Shown here: positions 1 to 46,249 of the stretch, piece after piece | How positions within the stretch are numbered: the first letter of the stretch is position 1 | Layout of the letters: each line of letters starts with the position of its first letter | DNA from: a virus | IMG/VR virus record: IMGVR_UViG_3300018481_000033 | Span: 1-46,249 of that record | Direction: 5' to 3' (one strand) | Length of the DNA stretch: 46,249 bases | The notes under the pieces: model-generated | Databases searched by the model: none | What the model saw: the letters and a program-made list of their open reading frames with translations, nothing else | What the model was told of the DNA's origin: nothing | Translations under genes and position numbers: made by a program

Positions 1-162
1 AAGGTGTTCCCGAGCCTCCTCGACGCACTGGAATACTGGAAGCGGCAGAGCACCGTGCAGCCGCTCCGCGACGATGGCAAGCCCAACCGGCCATTGACGG
101 CGTATGGCGTCAACCCACAGCCCCGTAGACGCCCCGACCCAAAGGAGACACATGACCCCTGA
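1..162 (+). CDS. 3' end of an unidentified early-region gene
   Basis: The reading frame is open from the first base to a TGA at 160-162 and gives 53 residues that begin KVFPSLLDALEYW and end in a basic, Pro-rich tail. The start lies outside the window. I recognise no family. The stop overlaps the next small gene, whose AAAGGAG ribosome site (141-147) and ATG (152) lie inside this gene, so the two are probably translated together. The same-strand neighbours suggest an early or replication function, which is inference. Confidence 0.5.
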   Translation, partial: KVFPSLLDALEYWKRQSTVQPLRDDGKPNRPLTAYGVNPQPRRRPDPKETHDP

Positions 163-292
163 AGAACGCCTCGATGAGGACGGTAACCACCGATCCCATG
201 TGTGGGGAGTGCTGGCCTGTCGTGCTTGCGACTGTGGTGGGAAACATCCAGACGCGAAAAAGCCCTGCACTCGCAGCCTGTTGCGAGGTTGA
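152..292 (+). CDS. 46-residue Cys-rich peptide
   Basis: I chose the ATG at 152 because AAAGGAG lies five bases upstream. An upstream in-frame ATG at 104 has no such site. The product is short and contains CRACDCGG followed by a fourth cysteine, the sort of spacing seen in small metal-binding peptides. It overlaps the preceding gene by 11 bases, which suggests translational coupling. The function is unknown. Because it is so short, the ribosome site and the cysteine pattern are the only support. Confidence 0.45.
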   Translation: MTPEERLDEDGNHRSHVWGVLACRACDCGGKHPDAKKPCTRSLLRG

Positions 293-311
293 TGTAATCC
301 CGGTTATGCGA
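287..311 (+). repeat. 25-bp direct repeat, copy A
   Basis: GGTTGATGTAATCCCGGTTATGCGA occurs here and, with one mismatch, at 528-552. The ATG inside the repeat (306-308) is the start of the small zinc-finger-like reading frame at 306-449. The role is unknown: it could be an operator, a phage promoter or a duplicated leader. Confidence 0.7.
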
Positions 312-449
312 CCTCGCTCTTGCCCAATCTGTGGAGTTGAAGTGAAACAGGTTGCATCGGCCACGCCGGAACTCGCCATGTTCCAGCACTTGCTCTGGCT
401 GCACAACTACACCGCGAAGCGCCCTGACCCGCCCGTGAGGCCGGATTGA
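306..449 (+). CDS. 47-residue C2H2-like zinc-finger peptide
   Basis: The translation starts MRPRSCPICG and continues to FQHLLWLHN, giving a Cys-x2-Cys ... His-x4-His arrangement typical of a single small zinc finger. The chosen ATG lies inside the 25-bp repeat, and no Shine-Dalgarno sequence precedes it. A longer in-frame start at 174 exists but overlaps the better-supported peptide at 152-292. A DNA-binding or regulatory role is plausible but inferred. The function is not established. Confidence 0.4.
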   Translation: MRPRSCPICGVEVKQVASATPELAMFQHLLWLHNYTAKRPDPPVRPD

Positions 450-527
450 GTGAGTATGCCGAACCGCTTTCTTGATGTTGCCCCCGCCACGGTGGTGGTT
501 GCGTGTTTCCCGAATGGTACCCGAGGC

Positions 528-552
528 GGTTGACGTAATCCCGGTTATGCGA
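528..552 (+). repeat. 25-bp direct repeat, copy B
   Basis: GGTTGACGTAATCCCGGTTATGCGA matches copy A at 287-311 with a single C/T difference. It ends 20 bp before the 3' end of the antisense tRNA gene. Confidence 0.7.
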
Positions 553-572
553 ACTGGAGGCCCTGTGAGGAG

Positions 573-649
573 TGGAGCCGACGCTCGGAATCGAACCGAG
601 AACCCCCGCATTACGAATGCGGTGCTCTGCCTAATTGAGCTACGTCGGC
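573..649 (-). tRNA. tRNA-Thr (anticodon CGU), CCA encoded
   Basis: On the minus strand the sequence folds as a full cloverleaf. The acceptor stem is GCCGACG/CGTCGGC (7 bp, perfect), the D stem is GCTC/GAGC, and the anticodon stem CCGCA/TGCGG closes the loop TTCGTAA. The T arm is CTCGG-TTCGATT-CCGAG. The anticodon CGU reads ACG, a threonine codon suited to a GC-rich genome. The discriminator base is U and CCA is encoded at 573-575. The gene is antisense to the surrounding early genes, so it needs its own leftward promoter, possibly in the AT-rich segment at 750-835. There is no sign of an integrase or attachment site in the window. Confidence 0.95.
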
Positions 650-667
650 ACACAGCCAAGCGGGCAC

Positions 668-699
668 TACCACCTGGCATTACCACCTGCTACCACCTG
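668..699. repeat. Three copies of TACCACCTG
   Basis: TACCACCTG occurs at 668-676, 681-689 and 691-699. The complementary word TCAGGTGGTAGC recurs at about 45043-45054 in the right-hand control region. The copies could be binding sites for one regulator or replication protein, which is inference. Confidence 0.55.
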
Positions 700-892
700 A
701 ACCCCTCGGCTGCTGAGGGGGAAACGCTCCAACTCCCTCCTGTTCAATCACTTCCAGTAATTACGAAAACCGTAAATAAACCCTTACGAATCTGCCCCAA
801 ACTCGCCGTTTTCCTTAGTAAATCCACACCGTTTCAGATCGTGACTATTCATGCTCGCCCATGCTCCGGCAGGGGTGAACGGAGGTGTGCCG

Positions 893-1198
893 ATGGCCCG
901 CATTGAGGACCTCCCGCTCGACGACCGCCCGCTCGATCCAAACGTGGAGGGCGACCCCCGCCAGACCGACTGGTACCACTTCACCACGCAGATCGACGAG
1001 CTGCTCGGGAGCGGCTTGGCGGAGTGGGCCGAGGAGACGCTGGACGGCATCCACGCGACCGTCACGCGGACGCGCAGAGTGACCCCGGCGCAGGAACGCG
1101 CGGTGCGGAATATCGAGGCCGCCGCCCAGAAGCGGCTGGCGCAGGCGAGCCGGTCGAGCAGCCGGCGGTGGCAGGGCTTCGGCGGGCGGCTGCGCTAA
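893..1198 (+). CDS. Small conserved-type phage protein (101 aa)
   Basis: I chose the ATG at 893 because GGAGG sits at 881-885. An in-frame ATG at 851 has no ribosome site. The acidic N-terminal half leads into a helical core with WAEETLDGIHATV and TPAQERAVRNI, a pattern I associate with small hypothetical proteins of actinobacterial and related phages. The C-terminus is short and basic. No catalytic motif is seen. It is the first of three closely spaced + strand genes that end with the DNA polymerase, so a replication-associated role is possible but unproven. Confidence 0.7.
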   Translation: MARIEDLPLDDRPLDPNVEGDPRQTDWYHFTTQIDELLGSGLAEWAEETLDGIHATVTRTRRVTPAQERAVRNIEAAAQKRLAQASRSSSRRWQGFGGRLR

Positions 1199-1214
1199 AC
1201 GGAGGACACGACAC

Positions 1215-1514
1215 ATGGACACCATCGAGGCGAGCGCCGAGACGCTCATGCACCAAGCACCCAAGACCGTCGCCCTCTACCTGGAAAACGCGATCGCGGT
1301 GATCGACGCCGCCTTCGACGTGCCCGGGTACGCTGCCCAGCATCCCGCCCTGGTCGCGGCGTTCCTGGAGGCCTGCGTGCGCGACTGCGCGGCAATGACG
1401 CTCGCGGCCGCGGTACAGGGGCATGGCGAACACCTCTACAGCGCCTTCGAGATGTTCTACGAAGAGCTTCCCAGCCTCATCAAAGCCATCGGACTCATCG
1501 GATGCCCCGACTAG
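1215..1514 (+). CDS. Small helical phage protein (99 aa)
   Basis: GGAGG at about 1201-1205 precedes the ATG at 1215. The product is predicted to be almost entirely alpha-helical, with HPALVAAFLEACVRDCAAM in the middle, resembling small conserved hypothetical phage proteins. There is no signal peptide or clear membrane segment. Its last 13 bases overlap the start of the DNA polymerase gene, so the two are probably translationally coupled. The specific function is unknown. Confidence 0.7.
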   Translation: MDTIEASAETLMHQAPKTVALYLENAIAVIDAAFDVPGYAAQHPALVAAFLEACVRDCAAMTLAAAVQGHGEHLYSAFEMFYEELPSLIKAIGLIGCPD

Positions 1515-4498
1515 CGCACCCCGAGGGTTGCAGAGGCTGCGTACTGGACGAGCGCGGCGAAGGCTTCGCGCCCGCCGACGGCCCGGCCAACAGCTGGCTC
1601 CTACTGGTGGGCGAGGCGCTCGGCGTGGTCGAGGTCCTCACCGGCCGCCCGTTCATGGGCGACGCCGGCGGGATGCTGCGCCGGTTGTTGAACCTCCTGG
1701 GCTGGAAGCGCGAGGCGCTCCGCGTGCACAACGTGGTGAGCTGCCACCCGCCGAACGACTGGTTCGACGAGCGGGCGCCCTGGTACTACCCGGCGATGAA
1801 CCACTGCCCCTACCTGGAGCAGAGCTTCCAGGACGGGCCGCAGGTCGTGGTGACGATGGGACAGACCGCGCTCCGGCGGGTGCTGCACCTGGAGCACCGC
1901 AAGAAGGTCCGGGTGCAGGACTTTCACGGCACGATTCAACGCGACCCGACCGACCGCTTCTGGGTGGTGCCGACCTTCCACCCGAGCTTCCTGCAGCGGG
2001 GGGCGGTGAACCTGATCGGGACCGTGCTCTGGGATTTACAACGGGCGGAGTCTGCGCGCGACCACGGGCGGCCGCCGAGCGAGCACTCGCTGGTGGTGGA
2101 CCCGCCGGTCGAGTGGTTCAGGCGATGGGTGGACCAGGTCGTCGCCGCCCGCCGCCAGGACCCCGGCGCCTATCCGATCAGTAGTGACGTCGAGACCCCG
2201 GACAAGGCGGGCGGGCGGGACGAGGGTGAGATTACCGCGGACGACCAGAGCTATCAACTGCTCAGGCACAACGTCAGCTGCCATACGGATGAGGGCGTCA
2301 CGGTGCCGCACGCCGGCCCGTACCTCGACGAGCTGAAGCGGCTGTATGGGTCGCCCGGGCACATCTGGATGTGGAACCGGGAGTATGACTTCCCTCGGCA
2401 GGTCAGCTCGGGCCTGATGAGCGAGGCCGACAGCGTCCGGTGCGTCGACCTGATGTGGCTGTGGAAAGTCCTGCAGAGTGACGTGCCCCGGGGGCTGGGC
2501 TTTGTGGCGCCCTGGTACAGCGAGTACGGGCCCTGGAAGCACCTGGCCGACAGCGAGCCGGGGCTCTACGCGGCGATTGACGCCCTGCAGACCCACCGGG
2601 TCGGGTTCGGCATCATCAAGGACCTGCAGGCCCAGGGGATGTACCCGATCGCCATGCGGCACACGCATGAGCTGCTGACCAAGGTGCTGCGGCCCGCCCA
2701 GCTGGTGGGCGTGAAGGTCGACCGCCAGCGGCTGGTGGACTTCAAGCTGGAGCTGGCCGAGAAGGCCCGTGGCCGCCTCCAGGCGCTCGAAGCGGCGGTC
2801 CCCGAGTCCCTGGCCCCCCTGACCCCCAAGCAGGGCCTGACGCGCCCGCCAGCGGCCGACGTGCTCCATGTCAAGGCGAGCGCCTTCACCCGGAAGGGGA
2901 CCGTGCGGAAGGGCAAGCCGCTGCCCGAGATCAAGCAGGAGCTGTACACCCGGGCGATCGTGGTCGAGAAGCTCGTCCTGCGGGAGGTGCTGGTCTGCGG
3001 GAGCTGCGGCGCCCAGGAGATTCAGAAGCGCCACCGGTGCGCCGACAAGGCGTTGACGCCCGCGGTGGACGTGGCGGTGGCGACGGTGAGCCGGTGGTTC
3101 TGGCGCGAGCCGTTCAACCCGGACAGCGTGCCGCAGGTGCTCGCCTACATGAAGCACCGGAAGCACACCCCCGGGCGGGCGAAGAAGGGGCAGGCCGAGG
3201 CGACCACCAACCGCGAGACGCTGGAGCGGCTGGCGCGGACCACCAAGGACCCGTTCTACCAGGCGCTCCTCGACTACCGGGCGATCACCAAGGTCAAGGG
3301 GACCTATGTCGAGGGCACCGAGCGGCTGCTCGACGAGCAGGACCGGCTGCACCCGGTGCCGACCTTCAAGCCGAGCACCATGCGGCTGAGCTATACCGCG
3401 CCGAACATCACCAACGTGGTGGCCGACAAGGGCGGGGCCGAGGGGCTGGCGGCGGGCTTCAGGAAGTGCATCGTCGCCGAGCCCGGCTGCCGGCTGCTGG
3501 AGGTCGACTTCGCGGCGATCGAGGCGGTCCAGACCGGCTGGTGCGCCCGGGACGCGGAGTACTACCGGCTGGCGAAGCTGGGCGTGCACGCCGCGTTCGC
3601 GACCCATGTCCTGGGGAAGCCCTACGACCCGGCGGCCGATGACGTCACGCTGCGGGCGTATCTGGCGGCGGCGAAGAAGGCGCACCCGCAGGTCTACGAG
3701 CCGAGCAAGCGCTACATCCACGGGCGGAGCTACGGGCTGACCATCGCCGGCATGGTGCTGCAGTTCCCGCACCTCTTCCCGACGCACGCGGTGGCCGAGC
3801 GCTACGCCCGGATCTACGAGCGGATGGCCCCAGGCGTCGCCGCCTGGCAGCTGCAGACGCAGATCCGCGCCAGCCGCCAGCACTACCTGGGCGGGGCGGG
3901 CGATCACCCGTTCGCCTACAAGCACTGGTTCTGGAGCGTGTATAGCTACAAGCGCCTGACGGTCACGCAGTACTACCGGCTGGCGGCGAAGTTCCAGCGG
4001 CTCGGGCAGCCGGTGCCGTGCCTGGAGATCGACGGCCAGTACTTCCGGGTGAGCCTGGGCGAGGACGGCAAGCGGGTGCTGGCGTTCTACCCGCAGTCGA
4101 TTGCCGCCGGCGTGCTGAAGGAGGCGCTGCTGCGGCTGTTCGCGGAGCCCGACTCGCCAAGCTACCTGGGCGAGGTCTACTACGGGCGCACGCCGCTGCG
4201 CGCCCCGATCCACGACTCGATGCTGCTGGAGGTGCCACACAAGGCCTGGGACCGGGTGGTCGAAGTGGTGTGCATGGAGATGCAGCGGCCGGTCCTGGCG
4301 CAGCCGCTGCCCGAGAGCTGGGGGCGGGCGGGCGAGTATGTCGCGATCGGCGTGGCGGCGAAGGCCGGGGCCGACTGGGCGAGCATGGCGGAGATCCCGG
4401 TGCCGGGGTATGAGGCGGGCTGGGTGCCGGACCCGGGCGAGCCGGTGGAGGCAGAGGACGAGGACGACTGGAGCGACCTCGCCCGTGTGATTGCCTAG
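1502..4498 (+). CDS. DNA polymerase: UDG-like domain + 3'-5' exonuclease + family A polymerase
   Basis: This replicative polymerase has 998 residues. Residues about 5-180 resemble family-4 uracil-DNA glycosylase: GEALG at 37-41, TGRPFMGDAGG, HPSF at 160, and cysteines 10, 13, 81 and 102 in the spacing that binds an iron-sulphur cluster. The exonuclease has DxE (D229, E231), NxxxD (N292-D296) and YxxxD (Y356-D360), so it looks active. The polymerase has motif A DFAAIE at 669-674, motif B KRYIHGRSYG at 736-745 and motif C HDS at 904-906. A CGSCG...HRC cluster (C499, C502, H511, C513) forms an apparent zinc-ribbon insert. In motif B a histidine (H740) sits where classical enzymes have the O-helix lysine, and K736 is one turn earlier. 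The start overlaps the upstream gene and has no clear ribosome site. The length exceeds E. coli Pol I because of the UDG-like fusion. Confidence 0.92.
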   Translation: MPRLAHPEGCRGCVLDERGEGFAPADGPANSWLLLVGEALGVVEVLTGRPFMGDAGGMLRRLLNLLGWKREALRVHNVVSCHPPNDWFDERAPWYYPAMNHCPYLEQSFQDGPQVVVTMGQTALRRVLHLEHRKKVRVQDFHGTIQRDPTDRFWVVPTFHPSFLQRGAVNLIGTVLWDLQRAESARDHGRPPSEHSLVVDPPVEWFRRWVDQVVAARRQDPGAYPISSDVETPDKAGGRDEGEITADDQSYQLLRHNVSCHTDEGVTVPHAGPYLDELKRLYGSPGHIWMWNREYDFPRQVSSGLMSEADSVRCVDLMWLWKVLQSDVPRGLGFVAPWYSEYGPWKHLADSEPGLYAAIDALQTHRVGFGIIKDLQAQGMYPIAMRHTHELLTKVLRPAQLVGVKVDRQRLVDFKLELAEKARGRLQALEAAVPESLAPLTPKQGLTRPPAADVLHVKASAFTRKGTVRKGKPLPEIKQELYTRAIVVEKLVLREVLVCGSCGAQEIQKRHRCADKALTPAVDVAVATVSRWFWREPFNPDSVPQVLAYMKHRKHTPGRAKKGQAEATTNRETLERLARTTKDPFYQALLDYRAITKVKGTYVEGTERLLDEQDRLHPVPTFKPSTMRLSYTAPNITNVVADKGGAEGLAAGFRKCIVAEPGCRLLEVDFAAIEAVQTGWCARDAEYYRLAKLGVHAAFATHVLGKPYDPAADDVTLRAYLAAAKKAHPQVYEPSKRYIHGRSYGLTIAGMVLQFPHLFPTHAVAERYARIYERMAPGVAAWQLQTQIRASRQHYLGGAGDHPFAYKHWFWSVYSYKRLTVTQYYRLAAKFQRLGQPVPCLEIDGQYFRVSLGEDGKRVLAFYPQSIAAGVLKEALLRLFAEPDSPSYLGEVYYGRTPLRAPIHDSMLLEVPHKAWDRVVEVVCMEMQRPVLAQPLPESWGRAGEYVAIGVAAKAGADWASMAEIPVPGYEAGWVPDPGEPVEAEDEDDWSDLARVIA

Positions 4499-4501
4499 GA
4501 G

Positions 4502-4529
4502 GCGGTTATGCTAGAGCTAGCGGAACCGC
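4502..4529. terminator. Hairpin at the convergent junction
   Basis: GCGGTT (502-507 of this kilobase) pairs with AACCGC (524-529), and an inner GCTA/TAGC stem closes a GAGC loop. It sits between the end of the rightward polymerase gene (4498) and the end of the leftward late genes (4517), where a bidirectional terminator would be expected. There is no U-tract on either side, so intrinsic termination is uncertain. Confidence 0.4.
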
Positions 4530-4699
4530 GGCAGGGGGATGTCGCCGACGAAGAGCTGGAGGAGCCAGAGGACCAGGATGAGCACGACGACCACCCGGAT
4601 CACCACCCGGATCGGCGGGCTCAGCGGAATGTAGGTTTCCACGAGATAGAGGACGACGCCGACGATGACGAGCAGGACGAGTAAGCCAATCAAGCCCAT
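4517..4699 (-). CDS. Small two-helix membrane protein (60 aa)
   Basis: I chose the ATG at 4699 because GAGGGAG lies just upstream. The product is MGLIGLLVLLVIVGVV..., with hydrophobic segments at about residues 2-22 and 32-53 joined by TYIPLSPPIR. It closely resembles the short Thivi_2564-type membrane proteins often found in phages. It is the last late gene and follows the effector and transglycosylase genes. A holin-like or envelope role is possible, but no lysis function is shown by the sequence. Confidence 0.75.
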   Translation of the reverse strand: MGLIGLLVLLVIVGVVLYLVETYIPLSPPIRVVIRVVVVLILVLWLLQLFVGDIPLPRFR

Positions 4700-4845
4700 T
4701 GCAGTGCTCCCTCTAGTGAAGCGACAGCCCTGGCCGATCCAGCGGTGCCTGTCGCGGAACACCTGCCGGGCGTGCGGATTCGTAGTGGTGACGACGTCGA
4801 CCCGGACGTTCGACGAGGCGTGGCAGGACCATCGCGCCTACCACG

Positions 4846-6246
4846 TCACGACGGGCCACCGAGGATAGTCGGCGGGCGGGGCGGCGGGGCGCCGGCCTGC
4901 GAGTCGACGCCCAGCTTCGCCATCACGGCGGCGACCATCGCCGGCGTCCAGCCCTTCGAGCGCAGCACCCGCTTCAAGTTGTCGACGTCCATCATCGCGC
5001 CGGGCGCGTCGAGGCCGACGTGCTTGAGGATGTCCTGCACGCCCCCCTCCCACGGCTCGCCCTTACTCGCGCGCGAGCCTTCCCAGAAGCGGCCGAAGCG
5101 CGGGTTCGCCGGGACCCCCGGCTCGATCGTCTCCAGTGCGTGAATCAGCGCCTGCTCCAGCCGGTCGTAGGCTTCGTCGTTGGTGACCTTGCGCCCGATC
5201 TGCTTGCTCATGCGCTCGGCGAGCGGGCCCAGGTGCGGCTGCAACGCGTTCCCCTCCGCGCCCATGCCGTGCAGGACGTGCGTGTCGATCGGGACCGCCG
5301 GCTCGCCGCGGCCGAAGCGGTCCATCGCGTTGACCTTCTTCCCGGAGAGTGGCTGCATGTGCGTCGCGATGTTCATGTTCTGCCACTTGGAGCCGGGCAC
5401 ATGGATCACCTCGCCCAGGATCTGGCGCGTGTTCTCCTTGGTGAACTGGTGCCCGGGGTTGTTGAGCACCTCGGCGAAGGCGGCGACCGCCTCGCGCGTG
5501 TTCTTGACCACCTTCGTCTGCGGGGACATCGCCGCCCAGATGCGTGTGTAGATGTCTGCCGCTTCCTGCCAGCCGCCGAAGGCCGCCGCCAGCTCCGGTC
5601 CGGTGATCGGGTTCCAGTTCGACTGGCGCGGCAGGCCAGCGCCGAGCCCAGTGAGGTCGGCCATCCGGTCGAGCACTTCGTTCTTCAGCCGGTGGACACC
5701 GATGACGCCCTCGGGCGGGAGGATCATGTCGGCGATCGAGCCGAGGCGCCGGCCGGCGATCTGCGACTCGTTGAACGCCTGCCCGGCGCGCGTGCGGCCG
5801 GGGATGATGATCGAGGGGGCGAGCCCCCCGCCACCGCGCGTCGCCGCCAGCGCCTCGTTCGCGCCCTTGCCGACCGTCATCGCCGTGTCGATGACCCCCT
5901 CGCCCATCTTCTTCGCCGTCCGCAGCCCGGCGCTCGCCACCTTGCCGCCAGGGATCACCCCGGCGATCGCCCCTAGGGTGTCGAAGGGGCCCATCTCCTC
6001 ACCCGCGGGCGGGATGCCGATCGTGTTCTCCAGGATCGTATCCGCCAGCCACTGCCGCCAGCTCGGGGCCGGCTGCGCCCGGATGGTGGCCGGCCGGCGG
6101 CCCGCCGCGATCTCGGCCTCGGCGGCGGCCTTGGCCTGGGCGCGCGCGCGTGCGGCGGTGGCCGCCTCGTGCTCGGGGGAGCGCGGGTAGACGGTGAGCG
6201 GCGGGCGGGGCGGCGGCGGGGCGGGGGGGGTGGATTGGTCGGCCAT
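4846..6246 (-). CDS. Polyvalent-type protein: shared N-terminal module + DUF7178/HhH-GPD-like domain
   Basis: The 466-residue product starts with a Pro-rich tail and an Ala-rich helix. Residues about 53-140 form a module shared with the next gene (PSW, GP, PGGKVASAGLR, GVIDTAM, GANEALAATR). The C-terminal half (about 205-410) has AAMSPQTK at 238-245, SGKKVNAM at 301-308 and VPIDTH at 318-323. This fits phage DUF7178 proteins, whose helix-rich fold I believe resembles HhH-GPD DNA glycosylases. D321 would be the candidate catalytic residue. The product may act on DNA after delivery into the cell, or may only be structural. It is 12 bases from its paired neighbour, so the two are presumably cotranscribed. 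Confidence 0.65.
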   Translation of the reverse strand: MADQSTPPAPPPPRPPLTVYPRSPEHEAATAARARAQAKAAAEAEIAAGRRPATIRAQPAPSWRQWLADTILENTIGIPPAGEEMGPFDTLGAIAGVIPGGKVASAGLRTAKKMGEGVIDTAMTVGKGANEALAATRGGGGLAPSIIIPGRTRAGQAFNESQIAGRRLGSIADMILPPEGVIGVHRLKNEVLDRMADLTGLGAGLPRQSNWNPITGPELAAAFGGWQEAADIYTRIWAAMSPQTKVVKNTREAVAAFAEVLNNPGHQFTKENTRQILGEVIHVPGSKWQNMNIATHMQPLSGKKVNAMDRFGRGEPAVPIDTHVLHGMGAEGNALQPHLGPLAERMSKQIGRKVTNDEAYDRLEQALIHALETIEPGVPANPRFGRFWEGSRASKGEPWEGGVQDILKHVGLDAPGAMMDVDNLKRVLRSKGWTPAMVAAVMAKLGVDSQAGAPPPRPPTILGGPS

Positions 6247-6258
6247 GGCTGAGGGCTC

Positions 6259-7683
6259 CTACTGCGGCGGACCGAGCACGCCCGGCACGGGGGGCGGGGT
6301 GCCGACCTGGTTCTGGGGGCGCTGACGCTGGCGGGCCGCGGCGCTGCCGGCGAGGGCGGCAGGCGGGAGCAGGCCGTACTTGCGGTAGATGTCGATCAGC
6401 GAGTCTTCGTACATCACGTAGTTGTGGGTGCGGCGCAGGGCGGCGCGCAGCTCGTTCTGCGCCTCCCGGATCTGGTCTTTCAGCCATTCCGTGTCGTAGG
6501 TGTTGCGCCGGTTCCCCTGTGCGATGTTCGCCTCGGTGGTCGCCAGCTCCTGGCGCCAGTGATCGAGCACGCCTTGCGCGTGCTTGGGGTCGGGGAGGCC
6601 GCGCGAGCCTTGGTCGAGATACCGCAGCCCTGGAATGCCCGCCTCACGTAGCTGCTGGGTAATCTCCGCCGACCGCTGCTGCGCGCCCAGCATCGCATCA
6701 CCCCCCTGCAGCGCGCGATACGCCGCGCCACCACTGGGATCGCGTTTCAGGAAATCCCCCTGGGCGCGCAGCGAGCGAGCGGCTCTCGGGTTGGTCGCGA
6801 GCATCCGCTCCATCGCCTCGATAACCTCGGGGCTTTGCTGGGACAGCGGTGTGTCCCAGTCGAGCAGTTCGGCGGGGTCGACCTGGAGGTTGACTTCGTA
6901 CATGTGCGCGCCCGGATGCGTGCGGAGCCCATCCCGCTCCGCAAGCTCCAACCACGACAGCTCGTCCTTCAGCCTGCGGATGGCCCCCGCCCCGCCCGGC
7001 TCGGCCCGCTCGGACAGCTCGCGGTGAAGGTCCGCGCGCACATGGTCGACGATCGCCCGTTCATCCGCGCGGGGGAAGCGCGCCCGCTTATCCGCCAACC
7101 GCCGTATCAGACGCGGCTCCGGGTCCAGCACGGGCGACCAGTACGGCACCGCACGAGGGACCCCGCCGATCTCGACGGTGGGCTTCGTGAACTCCTTGAA
7201 GTACTGGTCGGCGACCTCTTCCTTGCCACCGAAGTAGAGCCCGTGACTGTAGGCCTGCGCGCCCTGCCCTGTGCCCACCTTGGAGATGTCGAACTTGTCG
7301 AAGTTGTGGGGGGAGGCGTGAAACGCGGTAATGCCCCCCGAGCGGGTGGCGGCGAGCGCCTCATTGCCGGCGCGGCCAGCCGCCATCGCCGTGTCGATCA
7401 CCGTCTCGCCGACCTCCTTCCCCGCGCGTAGCCCGGCGCCGGCGACCCGCCCGCCGGGGACCAGCCCCCCGAGCGTGGTCACCGCCTCCATCGGGCCGAC
7501 CTCCCGCATCGGGTCAGCCGGGGCGCCGGTGATCCATTCGAGGATCCGCGACGACCAGGAGGGTGGCGGCGTCGCGCGGATCTGGGTCGGGCCGCGGACG
7601 CCGCCCCGCTGGAGGCGCTCCTTGGCGGCGCGCTCGGCGGCCTGGGTGGTGGCGGCGGTGCGGTCGAACCAGTCCTGTGGCAT
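6259..7683 (-). CDS. Polyvalent-type protein: shared N-terminal module + ADP-ribosyltransferase-like domain
   Basis: In this 474-residue product, residues about 33-117 match the module of the downstream neighbour (PPPSW, VPGGRVAGAGLR, ETVIDTAMAAG, GNEALAATR). A domain starting FHASPHNFDKFD (H122) and continuing GTGQGAQAYSHGLYFG (137-152) is the signature of the ART-PolyVal family, ADP-ribosyltransferases embedded in phage and conjugative-element polyvalent proteins. The remainder is long, helical and charged. Family knowledge suggests modification of host targets soon after DNA entry. The target is unknown. Its place directly after a transglycosylase-bearing internal protein supports packaging in the virion, which is inference. 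Confidence 0.75.
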   Translation of the reverse strand: MPQDWFDRTAATTQAAERAAKERLQRGGVRGPTQIRATPPPSWSSRILEWITGAPADPMREVGPMEAVTTLGGLVPGGRVAGAGLRAGKEVGETVIDTAMAAGRAGNEALAATRSGGITAFHASPHNFDKFDISKVGTGQGAQAYSHGLYFGGKEEVADQYFKEFTKPTVEIGGVPRAVPYWSPVLDPEPRLIRRLADKRARFPRADERAIVDHVRADLHRELSERAEPGGAGAIRRLKDELSWLELAERDGLRTHPGAHMYEVNLQVDPAELLDWDTPLSQQSPEVIEAMERMLATNPRAARSLRAQGDFLKRDPSGGAAYRALQGGDAMLGAQQRSAEITQQLREAGIPGLRYLDQGSRGLPDPKHAQGVLDHWRQELATTEANIAQGNRRNTYDTEWLKDQIREAQNELRAALRRTHNYVMYEDSLIDIYRKYGLLPPAALAGSAAARQRQRPQNQVGTPPPVPGVLGPPQ

Positions 7684-7686
7684 GGC

Positions 7687-10600
7687 TCAGGGCTCCGTCT
7701 CGACACCCGTGACCACGATGCGGCCGCGGCCACGCCCACCGGTCGGCGGCGGCGCAGGCGGCGCGCCCACCCCGCTGCCGTCGCCCGGCTCGCCGACGCC
7801 GCTCCCCAGGCCCAGTCTCCGCTTCAGCTCCTCCTCCTCGTACTGCATCTCGTCGAGGAACATCGCCGGCAGCTCGCCGACCACCCGGCTGAAGCCCGGT
7901 CGGCTGGCCATCATCATCGCCCGGACGAAGAAGCGCGTGGCGCCTGGCGAGTGCGCGATGTAGGCGAGCATGTCCTCGTCGCTGGCACCCTTCAGGAGGC
8001 GCATCGCGCCCATCCCCCGCCAGTAGCCGTTGAGCGCCTGCGCGGTGACGGCCAGGACGTCGGCGCCGACCTCCGTTGGGTCGCGCACCTTGCCGCCGAG
8101 GGTGGACTTGCCGAACTTGGCCTCGTCCTCGATCTGCTTCACCCACTCGGGGAGGGTCTGGGCGGTGACCCGCCCCTTGGTTCGGTCGCGCAGCTGGATG
8201 CCGGCGTCCTGCTGCTCCTTGTTGAGCGCCAGCCGCTCGGCCTCCGCTGCCTGCCGGTCGGCTTCCTTGACGGCCCGCGCGTCCGCAGCGACCTCCGCGA
8301 CATCCGCCTTGCCCGCGCGGCGAGCGGCGTCGGTCGCCTCGTCGCCGGTGCGCGCCACCGCTTCGACCGACTCCTTGCCGGCGGCCTGGAGCGCCTCTCG
8401 CTCGGCGCGCCCAGCCTCACGCAGCTCACCGACCCGCTCGCGGCCGGTGCGGCCCGTGGCGCGGACCTCCCCGCGGGCGGCATCGAGCGTCTCACTCGCC
8501 GTCTTCAGCAGCTTGGCGTTCTCGGTCTCGGCCGTGTCGAGCACCGTCTGGCCGGCGGCCCGCGCCGCGTCGACCTCCAGCGGGGCGGCCGCCCGGGTCG
8601 CGGCGGTCCGCGCGGCTGCTTCCCGCATCGCCGTCTCGTAGGCGTGCGCCATCATGGCGGCGTTGTCGAGGAGCTGCTGGGCGTTGGGGGTACTGAGCAG
8701 CGCGTCGACAAAGTCGGGCTTGGTCTCTCTGAGCTGGGTCAGCCGGTCGCGTAGCCCTGGGAGCCCGCCCTGCAGGATGTTGCGGTGCACCCACGCCGCC
8801 TGCACCTTCTCCAGTGCCTCCTGGCCCAGCTTCTCGCCCGCCTCGCCGCCGCCCTCCTTGGCCATCTTGGTCAGGACGTCGACCACCATCTGCGCGGAGG
8901 TCGGGCTGTCGGGGTTGAGCATCTGGACGATCTTCTCGGGGGCGTCGCGAGCGACCGATTTGATCGTGTCGGCGAAGCCCTCGGTGAAGAGCGGGGCGAT
9001 CTCGCGGTAGGCGGCGGTCGCGGCGTCGTAGGCGTCGTTCCCCTTGAGGCGCTCGCGCATCTCGTCCGACAGCCGCATGGTGATGTTTTCGAGCTGCGTC
9101 CGCACCGTCCGGTCGTACGCCCCGGCGTTGTCGAGCGCCTGCTGCAGCTGTGACTTGAACAGGTGCACGTCCAGGAACTTGCCGGTGTCGGGGGCGTTGA
9201 GGATGCGCGCCAGGAGCTGCGCCACCGGGCTGTCGATCGCCTGGGCGGTCTGCGCCTGCGTGATCGCCTGCACCGCCTGCGCCGTCGTGCCGACCGCGGT
9301 GGTGGGTGGGGCGGGCGGCCCACCCGGGAGCGGCGGCGTCGGGGGTGGCGTGCCGACGGCAGCAGCCACACCCGGCGTCGGCGTGGCGGCGGCTGCGGCC
9401 CCCGGTGGGACGGGCGGTGCGAAGGTCTGCGCCGGCGGCAGGATCTGCGTCGTGAGGATGCGCTCCGCTTCCGCCTTGAGCGGCCGCAGGTCGACGTCCC
9501 CTCCAGCCTCGGCCGCCTTGGTGATCGCCCGACCCCGCGCGTCGCGTGCCTCCTTGGCGACTCCCTCGTACACCGCACTGACCGCCTGGCCGGCGACCGC
9601 CTCACTGGGCGGCCGGCCGATGTTCGCGCTGTGGGCGGCAGCGCGCCCTTCCAGCTCCGCGGCCTCCGCGGCCTGGGCGGCCTCGACGGCGCTGCGCGTT
9701 GCGCGGCGGGCGTCGCGGATCTGGGTGGCCATGGTGCCGCGCGCCGCCTTTGTCTTCGCCTTCGCCAGCTCCCTGGCGGTGGCGTCCTCGGCCTCGGCGG
9801 CGATCACCTTCTGCTCGGCGCTGGCAATCCCCCGGCGGGTCGCGAGGACCGCTTCGTGCACCTCCTGGCGGTTGCGCCCGCGGGCCCGGGCGACGCCCTC
9901 CTCGGCGGTGCGCTCGGCGGCCTCGGTCGCTTCGTCGGCGGCGGCCTTGGCCGCGGCGGTCGCGTCGCTGGCCGCGGCGCGGGCGTCGCGCACCTGCCCG
10001 CCGCCGATCGACGTGACCTCCCGCCCGCGCTGCGCGAGCCGGTTCTGCATCTCCGCCGCCTCCGTCCGCAACGCATCGACGGCCGACTGCAGCTGGGCAA
10101 GCGCCTTGTCGCGGGTCTCCTTGAAGTGCTCGAAGGCGTAGCGCCCGACAGACGACTGGGCCAGGCGCTTGAGGGGGATCCCGACGAGCTTGCCGAGCCC
10201 CTGGCCCATGAGGTCGTCGCGGACCTGCCCGAGGGCGGCGTCGTGGAAACGGTCGTAGGCGGTGGTGCCGGGCTCCGGCGGCTTCGGCGGTTCGTCCGTC
10301 TCGCCCGGCAACCACTCGGCGAGCTTCTCCCCGAGGCCGGTCTCCTCGAAGAGCTGCGCCGCGCCGCCGCCCAGCCCGGCGCCAATCGCGCTGCCCGCAC
10401 GCATCGCGATCGGCCCGCCGAGCATCCCCAGGCCGCCGAACACCGCGCTCCCGACGGTGGCGCCGATGTTCTGCCGGCCCTGGACCTCGTTCGGGTCGAA
10501 GCTCTGCACCATCTGGTCCCAGAAGCCGCGCTGGTCCATGGGGGTGGCGCGGATGCCGGTGGCCTGGCTGAGCGATGCGGCGCCGGTGGAGGAGGTGGTC

Positions 10601-11061
10601 GGTACGGCCGCCGCCGCGGTCCGGGCCGGCGAGTACGCCTGCACGGCCGCCATGCCGTCGTCGGCGTAGCGCTGGGTCAGCGGTCCCCACTGCGCGCGGT
10701 TGGGACCCCCGTGGTAGTAGGCGAGGACGTCCCGCGTCGGGACGCCGCCGTCGGCCCCCCGCGGCAGGCGGTCGATCGCCTGGCGGATGTAGCGCACGCC
10801 CGCCTCGATGTTCTGCGCGGGGTCCCGGGGGTCGAGCCCGAACTCCCCGTAGGCGGTCGAGGGCAGGAGCTGGAAGAAGCCCAGCGCGCGCTCGGCCGAG
10901 CCGGTGGCACCCGGCCCGCCGGTTCGCACCGTGCCGTCGGGGTTGGTGTGCCGGCCGGACGACTCCTTGTCGAAGATGGTGAGCGCGACCGCCTCGGGCA
11001 CCTTGTGCCGATCGGCCATCGCCCGGACCAGGTCACGGTAGGTCGGGACGGGATCTGGCAT
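7687..11061 (-). CDS. Internal virion/ejection protein with lytic transglycosylase domain (1124 aa)
   Basis: Residues 1-150 are an SLT-type lytic transglycosylase. It has FDKESSGRH with probable catalytic E33, then GFFQLLPSTAYG and NIEAGVRYI. A Gly/Ala-rich segment follows, then long Ala/Arg/Glu-rich coiled coils (about 270-470), a Pro-rich linker (PTPGVAAAVGTPPPTPPLPGG region, about 540-580), and more helices and coiled coils up to a Gly/Pro-rich tail. This layout is typical of podovirus ejection proteins, which enter the cell ahead of DNA and locally cut peptidoglycan. It starts five bases after the stop of the preceding internal protein gene. Confidence 0.85.
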   Translation of the reverse strand: MPDPVPTYRDLVRAMADRHKVPEAVALTIFDKESSGRHTNPDGTVRTGGPGATGSAERALGFFQLLPSTAYGEFGLDPRDPAQNIEAGVRYIRQAIDRLPRGADGGVPTRDVLAYYHGGPNRAQWGPLTQRYADDGMAAVQAYSPARTAAAAVPTTSSTGAASLSQATGIRATPMDQRGFWDQMVQSFDPNEVQGRQNIGATVGSAVFGGLGMLGGPIAMRAGSAIGAGLGGGAAQLFEETGLGEKLAEWLPGETDEPPKPPEPGTTAYDRFHDAALGQVRDDLMGQGLGKLVGIPLKRLAQSSVGRYAFEHFKETRDKALAQLQSAVDALRTEAAEMQNRLAQRGREVTSIGGGQVRDARAAASDATAAAKAAADEATEAAERTAEEGVARARGRNRQEVHEAVLATRRGIASAEQKVIAAEAEDATARELAKAKTKAARGTMATQIRDARRATRSAVEAAQAAEAAELEGRAAAHSANIGRPPSEAVAGQAVSAVYEGVAKEARDARGRAITKAAEAGGDVDLRPLKAEAERILTTQILPPAQTFAPPVPPGAAAAATPTPGVAAAVGTPPPTPPLPGGPPAPPTTAVGTTAQAVQAITQAQTAQAIDSPVAQLLARILNAPDTGKFLDVHLFKSQLQQALDNAGAYDRTVRTQLENITMRLSDEMRERLKGNDAYDAATAAYREIAPLFTEGFADTIKSVARDAPEKIVQMLNPDSPTSAQMVVDVLTKMAKEGGGEAGEKLGQEALEKVQAAWVHRNILQGGLPGLRDRLTQLRETKPDFVDALLSTPNAQQLLDNAAMMAHAYETAMREAAARTAATRAAAPLEVDAARAAGQTVLDTAETENAKLLKTASETLDAARGEVRATGRTGRERVGELREAGRAEREALQAAGKESVEAVARTGDEATDAARRAGKADVAEVAADARAVKEADRQAAEAERLALNKEQQDAGIQLRDRTKGRVTAQTLPEWVKQIEDEAKFGKSTLGGKVRDPTEVGADVLAVTAQALNGYWRGMGAMRLLKGASDEDMLAYIAHSPGATRFFVRAMMMASRPGFSRVVGELPAMFLDEMQYEEEELKRRLGLGSGVGEPGDGSGVGAPPAPPPTGGRGRGRIVVTGVETEP

Positions 11062-11065
11062 GGCG

Positions 11066-13048
11066 CTAGTTGCGGAACCGCCCGGTCACCGGGTCGATCG
11101 TGTCGCGCAGGCCCTCCGGGAGCGGCGTGTCGGCGGTGATCACGCCGCCGGGGGCTGCGGTCGCTGGCGTGGCGGTCGCTGGCGCGGCGGCGGGGGCTAC
11201 CGCCGGCGCGGCGGCCGGTGTGGGCGTCGCGGGCAGCTCGGCGAGCGCCGCCTCCAGGAAGCGCACCGTCTCGTTGATGCGGGCGGTGGCGCTCTCCTGC
11301 GTATCACCGCGGAGCGGGTCGCTCAGGATGCCCTGAAGCTGCACGGCGGTGTTGTAGGCGCGCTCGGCGTCCTGCTCGGTCTGCGAGCCGCGCTGCCCGA
11401 AGGAGCGTGCCAGACCGTTGACGATGCCATCGACCGCCGCGTCGAGCTGCGCCATCAACGCCCGGGTGGCTCCGGTGCGTCGTCGGTACGCGATGACCGC
11501 GCCAGGCGTCCTGCCTCCGATCAGGTCGGAGGCCAGTGGCAGTACGCCGATCAGCTGATCGCGTATATGCGCCAGCTGGTTCTTGGCAGTGACGAGCTGC
11601 CGGCGGTCGTCGATGTTGGCCATGGTCGGCACGGGCTGCCCGGCGATCGACGCGGCGGTGGTCCCAACCGGCAGCCCCGAGGCTTGCGCGGTCGGGATGT
11701 CGATCTCGCCCTGGAAGCGGCCCCGCATCGTGCCGAGCGAGCCGGCGGCGTTGGCGCGCGTCCGCAGCACCTCGCCCAGTTGGATCATTTCCGCCCGGCG
11801 CTCGGGCGGCGCCGAGGACGCGCGCGTGCCGAAGAGGATCTCGGCCGCCTGCTCGACGTATGTCCCCAACCCGACGTTCTGGACCTGCCGGAAGTCGGTC
11901 GGGGCGGGCGTCCCGTCCATCATCGTCCACCCGCCAGACGCCTGGCTGTAGGTGGCGAAGCCCTGTTTGACCTCTCCGGTCGCCGGGTCGGTCCACTCCC
12001 CGAACTGCCGCCGGTAGGGGTTGGCCCCGACCGACCTGTTCTCCATCTCGGCGGCGAGGAGATCCGCCGCCCACTGCTCGGGGTTCGGCTTGTTGGCGCG
12101 ACGCGCCGCTTCGACCAGCGACTCGTACTCGCCGAGGCCCTTCGCGCGCGCGGCGGCGATGGCGGCCTCCTCCGCGGTGCGGAAGGCCTTGGGCAGCTCG
12201 TACTCGGTGTGCGTGTGCCGGTTCGCGCGGGGGTCAGCCGGCGCGGCGACCGACCGCCATGGGGGCGGGGGCGGTGCGGCGACGACGGCTTGTGCGCCGA
12301 TCGAGGCTCCGGGGAGTGGTGGGGGCTCGGCGGTGGACGCGGCAGCCGGCGCGGCGGCGTCTGGCGCGGCGGCGGCCGGCCCTGGCGGTGCGGGCGGGGG
12401 CGTCGACAGCTGCGGCGGCACAACCGGGCTGCTCCCCGGGCCGCTGCCCTGGCCGAACAGCCCCGGCGCGACCGGCAGCGCGGGGGCCAGCGGGCTGCTC
12501 ACGCCCTCCCCCGTGTTGAAGCCCAGCCCTCGCGGCCGGGCGGGCTGCGGCGCGGGGCTGGGCTGCGGCACCACCTGCGGCGTCGGCATCGGCGCCGCGC
12601 CCGCCTGGGTCGGGCTGCTCTCGGGGAGCGCCGCCGGCTGGTCGGGGTTCGGCGCGTCGGGGAGCATCAGCGTCGACTCCTTCGGCACCGGCGGCAGGGT
12701 GTCCGTGCCGAAGGTCGGGAACCGGTGGGTCGACGCCAGGCCCGGCGTGAAGGTCTCCTTCTCGACCGGCTGCGGCGTCTGCATGTACTCCAGCAGCTTG
12801 CTGTAGTAGGGGTTGGCCGCCTGCTTCCCCATCCACTTCTGCAGGAAGCTGCCGCCGGTGGTGCCCTGGGCGTTCTCCATCATCCCCAAGCCCGCCATGG
12901 TGCGGATCTCGGGGTCGTCGGAATTGAGGAGCGACTGGAACAGCCGGTACTCGCGCTCGACGTTCGCGGCCGCCTGGAGTTGGTTCTCGCGACGCAGCTC
13001 GCGCTGGCGGTCGGTGAAGCCGGTGATCAGTCCTTCCATCCAGCCCAT
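11066..13048 (-). CDS. Internal virion/ejection-type protein (660 aa)
   Basis: The chosen start is MGWMEGLITGF at 13048, preceded by AGCGAGGACCG. A GTG at 13081 would overlap the upstream gene and has no ribosome site. The N-terminal 150 residues are helical, with a low-complexity Pro/Ala/Gly region next (about 200-290). A helical half follows and contains YRRRTGATRALMAQLDAAV and NAGSLGTMRGRFQGEIDIP. The end is an Ala-Pro-rich tail. It lies in a block with the transglycosylase protein and a 272-residue protein, the usual set of internal virion proteins. No enzymatic motif is seen. Confidence 0.65.
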   Translation of the reverse strand: MGWMEGLITGFTDRQRELRRENQLQAAANVEREYRLFQSLLNSDDPEIRTMAGLGMMENAQGTTGGSFLQKWMGKQAANPYYSKLLEYMQTPQPVEKETFTPGLASTHRFPTFGTDTLPPVPKESTLMLPDAPNPDQPAALPESSPTQAGAAPMPTPQVVPQPSPAPQPARPRGLGFNTGEGVSSPLAPALPVAPGLFGQGSGPGSSPVVPPQLSTPPPAPPGPAAAAPDAAAPAAASTAEPPPLPGASIGAQAVVAAPPPPPWRSVAAPADPRANRHTHTEYELPKAFRTAEEAAIAAARAKGLGEYESLVEAARRANKPNPEQWAADLLAAEMENRSVGANPYRRQFGEWTDPATGEVKQGFATYSQASGGWTMMDGTPAPTDFRQVQNVGLGTYVEQAAEILFGTRASSAPPERRAEMIQLGEVLRTRANAAGSLGTMRGRFQGEIDIPTAQASGLPVGTTAASIAGQPVPTMANIDDRRQLVTAKNQLAHIRDQLIGVLPLASDLIGGRTPGAVIAYRRRTGATRALMAQLDAAVDGIVNGLARSFGQRGSQTEQDAERAYNTAVQLQGILSDPLRGDTQESATARINETVRFLEAALAELPATPTPAAAPAVAPAAAPATATPATAAPGGVITADTPLPEGLRDTIDPVTGRFRN

Positions 13049-13058
13049 ACGGTCCTCG

Positions 13059-13877
13059 CTATCCGCCCCAGCCGCCGCCACGCACCCGGGACGACTCGAA
13101 GAAGTTCGTCGGGTCTACCGTGGGCGTGTGCTGCACGGGCACGGGTGGCTTGTAGATGGTCGGATCGTAGGTGCCGCCCCAGGCCGTGTTCTGTTTGTTC
13201 GAGAGGGGCGCCTTCGACGTCCCCTTGTAGATGTCCCCGCCCGCGTTAATCAGGTCACCCGCCAGCCCGCCCCAGACCTTCGCCGCCTGCTCACCCTGCT
13301 GGTTCTCGTAGTTGCGCTGCTGCACGCCCTCGCCGCGCATCCCAGTCATGTACTGCGCGTAGAGGTTCCCGGCGTTACTGGCGAGCCCCGTGCCGCTCTG
13401 CATGAACTGGTTGCCCAGGCCGGTCAGGGCCGTAGCCGCCCCCGGCTGGACGCCGGTCACCAGCCCCGCGAGCTTGCTCGCCCGCTCCCGGCCCAGCTCA
13501 CCCATCTGCTGGTCGCGCACCGCGCCGCGCATCCCGACCCGGTCGACGTTGCGCTCGGCGCCCCGGTAGACGTCGGTGATCTGCGCCATCTGCGGGGCGA
13601 TGGCGTTGGCGGTGGCGGCGCGGTCGCCGGACATCAGCGTCTGGTAGTAGTTGGCGGGGCCCTGCAGGAGCCGCTGCCCCTGGCCCATCATTTGGTTGCC
13701 CTGACCGGCCAACCGATTGGCCTGTCCCGAGAGCCCAGAGATGGCGGCGGCTTCCTCGGGGCTGCGGACGACGCCTTCCTTCTTGGCCTTGTTCTGGGCG
13801 CGCTTGCCAGCGATGCCGCCCACGACGGCGGAGACACCGGAGGCGATCATCGGGATGAACGGAATGATCGCGGGCAT
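13059..13877 (-). CDS. Small internal virion-type protein (272 aa)
   Basis: The N-terminus (MPAIIPFIPMIASGVSAVVGGIAGKRAQ) has a short hydrophobic helix that could insert into a membrane. Next come helical Gln/Gly-rich repeats with QGNQMMGQGQRLLQGP, and a Gly/Pro-rich tail. This plan is common among the smaller ejection proteins of short-tailed phages, analogous to T7 gp14. That is an assignment by character and position, not detected homology. The start directly abuts the end of the acetyltransferase-like gene. Confidence 0.6.
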   Translation of the reverse strand: MPAIIPFIPMIASGVSAVVGGIAGKRAQNKAKKEGVVRSPEEAAAISGLSGQANRLAGQGNQMMGQGQRLLQGPANYYQTLMSGDRAATANAIAPQMAQITDVYRGAERNVDRVGMRGAVRDQQMGELGRERASKLAGLVTGVQPGAATALTGLGNQFMQSGTGLASNAGNLYAQYMTGMRGEGVQQRNYENQQGEQAAKVWGGLAGDLINAGGDIYKGTSKAPLSNKQNTAWGGTYDPTIYKPPVPVQHTPTVDPTNFFESSRVRGGGWGG

Positions 13878-14311
13878 CAGGCAGCTCCCTCAGGCGGCGT
13901 GGACGGGGGCGCGGACAGGTCGAGGAAACACACGTCGGTCGGCAGCCGCTGGAAGCCCGCCTTGATCGCCATGTTGAGCACCTCGGGGTCCTGCACCAGC
14001 GTGAAGCTGTGGAGCACACCCAGCTCGCGCAGCATCGCCTTCATGCCCCGGAGGAGCTTGGCGGCGACCGCGGTGGCGCGCCGGTAGTCGGGCGCGACCC
14101 ACAGGCCGTCGAGGTGCACGGTGGTCAGCGCCGCCCAGACGCCGACGATGGTCCCGTCGGGGGTCTCGGCGACCAGGATGGCCGCGTAGCGCGGGTCGGG
14201 CACGCCGTAGCGTGCGGCGAAGGGCAGGTCCGCCAGCCGGTCGTACTCCTCTGGCGGGAGCTGCCGAACCGTCGCGGGCGCCAGCGCTGTGGCGGTGTCG
14301 GTGTCGTTCAT
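13877..14311 (-). CDS. GNAT-type acetyltransferase (144 aa)
   Basis: The protein has the GNAT order of a strand (GTIVGVWAAL), then VHLDGLWVAPDYRR and a helix VAAKLLRGMKAMLRELGV. A final strand-helix-strand (FTLVQDPEVLNMAIKAGFQRL) matches the C-terminal part of small phage acetyltransferases. The acetyl-CoA loop lacks the classical glycines (RRATAVAA), so activity is not assured. ATGA overlap with the preceding gene indicates coupling. Such genes often sit among phage structural genes and may modify virion or host proteins. The substrate is unknown. Confidence 0.75.
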   Translation of the reverse strand: MNDTDTATALAPATVRQLPPEEYDRLADLPFAARYGVPDPRYAAILVAETPDGTIVGVWAALTTVHLDGLWVAPDYRRATAVAAKLLRGMKAMLRELGVLHSFTLVQDPEVLNMAIKAGFQRLPTDVCFLDLSAPPSTPPEGAA

Positions 14312-14643
14312 AGCCGTCGCCTCCGGCGGCGCAGCACGGCGGGCGGCGTCTCGGGCTCCGCCTCCTCCGCCTCCTCGGCCGCTCGCTGCTCGTGGTAGGT
14401 CTCCTGCACCAGCGCCAGCGCCTCCTTGGCGTCGTGGCTGCTCACCCGATGAGCATCTTCCAGGGCGTTGACCGCGCTGACAAGACCCCCCACGGTGGCG
14501 TCCAGGCCCTGGAGGCGGGCTTCGATGTCGAACAGGCGGTCCCAGAGCAGCCGCACCGACTGCTGCGCTCGCCAGTCCTGGATCTCCTCGACGTGCGGAT
14601 ACTGCTTCTTGAGCGTCGGCGGGGCGGTGCGGGTGACCGGCAT
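14308..14643 (-). CDS. Small coiled-coil protein (111 aa)
   Basis: A helical heptad-like stretch (SVRLLWDRLFDIEARLQGLD and onward) is followed by an acidic segment and a C-terminus of consecutive arginines. It overlaps the start of the acetyltransferase by ATGA and begins at the stop of the nozzle gene. It may be a small virion cofactor or chaperone of the adjacent tail proteins. I recognise no family. Confidence 0.6.
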   Translation of the reverse strand: MPVTRTAPPTLKKQYPHVEEIQDWRAQQSVRLLWDRLFDIEARLQGLDATVGGLVSAVNALEDAHRVSSHDAKEALALVQETYHEQRAAEEAEEAEPETPPAVLRRRRRRL

Positions 14644-17600
14644 CAGCCCTGGCCCCCGAGCGCGCCCGGCGTGAGCGTGCCGCCGCTGGTCTGCGCGGCG
14701 AGCACCGCGTGGGTCATCGGCCGCGACGGGTCGAGGTCGTCGTTGCCGAACGGGGTCACCGGGATCGCCTCGTAGGCACCCCAGGGCTGGATGAAGAGCA
14801 CCGTCTCATCCCGGTAGAGGAAGAACGGCTGCGGGCTGGTGAGGATGTATTTGATCAGCACGCCCTTGCCGGCGTGGAAGCCGTTGAGGAAGCGCCGCTG
14901 CTTCTGCCCGCCGGTCGCGGGAATCGTGTAGGTGCGCGTGGTCGTCCCGCCCACCTGGTTGTGCTGCACCAGGGTGGTGAGCGTGACGTCGGCGGTCGAC
15001 TTCAGCGTGATGTGCGCGTAGAGCGGGTAGAACCAGCCGGGCAGCCCGTGGTTGGTCTCCTGGGTCTCCCAGCGATCGAGCTGGAACGGCTCCTCGTCGA
15101 AGAGCGGCTCGGCGGTGTAGAGCCGCCCGGGGTTGGCGTCGACCGGGTACATCCGCCACACCCGCCCGAGGCGCTGCTGGGTGAGCGCGCGCTGGATGAC
15201 GCGCCGGCCGGAGCAGTTGATGGTCAGGGTCTCGACCGCGGTGCCATCGACTTCGACCTGCACCTGCTTGTCGACCCCGAAGGTGTCGCACTCGAAGATG
15301 ATCGCCTTCAGCCACTTGTCGGCGTGGGTGCCGAGGATCGAGAAGTTCTGGTTCCAGTTCGCCTGCTCGCTGGGCTCCTCCTGCAGGTGCCACCGGTGCG
15401 TGTAGAGCAGCCCCTCGTGGTCGTCGATGGCCTTGAAGCGGAAGACGTGCCCGCGACCCCAGGGGAGCGTGAGGTGCACGACGCGCCGGCCGTTCGCCAC
15501 AATCGGCCAGTAGGTCAGGCCGCCGCCGAGCGCGTTGGTCAGGCGCACCTCGTCGACGTAGACCTCGACGCGCTTCTCCTGGCCGAAGGTGTCGCAGTAG
15601 AGATCGAGCCCGGTGTAGTACTGGTCCCACTGGTTCTCGAAGTGGATGTCCCACTTGCTGATGCGCGGCGGCTCCTGGACGTAGATCCAGTCGGCGCGGT
15701 AGAGCAGCCACGGCACGCAGCCGACGCCGTCGGGGCGGATGCGGACCTGGTGCGCGGGGACCGCCGGCCAGGAGTACTTGAACTTGTGCCGGTTCGCCGA
15801 GACCACATCGAGCGTGGCGACGGTGGTGCGCTCGCCGGCGAAGTCGCGCTCGATGTAGACGGTCTTCGCCACCCCGCCGGTGTCGCAGTCGAAGGTGACG
15901 CCGGTGAGCCAGACCTCGTCGGCGGAGTTGAGGTCGTCCCAGTTGGTGACGCGCGTGTTGGTCAGGTCGGGTTGGAGGGTGACCGCGTAGCCGATCTGGT
16001 AGAGGATCGGGCGCCCCTCGTCGGACGACCAGCGCAGCTCCACGGCGATCGAGTGCGCCTTCTGCGGCGCGGCCCCGAAGGCGTGGACGATGAAGCGCTG
16101 GCGGCCGGCGGTCTCAGTCGCGACCAGCTCCTCGACGTTGGCGTGCGCCTCCTCGTTGAGGAACACCTGCAGCGTGAGGTCGACGCCGGCGGGGTCGCAG
16201 TCGAGGAACAGGTCGCCGAACAGCTTCTCCTCGCGGATGGCGCCTGACGCGGAGCCGGTGCGGATCACGCAGTCGATCGCGGTGCCGTCATCGCTCAGGC
16301 CGCTGTGCGTGTAGCTGGCGCCGGTGCCGTCGCCGCCCAGCAGGAGGAGCGGCTCGTCCTCGCCCTGCACGCAGGCGAGCGCGCGGCCGAAGTGGTAATG
16401 CCGCCAGAACTTGTTGAGGATGGAGTAGACCAGCACCTGCCGGTCGCCCTCGGTGTCCTGGTAGAGGAAGTAGAGCGCGTTCTCCCACACGGTCAGGCGG
16501 AGCAGGTGCGCCTGGGTCTTGTCGATCGGCTCGTAGCCGTTGACCGCGGTGCCGTAGAAGAGCGGGTTGATCGCCTCCGACAGCCACTCCTCCGGGCCGC
16601 CGCCGGTGACGAAGATGCCGTCCTCGGCGACGAAGTAGATCACCCCGCCCGGGCCGACGCAGAACGCCCAGCGCCCGAGCAGCCCGCGCGTGCAGCGGGT
16701 GGGCGTGGCGGTGATGCCCTCGCCGCCCGAGAGGTTCGGGTAGAGCGCGTAGAGCCTGGCGCGCGAGAAGACGAAGCCCTGGTTCGCCGCGACCCCGCCG
16801 TGCATCAGCGCCTCGCTGGGCGCGCACACCTCGACGTTGCCGGCGGCCGACCAGTGCTCGGGCTGATGGGCGTGCGAGAAGTAGAGATGCCCCGGGCGGT
16901 GCGGGTCGCCGCAGCCGACGATCATGCCTTCGAGCGGGCCCCAGATCGCCGGCAGCGGCTGGTTCAGGACCGTGTTACCGGCCGCGTCGACGGTGGGGAT
17001 CGGCTGGTAGTGGTCGATGGGGAGCGTGCCGGCGCCGACGATCCCGAAGTCGTGCTCGGTGTCGGTGAAGACCGCGCCGTCGCTGGTGTTCTCCCCGACG
17101 AAGTACCAGTCGTCGTAGAGCGAGCCGCCGCGCCGGTAGACACGCTGGCGGATGGCGGCGTCGCCGTGCGCCGCCGGGTCGATGAGCACGCGCCGGCGGA
17201 GCGGGTCGACGTAGAGCGACTTGTCGTAGACCGGCGAGCCGTTCGACTCGGCGCCGGTGCGCGGGTCGTAGTGGGTCACCCGGTAGTCGTAGGGCTGCGA
17301 GCCGACCGCGCCGGTCATCGGGCCCGAGCCGCCGGTGAGGTACAGGTCGCCGATGCCGACGGCGCACGGCCCGCTGTTGACGCGGATGTAGACGATGGTG
17401 CCGGTGATGGTCGACCAGTCGCAGCCGGCACTGTTGCCGATGCGCTGGAAGTCGCCGCGGCGCACCGGCACGCCGATCGAACTCATCTCCACCCACTGCT
17501 GCTGGCCGGAGCCGATCTGGATCGACTGCGCGCGGCCGGGGTCCTGGCTCGCGCGGGTCTCCTCCCAGCTCTTACGGTCGTCGGCGGTCATCGCGCGCGC

Positions 17601-18680
17601 CTTGAGGTCGCCGTCGCGCAGGGCGTAGATGCGCGCGGTCTCCGCCGATTCGATCGCGGTCTCCTTCGCCTGGATGAACTTGACGAAGTCGCCCTGGCGG
17701 AACGCCTTGACGTAGGCGTCGGCGTTGGCGCCCGCGCCGTCGGGCAGGCCGGGTAGCGGCGTGGCCCCGAAGGTCGGCGTGCACACCAGGTAGAGGCGGA
17801 TCTCCTCGATCTGGTCGGGGTGCGAGGTCTTGATCCAGAAGTGAATCAGGTCGTCGTCGCCGGCCGGGATGCTCGCGCCGCCACCGACCGGCGTGAGCTG
17901 CGAGAGGTCGCACGGCGTGGTGGTGGCGATCCACGAGTCGTAGCCGGTGAACGACTCCAGGCCGCCGGCCGCGTTCACCGTGATGTAGATGTCGGGGGTC
18001 GCGCCGCCCGGGATCGAGAACTCGTCGACGGCGAGCGGCGGGTCGGTCGGGACCGGCGCCGGCGGCGGGATGGTCGCCTCTTCCTCGGGCGTCGGCTGCA
18101 TGGTCCCGGGGACCATCGTCCAGCCGCTCGCCTCGGTGCCGTCGGCGGCGCTGAAGGTCGCGATCGAGGTGCGGTACTCGGGGCCGAGCGTGACGCTGGG
18201 CGCGGCGCCGGGAGCGGGCAGGCCGATCGGCAGCGACAGCCCGTCGTCGCGGATCTTCCGCATCCGGTTACGGTCGGCGACATACATCCAGGGGTGGCCG
18301 CTGAGCGCCGGGCGGTGCGGGACGAAGGTGAGCGGGTCGCCGCTGTAGCCGGTGTCGACGGCGCTGGTCGGCCCAGTCGCGCCGCGCTGCACGGTGGTGT
18401 CGATGCCCCAGAAGCGCGTGGGGTTCGCGCCGTAGAGCGCGCGGATGGCGTGGCAGGTGCCGCCGCTGTGGGTGGCGACCGGGGTCAGGCCCGGGCGCGC
18501 GGTCGCCTCGCCCTCGTTCTCGTGCCAGACGTTGGTCAGGCGACTCCAGCCTTCCATGGCGTCGAGCGAGTCCTTGAGGTTCAGCGTGCCGCGGCCGTAG
18601 CGCACCTGGTGGTTCTCGAACGGCCCCTCGAAGCGAGAGCCGGTGACCGCGTTCGCGCGCCGGGAGATTTGCTCCGCCAT
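14643..18680 (-). CDS. Large tail nozzle-like protein (1345 aa)
   Basis: I use the ATG at 18680, which overlaps the preceding stop as TGATG, with a GGGGGTGAG ribosome site. The N-terminus (RYGRGTLNLKDSLDAMEGWS ... ATARPGL) resembles proteins that build the tail nozzle or hub of podoviruses. The middle is beta-rich. The C-terminal part holds four tandem beta domains about 100 residues apart, marked by DCDPAGVDLTLQVFLNEE, DCDTGGVAKTVYIERD, YCDTFGQEKRVEVYVDE and ECDTFGVDKQVQVEVDG. These repeats could form a surface for fibres or receptor contact. Adaptor-like genes lie immediately upstream, as expected for a short tail. Confidence 0.7.
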   Translation of the reverse strand: MAEQISRRANAVTGSRFEGPFENHQVRYGRGTLNLKDSLDAMEGWSRLTNVWHENEGEATARPGLTPVATHSGGTCHAIRALYGANPTRFWGIDTTVQRGATGPTSAVDTGYSGDPLTFVPHRPALSGHPWMYVADRNRMRKIRDDGLSLPIGLPAPGAAPSVTLGPEYRTSIATFSAADGTEASGWTMVPGTMQPTPEEEATIPPPAPVPTDPPLAVDEFSIPGGATPDIYITVNAAGGLESFTGYDSWIATTTPCDLSQLTPVGGGASIPAGDDDLIHFWIKTSHPDQIEEIRLYLVCTPTFGATPLPGLPDGAGANADAYVKAFRQGDFVKFIQAKETAIESAETARIYALRDGDLKARAMTADDRKSWEETRASQDPGRAQSIQIGSGQQQWVEMSSIGVPVRRGDFQRIGNSAGCDWSTITGTIVYIRVNSGPCAVGIGDLYLTGGSGPMTGAVGSQPYDYRVTHYDPRTGAESNGSPVYDKSLYVDPLRRRVLIDPAAHGDAAIRQRVYRRGGSLYDDWYFVGENTSDGAVFTDTEHDFGIVGAGTLPIDHYQPIPTVDAAGNTVLNQPLPAIWGPLEGMIVGCGDPHRPGHLYFSHAHQPEHWSAAGNVEVCAPSEALMHGGVAANQGFVFSRARLYALYPNLSGGEGITATPTRCTRGLLGRWAFCVGPGGVIYFVAEDGIFVTGGGPEEWLSEAINPLFYGTAVNGYEPIDKTQAHLLRLTVWENALYFLYQDTEGDRQVLVYSILNKFWRHYHFGRALACVQGEDEPLLLLGGDGTGASYTHSGLSDDGTAIDCVIRTGSASGAIREEKLFGDLFLDCDPAGVDLTLQVFLNEEAHANVEELVATETAGRQRFIVHAFGAAPQKAHSIAVELRWSSDEGRPILYQIGYAVTLQPDLTNTRVTNWDDLNSADEVWLTGVTFDCDTGGVAKTVYIERDFAGERTTVATLDVVSANRHKFKYSWPAVPAHQVRIRPDGVGCVPWLLYRADWIYVQEPPRISKWDIHFENQWDQYYTGLDLYCDTFGQEKRVEVYVDEVRLTNALGGGLTYWPIVANGRRVVHLTLPWGRGHVFRFKAIDDHEGLLYTHRWHLQEEPSEQANWNQNFSILGTHADKWLKAIIFECDTFGVDKQVQVEVDGTAVETLTINCSGRRVIQRALTQQRLGRVWRMYPVDANPGRLYTAEPLFDEEPFQLDRWETQETNHGLPGWFYPLYAHITLKSTADVTLTTLVQHNQVGGTTTRTYTIPATGGQKQRRFLNGFHAGKGVLIKYILTSPQPFFLYRDETVLFIQPWGAYEAIPVTPFGNDDLDPSRPMTHAVLAAQTSGGTLTPGALGGQG

Positions 18681-18838
18681 CACTCACCCCCGGTCGTGTT
18701 CGCCGTCGGCGTCATCACATCCTCGTCGGTGATTACCTGGGGGACGCACTCCGGGCAGACACAGACCGCTCGTACCACCGTGTCGTCGGGCACCTCGTTC
18801 GAGACCGACTTGCCACAGAACCAGCAGTAGAGACGCAT
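18680..18838 (-). CDS. 52-residue zinc-ribbon protein
   Basis: The translation MRLYCWFCGKSV ... VCVCPECVPQV contains two CxxC pairs, the classic four-cysteine zinc ribbon. It is linked to both neighbours: its ATG overlaps the upstream adaptor stop (ATGA) and its TGA overlaps the nozzle start (TGATG). This tight coupling and the cysteine pattern argue that it is real despite its size. It may be a small nucleic-acid or protein-binding factor. The function is unknown. Confidence 0.7.
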   Translation of the reverse strand: MRLYCWFCGKSVSNEVPDDTVVRAVCVCPECVPQVITDEDVMTPTANTTGGE

Positions 18839-19473
18839 CAGCTCCAGCCTTCCAGGATGATCGCCGCCGCCGTGCGGGTGAGCGCGTAGCGGCGGTCACA
18901 GTAGTTGGCGCGCTCCGGGTCGAGCAGCCGCCCGACCTTGCGGAGGAGCGTGCCGAGCGCGGCGTACTTGATGCCGGGGGTGAACGCCTCGTCGACCGGG
19001 AGGTCGGTGCCGGGCAGGTCGCCGGTGACCAGCGGCGGCACCTGGATGTAGAGCAGTTCGAGTACGCCGGCGGCCGCGGGGGTCGGCACCAGGCGGAGCG
19101 TCAGCGTGGATTGATCGAGGTCCGCGTAGCCGAGCGGCAGGCCGGCGGTGGTCTCCCAGCCAGGCAGGGCGAGGTCACCCTCGAAGCTGTCGACCGGGCC
19201 GAGCGGCGTGCGCGTGTTGTCGGCGGCGCGCCAGACCAGCGAGGCGGTGGCGAGCCAGTCGTCGGGCAACGTGACCACGGTCGCAAGCGCCGCGAGCGCG
19301 ATCTCGGTGCGGGCCACCTGCAGGTGCGTGTCGCGGCCGAGCGCGCGGATGGCGCCGTTGACCGCGTCGAGCACCTCCTCGCGCGTCCAGATGAGCGAGG
19401 GCCAGGTGTCGCCGCCGTCGGGTGGTTCGATCAGGACGTACTGCAGCTCGGTCAGCAGCTCACGGTCGATCAT
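18838..19473 (-). CDS. Head-tail adaptor-like protein (211 aa)
   Basis: The protein begins with helices that include WTREEVLDAVNGAIRALGRD, then has a beta-rich centre (VVTLPDDWL, WRAADNTRTPLGPV), and ends with helices and the segment YAALGTLLRKVGRLLDPERA. This helix-beta-helix order, with a Trp-Thr-x-x-Glu start, is what I associate with SU10-type adaptor proteins that form the ring below the portal. A second protein of similar plan is encoded just upstream (19482-20234) and a third at 30302-31033. Confidence 0.6.
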   Translation of the reverse strand: MIDRELLTELQYVLIEPPDGGDTWPSLIWTREEVLDAVNGAIRALGRDTHLQVARTEIALAALATVVTLPDDWLATASLVWRAADNTRTPLGPVDSFEGDLALPGWETTAGLPLGYADLDQSTLTLRLVPTPAAAGVLELLYIQVPPLVTGDLPGTDLPVDEAFTPGIKYAALGTLLRKVGRLLDPERANYCDRRYALTRTAAAIILEGWS

Positions 19474-19481
19474 GCGGTCCT

Positions 19482-20234
19482 CTACTCCGCTCCGGTGCCC
19501 GGCTGGTCATGCCGGGAGAAGGCGCTGGCGACGCCCTGCATCTGATTCGAGGCGCCAGTGGTCGGTTGCAGGTCGCGCCGGCGGTCGAGCCCCGCCCACC
19601 GCCGGAAGGCCTGGTTCTGCTTCAGGAGCCCGTTCTCGTCGGCGGCGGCCTGGAGGAACGCCTCGAAGTAGGGCCGCGTGGCGCGCCAGCGAGCGCCCGC
19701 CTCCTTGAGGCTGGCGACGTGCAGCGCCATGTCGGCGACCAGGTCGATGATCTCCTCGCCGAGGTCGACCGTGTCGGTCGGCAGGGTGAGCACCGGCGTG
19801 CGGAGGACCCCGTCGAGCCGGAGCGCGGCCGGCGCGGCGGTCGGGTAGGTCGGCCAGATGGCGATGCGCGTGAGCGAGACCGGCGCCCAGATGGTCGGAA
19901 CCTGGGGGACGCCCGCGCCGGTCGCGGTGGTCTGGAGACGCCAGGGCGGGTGGGCGAGGTCCAGCTCGGTGAGCGAGGCCGGGATGAGCGGCGACCCGCT
20001 GACGGTGGTCACCCGCATGGCGTAGGTGAGCGAGCCGGGGAGCGGAATCTCCGGGTCGCCGGCCAGGACGTCCAGGAGCACGCGCGTGCGCCAGCGGCCG
20101 GTCAGGAGGTTCCACTCGCGCAGGGCTTCGTTGAGGGCCAGGCGCGCTTCCTCCGCGGTCCAGAAGACCACCTGGTCCCAGCGCTGAGCCATGTGGGTCT
20201 GGAGGGCGGCCAGGGTCGTGGTCGTGTAGGGCAC
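19482..20234 (-). CDS. Second adaptor-like protein (250 aa)
   Basis: A GTG at 20234 is used. No Shine-Dalgarno sequence is evident, and the GGGGGATCT element lies 37 bases upstream. The N-terminal helices contain FWTAEEARLALNEALREW. The middle is beta-rich (PGSLTYAMRVTTVSG, IPASLTELDL) and the C-terminal helices include EEIIDLVADMALHVASLKE. The architecture matches the downstream neighbour, suggesting paralogous rings in the connector or neck. The exact role is inferred from fold order and position. Confidence 0.6.
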   Translation of the reverse strand: MPYTTTTLAALQTHMAQRWDQVVFWTAEEARLALNEALREWNLLTGRWRTRVLLDVLAGDPEIPLPGSLTYAMRVTTVSGSPLIPASLTELDLAHPPWRLQTTATGAGVPQVPTIWAPVSLTRIAIWPTYPTAAPAALRLDGVLRTPVLTLPTDTVDLGEEIIDLVADMALHVASLKEAGARWRATRPYFEAFLQAAADENGLLKQNQAFRRWAGLDRRRDLQPTTGASNQMQGVASAFSRHDQPGTGAE

Positions 20235-20261
20235 TGCCGGCTAGGATGCGCGGGGCGGGGC

Positions 20262-20279
20262 CGCCGGGCAAGATCCCCC
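20262..20279 (-). promoter_or_regulatory. GGGGGATCTTGCCCGGCG element, site S5
   Basis: This exact 18-base word (minus strand) is also found at 22453-22470 and 25354-25371. Here it directly follows the stop of the gene ending at 20279 and ends about 28 bases before a GTG start. Candidate late promoter, processing site or recombination junction. Confidence 0.5.
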
Positions 20280-21145
20280 TAGCCGATTGGGAAGGTGACC
20301 GGGCAGGCAGGTGGGCGGGGCGGCGTGGTCACCGGCGGAAGCTCCCCGGAACAGGCATTCATCTTGATGGCGGCCGCATTGCCCGGGAGATACGACACCG
20401 GCGCCGCCGCGTCGTCGATGACGACTTCCACCAAGGAGCTGATGTGATCGGTGAACGCCCCCACGCCGATCTTCGCGTGGTGGAGGAAGCCCACATGATT
20501 GATGCCCGTGCGCTCGATCTGGAGATGACAGCTCACGGGATCCGTACCCGCCGCATACCGGAGCCAATAGTGTTTCGTTGAGGTGGGATAGAAGACCCCG
20601 CCAACCAGGCCACCCAAACACTCGAAGGATTGCGTCGTCGTGTGCGTCCCCGCTAAGACCGACACATTGTTGACGAGGAACTCGTAGGTGATCGAGGCGT
20701 GGGTCGGAAACGAAAAGCGGAACTGGAGCGCGTGGATCCTGCCGTCCCGGACGAAGACGCCCGGCGCCGACGTCCCAATGACCAGCGTTCCACCCGTCGG
20801 ACTGTTGGCTCGGTAAAACGTGAGCGACCCGTCCACATTGAGTTGCAAGACCGAGAGAAAACTCCGATTCGAGCTGCGCCCGGCTACCCCATCCTTACAG
20901 TTGAACTCGGCGAGGTTTCGGGAAAAATCTTCGCCACTGACGTACAAGTACCCGTACTGCCAGCGAATCGTCCCTTCGTGTAATTCCGTGAGGTACGTCG
21001 CGGCGGCGAGCCGCGCCGTGCTGCCCCGTGAACAGGTGAGGGCATTCAGTCGATCAATCCCCCAACCCGGAATGAGGGTGACGGTGCCTGTCAGCACTTC
21101 AAAGAAGGCTAACGACTCCATCCGCGAGGAATAGATCACCGCCAT
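20279..21145 (-). CDS. Lectin-like (LamG/ConA-type) virion protein (288 aa)
   Basis: The start MAVIYSSRMES at 21145 has GGGGGACAC just upstream. The body is beta-rich with a jelly-roll signature: VDGSLTFYRANSPTGGTLV, then DGRIHALQFRFSF and ITYEFLVNNVSVLAG. This resembles the two neighbouring proteins at 23077-24180 and 24192-25313. The C-terminus ends in PPACPVTFPIG, a tag related to those of nearby genes. Base composition is visibly less GC-rich than that of its neighbours, suggesting recent acquisition. A surface decoration or receptor/polysaccharide-binding role is inferred. Confidence 0.6.
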   Translation of the reverse strand: MAVIYSSRMESLAFFEVLTGTVTLIPGWGIDRLNALTCSRGSTARLAAATYLTELHEGTIRWQYGYLYVSGEDFSRNLAEFNCKDGVAGRSSNRSFLSVLQLNVDGSLTFYRANSPTGGTLVIGTSAPGVFVRDGRIHALQFRFSFPTHASITYEFLVNNVSVLAGTHTTTQSFECLGGLVGGVFYPTSTKHYWLRYAAGTDPVSCHLQIERTGINHVGFLHHAKIGVGAFTDHISSLVEVVIDDAAAPVSYLPGNAAAIKMNACSGELPPVTTPPRPPACPVTFPIG

Positions 21146-21153
21146 GTGTCCCC

Positions 21154-22425
21154 CTAGTCGTTGGGGTCGATCGGGAAGTCGACCGGACAGAACCGCGGCG
21201 GGTGGACGATGATGATCGTCGGCCCCCGCAGGGCAAGGCCCCAATGGAAGCCGTTACTGACCGCGTTGTTGAACGGGGTCGCCTGGACCGTGATCGCGTC
21301 GCCGGACGCGAAGTCGACGTCGGCCTGCACCTGCCCCGTGACCTCCATATCCTGGATGGTGAGCGTGATCGGCGTGTCGGTGCCCGACCGGCGCAGCATG
21401 TAGACGGTGCCGCGGCCGGGGCTGGGCGGGCCGGCGCGGCGGACATACAGCCCCGCGGCACGCAGCCCCGCCGGGCCGATGTGCGCCTCCCCGTGGGATT
21501 CGGTGGTGACGAGCTGGTCGCAGCGGGGCCACTTCCAGTCGGGGCCGTCGGAGCGGATGGCGTCGTTGCTGCCGCCGCACAGCATGTACATCCCAGCGGT
21601 CGTCGGGGTGAACGCCACGCTCGCCGCGACGTGCGCGAGCGCGGCGGGCCCCGGGCTGCCGGTGCGGGCGAGGACGAGGTCGACCAGGTCGGTCAGGGCG
21701 AGCGGCAGGCTGAACGCGGAGAAGGCGTGGATGGCCGGGTCGGGGAGCGTGCAGGCGGTGTCGACGGTGCCGCCGGTCCCGTCCTGCGTCACGCCGTTCT
21801 TGCGAACCCACGCCACCCACGCCCCGCCCCCTGGGCCCGCCGCGAAGGTCTTCAGGTCCAGCCGCGTGATCGCGCCGGGGGCCGCGCAGATCGAGTAGGT
21901 GTTGCTCTGCACGGGGCCGGGGTCGGAGCCGTAGGACATCCACTCGCCGTTGCCGAGCGCCCCGCCAATCCCCCGCTTGCCGACCGAGGGGACAGACCCG
22001 CCCGTCGTATACGCCGTGATCCCGTAGGAGGCCACGGCGCCCTCGAACTCCAGGCAGGTACTGAAGTGGACGAGACCAGGAAAGTTCTGCTGTGTGCCCG
22101 CGATCCGATAGCAGACGTCATCGCCGGCCGCGACGGCGACCGCATCGCCCGTGTTGGCGGCCAGCGCGGCGCCGGCGGCGAGCGACACGGTCAACGCCGT
22201 CGCGACGCCGTTGACCAGCAGCGTCGCCGTGAGGGCCGGATGCGGCACGTTGCAGCCGATGACCAGGTGGCGGAACGTCCCCGCGACCGACCAGGGGTGC
22301 TTGGCGGCAGCGGCACTGAAGGTCACCGCATACGCCGCCTCCCCGAACCCGCCCGTGACGGCGAGGTGCGAGACCGACGCGCCGTAGAACACCCCGTGAC
22401 TGAGGTGCGGAATGATCTGGATCAC
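21154..22425 (-). CDS. Beta-rich virion protein with two similar halves (423 aa)
   Basis: A GTG at 22425 is the only reasonable in-frame start after the preceding in-frame TAG. No ribosome site is seen, and site S4 lies 37 bases upstream. Both halves look like beta-sandwiches rich in Ala, Gly and Thr (ATLLVNGVATALTVSL in one, PITLTIQDMEVTGQVQADV in the other). The C-terminus ends FCPVDFPIDPND, a tag shared with adjacent genes. It sits in a cassette of lectin-like proteins, so a role on the virion surface or fibre is likely. Confidence 0.55.
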   Translation of the reverse strand: MIQIIPHLSHGVFYGASVSHLAVTGGFGEAAYAVTFSAAAAKHPWSVAGTFRHLVIGCNVPHPALTATLLVNGVATALTVSLAAGAALAANTGDAVAVAAGDDVCYRIAGTQQNFPGLVHFSTCLEFEGAVASYGITAYTTGGSVPSVGKRGIGGALGNGEWMSYGSDPGPVQSNTYSICAAPGAITRLDLKTFAAGPGGGAWVAWVRKNGVTQDGTGGTVDTACTLPDPAIHAFSAFSLPLALTDLVDLVLARTGSPGPAALAHVAASVAFTPTTAGMYMLCGGSNDAIRSDGPDWKWPRCDQLVTTESHGEAHIGPAGLRAAGLYVRRAGPPSPGRGTVYMLRRSGTDTPITLTIQDMEVTGQVQADVDFASGDAITVQATPFNNAVSNGFHWGLALRGPTIIIVHPPRFCPVDFPIDPND

Positions 22426-22452
22426 GGCAGTCGAGTCTGTCGAGAACGCCCA

Positions 22453-22470
22453 CGCCGGGCAAGATCCCCC
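22453..22470 (-). promoter_or_regulatory. GGGGGATCTTGCCCGGCG element, site S4
   Basis: Second exact copy of the 18-base word, immediately after the TAG of the repeat protein (22471-22473) and upstream of a GTG start at 22425 that has no ribosome site. Confidence 0.5.
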
Positions 22471-23067
22471 CTACTCGACATCGGGGTCGATCGGCAGGAC
22501 GCCCGGGCAGGCGCTGGTGCGCGGCGGGCGGGTGGTCGGCGGGCGCCTAGTCCACAGCTCGACGATCGCCTGCGTGGTGTGCACCACCGCGCGCTGCCCG
22601 CCCCAGACCTCGACGATCGCATGGGTGACGCGCGCCGGGACGGGCGGCACGGTCCACAGTTCGACGGCGACCTGGGTGGCGCGCAGGGGGATGGGCGTCC
22701 AGGTCCACAGCTCAATCGCGACCTGGGTGGCGCGGGTGGCGGCGGGAGCGGCGGACCAGGCTTCGACCGCGAGCTGGGTGACCCGCAGCGCCGTCTCCGG
22801 CGGGGACGTCGACAGCAGCTCGACGACCGCCTGCGTCACGGCGGCGGGGGTGGCCGCCCCGACGGTGGGCGTGAGTAGCTCGACGACGCTCTGTGTGGCG
22901 CGCGCCGCGGCGAGCGGCCGGCTGATCGTTTCGGTGAGCGCCTGGGTGACGCGCGCGGCCGCGAGGGGCTGGGTGAGCGTCTCGACGACCGCCTGGGTGA
23001 CGCGCCCGTCGGCCCGCGCAAGGCTCAGGACCTCGACGACCGCCTGGGTGACGCGCCCGTCGGCCAT
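22471..23067 (-). CDS. Tandem-repeat protein, about ten RVTQAVVE units (198 aa)
   Basis: Nearly the whole protein is built from about ten units of 15-21 residues with the core R(V/A)TQ(A/V)(V/A)VE(L/V)(L/W). Examples are RVTQAVVEVL, RVTQALTETI, RATQVAIELW and HTTQAIVELW. Late units favour tryptophan after the core and early ones leucine. Each unit should give one beta-strand, so a solenoid or beta-stack is plausible. The end TSACPGVLPIDPDVE carries the CPxx(F/L)PIDP tag of its neighbours. Similar RVTQ or RVSQ repeats occur in other phage proteins of unknown role. A fibre or surface function is inferred from location. Confidence 0.65.
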   Translation of the reverse strand: MADGRVTQAVVEVLSLARADGRVTQAVVETLTQPLAAARVTQALTETISRPLAAARATQSVVELLTPTVGAATPAAVTQAVVELLSTSPPETALRVTQLAVEAWSAAPAATRATQVAIELWTWTPIPLRATQVAVELWTVPPVPARVTHAIVEVWGGQRAVVHTTQAIVELWTRRPPTTRPPRTSACPGVLPIDPDVE

Positions 23068-23076
23068 CCCAGGACT

Positions 23077-24180
23077 CTACGAGGTCTTGCGGTAGCCGAA
23101 CTCCGCGGCGTTGAAGTCGGCCTCGATCCACGCCGCGCCGGTGCCAGGGTTGGTCTGGACGATCTGCAGACCGTAGGCGTAGCTGGTCGAGGGAGAGAAG
23201 TTCGCGCCTGGGTAGTCGACACCGCCGTGGCGAATCACGGGCGCGACGGTACACACACCCGCGTCCATCTTCTTCAGGGCGAGGCAGTGCTGCACGCCGT
23301 AGATCGTCGCCCCCGGGAGCGGCGCATCCTGCATGACGAAGGTGTCAGTCGCGCCCACCGTCGCCGTCGTGTTGTGGTCGGTGTCGTCGTTGGGCGCGGC
23401 CTCGTCGACGGTCAGCGCGTTATCACTGCCGGTGGAGGGCGTCCACGCGGACGAGGCGCCTTCGGCGGTGGGAAAGCGCGCATCGACGCGCACGTCCCCG
23501 AGCGGGCCATTCCACGGTGCCGGGCCGGAGCCGTCGAGCAGATAGACGTCGTCGAAATCCCAGGTATTCGGTGTGGCCGTCGACACGAGTTTCCCCAGGA
23601 CGACCTCGTCCCACGTCGACGAGGCGGTGGCGCGCGTATTCTGGTTCGTCAACGCAATCCACGACACGCCATTGACCAGCACGTCGACCGTCCCCACCGT
23701 GGGGTCGATCACCGCGACCAGCTCGATGTAGTACGTCACGCCTGCCGCCAACGCTAGCGCGCTGGGAGCACCCAGGAGTGTGGTCCCCCGATAGACACTC
23801 AGCGTCCCGTTGGTGTTCGGACGCAGCACGAGCTGGTTGGCCGAGGCTTGCCGAATCAGGGCGAGGGAGGTGCCCCCACTGGAGGTTTTGGACGTGTTCG
23901 GGTCGAAGCTCGTATTGACCTGCAGCTGGGTAAAGCTCCCGGCGCTCTGGGTGAACGAAAACCCGCACACACAGGTATTGCCGACCGCCGGCACGACCTT
24001 GCCGAACGCCCGACAATCCGAGTTACCCGCGGCCTGCCGCAGCCCTGCCGACGCCCGGCGGCCCGCGCCCGCGGTAATCACGGGGCTCACCGAGCCGCCC
24101 GCCGTGTAGATCGACGACCACTTCTCGACCAAATCCACGGTCGCGTAGTGGTCGAAGCTATCCATGAAGAGCAACGCCAT
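23077..24180 (-). CDS. Lectin-like (LamG/ConA-type) virion protein (367 aa)
   Basis: GAGGCGGAGACCG precedes the ATG at 24180. The start MALLFMDSFDHYATVD introduces a beta-sandwich with GTLSVYRGTTLLGAPS, YYIELVAVIDPTVGTVDVLV and WDFDDVYLLDGSGPAPW, the strand pattern of LamG/ConA-like folds. The second half has GATDTFVMQDAPLPGATIYG and ends AEFGYRKTS. It is clearly paralogous to the upstream neighbour, which has LLFMDGQAHY, IDPTVGTFEI and GQFGVIKIT at matching points. It is likely exposed on the virion and may bind glycans. Confidence 0.7.
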   Translation of the reverse strand: MALLFMDSFDHYATVDLVEKWSSIYTAGGSVSPVITAGAGRRASAGLRQAAGNSDCRAFGKVVPAVGNTCVCGFSFTQSAGSFTQLQVNTSFDPNTSKTSSGGTSLALIRQASANQLVLRPNTNGTLSVYRGTTLLGAPSALALAAGVTYYIELVAVIDPTVGTVDVLVNGVSWIALTNQNTRATASSTWDEVVLGKLVSTATPNTWDFDDVYLLDGSGPAPWNGPLGDVRVDARFPTAEGASSAWTPSTGSDNALTVDEAAPNDDTDHNTTATVGATDTFVMQDAPLPGATIYGVQHCLALKKMDAGVCTVAPVIRHGGVDYPGANFSPSTSYAYGLQIVQTNPGTGAAWIEADFNAAEFGYRKTS

Positions 24181-24191
24181 CGGTCTCCGCC

Positions 24192-25313
24192 TCAGGTGAT
24201 CTTGATGACGCCGAACTGCCCGGCGTTGACTTCCGCGTCGGTGAACTTCGCCATCGTCGCCGGGTTGAGGTCGTAGGGCTGCGTGAGGTAGCGGTCGTAG
24301 GTGATGCTGGAGATGCCCTGGGTCGGGCCGACGTAGTCGGTACCGCCCTGGTGCACGACCGGCGCGATCGCCGCGCCGCCATCACTGTCCTTGCGAGCCA
24401 GGATGCAGGCGTGCGCGCCCTTGACGAGAGTGCCTGGCGGGAGGTCCTCGAAGTGATAGAGGTCGGTGATGCCGGGGGCCGTCGTGGTCACGTAGGTGGC
24501 GTCGTCGTCGGGCGCGGGGTCGTCGTTGGTCGCGTCCCAGTTGGCGCCCACGTTCGGCGTCCAGCCGGTGGCGCTGCCCGGGCCGTTGGGCAGGATGGTC
24601 TCGACGATCCCGTCGCCGAGGAAGTCGCTGACGTCGTCGGGGTCGGCAGCGACGCGGTCGGCGAGGTAGAGGTCACACATCCGCAGCACGACCACGTCGC
24701 CGCTGCCCGGCCGCGCCGCGAGCAGGTTCACGCCGGTCCAGATGCCAATCTCCTCACCGTTGCGACTGCCCTTCGTGTTGCCGGTGAACTGCATGATCGG
24801 GACGCCGTTGGCGCGGATCTCGAAGGTGCCGACGGTCGGGTCGATGAACCACTTGCATTCCAGGAAGCACCAGGCGCCGGACTGCAGCCCTTCGATCGAC
24901 TCGGCGAGCTTGTCGAAGCTGCTGGTGAACCGCGAGCGCCAGAGACTCAACGTCCCCGTCGGGTTGAGATAGAGGCCGACGTGCGCCGCCGACCCTTCCA
25001 TCAGCGTGAAGAACTCCTCGCCACTCGGCATGACGCCCGCGCCGCTCTCGCCCACTTCCTGCAGGTCGTCGACCTTGACCGCGAAGCCGCAGACGCCACT
25101 CGTGGTGGGCGTCCACGGACCCAGGCGCGTCATCAGCGGTGAGATGCCGAGGTGCCCGGCATTGTTCGCGCCGACCGTGACGCGCTTGATGCAGTTGCCA
25201 AACCGCCCTTCCGCGACGACGGACCACGTACAGCCTTCCACGGTCACGACCGAGTACTTCATCCCGATCCGCGTCGAGTCGTAGTGCGCCTGCCCGTCCA
25301 TGAACAGCAGCAT
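24192..25313 (-). CDS. Lectin-like (LamG/ConA-type) virion protein (373 aa)
   Basis: The start MLLFMDGQAHYDS is preceded by GAGGGGTGGACCTGAG. It shares layout and many motifs with the next gene: TGTLSLWRSRFTS, FLECKWFIDPTVGTFEIRA, MCDLYLADRVAADPDD, and a second half with DLYHFEDLPPGTLVKGAHAC and an FGVIKIT ending. Two adjacent paralogs suggest gene duplication followed by divergence, as in receptor-binding or decoration proteins. The function is inferred from fold and context. Confidence 0.7.
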   Translation of the reverse strand: MLLFMDGQAHYDSTRIGMKYSVVTVEGCTWSVVAEGRFGNCIKRVTVGANNAGHLGISPLMTRLGPWTPTTSGVCGFAVKVDDLQEVGESGAGVMPSGEEFFTLMEGSAAHVGLYLNPTGTLSLWRSRFTSSFDKLAESIEGLQSGAWCFLECKWFIDPTVGTFEIRANGVPIMQFTGNTKGSRNGEEIGIWTGVNLLAARPGSGDVVVLRMCDLYLADRVAADPDDVSDFLGDGIVETILPNGPGSATGWTPNVGANWDATNDDPAPDDDATYVTTTAPGITDLYHFEDLPPGTLVKGAHACILARKDSDGGAAIAPVVHQGGTDYVGPTQGISSITYDRYLTQPYDLNPATMAKFTDAEVNAGQFGVIKIT

Positions 25314-25314
25314 C

Positions 25315-25614
25315 TCAGGTCCACCCCTCGTCCGAGTCTGGGTCGAAGAACGGCGCCGGGCAAGATCCCCCCGGCACGCTCACCGCCGGCTCCAGCACCG
25401 CCAGCACCGCCGGCAGCGGCTCGCAGGCCCGCGCCGCGGCGTAGGTCAGCTCCGCCCAGGTGAGGTCCTCCGCCGCGAGCGTGCCGTCGTCGATCGCGCA
25501 CACCACGCCCGGCGCGACGAAGTCGGGCAGGGTCGCGGCGAGGCGGCCGGTGCCCAGGCGCAGGATGGCCAGGCGCGCGGGCAGCTGGGCGGGGTCGCTG
25601 CCGGTGATCGCCAT
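25315..25614 (-). CDS. Small protein with CPxxFxDPD tail (99 aa)
   Basis: A short helical and beta body (RLAILRLGTGRLAATLPDFV, LTWAELTYAAARACEPLP) ends GGSCPAPFFDPDSDEGWT. The tail resembles the C-terminal tags of the three tagged genes further downstream. The 18-base S3 element lies within the codons for GGSCPA. The start at 25614 follows the tiny membrane-peptide gene closely, and no ribosome site is evident. I recognise no family. It may be a small virion or fibre accessory protein. Confidence 0.5.
   Translation of the reverse strand: MAITGSDPAQLPARLAILRLGTGRLAATLPDFVAPGVVCAIDDGTLAAEDLTWAELTYAAARACEPLPAVLAVLEPAVSVPGGSCPAPFFDPDSDEGWT
25354..25371 (-). promoter_or_regulatory. GGGGGATCTTGCCCGGCG element, site S3
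   Basis: Third exact copy of the 18-base word. Unlike S4 and S5 it lies inside coding sequence, near the 3' end of the 99-residue gene and about 50 bases upstream of the next start (25313). Confidence 0.4.
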
Positions 25615-25621
25615 CGAGGAG

Positions 25622-25708
25622 TTACCGCCGGCCCCCGCGCGCGGCGGCGCTGCCGATGAGTATCAGCACGATCACGGCGACGAGCAGGAGCAGCAGCGGG
25701 AACGTCAT
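25622..25708 (-). CDS. 28-residue single-pass membrane peptide
   Basis: The reading frame MTFPLLLLLVAVIVLILIG followed by SAAARGGRR is one hydrophobic helix with a basic tail, ending in TAA. Its ATG overlaps the upstream stop (ATGA), a classic translational coupling signal. The positive C-terminus predicts it inside and the N-terminus outside. Tiny single-helix proteins of phages can act as pinholins or regulators, but nothing here proves lysis. The GGRR ending recurs in three other small proteins of this genome. Confidence 0.5.
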   Translation of the reverse strand: MTFPLLLLLVAVIVLILIGSAAARGGRR

Positions 25709-25974
25709 CGGGGTGGCCCGGTGCCGTTGGTCGAGGGGGGTGCGACGGCGAGCGTGCGTGTGGCCGGGTCGAACTGGAGCGAGACGTCGGCGTCGAACAC
25801 GTAGCGCTCGGCGAGCTGCTGGAGCAGCGTCGCCTTCGCCTCGGCCGCTTCGAGCACCGGCAGCCGGGCGCGCGCGAGGGCCAGCTCCGCGCTGGCGGTC
25901 GCGCGCCGTTCGATGGCGACGATGGCGGCGAGCGCGCGCGCCTCGTCCTCTGTCAGCGTGACCGGAAGCGACAT
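25705..25974 (-). CDS. Small helical protein (89 aa)
   Basis: I chose the ATG at 25974 because AAGGAGA lies just upstream. A longer frame to 26223 overlaps the fibre gene and is not needed. The product (MSLPVTLTEDEARALAAIVA...) is mainly helical with heptad-like Ala/Leu/Glu, then a beta segment DVSLQFDPATRTLAVAPP. It follows the fibre gene, so it might assist fibre assembly. That is only position-based. Confidence 0.6.
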   Translation of the reverse strand: MSLPVTLTEDEARALAAIVAIERRATASAELALARARLPVLEAAEAKATLLQQLAERYVFDADVSLQFDPATRTLAVAPPSTNGTGPPR

Positions 25975-25993
25975 GCAGTCTCCTTCTCGCGAA

Positions 25994-28900
25994 CTAGCTG
26001 GCCGACCGATATGTGACCGAGCCGTGAAGGTACGTGCCAGAGGCATAGTTATTCGCGTGCATTTGGGTGAGGCCACCGCCGGGACCAGCGGTCGCGTACA
26101 GGTACATGCGGAAACTCCAGGGAAACAACAAGCCCACGATGGTGGAAACCGCCACCGCCAGCCCACCCCAATACATCGTGCAGGACCAGTACCCACCATC
26201 TGCTTGATGCGGGAAATCGTCAATCACCAACACGTCGTCCGTCGCACCCTTGGCCGCAATGCCAATGGAGAAGCTGACGGTGACCATGCGACCCACCTTG
26301 GTCCAAGTGCCCGACCGCGTGTTGTAGGTCTGCCCGGTTTCCCCGGCGGCACCGCGCAAGTACGGCAACCACTCGCCATTGGTGCCCAGACGCGCATCAG
26401 GGACAGTCCCACTAGTCAGATATGAAGCGTTCAGTGGAGTTGTATTTAAGCCTGCATCCGCCTGCACCGTTGCATAGGAACGAACGGCATTCGTGAATGT
26501 ATTCCCGCTGAGATGGGTCTCACCATTGAAATAGTTTGTACCGCTGAAGTTATTTCCATTTCTAAGTGCAACATTGGCTGACAGGCGCGCATCGGGGACA
26601 TGCCCGGCGATCAGCGAACCGGCGATAGACAGATTGCCTGCTCGGTCAACAACGAGCAAAGAGCCAACAGTGTTCTCATAGATGTGAAACCCATTGGCGT
26701 AGCTGATTAACCGGAAAGCCGCGTTGTAGCTCAGTTCATGCAGGTTAATCCCCGCCGTGCCTGTGCCTTGAAAGACGTGCTCGCCGCCTGAGAATGTATT
26801 CGCTGGGCTCTTCAACGCGACGTTCGCGGGTAGCCGAGCATCAGGAATCGTGCCCCCCGTGAGGTACGAGGCGTTCAACGGTGTCGCGCCAAGTCCAGCG
26901 GCGGTCAGGACTCCGTTTCTGGCGATGGTGACGTAGCCCGTCGCGACCGTGATGGCGTCATTGACCGCTTGAATGAACAGGTCACCCGGCCCGGCCTGAT
27001 GCACGAGAATTTCCCACAACCCCTGATCGACCGCGACGCCCGTGTTGTGCAACTGCAGACGCGGGTACGGCGTGTTCGTCAGTCGGACGTTGCCGGTCAC
27101 GTTCAGGCCGCCGGCGTCGATGCGCGCGATCGGCGTCGGGCTGAAGACCGTCCCCGCCGCGCCGGGACTCGGGCCGCACGCGAACACGATGGACCCCGGT
27201 GCCGCCTGCACGGCGCTGTACGCACTGTTCGCGAGGTTCTTCCAGCCGACGCCCCCGTGATGCACGACGTTGTGCATCAAGTACGTGCCGTTGAGTGCTT
27301 CCCCCGGCCACGACTGAATCACGCCCCGGTCGCCGAACTGCGCGTAGCCTTGCGCCTGCGGCACGTTGATCGCGGGGAGGCCGTAGTTCGCCCCGTTGAC
27401 GACGACCGAATTACCGACGACCAGCGAGTTCGCCACGCTCATCTGGTTATTCGCTTTGCTGAACGACGCGATGTTGACCCAGCCGCTTTCCACGTCGTCC
27501 TGCCCGTACACGATCAGGTTCTGCGACTGCGACATCAGCCGGTACTGCGACGTGTTCGCCGGTTGCGTCGTGTCGAGCAGATAGAGACTCGCGTTCGCGT
27601 TGCGGATGTACTGCGGCTGCGAGAAGACGTTGTTGACGTTCAGCCACGCATTGTTCAGCAGGGCATCGCTGCCGCCGGGTTGGTGCGTCGCCTGGTGCGG
27701 GACCAGCGCCGCGGGGTCGCCCGGGTCGCCCTTCGGGCCTTCTGGGCCTGGCACGCCTTGGATGCCCTGCGGCCCCTGGATGCCCTGGACGCCTTGCGAC
27801 CCGGGGACACCGGGTTGCCCTTCGGGTCCGGTCGCGCCGGTCTCCCCGATGGGGCCTTCCGGGCCGGTCGCCCCAGGCTCGCCGGGGTCGCCGGGCTCGC
27901 CTTGGATGCCCTGCGGACCCTGAGGACCTTCCGGGCCGGGCGGGCCTTGCGCGCCAGGCGGGCCCTGCTCCCCGACCGGGCCTTCGGTCAGGACCAGCAC
28001 CGTGATGCGCGTGTTGTGCGACATCGAGCCGTTGCCGCCAGGCCCGTCCTGCGAGAGGAAGGTGACCTGGACGATGAACCAGTCGCTCATCTCCACGACG
28101 CCGTCGATCCGCCACTCCTGGTGGGTGGTGGCGAGGTCGGTGTCCTGAATCACCAGCCGGGACGCCGGCGGGGTCATCCCGAAGAGCACATGCGCGTCGA
28201 AGCCGTCGGTGGTGAGCCAGTCGACGTAGAGCGCGGTCGCCTCCTGCTGGACGACAGCGTTCCAGCGGAGCATCCCGGTGCCGGGGTCCTGCGACTGCTG
28301 CGACTGGGTGTCCGCCCGGTAGGGGAAGGCGCTGGACGAGGGGGCCGACTCGCCTTGCGGGCCCTCGGGGCCGACCTCGCCCTGGATCCCCTGGATCCCC
28401 TGGATGCCCTGGATGCCCTGGGGACCCTCGGGCCCGGTGGCCCCGACGGCGCCGGGCACGCCCTGGATCCCCTGCGGGCCGAGCGGGCCGGTGGGGCCTT
28501 CGGGGCCGCCGGGGCCAGGCACGCCTTGCGTCCCCTGCGGTCCCAGGGGGCCGACCGGGCCGATGGGGCCCGTCGGGCCGGTGGGGCCAATGGGGCCGGT
28601 CGGGCCGATCGGACCGGTGTCGCCCTCTGAGCCGGTCGCGCCCGTCGGCCCCTGGAGCCCCTGGGGGCCTTCTGGGCCGGTTGGACCGGTGGGGCCCAGG
28701 GGACCGGCGGGGCCTTCGGGTCCGGGGTCGCCTGCGGGCCCTGGCGACCCGGGGGCCCCCTCCGCGCCGGCGGGGCCGACCTCGCCAGGCTCACCCTGGG
28801 CGCCGGCCGGTCCGGGTAGCCCGGTGGGGCCTGGGGGGCCAGTCGCGCCGGTGGGGCCAACCGGGCCGAGGTCCCCCTCCGGGCCTGGGACGCCCTGGGG

Positions 28901-29662
28901 GCCAGGCGGGCCAGCCGGACCGGTGGGGAAGGGACCGACATCCACCCAGTCGCCCGCCGCGTCGTCCCAGACCCAGACGTGGTCGGTGTCGTCGGCGATC
29001 CAGCAGTCGCCCGGCTCGCCGGTCGGCGGGAGGTCGCCCGCCGACGGGACGGTGCCGCGCAGGGTCAGGGAGCGACCGGGCGGGCCTTCCGGGCCCTCGG
29101 GGCCGACCGGGCCGAGGTCGCCTTGCGGCCCCTGTGGACCGGTCGCGCCGGTCGGGCCGGCGGGCCCCGTGGCGCCGGTCGCCCCCGTGCCGCCGGTGGC
29201 GCCGGTCGGGCCGGCGGGGCCTGGTGCACCCGCAGGGCCCGCGGGGCCGGTCGCGCCGCCCGGGCCCACCGCGAAGGTCCCGTCCGCCCGGAGGAACAGC
29301 AGGGTCCCGCCGGGGTAGCCACTGAGCGCGGTGACCGGCAGCGGGTCGGTGCCGCCGGCGCGGTGGGTGGCCTGGTGCGCCGGGAGGTCGCTCGGCGAGA
29401 GCGGCTTGAGCACCACGTTCGGGGAGAGCCGCGCGTCGGCGAGGGTCCCGCTGGTGATCTGGCTGGCGTTGAGCGGGGTGGTCCCCAGGCCGCCGGGGGC
29501 GGTGAGGACGCCGCCAATGGTCAGACTGGCGGCGAAGATCGCGTCGACGTCATCGTAGATGGAGTCGATGAACGCCTTGTTGACGATGGTGCCGCTGGTC
29601 AGGTCTCCGGTGTCGTCGCGGAGGGTGTCGAACCAGGTGCGGGAGAGCGTCGTTGGAGCCAT
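25994..29662 (-). CDS. Collagen-like tail fibre/spike (1222 aa)
   Basis: GGGGGAG precedes the ATG at 29662. The N-terminal 130 residues probably attach to the virion. Three Gly-x-y collagen-like blocks follow (about 135-197, 247-438 and 561-650). They are separated by a small [16 protein letters not shown] domain and by a globular domain (about 440-560). The C-terminal half is a beta-rich tip with repeats such as [15 protein letters not shown] (four related copies in the protein) and two HQATHxxGGxD motifs flanking the collagen part. The tip is coded by DNA noticeably richer in A+T than the rest, consistent with exchange of the receptor-binding end. Trimeric fibre function is well supported by family knowledge. 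Confidence 0.9.
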
Positions 29663-29677
29663 GCGCGCTCCCCCGGG

Positions 29678-29983
29678 TTAGAACGGCACGCCGAGGATGG
29701 TGATCGTCGCGCCCGCCCCGATCGCGTAGAGGTCCGAGAGCTTCACCGCCCCGGTCTGGAACGGCCCGAGGACCAGCGGCGGCCCGGCGACGGCGATGAC
29801 CAGCCCGGTCGCGGTGGTGACGCCGCTGGAGGAGCCGAGCGTCGCCGCCCCGCCGGTCGTGCTGATGACCAGCTGCCGATACGAGACGTTCTTCGCCTCG
29901 TCGGGCACACCGGCGGTGCCGCCGTAGACATCGCTCACGCGCTTGGCGGAGGCGGCGAGCGCGAGCTGCAGGGTGACGACCAT
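29678..29983 (-). CDS. Small beta-rich structural-type protein (101 aa)
   Basis: The product (MVVTLQLALAASAKRVSDVYG ... LVISTTGGAATLGSSSG ... GPFQTGAVKLSDLYAIGAG) is an Ala/Gly/Thr-rich beta protein of a kind often found near phage capsid and fibre genes. The motif GPFQTGAVKLSDLY recalls small conserved phage proteins of unknown structure. It lies directly upstream of the fibre gene, and AAAGGGCAGCC precedes its ATG. A virion component is likely, but its location is unknown. Confidence 0.6.
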   Translation of the reverse strand: MVVTLQLALAASAKRVSDVYGGTAGVPDEAKNVSYRQLVISTTGGAATLGSSSGVTTATGLVIAVAGPPLVLGPFQTGAVKLSDLYAIGAGATITILGVPF

Positions 29984-29992
29984 GGCTGCCCT

Positions 29993-30280
29993 TTACCGCT
30001 CGTCGATGGTGCCCGGGCGCCGGTCCTGCAGCGTCGGCGGCGGGGGTGGCTGGGCGGCGGGCTCGAAGCGGTTCGGCTGCGCCGGCAGGCCCGAGACGCT
30101 GTTGGCCGACTCCTGGCCGTCGATGCCCGGGACCGGCGCGTTGGTCCAGAGCGGCTGCAGGGCGTTGTCGCCGCCGAGATCGACCTGGGGGTCGGTGCCG
30201 CGCTCGGTGATCGAGTCGCCGCCGAAGGCGTCAGCGGCCGGCATCGCCGGCTTGTTGAAGAAGGTCTTGAGGTCACTCAT
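29993..30280 (-). CDS. Small Pro/Gln-rich protein (95 aa)
   Basis: GAGGAGACCCC precedes the ATG. The sequence (MSDLKTFFNKPAMPAADAFG ... PNRFEPAAQPPPPPTLQDR) is low in secondary structure, with a Pro-rich C-terminus. I recognise no family. It sits between the connector protein and the small beta protein, so a minor virion or assembly role is possible. Confidence 0.55.
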   Translation of the reverse strand: MSDLKTFFNKPAMPAADAFGGDSITERGTDPQVDLGGDNALQPLWTNAPVPGIDGQESANSVSGLPAQPNRFEPAAQPPPPPTLQDRRPGTIDER

Positions 30281-30301
30281 GGGGTCTCCTCAGTGGCTAG
30301 C

Positions 30302-31033
30302 TTAGTAGCTGTGGGCGCTCGCGTCACTGGCGCGCAGGTCGGCGTCGCCGGACTCCAGGCAGCCGCAGTCGGCGACCGGCCAGCTGTCCCAGAGGTCGGT
30401 CGGATACTGCTCGTCGTCGCGCAGGCTGAGCATCTGCACGCCGGTCTGGAACTCGGTGCGCTTGCCCTGGGCGAGCGTCGCGTTGAAGTAGGGATTGGCC
30501 TTGTCGGCGGTGCCCGGCCACATCGCCGCCTGCATCAGGGCGCCGGCGATGAGCACCTCGCCCCCGTCGGCGAGCACGCCAGTGAGGACGTCGCCGTCGG
30601 TCAGGCGGTCGCCCTGCCGCTGATAGACGGCGGTGAGCGTCGCCGGCGACCCCGAGGGGTAGTAGCGATACCGCACCTGCCCCAGGGTCAGGGGGTCGGT
30701 CGAGGGGGTGGCCGCCACCAGCGCGGTCGGCGGGCCGGTATAGGTGCCCGCCGGGTCGACGCGCGCCAGCTCGTCGAGCGAGTGCCAGAAGCAGAGGCGC
30801 ACCTGCCGCGCGGTGTCGACCACGATGAGGAAGCTGCCGAAGTCGGGCGGCATGGTCGCGTAGACGTCGCCCACGAGCGGGGTGAGCGTCAGCTCCGCGC
30901 GCATGAAGCCCCAGCGGCGGGCGGCGAGGAGCTGCTTCCAGGCGGCGTTGACCCACTCGCGCGCGAGGAAGGTCGGGGCGGACGGGCAGTAGAGCCTGAC
31001 CGTCCGCCAGCAATCGCCGTAGGTCATCGCCAT
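30302..31033 (-). CDS. Adaptor/head-completion-like protein (243 aa)
   Basis: I use the ATG at 31033 (MAMTYGDCW). An ATG at 31027 is equally possible. The N-terminal helices include AREWVNAAWKQLLAARRWGF, a pattern I associate with adaptor proteins that bind beneath the portal. A beta-rich centre (PLVGDVYATMPPDF, RYRYYPSGSPATLTAVYQ) and a helical stretch with MQAAMWPGTADKANPYFNAT follow. This helix-beta-helix plan matches the proteins at 18838-19473 and 19482-20234. Confidence 0.6.
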   Translation of the reverse strand: MAMTYGDCWRTVRLYCPSAPTFLAREWVNAAWKQLLAARRWGFMRAELTLTPLVGDVYATMPPDFGSFLIVVDTARQVRLCFWHSLDELARVDPAGTYTGPPTALVAATPSTDPLTLGQVRYRYYPSGSPATLTAVYQRQGDRLTDGDVLTGVLADGGEVLIAGALMQAAMWPGTADKANPYFNATLAQGKRTEFQTGVQMLSLRDDEQYPTDLWDSWPVADCGCLESGDADLRASDASAHSY

Positions 31034-31046
31034 GCGCGTGTCGGGA

Positions 31047-31373
31047 CTAGATCCCGATCGCCTCGAAGCGGGCGAAGTAGGTCGACAGGTTCGTCCCCTG
31101 CGCGACCTCCGCGCCGGTGGTGCCAACCAGCCACTTGACCTTGCCGCCGCCGGTGGCGGGGTCCGGGTTCCAGACCGGGTACAGGTAGTTGGTCCCGCTC
31201 ACCGCGTTGGAGAACAGGATCAGCTCGATCCGCGACATCCCCAGGTCGGCCGGCGTGATCGGGTCGCCGGTGGTGTTGTAGACCGCCGGCCCGGTGTAGC
31301 CGGCGATCTTGCGGATGCGCGCGTTCGAGCTGTCGTGATAGTTGCCGATGCTGCGATCGATCGTAGGCGGCAT
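31047..31373 (-). CDS. Small structural-type protein (108 aa)
   Basis: GAGGACGCC precedes the ATG. The protein (MPPTIDRSIGNYHDSSNARIR ... GMSRIELILFSNAVSG ... WNPDPATGGGKVKWLVGTTG) is beta-rich with a WNPDPATGGGKVKW segment that resembles small proteins next to phage capsid genes. It lies between the capsid-side protein at 31381 and the connector. A head or connector accessory role is likely, but the exact role is unknown. Confidence 0.6.
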   Translation of the reverse strand: MPPTIDRSIGNYHDSSNARIRKIAGYTGPAVYNTTGDPITPADLGMSRIELILFSNAVSGTNYLYPVWNPDPATGGGKVKWLVGTTGAEVAQGTNLSTYFARFEAIGI

Positions 31374-31380
31374 GGCGTCC

Positions 31381-31950
31381 TCAGACTGCGTCCGGCAGCA
31401 AGGTCAGGTCGACCTGAATCTTGTGGTTGCCGGTGCCGCCGGTGACGTCGGTCACCTTCGGCGCGCTGACGGTGCCGAGCGCGACGGTGCCCGGTGCGGT
31501 GCCCGCGGCCACCAGCACCGCGAGGTTGGTCGCACCGCCCACCACGACATCCGCCCCGGCGACCGCGGCGGCGACGTTGGCGTCCGAGGCGCGCACCAGG
31601 CACGGCCCACCGAACTGGATGCAGGTGTAGTTGCCGCGGGTGGGCGCGTTGTTGAACACCCCGGCGACCTGGTTGAGCGTGGTGCCGCCGGCGGTGGTCA
31701 CGACGTAGTTGGCGCGGTCGGACCAGTAGGCCGGCTGGCCGGCGAGCGGCGCGGCCGCGGCCGCCGGGTCGACCCGCACGATCTGGTAGCGCTTGGTCCG
31801 CGGCACCGGCGCCCCGCTCGCACGGGACGTCGGGTGCTGCATCGAGAAGCGCTGCCCCAGCGTGCCGGGGGCGTGCAGGGTCGGCGTGTCCTCCATGTTC
31901 GGGTTGCCGCTCTGGAGGTGGATGGCATTCGATTCAAAGACACTCGGCAT
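31381..31950 (-). CDS. Capsid-adjacent, possible head decoration protein (189 aa)
   Basis: AAGGAGATTCTC precedes the ATG at 31950. It lies immediately downstream of the major capsid gene, where decoration proteins are usually encoded. The sequence has an Arg/Val core (KRYQIVRVDPAA), a conserved-looking CIQFGGPCLVRASDANVAAA stretch and a Val/Ala/Gly beta-rich C-terminus. I recognise no named family, and the decoration assignment is by position and character. Confidence 0.5.
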   Translation of the reverse strand: MPSVFESNAIHLQSGNPNMEDTPTLHAPGTLGQRFSMQHPTSRASGAPVPRTKRYQIVRVDPAAAAAPLAGQPAYWSDRANYVVTTAGGTTLNQVAGVFNNAPTRGNYTCIQFGGPCLVRASDANVAAAVAGADVVVGGATNLAVLVAAGTAPGTVALGTVSAPKVTDVTGGTGNHKIQVDLTLLPDAV

Positions 31951-31983
31951 GAGAATCTCCTTCGCTCCGGGTGACCGGGCGGG

Positions 31984-33036
31984 TTAGCTGCCGATCCCCG
32001 TGAGCACGCGGGACAGCCGCAGCGCCTTGGTGACCAGGTTGCCGCAGTAGAGGATCTGGCCCGACACCTGGTTGTCCTGGCGTGCGCCCTTGAACCCGGT
32101 GAACCCGAACGCGAACTTCCGCGACTGCGCGATGTAGAAGCGAATGTAGGCGTCGTCGCCTGGGGGGCCGAAGTTCAGCCACCAGAACGTCTCGTTCGGC
32201 GCGTAGTAGTTGCCCAGGTCCTCGTCGTTGACGCCGTCGGCGCCCGGGCAGTACTGCGACATGGTGATCGTCGCCTTGTCGAACTTCATGCCCGGCCAGT
32301 TGATCTCGGGCTGGGTCGTGTCGACGATCTGGTGTGGCAGGAAGTTCTCGGCGATGAACCCCATGCACCGGTTGGTGGTGATGGCGATGGTCGGCGCCTC
32401 GTTGCCGATGATGCAGCTGAAGTAGCTGTGGCGCAGCACCCGGTACGAGATCGGCTGGCCATTGAGGTTGGCCGGGATCAGGCCGGTCGGCGGCGTGAGC
32501 GCGGGCGCGACATCAGCGCGGGTCTGGCCGCCGTAGGAGGGGAACAGGTTGTTCTCCCAGCTGGCGGTGACGCCGTCGTTGAGCGCCTCCTCCATCCCGT
32601 TCAGCTCCATCGACCGGTCGTTGCCGGGGATGTTCTGCCCGTGGTGGAACGCGGCGATTTCGAGGATCGCGGACATGGTGAGCGAGGCCTGCGCCATGTC
32701 GGTGCGGATGACCGAGAAGGCGGCGCGCGGGCCGGCCATCTCGACTTCGAGGTCTTCGAGGAACTCGGTCACGCCGACCTGGTAGTAGCGCGGTCCGAAC
32801 AGCAGGCCCGTGCGGGTCTGCCGGCGGCTGATGTCGAAGGACCCGCCCTTGCGGTAGGCGCCCCCCTTCATCGGCTTGTACATGAAGTTCTCTTGAATCT
32901 GCGGCCCGATCCACTTGCGCGAGAAGCGAGACTTCGCCATCGCGATGAAGGGACCGGCTTTGAAGTAGCCGTCAACCACCCCCGGTTCGATCTCTTTGGT
33001 GATGGTGGTGTTGACGTCGTCGAGCTGAATGGCCAC
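31984..33036 (-). CDS. Major capsid protein, HK97-type fold (350 aa)
   Basis: A GTG start at 33036 has GAGGAGG upstream. The sequence contains TEFLEDLEVEMAGPRAAFSV, a long helical segment (AQASLTMSAILEIAAFHHG), then beta-rich TIAITTNRCMGFIAENFLPH and FYIAQSRKFAFGFTGFKGAR. This order, its length of about 350 residues, and its place after a scaffold-like gene and before capsid accessory genes fit an HK97-fold capsid protein. It would assemble the icosahedral head around the scaffold. The fold is inferred from pattern and context. Confidence 0.8.
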   Translation of the reverse strand: MAIQLDDVNTTITKEIEPGVVDGYFKAGPFIAMAKSRFSRKWIGPQIQENFMYKPMKGGAYRKGGSFDISRRQTRTGLLFGPRYYQVGVTEFLEDLEVEMAGPRAAFSVIRTDMAQASLTMSAILEIAAFHHGQNIPGNDRSMELNGMEEALNDGVTASWENNLFPSYGGQTRADVAPALTPPTGLIPANLNGQPISYRVLRHSYFSCIIGNEAPTIAITTNRCMGFIAENFLPHQIVDTTQPEINWPGMKFDKATITMSQYCPGADGVNDEDLGNYYAPNETFWWLNFGPPGDDAYIRFYIAQSRKFAFGFTGFKGARQDNQVSGQILYCGNLVTKALRLSRVLTGIGS

Positions 33037-33060
33037 GGCAGCCTCCTCGGTGGCGATGCC

Positions 33061-33864
33061 TTATGCCCCGCGCGCGCTTTGCAGCCGCTCGTATTCCGCA
33101 ACCGCGGAGTCGAGGGTGTGTGCGGCGGAGCCGTCTTTGGTGGTCAGCACATCGAGCGGCGAGGCTTCGGCGCGTAGCGGGAACGGGTGCGTGGCGGTGG
33201 CCCGCGTCCGGTCCGAGAGACGCTTCTCGACCTCGGCGTTGATGCGCTGGTCTTCGGCTTCCTTCTGTTTGGCGGCGAGCCGGTCCCCGTACTTCTCGGT
33301 GTAGGCGTCCTGCAGCGAGAAGATGCGTCCGGGCTGCCCGGCGATCGGGCGTCCGAGCTTGGGATTGGCGACCAGTTCGTTCATGTCGAGCGGTTCGCCG
33401 AACAGATGCGAGTGCCGACCGCCCTGCGTGCCGAGGAACGCGGTGACCGCGATGTAGTCCTTGCCCGCTTCGTTGATCGCGTCGTTGGCGATCGCGCGAA
33501 TCTCCTCGGGGGAGAGGCCCGCCATTGCGGTGGGCGCGGGGGCAGGGGCGGGTGCGGGGGCTGGCTGCGGGCGGGACGTCCCGCCGGCGGCGACCAGCTC
33601 GCGCGCCCGGTCGAGCGCACTCTTGTTGTCGGCATACCAGCCGTTGAGGCGCTCGTAATACCCGGTCAATTCACTCTCCTGGGACCGTAGGGCATCCATC
33701 GAGCGGCTGTAATCGCTGCGGGCGAGCGCGCCGTCGCCGATCTGGGCGACAGCCTCCTTGGCCTCCGCTGCGCTAAAGACCGCTTCCGCCTGTGCGCGCA
33801 GGCTCTCGGGGAGCTTGGCGAGCACGCCAGCGATGAAGGACTGACCCGATTCAAAGGCACCCAT
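33061..33864 (-). CDS. Scaffold-like protein (267 aa)
   Basis: I chose the ATG at 33864 because GAAGGAG lies upstream. The protein is highly charged and helical: LAKLPESLRAQAEAVFSAAE, then coiled-coil stretches and a Pro/Ala linker of PAPAPAPAP type. The C-terminal half is also helical (EAEDQRINAEVEKRLSDR). Placement directly upstream of the major capsid gene is typical of head scaffolds. No protease signature is seen. Confidence 0.75.
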   Translation of the reverse strand: MGAFESGQSFIAGVLAKLPESLRAQAEAVFSAAEAKEAVAQIGDGALARSDYSRSMDALRSQESELTGYYERLNGWYADNKSALDRARELVAAGGTSRPQPAPAPAPAPAPTAMAGLSPEEIRAIANDAINEAGKDYIAVTAFLGTQGGRHSHLFGEPLDMNELVANPKLGRPIAGQPGRIFSLQDAYTEKYGDRLAAKQKEAEDQRINAEVEKRLSDRTRATATHPFPLRAEASPLDVLTTKDGSAAHTLDSAVAEYERLQSARGA

Positions 33865-34068
33865 CGTTCGCGACTCCTTCCGCGGTGGAGGCGAGACCGC
33901 GCCCGGCGCGTCCTCCGCCGGGGGGCGGGCGAGACGCAGGGGCGATCCTCTGCACCGTGGCAACTCAGGTTGTTGTGGGGAACGTCGTCGTCGTCGTCGT
34001 CGGAGTCGTCGTCGTCGTCGTCGGGTGTGCGCGCACCGGCTCGCGGCCGCGCACGGGGCGCCGGGGCG
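33865..34068. other. Intergenic region with GTC triplet repeats
   Basis: About 200 bp without a gene precede the scaffold/capsid pair. The segment contains (GTC)n repeats at about 33984-34023 and a perfect GTGCGCGCAC palindrome at 34027-34036. It is a plausible site for a promoter or processing signal. No clear motif could be assigned. Confidence 0.35.
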
Positions 34069-34497
34069 TTAGATCGCGCCCGCGCCTGCCAGGCCGCGGT
34101 CCATGCCGCCGCCCGGGAAGGCCGGACCGGTCGCGGTGGGCGTGGTCGCCCCGCCGCCGTCGGTCATCAGATCGGCCAGGTACTGCTGCAGCATCTGCTT
34201 GATCATCTGCAGCTGCGCGCCCTTGTTCGGCGTGACCTGCATGAAGCTGTCGAGCATCGCGTCCATGGTCTGCGCCGACTGGGTCACGCCGGTGAGAATC
34301 TCGGGCGGGATCGCCGAGCTGGGGATCCCGCCGCCCATGCCCACGGGGCCGCCGGTGCCGCCAGGGCCAGCGATGCCGCGCATCGAGAAGCCGCCGCCCA
34401 TGTCGCCCATCGCGGTCGGCGAGGGCGGGGGACCGTCGAGCGCGGTGGTGCCAACCGAGGGACCGGTCCCGGGGAAGCCGGGGGGTGAAAAGGCCAT
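34069..34497 (-). CDS. Gly/Pro/Met-rich small protein (142 aa)
   Basis: Low-complexity N-terminal half (GGPVGMGGGIPSS region). The helical middle contains MDAMLDSFMQVTPNKGAQLQ and a second helix, and the end is Gly-rich. The start overlaps the upstream stop (TAATG). It is one of a run of seven or more very small proteins between portal and scaffold. The helical segment may form a coiled coil. I recognise no family. Confidence 0.6.
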   Translation of the reverse strand: MAFSPPGFPGTGPSVGTTALDGPPPSPTAMGDMGGGFSMRGIAGPGGTGGPVGMGGGIPSSAIPPEILTGVTQSAQTMDAMLDSFMQVTPNKGAQLQMIKQMLQQYLADLMTDGGGATTPTATGPAFPGGGMDRGLAGAGAI

Positions 34498-34802
34498 TAG
34501 CGTCGTCCTCCGCGAAGCGTGCGAAACGTGGAGGCGGTCGGGGCCAGGCCCGCCAGCTGCCGCCCGATGGCCCGTACCATCCGCCTGTCTGGGTCGTCCA
34601 TCGAGCGGTAGACCGTCCCGATGTGCTTGTGTGGCGCGCCAGCGGCATCGTCTTCAGCGCCGACCCGCGACAGCACATGCGCTTCCCCGTAGGCCTCGCG
34701 CTCGGAATCGAGGTCCTTCCGCGAGGCCTGCCGCGGACGCCCGGCGGTGCGCGCGGGGAAGTCACGCGGGGTGACGTACGGGCGGCCCGACTTGCCTGGC
34801 AT
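34497..34802 (-). CDS. Basic small protein ending GGRR (101 aa)
   Basis: Arg-rich throughout (FPARTAGRPRQASRKDLDSE, YRSMDDPDRRMVRAIGRQLA) and ends TLRGGRR. The start is coupled to the upstream stop (TAATG). Proteins like this may bind DNA or the portal during packaging. The shared GGRR end with its neighbours suggests a common tag. I recognise no family. Confidence 0.6.
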   Translation of the reverse strand: MPGKSGRPYVTPRDFPARTAGRPRQASRKDLDSEREAYGEAHVLSRVGAEDDAAGAPHKHIGTVYRSMDDPDRRMVRAIGRQLAGLAPTASTFRTLRGGRR

Positions 34803-35320
34803 TAGCGTCGTCCTCCGTGCATCGAGCGGCCGCGGCGCATCCCGCGGGGGGCCGAGAAGCCGGCGTCCTGCGAGAACGACGGGGGCGCGGCCAGGTCCTT
34901 GGGCGCGGCCAGGCCGCTGTCGGGACCGGACAGGTCCTTGGGCGCGGCGAGGCCCTTGGGCGCGGCCAGGTCGGCGTCGTCGGTGATCGGCTTCATGACG
35001 CCGGTGTTGGTGCCCGGCGGAAACAGACGCCCGGGACTCATGCCGCCGCCCATGCCAAAGCCGCCAGGCATCCCGCCGCCCATGCCGAAGCCGCCCATGC
35101 CACCGCCGGGCATCCCGCCGCCGGGCATCCCACCACCCGGCATCCCGCCGCCGACGCCACGCCCGTGGGGACCCTCGTGACGCATGAACGGGCGCTGCTG
35201 GCCGATGGTCTGCGCGAACTTCTGTCCCATCCCGCCGCCGCCGCCGAAGCCGCCCTGGTTCTTGCCGCCAGCGCCGATGCTCTGGCCGATGCCCATGATC
35301 GCGTTGAGCGGCGCACCCAT
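34802..35320 (-). CDS. Gly/Met-rich repeat protein ending GGRR (172 aa)
   Basis: The middle consists of GGGMPGGGMPGGGM-type tandem repeats, followed by repeated LAAPKDL/LAAPKGL units and a basic end SMHGGRR. The 5' end abuts the upstream stop (TAGATG). Such composition suggests a flexible or disordered virion or assembly protein. It lies between two other small genes with the same ending. The function is unknown. Confidence 0.6.
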   Translation of the reverse strand: MGAPLNAIMGIGQSIGAGGKNQGGFGGGGGMGQKFAQTIGQQRPFMRHEGPHGRGVGGGMPGGGMPGGGMPGGGMGGFGMGGGMPGGFGMGGGMSPGRLFPPGTNTGVMKPITDDADLAAPKGLAAPKDLSGPDSGLAAPKDLAAPPSFSQDAGFSAPRGMRRGRSMHGGRR

Positions 35321-35533
35321 CTACCGGCGGCCTCCGCGGAGCGAGCGGCCCATGCCACTGAGCTTCTTGCCGGGCGCGCCGGCGGCACCGGGGGCCATCC
35401 CCATCACCTTGCCGGTCGCCTGCATCCCCATGCCGGTCGCCTTCTTGGTCAGGTCGTGCGACATGCCGATCGACTTCTTGCCGAGCGTGATCGGCGCCTT
35501 GAGCGCCTTGCCGAGTGAGCCGAGGAATCCCAT
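35321..35533 (-). CDS. Basic Met-rich small protein ending GGRR (70 aa)
   Basis: The sequence MGFLGSLGKALKAPITLGKK ... KATGMGMQATGKVMGMAPG ... GMGRSLRGGRR has an amphipathic basic start and Met/Gly repeats. It could associate with membrane or nucleic acid. It shares the GGRR end with the two downstream neighbours. I recognise no family. Confidence 0.55.
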   Translation of the reverse strand: MGFLGSLGKALKAPITLGKKSIGMSHDLTKKATGMGMQATGKVMGMAPGAAGAPGKKLSGMGRSLRGGRR

Positions 35534-35536
35534 GGC

Positions 35537-35746
35537 CTACCTCCCTTTGCGGAACGAACGGGCCAGGAAGCTGCGCTCGCCCGGACGCCGGCCGCCACGG
35601 GACAGGAACTTCACCCAGCCGTAGCCGGCGCGGGGCTCGCCGCCGAGCGTGACGTCGCCGGCCTTGGAGGGGGACGGGCTGTCAGGCGCCGCCTGCGTCG
35701 GCCGGAAGCCGAGAATCCCCTCCTGGCTCGGGCTGAACCCTTTCAC
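35537..35746 (-). CDS. Basic small protein (69 aa)
   Basis: A GTG start overlaps the upstream stop (GTGA). The protein has a short Pro/Ser-rich N-terminus, YGWVKFLSRGGRRPGERSF, and ends RSFRKGR. An internal RGGRR appears near the end instead of at it. The function is unknown. Arginine content suggests nucleic-acid or portal contact. Confidence 0.5.
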   Translation of the reverse strand: MKGFSPSQEGILGFRPTQAAPDSPSPSKAGDVTLGGEPRAGYGWVKFLSRGGRRPGERSFLARSFRKGR

Positions 35747-35913
35747 CGCGTGCCCTTCAGCGACCCGCGCTTGCCCATGGTCTTGGTCGCGGTCGGCCGC
35801 TTGTTCAGGTCCTGGAAGCTCACCGCGCCCTTGAGCGACGACTTGTCGTCGATGTTCTTCGCCAGGAGCTTCGACGACTCCGGGTCCATGCTGATCGAGG
35901 TGACCTTCGGCAT
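35743..35913 (-). CDS. Small Lys/Ser-rich protein (56 aa)
   Basis: The reading frame begins MPKVTSISMDPESSKLLAKN and ends SLKGTR. It overlaps both neighbours: TGATG at its start (35911-35915) and GTGA at its stop. This overlap pattern makes it a likely real gene despite its size. I recognise no family. Confidence 0.55.
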   Translation of the reverse strand: MPKVTSISMDPESSKLLAKNIDDKSSLKGAVSFQDLNKRPTATKTMGKRGSLKGTR

Positions 35914-36071
35914 CAGAGACTCCGGCCGCCCGAGGGGCGGAGCTGGCTGCCGGCGCGCAGGGCCTTCTGCGCCGGGGCCGACTTGCGGAGCTTCTTCTTG
36001 CCGCGCTTGCCGGGGGGCGGGAACTTCCCGTCCGAGGAGGGCAGGTAGCCGGCCGGGTTGCCTTTGGGCAT
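35913..36071 (-). CDS. Very basic small protein (52 aa)
   Basis: AGGAGATTCTCG precedes the ATG at 36071. The sequence includes FPPPGKRGKKKLRKSAPAQK and is strongly basic and Pro-rich, suggesting nucleic-acid binding. It ends with a stop that overlaps the next start. The function is unknown. Confidence 0.55.
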   Translation of the reverse strand: MPKGNPAGYLPSSDGKFPPPGKRGKKKLRKSAPAQKALRAGSQLRPSGGRSL

Positions 36072-36081
36072 CGAGAATCTC

Positions 36082-36270
36082 CTAGCGCTTCCTGAGCGGC
36101 CGCGACGGCTGTGCCGGTGGCGCGGGCCGGGTCGGTGCCTCACGGTGCCACTTAGCCCCGAGCGTCGGGGTCTTGGTGCCGGTGGCGTAGAACACGCGCG
36201 CGCCCTTCTCGGCGCCGTACTGGGCCTGCATCCGGGAGAGGACCTGATCGCCGGAGCGCGTGAGGGGCAC
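36082..36270 (-). CDS. Small conserved-type phage protein (62 aa)
   Basis: A GTG start at 36270 is preceded by no ribosome site but lies 36 bases from the S2 element. The first half, MPLTRSGDQVLSRMQAQYG followed by EKGARVFYATGTK, matches a pattern I know from small phage proteins near the portal (sG-x-x-V-L-x-x-M ... YG-x-x-K-G ... VFYA). The tail is Pro/Arg-rich. The function is unknown. Confidence 0.65.
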   Translation of the reverse strand: MPLTRSGDQVLSRMQAQYGAEKGARVFYATGTKTPTLGAKWHREAPTRPAPPAQPSRPLRKR

Positions 36271-36300
36271 GCCCAGTAGCGTCAGGGGAGTTGTGCCGCT

Positions 36301-36315
36301 TGTCTAGATCCCCCT
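36301..36315 (-). promoter_or_regulatory. AGGGGGATCTAGACA element, site S2
   Basis: This 15-base word (minus strand) is identical to the one at 44716-44730. A CCCCC...GGGGG hairpin-capable sequence precedes it and overlaps its G run. It lies between the stop of the gene at 36330 and the GTG at 36270. Candidate late promoter or processing site. Confidence 0.5.
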
Positions 36316-36329
36316 GGCGCGCGCGGGGG

Positions 36330-36665
36330 CTAGAGCTGGTCGGGCCGGAGCAGGAAGCGGGGAGTGGCGGGGCCGAGGAAGGCGCCGCGGGTGTTGTACT
36401 CGAACCACTCGACCGCCTCGTCCTCGTCCATGCCCTGGGCGACGAAGCCGGCGAGGACCTGCGCCTGGTCGTAGAGCACGGCGGGCTCCTGGTCGAAGCC
36501 CTCGACCACGCCGACGATGGCGGCGTCGAACACCTCCGGCGGGTCGAAGAAGATCAGCTCGACGTCGTGGTCCTCGGCCCAGAGGGAGAGCTGCGCCCGG
36601 ATGTCCGCGACGGGCGGCTCGGCGACGAGCTTACTTGTCGCTTTCGGTGATCGTCGTTCGGCCAT
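36330..36665 (-). CDS. Conserved-type phage protein (111 aa)
   Basis: Its first 35 bases overlap the end of the portal gene, and GAGAAGAGCG precedes the ATG. The acidic protein has VFDAAIVGVVEGFDQEPAVL and ends with the characteristic DEAVEWFEYNTRGAFLGPAT, which I recognise from small hypothetical phage proteins next to portals. The function is unknown. Position suggests a portal- or packaging-linked role. Confidence 0.65.
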   Translation of the reverse strand: MAERRSPKATSKLVAEPPVADIRAQLSLWAEDHDVELIFFDPPEVFDAAIVGVVEGFDQEPAVLYDQAQVLAGFVAQGMDEDEAVEWFEYNTRGAFLGPATPRFLLRPDQL

Positions 36666-38775
36666 CGCTCTTCTCCTCGACCTCCGGTGCCGCCTGCCCG
36701 CTCGCCTTCCGGCCCGCCGGACTGACCGTCTGGCCGATCCCCATCTGCTGCTGCGCCTGCAGGCGCTCGGTCACGGTGACCGGGACGCGAATCTCCAGGA
36801 GCTGCCCGCTTTCGAGATCGATGGTGAAGGTCCGGTTGGTCGCCGGGTCGGTGTATTGCGGAATCGGCATCGCGCCGGTGGCGATCATGCCCATGCCGTT
36901 GGGGATGGCGGCGACCTGCCCGAGCATCCCTTCGAGCACGCCGGGGGGCGGCGGATCGATCGGCGGGAGCGGCATCGCGGGCGGGGCGCCGACGTTCGGG
37001 GTTTCCAGCGTCTCGTGCAGCGACCAGAAGTCGTAGTAGCCCATGCGCGCGAGCTGCACGCGCATCATCTTCCGCTCGGTCGCGTCCATCGCCAGGACCG
37101 AGTTGGGCGCGACCACGAAGACGAACTGCTTGTGGAAGTACTGCGCGCGCTGGTCGCGGGTGGTCAGCTCGGCGTCCAGCTCCGGGGTGTAGCCCGGCTC
37201 GCCGGGGCGGAGGGCCGGGACGAACTGATCGGGGTCGAAGTCGAACTCGGTGAGCATCTGCCCGCCGGTGCCGAGGAGCTGCACGCGCTTGCTGGCGGTG
37301 AGGAACTGGAAGTAGTTGATCTTGACCATCTCCGAGAAGTCGCGCAGGAACAGCTCGACCTGGCGGGCCTCCTGGCGGATCTCGGGCGTGAGCGCCTCGT
37401 AGTACTTCTGGATCGTGTCGGCACTGGGCATCTGCCGCAGCTGCAGCAGCGCCGAGAGGTTCGCGGTGCCACTGAGGTCGGCGAACTTGGTGGTGAGCTT
37501 CTCCCACAGCTCGATGCCCATGGCGAGGATCTGCGGGTTGGGCCCGTCCTCCTTGTTCCACGGGTCGCCGAAGCCGGGCATCACCTTGACCCGCTTGCCG
37601 GGGCGGCGCGGGTCCATCAGCTTCATGGTCGCTTCGCTGACGGCGTTGCGGTTGTAGGTGATGTCGGGGTTGGTCCACTGCCGCATCCCGAGGCGGATGT
37701 CGTGCATGGTGTCGTTGATCGCGTCCTGCAGCGGGAGCAGGTCGTTGAACAGCGGGATGCCGAGGAACTGCCAGGGCACGCTCCAGAGCTTCAGCCGGCA
37801 GAACGGGAACATCCCGTGCCAGTAGGTGTTCGGGCCGTCGTAGAGGATGGCGTCGTCGGTGGCGACCAGCAGCCGGCCGCGCGGGTAGAGCGGCTGGTTC
37901 GGCGGCACGACGTAGGCCCAGTTGGTGCCGGGCGTGCCCATCGGGATCGGCTTGTTGGTCAGGTTGCGCGTGCGGTCGCGGAAGTACGAGCGGTAGAGGA
38001 CCAGCGCGCCCGCGCGCGCCTTGCGCGTGGTGGCGGCCGAGCCCGGCCAGGCGATCGTGTCGAGCGGGTCGGCGGGCGAGAGCAGGCGCGCCACGCCGGT
38101 GCGGAAGCGGCCCATCACCTGGCCGAGCAGGTTGTCGGACGAGGCGCGGAACAGGTGCGCCTTGGTGGGGTACATCCCCTTGAGCACGTTGACGGTGTGC
38201 TCCTCGCGGAAGCAGACGCCCTCCCACAGCTGCGCCGAGCGGCCGAAGGAGGGGCGGAGCGGGAGCGTGTCGCGGGGGTCGCGCGCGGTGAGCTGGTGCG
38301 CGCCGCCGAGCGGGGCGTGCGGGTCCCAGTCGACGACGAGATCGCCGGTGCCGCCGGCGAGCGAGTACTTCACGCAGTCGCCGAGGTCCAGGTCCATCAT
38401 GGTGGTGACCCACTCCGCCATGAGGCACTGGTTCAGCATGTGCGCTTGCGACTGGTACTCCGGGTTGGTCTTCCAGCCGGCGATCGGCTTAAGGTCGGTG
38501 ATGGCGCTGACGTGCGCCTGCATCGCCTTGCGCGTCTCGTTGATGACCACCTGCGGGAGGTATTTCAGCTTGCACTGCTCGGGCGAGAGCTGCTGGCCGA
38601 TGATGTAGTCCTGGGCCCGGCCGATCAGGTCGTAGCTGGGATCGGCCCGGTTGATCAGATCCCCCTCCTGGATCCATTCGCGCAGCCAGCCGAGGACGCG
38701 CGGGTCGCCATACTGGAGCTGCTCGGCCGAGGTGCGTGGGAGGTCGGCGACGCCGGAGGTGGAGTACTCGGCCAT
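36631..38775 (-). CDS. Portal protein (714 aa)
   Basis: The gene lies between the terminase block and the scaffold/capsid genes. The protein is large and helical with a Pro-rich stretch (MPLPPIDPPPPGVLEGMLGQ) before the C-terminal domain. The N-terminal half has YDLIGRAQDYIIGQQLSPEQ and SLAGGTGDLVVDWDPHAPLG. The long stem region contains TANLSALLQLRQMPSADTIQ and is followed by RQVELFLRDFSEMVKINYFQ. Length, location and these segments fit a podovirus-type portal that forms the dodecameric DNA channel. A GATCTGATC within the coding sequence (about 38653) resembles the repeated elements but is coding. Confidence 0.85.
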   Translation of the reverse strand: MAEYSTSGVADLPRTSAEQLQYGDPRVLGWLREWIQEGDLINRADPSYDLIGRAQDYIIGQQLSPEQCKLKYLPQVVINETRKAMQAHVSAITDLKPIAGWKTNPEYQSQAHMLNQCLMAEWVTTMMDLDLGDCVKYSLAGGTGDLVVDWDPHAPLGGAHQLTARDPRDTLPLRPSFGRSAQLWEGVCFREEHTVNVLKGMYPTKAHLFRASSDNLLGQVMGRFRTGVARLLSPADPLDTIAWPGSAATTRKARAGALVLYRSYFRDRTRNLTNKPIPMGTPGTNWAYVVPPNQPLYPRGRLLVATDDAILYDGPNTYWHGMFPFCRLKLWSVPWQFLGIPLFNDLLPLQDAINDTMHDIRLGMRQWTNPDITYNRNAVSEATMKLMDPRRPGKRVKVMPGFGDPWNKEDGPNPQILAMGIELWEKLTTKFADLSGTANLSALLQLRQMPSADTIQKYYEALTPEIRQEARQVELFLRDFSEMVKINYFQFLTASKRVQLLGTGGQMLTEFDFDPDQFVPALRPGEPGYTPELDAELTTRDQRAQYFHKQFVFVVAPNSVLAMDATERKMMRVQLARMGYYDFWSLHETLETPNVGAPPAMPLPPIDPPPPGVLEGMLGQVAAIPNGMGMIATGAMPIPQYTDPATNRTFTIDLESGQLLEIRVPVTVTERLQAQQQMGIGQTVSPAGRKASGQAAPEVEEKSDGRTTITESDK

Positions 38776-38781
38776 GGCGGG

Positions 38782-39000
38782 CTACTCGACGATGCTGTCA
38801 GGGTCGTTGAAGACGACCGCTTTGATCGCCCACATGGCGGTCTGCTCGTTGTTGGTCAGCGCGACGCTGCGGTGCCGGCTGTTGGGACACAGTTCGAGGA
38901 TCTTCCGCTCGACCAGCGAGAACAGCTCGCGCAGCTCGGTGATGCGCGCGAGCCCGTCCTCGCTCGGGCGGTGGTAGGCGTAGGGCTTGTCGATCGGCAT
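38782..39000 (-). CDS. Acb2/Tad1-hairpin-like protein (72 aa)
   Basis: The product is a short two-helix protein. The first helix is LARITELRELFSLVERKILE. Then PNSRHRSVALTNNEQTAMWA and IKAVV continue as the second helix. The pattern P-x-S-R-x-x-S-x-A-L-T-x-x-E-x-A-x-M-W-A is the hallmark of the Acb2/Tad1 hairpin domain, whose known members sequester cyclic nucleotide signals of CBASS and Thoeris defence. Length fits Acb2-type proteins. Function in this phage is inferred. The gene is between the portal and a TIG-domain gene. Confidence 0.6.
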   Translation of the reverse strand: MPIDKPYAYHRPSEDGLARITELRELFSLVERKILELCPNSRHRSVALTNNEQTAMWAIKAVVFNDPDSIVE

Positions 39001-39003
39001 CAG

Positions 39004-39537
39004 TCAGTCCCCGTCAGGTGCAGTGGGCTTGGTCCGGGTCTTGGCGCGGCTGGTACTCGCAGCGCCCTCGGCGGTAAACGTGAACGTCAGCGCCTCGCTC
39101 ACCGTGCCGTCGGGGTTCCGCACCGTGACCGGCAGCGGCACCGAGGGCGCGGTCCACACCGCCATGTTCACGCCGGTGGTCAGCTCGGTGTCGCTGACCG
39201 CGGTGGTCGGCTCGGTGTAGCCGTTGAAGACGATCACCGCGCCCGGGGCGAAGCCGGTGCCGTGGACGTGCAGCGTGAACGGGGGCACGCCGATGACGGC
39301 GGTGTCCGGGTCGAGCGACGTCAGCACCGGGGGCGCGGGCGGCGGCGCTGCCGGGCCGAGGTCCTGGTAGTGGGTCGGGGTGGTCACGATCGGCTGGTCG
39401 TCCGCGCCGACCCAGCGGCCGAGCGTCGGGTGCCAGCGGCCGACGACTTGCCGCCCGGCGGTCACGCCGAGGAGGAGGTCGCGCCCGTCGGTGCGCCCGT
39501 TCGCCGCCGCCTGATGAATGGGAAGCCAGTCTGCCAT
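39004..39537 (-). CDS. IPT/TIG-domain protein (177 aa)
   Basis: I use the ATG at 39537 (MADWLPIHQAAANG). An open frame extends further upstream but overlaps the zinc-ribbon gene. Residues 1-75 include RDLLLGVTAGRQVVGRWHPT, and a beta domain follows with LTSLDPDTAVIGVPPFTLHV, GTGFAPGAVIVFNG and PVTVRNPDGTVSEALTFTFT, the strand order of IPT/TIG immunoglobulin-like domains. Such domains often decorate phage heads or fibres. Surface binding is an inference. Confidence 0.75.
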   Translation of the reverse strand: MADWLPIHQAAANGRTDGRDLLLGVTAGRQVVGRWHPTLGRWVGADDQPIVTTPTHYQDLGPAAPPPAPPVLTSLDPDTAVIGVPPFTLHVHGTGFAPGAVIVFNGYTEPTTAVSDTELTTGVNMAVWTAPSVPLPVTVRNPDGTVSEALTFTFTAEGAASTSRAKTRTKPTAPDGD

Positions 39538-39541
39538 GGGG

Positions 39542-40030
39542 TTACTCCTTCGCGAGGTGGTCGAGGGCCGAGGGGGTGGCGTCGCTGACGCCAGGGCCGT
39601 AGTCCACGTTGGGCTCGTCCGCGCCCGAGCGCTTGATCGAGGCCGCGTGCTTCTTGACGAACGCCGGGTCGGGTTGCGCGCCGCCCTGCCAGCCGGGATG
39701 GAGCGCGTGCACGTCGTGGTTCGAGCGGTCGTTCGAGTACCGCCGCCAGACCAGCGGCTGGCCTTCCTGGTTCCGGTAGTCCCGCTGGCTCTGCTCTTCG
39801 ACCTGGCGGAGCTTGTGGAGCGAGTCGACGAGCACCGGGCGGTTCTGGCCGTCGCGGGTCTCGAACTCCTGGAACGGCTCGTAGGCGTCCATCGCGCCGA
39901 CCTGCGGGATCCAGGCCATCGGCCGGTCGCAGTGGGTCGGCGGGGTGGCCTGCGCGCCCTCGACGACCGAGCGGTAGACGTCGACCGAGACCTGGCCGCA
40001 GGTCTGGCAGAAGTAGTCATGGAGCGGCAT
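39542..40030 (-). CDS. FmdB-type zinc-ribbon protein (162 aa)
   Basis: The start MPLHDYFCQTCGQVSVDVYR and CDRPMAWIPQ fit a zinc ribbon similar to FmdB-type regulators or ribbons found in many phages. The rest is hydrophilic, with WRRYSNDRSNHDVHALHPGW, and has no enzyme motif. The start overlaps the upstream stop (TGATG), and the neighbour upstream is another small ribbon protein. The role is unknown. Confidence 0.7.
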   Translation of the reverse strand: MPLHDYFCQTCGQVSVDVYRSVVEGAQATPPTHCDRPMAWIPQVGAMDAYEPFQEFETRDGQNRPVLVDSLHKLRQVEEQSQRDYRNQEGQPLVWRRYSNDRSNHDVHALHPGWQGGAQPDPAFVKKHAASIKRSGADEPNVDYGPGVSDATPSALDHLAKE

Positions 40031-40161
40031 CAGCTCCGCTCCTCAACGTAAATCTGGTGGCAGTGCTCCTTCGGGCAGATCCAGAACACGCTCCCCAGCC
40101 AGTACATCCGGTGCCCCTTCGGGCAGGACAGCGGTGTGTCGTGCTGCCAGTAGCGGCCCAT
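40030..40161 (-). CDS. 43-residue zinc-ribbon protein
   Basis: The reading frame MGRYWQHDTPLSCPKGHRMY ... FWICPKEHCHQIY has Cys/His residues spaced like a compact zinc ribbon (SCPKGH ... ICPKEHC). Its TGA overlaps the start of the next gene as TGATG. This arrangement supports it as real. The function is unknown. Confidence 0.65.
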   Translation of the reverse strand: MGRYWQHDTPLSCPKGHRMYWLGSVFWICPKEHCHQIYVEERS

Positions 40162-40163
40162 GG

Positions 40164-40727
40164 CTAGCTCCCTCCCCGGTAGAAGATCTCATCGCGAATC
40201 CGGTCGACCACCAGGCGAATCTCCTGCTCGATGGTGTGCCCGCGCTTGGTCGCCCGGTAGGCGATCTCGCTCAGCTGCCCGGGCGTGAACTCCAGGCGCA
40301 CGTCGCCGATGTGAATCGCGGCGAGCCGCTCGACCGCCTGCACCAGCACGGTCGGGATCTGCGTGTTGCCGACGCCGAGGGTCTGCTCCAGCCGCGCGCA
40401 GTCGGCCGGCGAGAGCACCACGCCGATCGGCGCCACCAGGTCGTACTCGAGCCTGAAGCGCGCCGGCGAGAGCACGTCGAGGGTGTGCACGCCGTTGATC
40501 ACCGCGTAGTCGCCGGGCTCGGCGTGCGCGGTGCGGCCGTCGACCAGCAGGATGTCGGCCGGCGCGGTGAAGGCGTAGGCCTGCAGGCCCTTGGCGGCGG
40601 GGCGCACCGCGACGCGGGTGAGCGCGGCCGCCGGCGCGTGCGCGATCACCTCAGGCTCTCGCGCGGTCGTCGAAGAAGAGGCCGGCGTCGTCGCGGCCTT
40701 GATCGAGATCTTCGGGGAGGGCGACAT
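40164..40727 (-). CDS. Unidentified protein downstream of terminase (187 aa)
   Basis: I chose the ATG at 40727 because GGAGGT lies upstream. It overlaps the 3' end of the terminase gene by 77 bases. The first part is Ala/Pro/Thr-rich and disordered. The centre is beta-rich with ILLVDGRTAHAEPGDYAVIN and RFRLEYDL, and the C-terminus is helical with TPGQLSEIAYRATKRGHTIE. The GDYAVIN core resembles small beta-barrel domains of unknown role. No family could be assigned. Confidence 0.55.
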   Translation of the reverse strand: MSPSPKISIKAATTPASSSTTAREPEVIAHAPAAALTRVAVRPAAKGLQAYAFTAPADILLVDGRTAHAEPGDYAVINGVHTLDVLSPARFRLEYDLVAPIGVVLSPADCARLEQTLGVGNTQIPTVLVQAVERLAAIHIGDVRLEFTPGQLSEIAYRATKRGHTIEQEIRLVVDRIRDEIFYRGGS

Positions 40728-42963
40728 GGCTACTGACCTCCGGGTCATCCACTTCCTCCGCGGTCAGCGCGGAGTTGCGGTAATCGGGAATGGGGGTGTC
40801 ACGCTCCAGCGCCAGCTGGTCGAGCGCGTGCTTGCGGCGGCGCCGCTCGGCGATCGGTTCGACCTCGCCGCCGCTCATGCGCCAGGCGACGTAGAAGCCG
40901 ATGGCACTGGCCATCACCGCGTCGTCGTGCTGGCCGCGCGCGGCTTCGGCCTCGCCGATGGTCGACATGGTGACGAAGTGGCGCAGCTCGCCGCGGGTGA
41001 TCGGTGAGTTGAGGACGTAGTCGGGCAGCTCGCTGAGCGTGTCGAAGGTGGTGATGGCGCCGTAGAAGCTGGCCAGGAGCAGCGGGCGCGTGCGCGGCGA
41101 GGTCACCCAGCCGATGCGCGTGGAATACCGCCGCTCGGGCGAGGCGGCGTCCGCGTACTCCCAGACGTAGAAGTGGTGATAGCCCAGGTGCAGCTGCAGG
41201 GTGTCCTGGGTCGCCAGCCCGTGGTTGTTGGTCTCGATCGCCGCGAGCGCTTCGATGCCGTCGCTGTCGGTGTAGTAGCGGCCGATGGCGTCGCAGACGA
41301 AGGCGAGCGCTTTCGGGTCGAGCCGGTTGCTGACGTACTGGGCGACCTGCTCGGCGGGGTCCTCCATGGTCGGCTGGCGGATCACGTCGATGACCGAGTA
41401 GTCGAGGCCGAGCCCATCACTCACATCGACGCTGAGGACGTAGTGGCGGCTGCCGCGGACGCGCGGATACTCCCAGATGGCCAGGCCCGCGTTGCGGAGG
41501 TTGGGGAGGTCCTTCAGCTCCGCCGGGTCGAGGCGGCGGAAGCCGTAGCCGGGCGGGACCGGGTGGGCCTCGGCTGCGAGCGGCGAGCCACTCCCTGCCA
41601 CGCGCGGAGCCAGTGGCGGATATGGTCGAGGGCGCGGACCACTGCCGCCAGGTCCGCGACCAGCGCCTGGTGTGCCGCCAGGAGCCGTGTCGCGTCGGAG
41701 CTTGGCGATGTCGAGCGCAGGCTCGACGGCCCAGACGTCCTGGAGCGGGCGGAGGCTGCCGGCGCGGTCGATCGCTTCGAGCTGTTCGAGGGTGAAGATC
41801 GAGCGGCCCGCGTACTGGAAGCACTCCTGGTCATCGGCCGGATACTCCTTCAGAAATTTATAGAGCTGGCCCTTCGACTCGTAGAAGCGCCGGGTGGTCT
41901 CGTACCAATACAGCTGGTCGCGGGTGAGGGTGACCGTCCGGCCGCCGAACCAGCGCGGGGAGTCGCGCTCGTTCTTGACCGCGTGCGCCAGGGTGGAGGC
42001 GGACGGGACCCAGGGCGTGGGCGCGGGCAGGGAGTACTTGGTCGGCTCCGCGCTCCACGGGATGAACACGTTGTGGAAGCGGCCGACACCCTCGCCGGTC
42101 GCCAGCCAGTGACGGTGCCACCAGTCGCCGGCGAACTCCGCGGTCGCCTCGTAGAGGACCAGGGTGTCGTTGGCGTAGGGGATGGCCGGGAGGAGCGCGG
42201 TGTCGAGCTGCTCGGGGTTCTCCCAGGTGGGCAGCTCGCTGATGTGCACCACCGAGAAGGTCTGGCCGCGCCCGATCGCGCCCTTCGAGCCCTCGACGCC
42301 GGAGGTCGCCTGCAGCGCGCCGCGGGTCGACTTGCCCCAGGCGGTCTTGAGGAAGCACTGATTGACCAGCGACAGCTCACGGTTCTTGTTGAAGTAGACC
42401 TTGGCCGGTTTCAGGAACCAGGGCAGCTGGTCGTAAATACGGACCACCATGCGGAACAGATACCCGGCCTGGTCCTCGACGTCGGCGCCGCTCAGGGCGC
42501 GGATGTGCGTGCGGGTGACCAGGCGGTGCGCGACCAGCGCCTCGCTGAGGGTGGAGACGCCGAGCTGCCGGGCCTTGAGGATGTTGAGGAGGAGACCGTC
42601 GGGCGAGCCGCTGTCGGCGTTGGCCTTCTCGATGCGCGCGAGCTGGTCGAGCACCAGCTGCTGCGACTCCCAGAGCGGCGAGAGCCGGCGCAGCCCGTGG
42701 CCCTCCTCGTCGATCCAGCAGAAGCGCTCGGCGAACCACGGGAAGTCGTAGACCACCCGCAGGCGCGCGGTGGCGACAAAGGTCTGCTCCTCCTCGATGA
42801 GCGCGCGGCGGGGCGTGCCCGACTCGTCGACCGCCTGCATGACGCTGGCGGTGAGGGTGGCCGCGTCACTGACCGAGTAGGCCGGCATCCCGGACGGGAA
42901 CACCGCGCGGAACTGCGCGTTGATCTCGGCTTCGTCCTGCGCGATCAGGTCCGGGTGATACAT
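40651..42963 (-). CDS. terL: Terminase large subunit (770 aa)
   Basis: The ATPase has a Walker A-like KARQLGVST (130-138), Walker B-like SVVHISEL (237-244) and a YEATAE coupling segment (271-276). The RNase H-like nuclease has D513 (SVDVSD), D558 (VCDAIG) and HDD at 679-681. A Pro/Gly-rich stretch (about 427-470) lies between them, but codon positions there favour the +1 frame, which reads a more natural helical LLAAHQALVADLAAVVRAL; see finding. The first residues are helical. The protein packages DNA with the small subunit encoded two genes upstream. Length is longer than average for this group because of that linker. Confidence 0.9.
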   Translation of the reverse strand: MYHPDLIAQDEAEINAQFRAVFPSGMPAYSVSDAATLTASVMQAVDESGTPRRALIEEEQTFVATARLRVVYDFPWFAERFCWIDEEGHGLRRLSPLWESQQLVLDQLARIEKANADSGSPDGLLLNILKARQLGVSTLSEALVAHRLVTRTHIRALSGADVEDQAGYLFRMVVRIYDQLPWFLKPAKVYFNKNRELSLVNQCFLKTAWGKSTRGALQATSGVEGSKGAIGRGQTFSVVHISELPTWENPEQLDTALLPAIPYANDTLVLYEATAEFAGDWWHRHWLATGEGVGRFHNVFIPWSAEPTKYSLPAPTPWVPSASTLAHAVKNERDSPRWFGGRTVTLTRDQLYWYETTRRFYESKGQLYKFLKEYPADDQECFQYAGRSIFTLEQLEAIDRAGSLRPLQDVWAVEPALDIAKLRRDTAPGGTPGAGRGPGGSGPRPRPYPPLAPRVAGSGSPLAAEAHPVPPGYGFRRLDPAELKDLPNLRNAGLAIWEYPRVRGSRHYVLSVDVSDGLGLDYSVIDVIRQPTMEDPAEQVAQYVSNRLDPKALAFVCDAIGRYYTDSDGIEALAAIETNNHGLATQDTLQLHLGYHHFYVWEYADAASPERRYSTRIGWVTSPRTRPLLLASFYGAITTFDTLSELPDYVLNSPITRGELRHFVTMSTIGEAEAARGQHDDAVMASAIGFYVAWRMSGGEVEPIAERRRRKHALDQLALERDTPIPDYRNSALTAEEVDDPEVSSHVALPEDLDQGRDDAGLFFDDRARA

Positions 42964-42967
42964 GGCG

Positions 42968-43189
42968 CTAGGGCTGCTCCAGCGGCTCGAAGTTCTCCCG
43001 GAAGTAGGCCGCCGACACCAGCCACTGGTCGTCGTGGTTGACCGGGTTGCGCGCCACCATGTCGCCGGGCTGGGGCGAGCCGTTCTCGGTGTCGACCGGG
43101 GACACCGAGACGTTCGACAGGTCCTCGCCGGGGACGTAGGGCCGCAGCTCGGCGTAGGCGCGCCGGCGATACCGCTGGAACGCAGACAT
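42968..43189 (-). CDS. Small conserved-type phage protein (73 aa)
   Basis: The sequence MSAFQRYRRRAYAELRPYVP ... PQPGDMVARNPVNHDDQWLV ... YFRENFEPLEQP is a compact protein whose GDMVARNPxNHxDQWLV core I recognise as a recurrent phage motif. It lies between the terminase subunits and shares its start with the end of the upstream gene (43189). The function is unknown. Confidence 0.65.
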   Translation of the reverse strand: MSAFQRYRRRAYAELRPYVPGEDLSNVSVSPVDTENGSPQPGDMVARNPVNHDDQWLVSAAYFRENFEPLEQP

Positions 43190-44064
43190 CACAGAGGCTC
43201 CTCCTGCTGATTCAGCTCGTCGGGGGGCTCGCGCTCGTCCTCGGGCAGCTCCACCGGCGGCGCCTCGAACGGGAGCGGGACGTCCTCCTCGGTGAGGACC
43301 ACCGGCGCGGGCGTGCCCGCGTTGCGGCGGCGTCCGGGGCTGAAGAGCAGCTCGCCGACCGCCTGCTGGAGCTGTTCGAGCGCGCCGGCCGTGGGAGCGC
43401 TGAGCGCGCTGGCGCTGGCGGCGACCGCGGTGGTCTGGGTGACCGTGACGCCTCCGCCGCCCTTCCGGGTGAGCGCGCCGAGGTCGAGCGCCAGCTTCTG
43501 GCGGTCGAGGTCCGGCTCGGTGAGCACCTGGCCGGTCCCGGCGCAGGTGAGGCACGGCGCGGCGTCGAGCCCGGGGGACACGCCCTGGCAGGCGGGACAC
43601 ACGCACGGCTGCGGCAGCGCACGGGTCATCACGTCGGCCACCACCGCGGGGAGCTTCGCCGCGATGGCGTGGGTGGCCTGGAGGTGCGCCTTGACCAGCA
43701 GCGCCCGGCGATAGGCGACAAACAGGTCCGCGAGAGTCAGGCCGGCCATCACGCAGAGCCGCCGCAGGCTGTAGCGGCGATAGCGCGGGTCGAGCAGCAG
43801 GTCGACGACCATCTCGACTTCGGGCGCGGTGGAGGCCACCGTGAGCACGTCAATGAAGCCCCGACGGCCGCCGACCTGCTCCGCGAACGCCTCGATCGCC
43901 TCGGCATTCAGCTCCAGGTCGGTCTCGCTCACCTGCACCTCGGGCGCGCGGACGCCGGCCGGGACCAGCGCCCCGGTGCGCGGCGGACGGCCCAGGCGCT
44001 TGCCGGAGGCGGTGAGACGCGGCACGCGCGGCAGCGTCGCGGATCGGGGTGGCGGGGTCGGCAT
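43189..44064 (-). CDS. Terminase small subunit-like protein (291 aa)
   Basis: I use the ATG at 44064 (MPTPPPRS) with GGGAGC upstream. A TTG start at 44079 is less likely. A helical core (RRYSLRRLCVMAGLTLADLF and a following helix) resembles the DNA-binding part of small terminase subunits. A DnaJ-like zinc motif (CVCPACQGVS ... CLTCAGTG) follows, then a helical and acidic C-terminus. It is encoded just upstream of the large subunit, as expected. Confidence 0.7.
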   Translation of the reverse strand: MPTPPPRSATLPRVPRLTASGKRLGRPPRTGALVPAGVRAPEVQVSETDLELNAEAIEAFAEQVGGRRGFIDVLTVASTAPEVEMVVDLLLDPRYRRYSLRRLCVMAGLTLADLFVAYRRALLVKAHLQATHAIAAKLPAVVADVMTRALPQPCVCPACQGVSPGLDAAPCLTCAGTGQVLTEPDLDRQKLALDLGALTRKGGGGVTVTQTTAVAASASALSAPTAGALEQLQQAVGELLFSPGRRRNAGTPAPVVLTEEDVPLPFEAPPVELPEDEREPPDELNQQEEPL

Positions 44065-44068
44065 AGGG

Positions 44069-44302
44069 TCAGCTCCCAAAGCGTGAGCGAATGATCCGGT
44101 GCCCGAGCATCGGCGCGGCGATGACCCCGGCGACCTGGGGCGGGTGCTGGTGCGGCAGGACCACCGGGGGCGGCTGCGCCTGGAGCCAGCGCGCGACCTC
44201 CGCCGGGTCGGGCGTGGTCACCGCGGCAGGCAACGGCGCCGGCGCGGGCGTGGGTGCGGCTCGCCGACGCGCGCGACGCGGGCGTGTCCGGCGCCGGGTC
44301 AC
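44069..44302 (-). CDS. Arg/Pro-rich small protein (77 aa)
   Basis: A GTG start (44302) has GGAAGGGG upstream and overlaps the preceding stop (GTGA). The N-terminal half is Arg-rich and the rest Pro-rich, with VARWLQAQPPPVVLPHQHPP. The basic start suggests DNA or terminase contact. No family could be assigned. Confidence 0.55.
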   Translation of the reverse strand: MTRRRTRPRRARRRAAPTPAPAPLPAAVTTPDPAEVARWLQAQPPPVVLPHQHPPQVAGVIAAPMLGHRIIRSRFGS

Positions 44303-44679
44303 CGGGCCCCTTCCGTCAACCGCGCCAGCTCCGCCTCGCGCGTGGTGAGCCGCTCAGCCAGGTCGTGCGTGCTCTCGTCGGCGAGGTACTGGAGGACCTC
44401 CTCGTCCGAGGGCGTGTGCCCGGTGGCCCGGTGCGTGCGCTCGATGTAGTCATCCGCGAGCGCCGCGTGCGCCGGGTCGAACGCCGTCCACCCGCTCTCC
44501 CGGGCCACGCGCGCCGCGTCGGTGGGGGGCGGGGCCGGTGGCGCGAAGGCCTCCGCCAGGCGCCCCAGCAGGACGTTCTGGCGGTCGAGGGCCTGGCCAA
44601 TCGACGCCAGGTCGCGACTCAGGCGGCGGAGCAGGAGCGCGGCGGTCAGGCGGCGCAGCGGGCGGAAGGGAGCGCGCAT
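44299..44679 (-). CDS. First late-region gene, helical protein (126 aa)
   Basis: The protein has a basic start (MRAPFRPLRRLTAALLLRRL), then helices with LDRQNVLLGRLAEAF and a charged C-terminus containing DEEVLQYLADESTHDLAERL. No ribosome site precedes the ATG at 44679. The S1 element lies 37-51 bases upstream, so this is probably the first gene of a leftward transcript. The function is unknown. Confidence 0.6.
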   Translation of the reverse strand: MRAPFRPLRRLTAALLLRRLSRDLASIGQALDRQNVLLGRLAEAFAPPAPPPTDAARVARESGWTAFDPAHAALADDYIERTHRATGHTPSDEEVLQYLADESTHDLAERLTTREAELARLTEGAR

Positions 44680-44715
44680 CGGGTGCCGGGAGGATACGCA
44701 CCAGCCCTGGGGGCC

Positions 44716-44730
44716 TGTCTAGATCCCCCT
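44716..44730 (-). promoter_or_regulatory. AGGGGGATCTAGACA element, site S1
   Basis: Same 15-base word as at 36301-36315. A CCCCCG-CTCG-CGGGGG hairpin (44731-44746) lies directly upstream on the minus strand. The first late gene starts at 44679. Best candidate for the leftward late promoter. Confidence 0.55.
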
Positions 44731-44774
44731 CCCCCGCGAGCGGGGGCCGAGCAGGCGAGCGGGACCCCTCCCCG

Positions 44775-44796
44775 AAAATTTTTGATGGGAAATTTT
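44775..44796. promoter_or_regulatory. AT-rich inverted repeat AAAATTT / AAATTTT
   Basis: AAAATTT (44775-44781) and AAATTTT (44790-44796) form an inverted repeat in a GC-rich setting, about 100 bases upstream of the first leftward gene. It may be a protein-binding site or part of a promoter. No -35/-10 pair could be assigned with certainty. Confidence 0.4.
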
Positions 44797-44870
44797 GCTG
44801 AGTCCGGGCGCGGGCCCTCCCGCCGCCCCGCCCCCCACCCTCGCGGACAATCGCCCCCGCCTACGCCCCG

Positions 44871-44987
44871 CCAGCTGGCCGCGCCGCCCCGCCAGCTGGA
44901 GGCGCCCCGCCAGCCTGGGGCGTACCGCTCCCGCCAGCTGGAGAGCGGGCCGGCAGGCGAGCGGATCGGCGGGCCGGCGCCAGCTGG
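44871..44987. repeat. CCAGCTGG palindromes
   Basis: CCAGCTGG occurs at 44871-44878, 44892-44899, 44934-44941 and 44980-44987, with a CCAGCCTGG variant at 44910-44918. GCGGATCGGC is repeated at 44961-44970 and 44991-45000. Clustering of a perfect 8-bp palindrome suggests a regulator-binding array. Confidence 0.65.
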
Positions 44988-45052
44988 CGGGCGGATCGGC
45001 CGGCTGGCGGCGGATGGTAGTACGGCTGACTACGGATCGTCGTCAGGTGGTA

Positions 45053-45115
45053 GCGGGCGCCTGGGTCCAGGGCCGGCCGGCGGCGCGCCTGGACGGCGGG
45101 CGCCTGGGTCCAGGG
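45053..45115 (+). repeat. 20-bp direct repeat GCGGGCGCCTGGGTCCAGGG
   Basis: Two exact copies, 45053-45072 and 45096-45115, are 43 bp apart (start to start). GGGCCGGCCGGC also recurs nearby (about 45070 and 45134). Direct-repeat architecture next to the GTGCAG iterons suggests a replication or regulatory array. Confidence 0.7.
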
Positions 45116-45173
45116 TCCAGGGCCAGGGTCCTAGGGCCGGCCGGCAGGCGGCGCCTGGACCGGCGGCGCCGGC

Positions 45174-45307
45174 GTGCAGAAGTGTGCAGCCCGTGCAGAT
45201 CTGAGCACCGCGTGCAGCAACGTGCAGCTGTGTGATGTGCAGATATGACCCTGGGAACTTGTTCTGACAGAGTGTGCAATCACGGGCAGTAATCACTGTA
45301 ACTGCAC
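45174..45307 (+). repeat. GTGCAG cluster 1 (iteron-like)
   Basis: GTGCAG occurs at 45174, 45184, 45193, 45212, 45222 and 45237. GTGCAA (45274) and an inverted CTGCAC (45302) extend the array. A GTGCAG-n3-TGTGATGTGC composite here is nearly repeated in cluster 2. Confidence 0.65.
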
Positions 45308-45462
45308 TAGATGCTCAGCTTTGCACAAGCCTGGGAAGGCCCTGTAGAGGCACCTAGCGTGCCCGTACAGCGTGGCAGTCTCCGACCCTGCCCTACCCCT
45401 GGACCCCTATGTAGACTTCGCCCTGGCGGGCAAATCCCATAACCGGACACCTGTATAGCCGC

Positions 45463-45538
45463 GTGCAGTTTGTGATGTGCCGTGGCGTGCAGAAGCGGGC
45501 AGTGTGCAGGCCTGGGCAGTGGCGTGCAAGGCTTGCAG
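45463..45538 (+). repeat. GTGCAG cluster 2 (iteron-like)
   Basis: GTGCAG occurs at 45463, 45487 and 45504. Variants are GGGCAG at 45497 and 45514, GTGCAA at 45524 and TTGCAG at 45533. It shares CGTGCAGAAG and TGTGATGTGC words with cluster 1. It lies 150-230 bases upstream of the DUF932 start. Confidence 0.65.
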
Positions 45539-45539
45539 G

Positions 45540-45574
45540 TTGACAGCCTCGCCGGTTTTGATCCATCCTATAGG
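45540..45574 (+). promoter_or_regulatory. Possible rightward promoter (weak)
   Basis: A perfect TTGACA (45540-45545) lies next to GTGCAG cluster 2. The best -10-like words, CATCCT (45564-45569, 18-bp spacing) and TATAGG (45569-45574, 23-bp spacing), are poor in sequence or spacing, so this is only a candidate for DUF932 expression. Confidence 0.25.
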
Positions 45575-45694
45575 CCGGTATTTCGTTCGACCGGGGCCGG
45601 CGTCAGGCAATCCCGCCAGACGCGCCCCCTACAACCGAAACCCGGCCGGCCCTGACAGGCGGGCAGCGGGTCAGCAGAGAAGGATCACCAAGCC

Positions 45695-46249
45695 ATGGCA
45701 CACAACCTCAATTACAGCGACGGTCGGTACAGCTTCGCCTATCAGGACGCCACCCCGTGGCACACAGAGGGGCAGCGGATGAAGGCCGGCGCCAGCCTGG
45801 ACGACGCCCTGGACGCCGCCGGCCTGCGGTACCAGGTCGACACAGAGCCTATCTACCTGAAGGACGGCACCCCCGTGCTGGGACAGCTGGCGATCGGCCG
45901 GCGCGGTACGCGCGGCCTGCTGCCGTGGGCGGTGGTCGGCGACGGGTACAAGGTGGTCCAGGGCGCCAGGGAGACGCGCGGCGACGGCACCGGCTGTACC
46001 ACCGACATCCTGCGCCCGCTGCAGGAGCTTGGCTGCAGTGCGGCGGCACTGGGCGCGCTGGGCCAGGGAGAGAAGGCCTGGGCGTTGATGAAGCTGCCGG
46101 ATGCGACGGTGGCGCCGGTCGACGGGGACGACGTGCGGGGCTATTTCCTGCTGCACTGGGCGCACGATGGCAGCGGCAGCGTGGTCGGTACGCCCACGCC
46201 GATCCGGGTGGTCTGTCAAAACACCCTCAACGTCGCGACGGCAGGCGCC
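45695..46249 (+). CDS. DUF932 (phage/plasmid-like) protein, 5' part
   Basis: GAGAAGGA at 45677-45684 precedes the ATG at 45695. The 185 residues that fall in the window begin MAHNLNYSDGRYSFAYQD, then ATPWHTEGQRM, PWAVVGDGYKVVQ and finally RVVCQNTLNVATAG. The RVVC(Q/N)NTL motif is diagnostic of DUF932, a family common in phages and plasmids and of unknown biochemical role. The gene continues beyond the window. It is divergent from the late genes and probably starts the early transcript. Confidence 0.85.
   Translation, partial: MAHNLNYSDGRYSFAYQDATPWHTEGQRMKAGASLDDALDAAGLRYQVDTEPIYLKDGTPVLGQLAIGRRGTRGLLPWAVVGDGYKVVQGARETRGDGTGCTTDILRPLQELGCSAAALGALGQGEKAWALMKLPDATVAPVDGDDVRGYFLLHWAHDGSGSVVGTPTPIRVVCQNTLNVATAGA

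Follow-up and report, generated by a model that had tools for sequence, protein, structure and literature searches.

Two adjacent genes that close the ejection-gene run of a short-tailed phage encode proteins, P0001 and P0002, that share an N-terminal module (M1) and continue into unrelated C-terminal domains. M1 is conserved between the two proteins, the slot that they fill is occupied by different proteins in related viruses, and N- and C-terminal parts recombine between these viruses. Together these observations suggest a slot for virion cargo in which N-terminal adaptors and effectors can be exchanged, and the products of which would be packaged and ejected and would act enzymatically in the host. 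We assign a probability of about one half to the reading that P0001 and P0002 are accessory virion cargo, in which M1 works as an adaptor for docking or ejection, with the C-terminal domains as effectors directed against the host.

Genomic setting of the gene pair

The window analyzed here is a whole 46,249-base IMG/VR virus record, which derives from a bacterial virus of the short-tailed, podovirus type. P0001 (4846-6246, minus strand; 466 residues) and P0002 (6259-7683, minus strand; 474 residues) are the last genes of the ejection-gene run and come after P0003 (7687-11061, minus strand; 1124 residues), a probable ejection protein that bears an SLT transglycosylase domain (PF01464 in Pfam, E=1e-6) and is encoded directly upstream of P0002. 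P0003 and P0002 are separated by 3 nt, and P0002 and P0001 by 12 nt, which upholds the placement of the pair behind a transglycosylase-bearing internal protein in the preliminary description. The remainder of the probable ejection-protein run extends upstream of P0003 (11066-14311, minus strand) and includes a GNAT-like gene (13877-14311); in Sulfitobacter phage phiGT1, the corresponding position holds a RimL-like acetyltransferase whose annotation relates it to P22 gp14 and T7 IVPA. A portal-type protein (36631-38775, minus strand) was assigned by position, gene order and homology to the gene that precedes the ART slot in relatives, without a family match.

On its other side, the slot is bounded by a convergent UDG-DNA polymerase A gene (1502-4498, plus strand), which also served as bait for finding relatives and combines a uracil-DNA-glycosylase-superfamily domain and a following DNA polymerase A domain within a single ORF. 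Between this gene and P0001 lies a gene for a 60-residue membrane protein of the Thivi_2564 family (4517-4699, minus strand; NF041949, E=4e-13).

P0001 and P0002 share an N-terminal module

M1 spans residues about 50-140 of P0001 (5827-6099, minus strand) and about 29-117 of P0002 (7333-7599, minus strand), and is thus set about 30-50 residues inside the chain. BLASTP aligned residues 30-140 of P0001 with residues 9-117 of P0002 at 49% identity (E=3e-22), the local alignment of the two modules scored Z=30.6 against shuffles, and M1 alone searched against the ORF set of the window gave E of about 1e-20. The core, PGG(K/R)VAxAGLR...GExVIDTAM...NEALAATR, reaches 65% identity over the final 46 residues. 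It is a cationic amphipathic segment with a moment of about 0.57 and has no transmembrane stretch. Similarity between the two proteins ends at ATRxGG, where unrelated domains start that cannot be aligned with each other. Both the common module and the unrelatedness of the downstream parts, as first described, are therefore confirmed.

At the DNA level, the two copies of M1 are 64% identical, versus 35% with shuffled codons. Ka/Ks values of 0.43/0.71 overall and 0.35/0.81 in the core indicate an old duplication under amino-acid constraint, and the synonymous divergence led us to reject recent gene conversion between P0001 and P0002.

The preliminary description also named recurrence of the module with many different effector domains as support for its reading; within the reach of our searches this did not hold, as M1 was found on P0001 and P0002 only. 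No further called protein of the window or its relatives carried it, and searches with M1 alone of IMG/VR, GTDB genomes, INPHARED phages (E<=10) and 18 whole related records returned nothing significant; weak matches to coliphage internal virion proteins (E about 1-10) were taken as chance. Absence from the collections is not proven by these scans, because they relied on short back-translated patterns from two sequences only, which are insensitive to divergent copies, and may have left out near copies of the window. Indeed, the same pattern scan of IMG/VR with P0001 and P0003 returned nothing, though relatives of both surfaced via polA. Within the limits of these searches, recurrence with many effector domains describes the type of arrangement and not M1 itself. 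AlphaFold models of P0001 and P0002 had mean pLDDT values of 44 and 52, with the module mostly below 35, and fold searches with them were uninformative.

The C-terminal domains of P0002 and P0001

The C-terminal part of P0002 (residues about 118-438; 6370-7332, minus strand) is of the ART-PolyVal type and probably an ADP-ribosyltransferase, an assignment made through its relatives. P0002 itself matched no Pfam model at E<=1, PF18760 (ART-PolyVal) included. Its homologue L002 (E=1e-27) scores 32.3 bits to PF18760, above the 31.2 cut-off, and L004, L009, L037 and L039 score 21-30 bits, under that cut-off. In the ART-PolyVal active site, a histidine in strand 1, a tyrosine in strand 2 and an aspartate in strand 5 come together (Iyer et al., PMC5512222). 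The H122, Y150 and E426 or D427 residues of P0002 fit this H-Y-D site: H122 and Y150 are invariant, the acidic position lies in the NYVMYED segment and is D in relatives, and the active-site residues are kept across diverse phages. The ART-PolyVal-like label proposed initially is thus supported by the matches of relatives and by the retained residues, but not by a Pfam match of P0002 itself.

The C-terminal domain of P0001 (residues 171-466; 4849-5736, minus strand) is kept in the L006, L010 and L014 relatives (E=7e-47 to 3e-26). All four homologues share an invariant K304 and D321 (spacing 17-18) and the histidine that follows, H323. HhH-GPD DNA glycosylases carry a motif with a catalytic Lys and Asp. 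The motif order of P0001, A.S..T.V.KN..EA then K-x16/17-D-x-H, resembles that of DUF7178 and of HhH-GPD enzymes, which makes a DUF7178/HhH-GPD-like domain plausible by motif only. The label given at the outset is retained in this qualified form: neither P0001 nor its L006, L010 and L014 homologues matched DUF7178 (PF23802) in Pfam at E<=1, no other relevant Pfam model matched P0001, a profile comparison of the P0001 family with four DUF7178 members yielded P=0.08, and profile and structure searches lent the HhH-GPD reading no support. Searches of P0001 and P0002 against NCBIfam and PADLOC, profile searches of the PDB, and searches for the P0001 family in GTDB genomes and phages found nothing.

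A variable slot behind the transglycosylase gene

Using the polymerase gene, we found 15 related viral contigs (57-79% identity in the polymerase); all are metagenomic and possibly partial, and their genes were called with a home-made codon-usage caller. The slot after the transglycosylase gene is filled in eight of the 15 (L006, L009, L010, L011, L012, L014, L016 and L018) and empty in five (L007, L008, L013, L017 and L019, of which L007 and L008 look like one virus), and falls outside the contig in L015 and L020. Its occupants are P0001-like proteins in L006, L010 and L014, a DUF7178 protein (40.5 bits) in L018, an 800-residue protein with a DUF7178 match below cut-off in L016, and a large multi-region polyvalent protein of 1287 residues with an ART domain at its end in L009. 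The closely related L011 and L012 encode 950-1000-residue homologues of the L009 protein that lack the ART domain. Because relatives carry different proteins at this position, or none, the slot genes are dispensable and exchanged.

A different N-terminal module, M2, is common to five slot proteins (L010, L018, L009, L011 and L012; pairwise Z 6-29) and stands before P0001-like, DUF7178 and large polyvalent C-terminal regions. The idea of a module combined with exchangeable effectors, as originally put forward, is accordingly borne out in part, by the differing slot contents and by M2, but not by M1, which was found nowhere else in the collections scanned. The slot proteins of L006, L014 and L016 carry neither M1 or M2 nor M3, a third module described below, and comparisons of M1 with M2 and M3 using hhalign and shuffled alignments detected no homology. 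A similarity between P0002 and the N-terminus of the L006 protein (Z=4.8) was not relied on, as P0001 gave no like score.

A second slot behind the portal gene

ART proteins follow a portal-type gene in the L006 and L014 genomes, directly at L037:851-2044 and with one small gene between at L039:13797-15188, and these two ART proteins have M3 in common (53% identity). In the L007 genome, the portal-type gene is followed by a gene for a 912-residue protein that matches DUF7178 weakly (15.7 bits). In the window, and in the other relatives whose portal region could be read, only small or unrelated genes stand at this position, among them HNH-like or lipoprotein-like genes in other relatives. Three of these genes (L060:307-762, L061:5359-5814 and L062:296-721) encode small lipoprotein-like proteins with a signal-like N-terminus followed by Cys, and are another variable occupant of the second slot.

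Comparable positions are filled in distant phages. An ART gene lies between terminase-like and portal-like genes in L002, as read from ORFs, and between portal and scaffold in phiGT1 (phiGT1_5); Roseobacter phage CRP-738 has a DUF7178 protein (gp40) after the portal; and phage LS06-2018-MD07 encodes one giant chain with ART-like and DUF7178-like regions near an annotated internal virion protein.

The head region also encodes a strongly kept unnamed family of small Gly/Pro-rich proteins (34069-34497 in the window, L037:85-486, L039:19223-19627), present in all relatives, which start with LDxPPPSPTxM and end with GGGIDRGxAGxGxI.

Proposed mechanism and alternatives

We propose that P0001 and P0002 are made alongside the ejection (internal virion) proteins of a podovirus-type phage, are taken up into the assembling head and exit with the DNA. 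M1 would dock the cargo to the ejection core or the portal, or serve as an ejection adaptor. Once delivered, the ART domain of P0002 would modify host proteins, as T4 Alt does, and the P0001 domain, whose Lys...Asp-x-His arrangement recalls HhH-GPD glycosylases, would probably act on DNA, which is the weakest step of the scheme. The pair itself would have arisen by duplication of one cargo gene and subsequent replacement of a C-terminal domain.

Several features of the sequences point to a cargo role. The 3- and 12-nt spacing and the gene order behind P0003 count in its favor, and M1 is under amino-acid constraint despite the differing domains attached to it. Variation of the slot occupants among relatives, with M2 preceding different C-terminal regions, argues in the same direction, as do ART and DUF7178-like proteins at head-gene positions in relatives and distant phages, the active-site residues kept in P0002 and the LS06-2018-MD07 chain, which places both domain types near an internal virion protein. 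Precedent is provided by injected T4 Alt, the predicted packaging of polyvalent proteins (PMC5512222) and the DarB signal (PMC9024508). The adaptor role of M1 is weakened by its apparent presence on no other cargo protein in the collections scanned and by its location about 30-50 residues inside the chain, whereas the short DarB signal is at the very N-terminus.

The main rival to the adaptor role accepts that P0001 and P0002 are virion cargo and takes M1 as the leftover N-terminus of a duplicated cargo gene, a linker or oligomerization segment without a targeting role; packaging would then be set by the Pro-rich C-terminal tails described below, by the first residues or by other parts that bind ejection proteins. 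We regard this as possible, at odds well below even. Tandem duplication predicts the confinement of M1 to two adjacent genes, three slot proteins (L006, L014 and L016) have none of the three modules, and Pro-rich tails are spread more widely among slot and SLT proteins. However, the M1 core evolves more slowly at amino acids than at synonymous sites, relatives swap N-terminal modules independently of C-terminal domains, which simple duplication does not give, and the tails are of low complexity and not exclusive to virion proteins.

It is improbable that P0001 and P0002 are late proteins that act in the producing cell, for instance in host take-over or superinfection exclusion, and merely adjoin the ejection genes. 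Accessory slots between operons often hold genes that were inserted independently, and other relatives have HNH-like or lipoprotein-like genes in their second slot, but P0002 and P0001 are directly coupled to the transglycosylase gene, several unrelated phages encode the same domain types among their head or ejection genes, and LS06-2018-MD07 combines both in a single giant chain encoded in the internal-protein region. That the two proteins are structural or ejection proteins with inactive enzyme-like folds, M1 being part of the ejection conduit, strikes us as very unlikely: although they sit in the ejection-gene run and neither matches a curated family model, several relatives lack proteins of this type, which are hence not essential for assembly, and diverse phages retain the ART active-site residues.

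The cargo reading with M1 as adaptor can be extended to both slots, and we advance this extension only tentatively. It would comprise one cargo bay behind the transglycosylase gene and another behind the portal gene, both served by the virus-specific adaptors M1, M2 and M3 and loaded with cassette-swapped effectors, an ADP-ribosyltransferase and a glycosylase-like enzyme being co-injected. A docking role common to M1, M2 and M3 is drawn by analogy because no homology is detectable among them. If this scheme is true, one adaptor would load several unrelated enzymes, as a phage counterpart of polymorphic-toxin delivery.

Comparison with known systems

The polyvalent proteins of phages and conjugative elements, for which packaging and injection were predicted, are encoded by late or virion genes and exchange their domains (Iyer et al. 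2017, PMC5512222). The window pair resembles them in its H-Y-D-type ART domain, its late or virion gene position directly behind the SLT protein, domain exchange, and predicted packaging and injection. Polyvalent proteins string their domains along one long chain, whereas the two effectors of the window are on separate short genes that share only M1, each protein having one recognizable C-terminal domain besides the module; OP947163 contains a fused form and L009 a large multi-region one. T4 Alt, a head-packaged and injected ADP-ribosyltransferase of the R-S-E clade (PMC5512222), is a functional model for P0002, whose ART belongs to a different, H-Y-acidic, clade.

In phage P1, 30 residues at the N-terminus of DarB are enough to target it to the capsid, and BLAST showed no consensus N-terminus among Dar proteins (PMC9024508). 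Like Dar proteins, P0001 and P0002 would be accessory head cargo delivered to the host, with an N-terminal signal as in DarB; unlike them, the two have in common an N-terminal module that is longer and internal. Packaging was shown in P1, a myovirus, whereas the window represents a podovirus-type phage for which packaging is predicted. The MuF polymorphic toxins of temperate phages combine a constant N-terminal part with a variable C-terminal effector, including ARTs (PMC5576092). The likeness lies in a constant part thought to set delivery, a variable effector and proposed delivery with DNA. The window pair differs in lying behind an ejection transglycosylase, in having no recognized immunity gene and in lacking a MuF domain, for which P0001 and P0002 gave no match in Pfam or PHROGs.

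Virion-delivered polyvalent effectors, N-terminal targeting of DarB and N-constant, C-variable MuF toxins are thus already published; new here are the presence of a single module on two unrelated effectors encoded in tandem by one phage, and an anatomy, in this group of viruses, of two slots with N/C swapping. The sorting of large effectors into phage heads is understood in very few instances; for P1 DarB, a signal was mapped (PMC9024508). The P0001/P0002 pair offers a clean test of sorting by a common adaptor and, if M1-type modules sort cargo, such modules would flag further cargo proteins in uncharacterized phages.

C-terminal tails and tail-region proteins

P0001 and P0002 end in Pro-rich tails (SQAGAPPPRPPTILGGPS, 4849-4902, and QVGTPPPVPGVLGPPQ, 6262-6309, both minus strand). 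Tails of this PPPxP type are present in 9/12 slot proteins and 12/13 SLT proteins, that is, in 21/25 versus 14/224 others, a comparison among mutually related proteins in which enrichment P values overstate independence. We rejected the tail as a specific virion tag, as it is enriched yet not exclusive; an ATPase-like protein of relatives has one.

Four otherwise unrelated neighbors in the tail region (20279-21145, 21154-22425, 22471-23067 and 25315-25614, minus strand) have similar Pro-rich, Cys-Pro ends (ACPVTFPIG, FCPVDFPIDPND, ACPGVLPIDPD and SCPAPFFDPD), also seen in relatives (L036:10890-13238, L040:7276-8181); a shared C-terminal tag is possible. Two separate genes of the window (18838-19473 and 30302-31126) match the SU10 adaptor family, a pair that recalls the two paralogous tubular tail A proteins of phiGT1 (PMC10386132). 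Tandem paralogues at 23077-24180 and 24192-25313 (minus strand) both match phrog_2448, a family without assigned function, and a 1222-residue collagen-like tail fiber protein with several collagen repeat stretches is encoded at 25994-29662 (minus strand).

Follow-up and report, generated by a model that had tools for sequence, protein, structure and literature searches.

Probable late promoters with an upstream G-tract

The five copies of the GGGGGATCT(A/T)G element analyzed here are very probably -35 regions, the upstream halves of late promoters for mostly leaderless mRNAs of virion genes. In the proposed promoter, a GGGGG-(A/G)(T/A)-C block precedes a -35 hexamer, T(T/A)GAC(A/G) or TTGCCC, which is followed by 17 nt and then by a degenerate -10 box, nAnnCT. 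The phages that carry these elements are an uncultivated soil phage group. The window, that is, the whole stretch of DNA analyzed, is a complete IMG/VR record of 46,249 bp with a GC content of about 70%, in which the virion genes, including the terminase gene, run leftward and the replication genes run rightward. Genes were called with a simple codon-usage caller made for this analysis.

Other features of the window were also recorded. A 998-aa UDG-polymerase A fusion (uracil-DNA-glycosylase domain plus DNA polymerase A; 1502-4498, plus strand) is conserved across the group, and a 1222-aa protein (25994-29662, minus strand) contains a long collagen-like repeat at 27.7-29.3 kb. A tRNA-Thr(CGT) gene was found at 573-649 (minus strand), and a tRNA of the same type is also present in G005, G007, and G026.

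The five elements and their starts

According to the original prediction, the element occurs five times, exactly and always on the minus strand, which is the late strand, and every copy was recovered where it had been placed. The pattern GGGGGATCTWG has five exact copies in the window, all on the minus strand, where 0.04 would be expected, and none of 100 dinucleotide shuffles of the window attained five copies. The longer form GGGGGATCTTGCCCGGCG has exact minus-strand copies at 20262-20279, 22453-22470, and 25354-25371, with no further matches in the window even when three mismatches were allowed. The next-nearest copy of GGGGGATCTWG was a single site with one mismatch at 14481-14491; it lies within a coding region, like comparable coding matches in G003 and G009, and was not counted as a sixth element.

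The starts downstream of the elements are GTG 20234, GTG 22425, ATG 25313, GTG 36270, and ATG 44679, which lie 45, 45, 58, 44, and 50 nt, respectively, from the first G of the element; the earlier distances of 37, 37, 50, 36, and 42, for which the core was the reference point, agree with these values. Four of the five sites are intergenic, as had been noted, and the exception is P3, within the 3' end of an ORF (Table 1).

Table 1. Parts of the putative late promoters in the window and the genes below them
Feature	Position	Strand	Details
P1 (gene A) upstream half	44717..44729	-	G-tract 44729-44725; -35 TAGACA 44721-44716
P1 -10 box TATCCT	44691..44696	-	spacer 19
Gene A, first late gene, 126 aa	44299..44679	-	ATG 11 nt past -10 box
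P2 (gene B) upstream half	36302..36314	-	G-tract; -35 TAGACA 36306-36301
P2 -10 box GACGCT	36278..36283	-	spacer 17
Gene B, 62 aa, VPLTRSG, MPLTxSG family	36082..36270	-	GTG 7 nt past -10 box
P3 upstream half	25354..25371	-	G-tract; -35 TTGCCC 25363-25358; in 3' end of ORF 25315-25614
P3 -10 box CAGACT	25335..25340	-	spacer 17; ATG 25313 21 nt past box
373-aa protein below P3, phrog_2448	24192..25313	-	paralogous to 23077-24180, 29% identity
P4 upstream half	22453..22470	-	G-tract; -35 TTGCCC 22462-22457; abuts stop codon of 22471-23067
P4 -10 box CAGACT	22434..22439	-	spacer 17; GTG 22425 8 nt past box
Two-gene insert	20279..22425	-	423 aa at 21154-22425; 288 aa at 20279-21145
P5 (gene C) upstream half	20262..20279	-	G-tract; -35 TTGCCC 20271-20266; abuts stop codon of preceding gene
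P5 -10 box CATCCT	20243..20248	-	spacer 17
Gene C, 250 aa, VPYTTTTLA (MPYTTTTLA family)	19482..20234	-	GTG 8 nt past -10 box

Architecture of the proposed late promoters

The hexamer nAnnCT was found 17 nt past the -35 in four of the five window sites and 19 nt past it in the fifth. With a background of 0.65% per position and eight spacers allowed for, the probability of this register is about 7e-8. The spacers in the window thus fall within the 16-19 nt of sigma-70-type promoters, and in the relatives the register is fixed. A set of 55 curated sites from 25 related IMG/VR phages gave the consensus GGGGG-(A/G)(T/A)-C-T(A/T)GAC(A/G)-N17-nAnnCT, in which just two blocks are conserved, the G-tract with the -35, and the -10 box at the 17-nt register. 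The -35 hexamer in these sites is near TTGACA, either T(A/T)GAC(A/G) or TTGCCC. Set against the TAnnnT box of sigma-70-type promoters, the -10 box at the fixed register is weak: A at -11 and T at -7 are enriched, in 30 and 36 of 55 sites, but T at -12 was found in 8. A scan with a generic sigma-70 consensus did not call the late sites.

The early-strand promoters of the same phages were of the textbook type, TTGAC(A/G)-N16-19-TAnnnT (in summary form TTGACA-N17/18-TAnnnT). Of 36 such promoters, 29 have T at -12 and 2 have a G-run; at the late sites, the search itself required the G-tract. A palindromic sequence, ATGCATATGCAT / GCATATGC, overlaps many early promoters in G005, G007, G009, G012, and G026 (L078-L116) and is a candidate operator of a phage repressor.

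An action of the element in RNA, through antitermination, processing, or a hairpin, was also considered. In many sites the G-run is followed by C-rich DNA; however, C-runs of at least 4 stood beside the block in 21 of 55 sites and in the next 12 nt in 17 of 55, which is no enrichment. No conserved hairpin was detected, the Rfam matches consisted of one tRNA and nothing else, and the element lies upstream of the predicted transcription start. In addition, an RNA element would not be expected to hold a fixed -10 register. The processing or antitermination signal offered earlier as an option is thus not upheld, and we regard it as extremely unlikely.

Predicted leaderless starts

In four of the five window sites the start codon lies 7-11 nt past the -10 box. 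At that distance a leader with a ribosome site does not fit, so these four transcripts should be leaderless. Transcription would initiate about 7 nt past the -10 box, late in infection, and the first base of the transcript would coincide with the start codon or barely precede it, so that the mRNAs translated for most of these late genes would be leaderless. Among the 55 curated sites, a gap of 6-8 nt between the -10 box and the start was the commonest range (28 sites), in line with a distance of 10-14 nt from -10 box to start codon in leaderless genes. P3 would give a transcript with a short leader, unlike the other four. It stands farther from its start than the other elements, and it is the least certain of the five because the site also encodes a protein end, which is conserved in G023, where the matching site does likewise.

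The claim that most of these starts lack a ribosome site holds, and it is statistically strong across the relatives: Shine-Dalgarno cores were found at 20% of the starts below elements, in comparison with 62% of the other late starts (P 1.6e-9) and 68% of early starts, although P values on related sequences, here those of the window and its relatives, overstate independence.

Leaderless genes have been described as having TANNNT about 12 nt upstream of the start codon (PMC3160421). The proposed late promoters resemble those leaderless sigma-70-type promoters of Actinobacteria and Deinococcus-Thermus in that some 12-14 nt separate a -10-like box from the start codon and a ribosome site is absent. 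They differ in that most of them lack T at -12 and that they carry a G-tract and a -35 at a fixed 17-nt spacing.

Conservation in related phages

A search with TerL yielded 51 related viral loci, for which the whole records of 21 and later of five more were used. A position weight matrix scored 50 late-strand sites at 17 bits or higher and none on the opposite strand; a start lies 30-62 nt downstream of 44 of the 50. In divergent phages the element precedes three orthologous genes, A, B, and C, and the ortholog of gene A has it in main-clade relatives wherever the upstream DNA is present in the data. Genes that are not orthologous also have it upstream, one example being a PD-(D/E)XK nuclease gene (G007, at 55264). 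High-GC matches to two promoter patterns in IMG/VR all came from this phage group. Matches to the 15-mer in the low-GC viral contigs L057, L069, L070, L073, L075, and L076 look like chance and were set aside. Deposited phages provided only distant relatives of TerL, polymerase, and capsid, and no published description of the element was found in the open-access literature.

At two sites, G021 58693 and G002 21548 (numbered so that TerL is on the plus strand), the element is near-palindromic, GGGGGATCTAGACAAGATCCCCC in G021, and a start codon lies at leaderless distance on either side. This layout fits divergent promoters with one common -35 region. The same near-palindromic versions could be taken as binding sites for a repressor or other regulator over an ordinary promoter, with the G-tract turning the late genes off. 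The phages are also probably temperate, since the early region of G007 (L083, L084) encodes a phage integrase and an HTH_3 protein, which would suit such a regulator. However, the second half of the palindrome is missing at most sites, and the G-run accompanies a weakened -10 box, which fits activation better than blocking. We therefore consider a repressor site improbable and retain the promoter reading.

Proposed recognition of the G-tract

The G-tract would help to recruit RNA polymerase, standing in for the T lost at -12, and it would most likely act through a phage-encoded or phage-induced factor. That such a phage factor acts on the G-tract is the leading inference because the early and late promoters of one phage differ. 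In its full form the proposal is tentative: an undescribed phage factor, an activator or a sigma-remodelling protein, may read GGGGGATC upstream of the -35 while the host polymerase uses the T-less -10, and the arrangement may have arisen once, converted ancestral leaderless promoters driven by the -10 box into ones driven by the G-tract, and then spread to newly acquired genes.

The main alternative, which we consider rather unlikely, is that a host sigma factor alone reads the whole promoter, G-tract included, and that no phage factor takes part. No Sigma70_r2 domain at the Pfam cut-off is encoded in 17 records, and no gene family was found that every G-tract phage has and every outgroup lacks, both of which favor the host. 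On the other hand, these phages have canonical early promoters with no G-tract, and the strict full pattern gave just 5 scattered matches in the genomes of 84,980 prokaryote species, so use of the promoter by a host was not adopted. This near absence from prokaryote genomes supports the phage-specific late promoter suggested in the original prediction, as do the -10 box at a fixed register 17 nt downstream of the element, the conservation in relatives before orthologous and non-orthologous late genes, and the complete strand bias of the best-scoring sites. A TerL relative was also sought in GTDB genomes as a guide to the host, and none was found, which contrasts with the temperate-looking gene content.

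Family X (G007 44512-44946) was examined as a possible late activator. Nearly all G-tract records that cover the region have it, and the outgroups lack it. However, G037, in which a non-homologous cassette replaces it, has four exact elements, and the candidate was rejected. Family X comprises a 144-aa protein (L084:5512-5946, minus strand) and its orthologs, encoded beside a RecA-like ATPase gene, and TGTCATCA repeats surround its own promoter in G005 and G007. It is likely to be an exchangeable immunity cassette.

Evolution of the G-tract

The TerL tree shows all 26 G-tract phages as a monophyletic clade, set apart by a single branch with a support of 100/100. The outgroups have leaderless-type promoters at the same genes, mostly with the canonical T at -12 (TAAGCT, TAGGCT, TAGACT, TACCCT), and the G-run at these genes is absent, or short and weaker. 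The G-run and the T at -12 tend toward mutual exclusion (P 0.002 under a rule that ignores this T), a value that is indicative only because the sequences are related. The natural reading would be that the late promoters were leaderless ancestrally and that a single lineage moved recognition from the -10 box to the upstream G-tract. The G-tract thus appears to have arisen once in the group while the usual -10 box weakened.

Recombination and the two-gene insert

The three identical 18-mers had also been suggested to be recombination junctions between lectin-like cassettes; here they were considered as junctions between tail cassettes, in which case their likeness to promoters would be incidental. 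The copies have CGGCG in common beyond the block that is conserved in relatives, and two of them bound the genes for the 423-aa and 288-aa proteins (21154-22425 and 20279-21145), of which no relatives were found among the loci compared. Several relatives have a member of the 198-aa family (that of 22471-23067) immediately ahead of gene C. The insert (20279-22425, minus strand) is moron-like, flanked by identical promoter copies. However, nAnnCT occurs exactly 17 nt past all three copies though the DNA between differs, and the element is conserved before A, B, and C, genes that are fixed in place in the relatives. The part of the suggestion that concerns the bounded insert and the common unconserved bases therefore stands as no more than a side effect; junctions alone do not explain an element conserved at unshuffled genes, and we regard that explanation as very unlikely. 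Both may hold together, with the promoter copies also used as homology for cassette gain; an incoming gene would then get a ready-made late promoter.

Discussion

Late promoters of phage P2 that depend on Ogr have a conserved upstream block and weak core elements, and the Ogr site is a dyad. The promoters described here are alike in the upstream block and the weak core, but the Ogr site lies farther upstream and is dyadic, and no Ogr-type zinc finger gene was identified in this group. In the middle promoters of phage T4, a MotA box replaces the -35 and the -10 is canonical. There, as would be the case here, promoter recognition by the host is aided for one temporal class by an upstream block specific to the phage, but the present phages keep the -35 and have a weak -10. 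The T4 middle promoters need MotA and AsiA (PMC6024815). The Start-Associated Sequences (SAS) of cluster K mycobacteriophages, GGGATAGGAGCCC, lie at the position of the ribosome site in the non-structural half of the genome (PMC3203893). SAS and the present element are alike as short G-rich repeats at a subset of gene starts, mostly in one orientation and absent or rare in the host, but the element described here has another sequence, belongs to the late half, lies about 44-58 nt upstream of the window starts, and has a -10 box.

For this widespread group of uncultivated soil phages, the element is a sequence signature by which late genes can be located and start codons corrected. On a resolved tree and at the same orthologous genes, an upstream element is gained as the -10 box decays, which is promoter evolution in progress. 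The gain of the G-tract with the decay of the -10 box predicts an undescribed transcription factor and leaderless virion mRNAs.

Follow-up and report, generated by a model that had tools for sequence, protein, structure and literature searches.

The virus record (IMG/VR IMGVR_UViG_3300018481_000033) is 46,249 bases long, is apparently linear and was analysed over its whole length (the window). It encodes a collagen-type tail fibre, SU10-type adaptors, a terminase and a family-A DNA polymerase. Near its right end, open reading frame lists and gene calls define one long non-coding gap (44680–45694), found at the same junction in relatives, from which the genes read outward in both directions. 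To the left lie a small conserved helical protein of 126 aa (44299–44679, minus strand), a TerS-like protein (43189–44079, minus strand), so named from its position and predicted helical N-terminal domain, and the terminase large subunit (40651–42963, minus strand). To the right, the first gene of the early arm encodes a DUF932/TIGR03299 protein (45695–46249, plus strand) and is truncated by the end of the contig 555 bp after its start codon, leaving its first 185 codons. A preliminary description of the sequence had drawn attention to an interval within this gap (44860–45540) as gene-free and lying between divergent units, and this is the case.

Structure-based searches were conducted on the two proteins nearest the gap on its left side. 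The TerS-like protein had no match at E ≤ 0.001 in PDB or BFVD and none at Z ≥ 5 with VIA-align, where the best score (Z 4.3) was to unrelated proteins and the small terminase 3zqq_A ranked 45th (Z 2.3). The 126-aa protein was without a match in a structure search of PDB. Elsewhere in the window, a single 998-aa frame (1502–4498) joins the family-A DNA polymerase to an N-terminal domain of the uracil-DNA-glycosylase superfamily, a collagen-repeat, tail-fibre-like protein of 1222 aa is encoded at 25994–29662, and a 34-bp exact direct repeat, with copies 51 bp apart, occurs within a reading frame of the structural arm (22981–23066).

A search with the terminase identified 51 related viral loci, and five near-full-length relatives (G001–G005) of 69.7–72.3 kb were used to establish the layout of the genome. 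All five have an early arm read rightward and a structural arm read leftward, which diverge at the gap and converge 29–38 kb beyond it, just past the polymerase gene. Four of the five carry identical overlaps of 109–127 bp at their ends, which look like assembly closure. The layout is best explained by a tailed phage with a circular map of approximately 70 kb, and since the arms diverge at the gap in relatives of this size, most of the early (rightward) arm is missing from the window. The small conserved gene and the TerS-like gene precede the terminase in most loci. No cultured relative with similar DNA was found by nucleotide search, and all protein matches of the terminase and polymerase were below 60% identity, mostly 22–31% among the matches listed. 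No relative of the terminase that might indicate a host through a prophage was present among the genome contigs searched. In the orientation of the window, the plus strand is G-rich over almost the whole circle in four of the five near-full-length relatives, with G003 balanced; in those four the early arm shows little skew and the structural arm is strongly positive.

The gap of the window contains three kinds of repeat, each of them well above chance. Four CCAGCTGG palindromes had been described and were located at 44871, 44892, 44934 and 44980, within a repeat block (44868–45010) that also has an inverted-repeat arrangement. The whole window holds eight copies, four of them in the described interval, against a shuffle mean of 1.48 for the window and of 0.08 for the intergenic sequence (maximum 2 in 500 shuffles). 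The 20-bp direct repeat GCGGGCGCCTGGGTCCAGGG is exact at 45053–45072 and 45096–45115 (plus strand), and a repeated 20-mer was found in none of 300 shuffles of the gap. The third kind consists of the hexamer GTGCAG in two plus-strand clusters. The clusters are as described; the count of more than ten hexamers holds only if one-base variants are included (for example GTGCAA at 45274 and 45524), the exact copies numbering ten, nine on the plus strand (45174, 45184, 45193, 45212, 45222, 45237, 45463, 45487 and 45504) and one on the minus strand (45302). Cluster 1 (45174–45242) has six exact copies, mostly 9–10 bp or a multiple apart, and cluster 2 (45463–45538) has three exact copies together with GGGCAG, GTGCAA and TTGCAG variants about 10 bp apart. 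The composite words CGTGCAGAAG (45173, 45486) and TGTGATGTGC (45231, 45471) are common to both.

Six GTGCAG copies in 69 bp exceed the maximum of two per 70 bp in 40 shuffles of the whole window, where any hexamer reached at most five. Hexamer clustering alone is not unique, since a coding cluster of TCGTCG (33985) likewise has six copies per 70 bp and the collagen-like gene has 350-bp clusters denser than those of GTGCAG. The nine same-strand copies span 336 bp with spacings mostly near 10 bp or its multiples; the phasing of cluster 1 is weak (Rayleigh p 0.06 at period 10, with several periods tried).

Local alignment of the gap with those of relatives placed the best-conserved sequence at 44,790–44,862, directly to the left of the reported repeats. 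The interval of the preliminary description missed this most conserved part of the gap, which is just to its left. This part belongs to a single-copy element (44775–44853) composed of an AT-rich AAATTTT, the motif CTGAg.CGGGyGCG, a C-rich tract and CTCGCGGACAAT. A profile of the element matched 28 of the 31 terminase loci with more than 2 kb of upstream sequence, L027, L030 and L036 having no match despite this length, and a single copy is present in each of the six records searched over their full length (the window plus the five near-full-length relatives). In all hits it adjoins the terminase operon, upstream of the terminase genes. After 12 duplicate hits from the same or near-identical records had been left out, 26 non-redundant sequences were aligned (the set of gaps used below is also without L014), and in these the distance from the CTGA half to the GGACAAT half is near-constant and the intervening bases are variable. 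A conserved RNA structure was ruled out, as RNAalifold gave no consensus on either strand for the 26 sequences and Rfam had no match in 44500–45900; the element thus looks like a DNA site.

Its location beside the terminase operon, single copy and fixed geometry, together with a resemblance to the pac site of phage P22, indicate that the element is probably a pac-like site for the start of packaging. The P22 pac is described as a 22-bp sequence in a review (PMC9611059). This 22-mer scored 18.8 bits against the family profile, at the left half of the element, a score reached by none of 5000 mononucleotide shuffles, 2000 dinucleotide shuffles or 5000 random 22-mers; the comparison was post hoc, being chosen after sight of three reference sites in the same passage of PMC9611059. 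Identity to the 22-mer is 16–17 of 22 in L016 and L013 and 13 of 22 in the window's own element, with other window positions scoring 14 of 22. The P22 site also adjoins terminase genes but lies inside the TerS gene according to that same passage (PMC9611059), whereas the family element is intergenic, extends further (about 68–78 bp) and carries CTCGCGGACAAT as another conserved half. Each of the 26 non-redundant contigs continues across the element without ending inside it, which fits headful packaging. With respect to a cos site, at which contigs would be expected to end, the contig of L014 ends ~73 bp beyond the element.

To the right of the element, the position of a repeat block is conserved among relatives and its wording is not. 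Of 25 loci, 13 have repeated short words that begin 10–40 bp to the right of the element: CCAGCTG in seven relatives as well as the window, CGCTGG in a further three loci and GTGCAG in two (L022, L032). Local repeat density is high in most relatives' gaps and the words differ, with CCAGCTGG present in the gaps of 10 of 25 relatives against 1.1 in shuffles. Helical phasing of the block is weak (best p 0.015 at 10.5 bp, six periods tried, from 28 spacings between visually selected sites, nearly overlapping additional copies being excluded). Non-conservation of the repeats had been named beforehand as evidence against a control region. It applies to GTGCAG and the 20-bp repeat and not to the CCAGCTGG block, whose position and, in part, wording recur. 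More than two copies of GTGCAG were found outside the window only in L022 (six) and L032 (three), and no GTGCAG array occurred in 80 DUF932 loci outside the family, so that an array conserved across relatives could be ruled out. Three phased GTGCAG are present in at least 120 unrelated stretches of viral contigs. Clusters of ATGGGC in L009 and L048, considered as a parallel, proved to encode Met-Gly within a Gly-rich reading frame.

The wording of the repeats follows the first early gene. Mean identity of this gene was 0.482 within a word class and 0.283 between classes, compared with 0.542 and 0.539 for the TerS-like protein and 0.570 and 0.569 for the counterparts of the small gene at 44299–44679. 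The word classes comprised 13 loci and the A/B comparison for the first early gene nine (L006 and L028 had none), with L045 an exception to the link. As the wording tracks the first early gene and not the TerS-like gene, the repeats appear to belong to the early module, whose border would lie between the element and the repeats; repeats and gene adjoin, and linkage alone could give the same association. In most loci this first early gene belongs to the DUF932 type; in L022 and L024 it encodes an AAA ATPase.

A further feature of these gaps is a dif-like Xer site (GTCTGATAA, 6–7 variable bases, TTATGTTAACC), which occurs in either orientation 210–400 bp right of the element in 14 of 25 gaps (L004, L006, L007, L009, L012, L020, L022, L028, L032, L033, L040, L045, L046 and L052). 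The central bases vary among relatives, a pattern more in keeping with multimer resolution than with integration into a host dif site. One tyrosine integrase was found in the five near-full-length relatives, in G002, where the dif-like site is absent. The window has two direct 28-bp dif-like copies on the minus strand (285–312 and 528–555), 26 of 28 bases identical and with the same central CCGGGA, ~1 kb ahead of the polymerase gene, next to a tRNA-Thr (573–649); G005 has a dif-like site at the same place. The sites recovered by the profile were those used to build it, and the scores of the window pair (17.0 and 16.7) are no better than those of the top two reversed-sequence controls (18.3 and 16.0), so support for the pair is the near-identity of its two copies.

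At the right end of the array lies a probable rightward promoter (45540–45569, plus strand), with TTGACA at 45540–45545, an 18-bp spacer and a weak -10, CATCCT (45564–45569). The TTGACA is conserved: it occurs on the plus strand in the gaps of 15 of 25 loci and on the minus strand in two, against a shuffle mean of 2.6, and the fuller pattern TTGACA-16..18-TANNNT is present in 6 of 25 gaps against a shuffle mean of 0.04. The window's -10 does not fit TANNNT, and a promoter scan called none at 45540–45569 at the threshold of the tool. Cluster 2 fills the 76 bp before this -35 in ~10-bp steps, ending at 45538 where TTGACA begins at 45540. Around the same promoter other loci have other words, namely TGCGAG pairs in L008, a TGACAG palindrome with repeats in L007 and CACAGG in L020, as would be expected of diverging operator specificities.

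The repeats are most likely switches of the early-gene promoter and not a replication origin, and the reading of the GTGCAG array as an operator or activator array of the early rightward promoter is the one we favour, at a probability that we place a little short of even. The earlier likening of the region to operator arrays is supported by the divergence of the arms in five relatives, the conserved rightward promoter and the abutment of cluster 2 on the -35. Under this reading, the gap would be a cis-acting hub of 1 kb with, from left to right, the pac-like element, the repeat block of the early module and the early rightward promoter. A candidate phage-encoded regulator, which we infer as the reader of the hexamers, may occupy neighbouring copies along approximately one helix face, immediately before the -35 at cluster 2 and some 300–365 bp upstream at cluster 1, possibly with looping between the clusters. 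Its binding, whether activating or repressing, would set the start of early transcription. Arguing against the operator reading are the lack of conservation of GTGCAG, the weak -10 of the window, the weak phasing and the distance of cluster 1, near which no second promoter was found. No regulator gene for the array was found in the contig, whose early arm amounts to the first 185 codons; an HTH protein is encoded in the early arm of G001. The array is comparable to those of phage early promoters in having a short word repeated up to the -35, with words differing among relatives. The usual phage operator is palindromic, whereas the window's word is a 6-bp direct repeat.

The preliminary description had also suggested a replication origin with a duplex-unwinding element. 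On such a reading, initiators would bind the GTGCAG arrays, and the intervening segment would melt for a phage initiator or DnaA to load the replication machinery. We regard this as unlikely. Repeats in a gap between divergent arms, which travel with the early module, would suit an origin, as would same-strand direct repeats in a non-coding region, such as iteron origins have. In relatives, the 1.8 kb to the right of the element contain the DnaA box TTNTNCACA at 6.6 times the density found elsewhere (8 in 38.8 kb, compared with 11 in 353.6 kb), and L020 has three. However, these eight boxes are raw counts from 5 of 26 loci, the enrichment is partly compositional because the gap is less GC-rich than the genes, and TTNTNCACA occurs nowhere in the window. 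The box-like words right of the element were TTTTCCACA, TTATGCACA and TTTTGCACA, in the gaps of five relatives (L020, with three, L013, L015, L008 and L033). The segment between the clusters (45246–45462), put forward as a duplex-unwinding element, has 58% GC against about 70%, and is thus lower in GC without being AT-rich; the one really AT-rich tract of the gap (about 44,772–44,797) lies outside the reported interval. Iterons of Rep-type origins are roughly 20 bp, whereas the hexamers are short and 9–10 bp apart, with no AT-rich segment, no DnaA box and no initiator gene at hand in the contig.

GC skew, proposed as a check on the origin, was calculated for the five near-full-length relatives. 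A turning point does lie near the element in four of the five, but it is a maximum of the detrended cumulative skew and not a minimum, the opposite of the usual sign for an origin. In these four it is within about 2.1 kb of the element, at 860 in G005 (element at 885), 587 in G002 (972), -41 in G003 (172) and 1,105 in G004 (3,189); in G001 it is at 7,426 with the element at 195 (~7.4 kb off). The minimum is 22–46 kb from the element. The turn coincides with the switch in gene direction and can be ascribed to it, so skew cannot decide on an origin.

A packaging site comprising the whole block, with the element as the point of cutting and the CCAGCTGG and GTGCAG repeats as binding sites of the terminase small subunit, as proposed for the direct repeats of SPP1 pac, is unlikely, and somewhat less probable than an origin. 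As described in PMC4737164, the SPP1/SF6 pac region adjoins the small terminase gene and takes in both promoters and repeats, the latter differing between related phages. The family is alike in having repeats with a promoter near the terminase and wording that varies among relatives, and unlike it in that the element separates the window's repeats from the terminase genes, and the repeats track another gene. The single-copy element, placed ahead of the terminase genes in 28 of 31 loci, the repeats that start 10–40 bp to the right of it in 13 of 25 loci and the location of GTGCAG at exactly that position in L022 and L032 would all suit a packaging block. The wording of the repeats argues the other way, since TerS-like identity is equal within and between wordings over all pairs, and the TerS-like protein of L017 (CCAGCTG) is 83% and 81% identical in its predicted DNA-binding part to those of L015 and L013 (CGCTGG). 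The GTGCAG clusters themselves lie 320–690 bp from the element, beside the promoter.

Neutral growth of repeats in a fast-evolving non-coding gap, with GTGCAG words that have no function, is improbable in our estimation. It would account for the repeat-rich gaps of most relatives, each with different words, and for a GTGCAG array nearly private to the window's phage. Against it, the copies are short and same-strand and are not units of tandem slippage, nine of them are without a base change though their spacers differ freely, and the array stops exactly at the -35. An equally small chance is given to a broader proposal, in which the hub stacks a pac-like site, an Xer (dif-like) site, word-swapping repeats and an early promoter, DUF932/TIGR03299 itself reads the array as initiator or master switch, and swaps of the repeat word go together with swaps of DUF932 type, the pair forming a specificity cassette like Rep and iterons in plasmids. 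The least probable reading, which we consider very unlikely, is a partition site bound by a ParR- or omega-like protein in a plasmid prophage: in plasmid R1 parC a promoter is flanked by two clusters of ~10-bp repeats, the window likewise has same-strand ~10-bp repeats in two clusters with an adjacent promoter, and the dif-like sites of the family suggest a circular replicative prophage, but no par gene was found among 30 early proteins scanned in G001 and G002 (part of their early arms), most of the early arm being absent from the window.

Each layer of the gap has known counterparts, in pac sites, operator arrays and the SPP1 pac repeats that vary between relatives (PMC4737164). In the portions available of the open-licence literature on dif-like sites of tailed phages, phage DUF932, packaging sites and this virus group (including PMC3025954, PMC9611059, PMC4737164 and PMC9503643), there was no description of the gap of this family. 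The analysis locates the control sites, and probably the packaging site, of an abundant family of uncultured soil phages of ~70 kb. The dif-like sites suggest a group of tailed phages that uses host Xer recombinases. If the link between repeat wording and first early gene is true, it would provide a testable role for DUF932, a domain common in phages and plasmids and without a known function.
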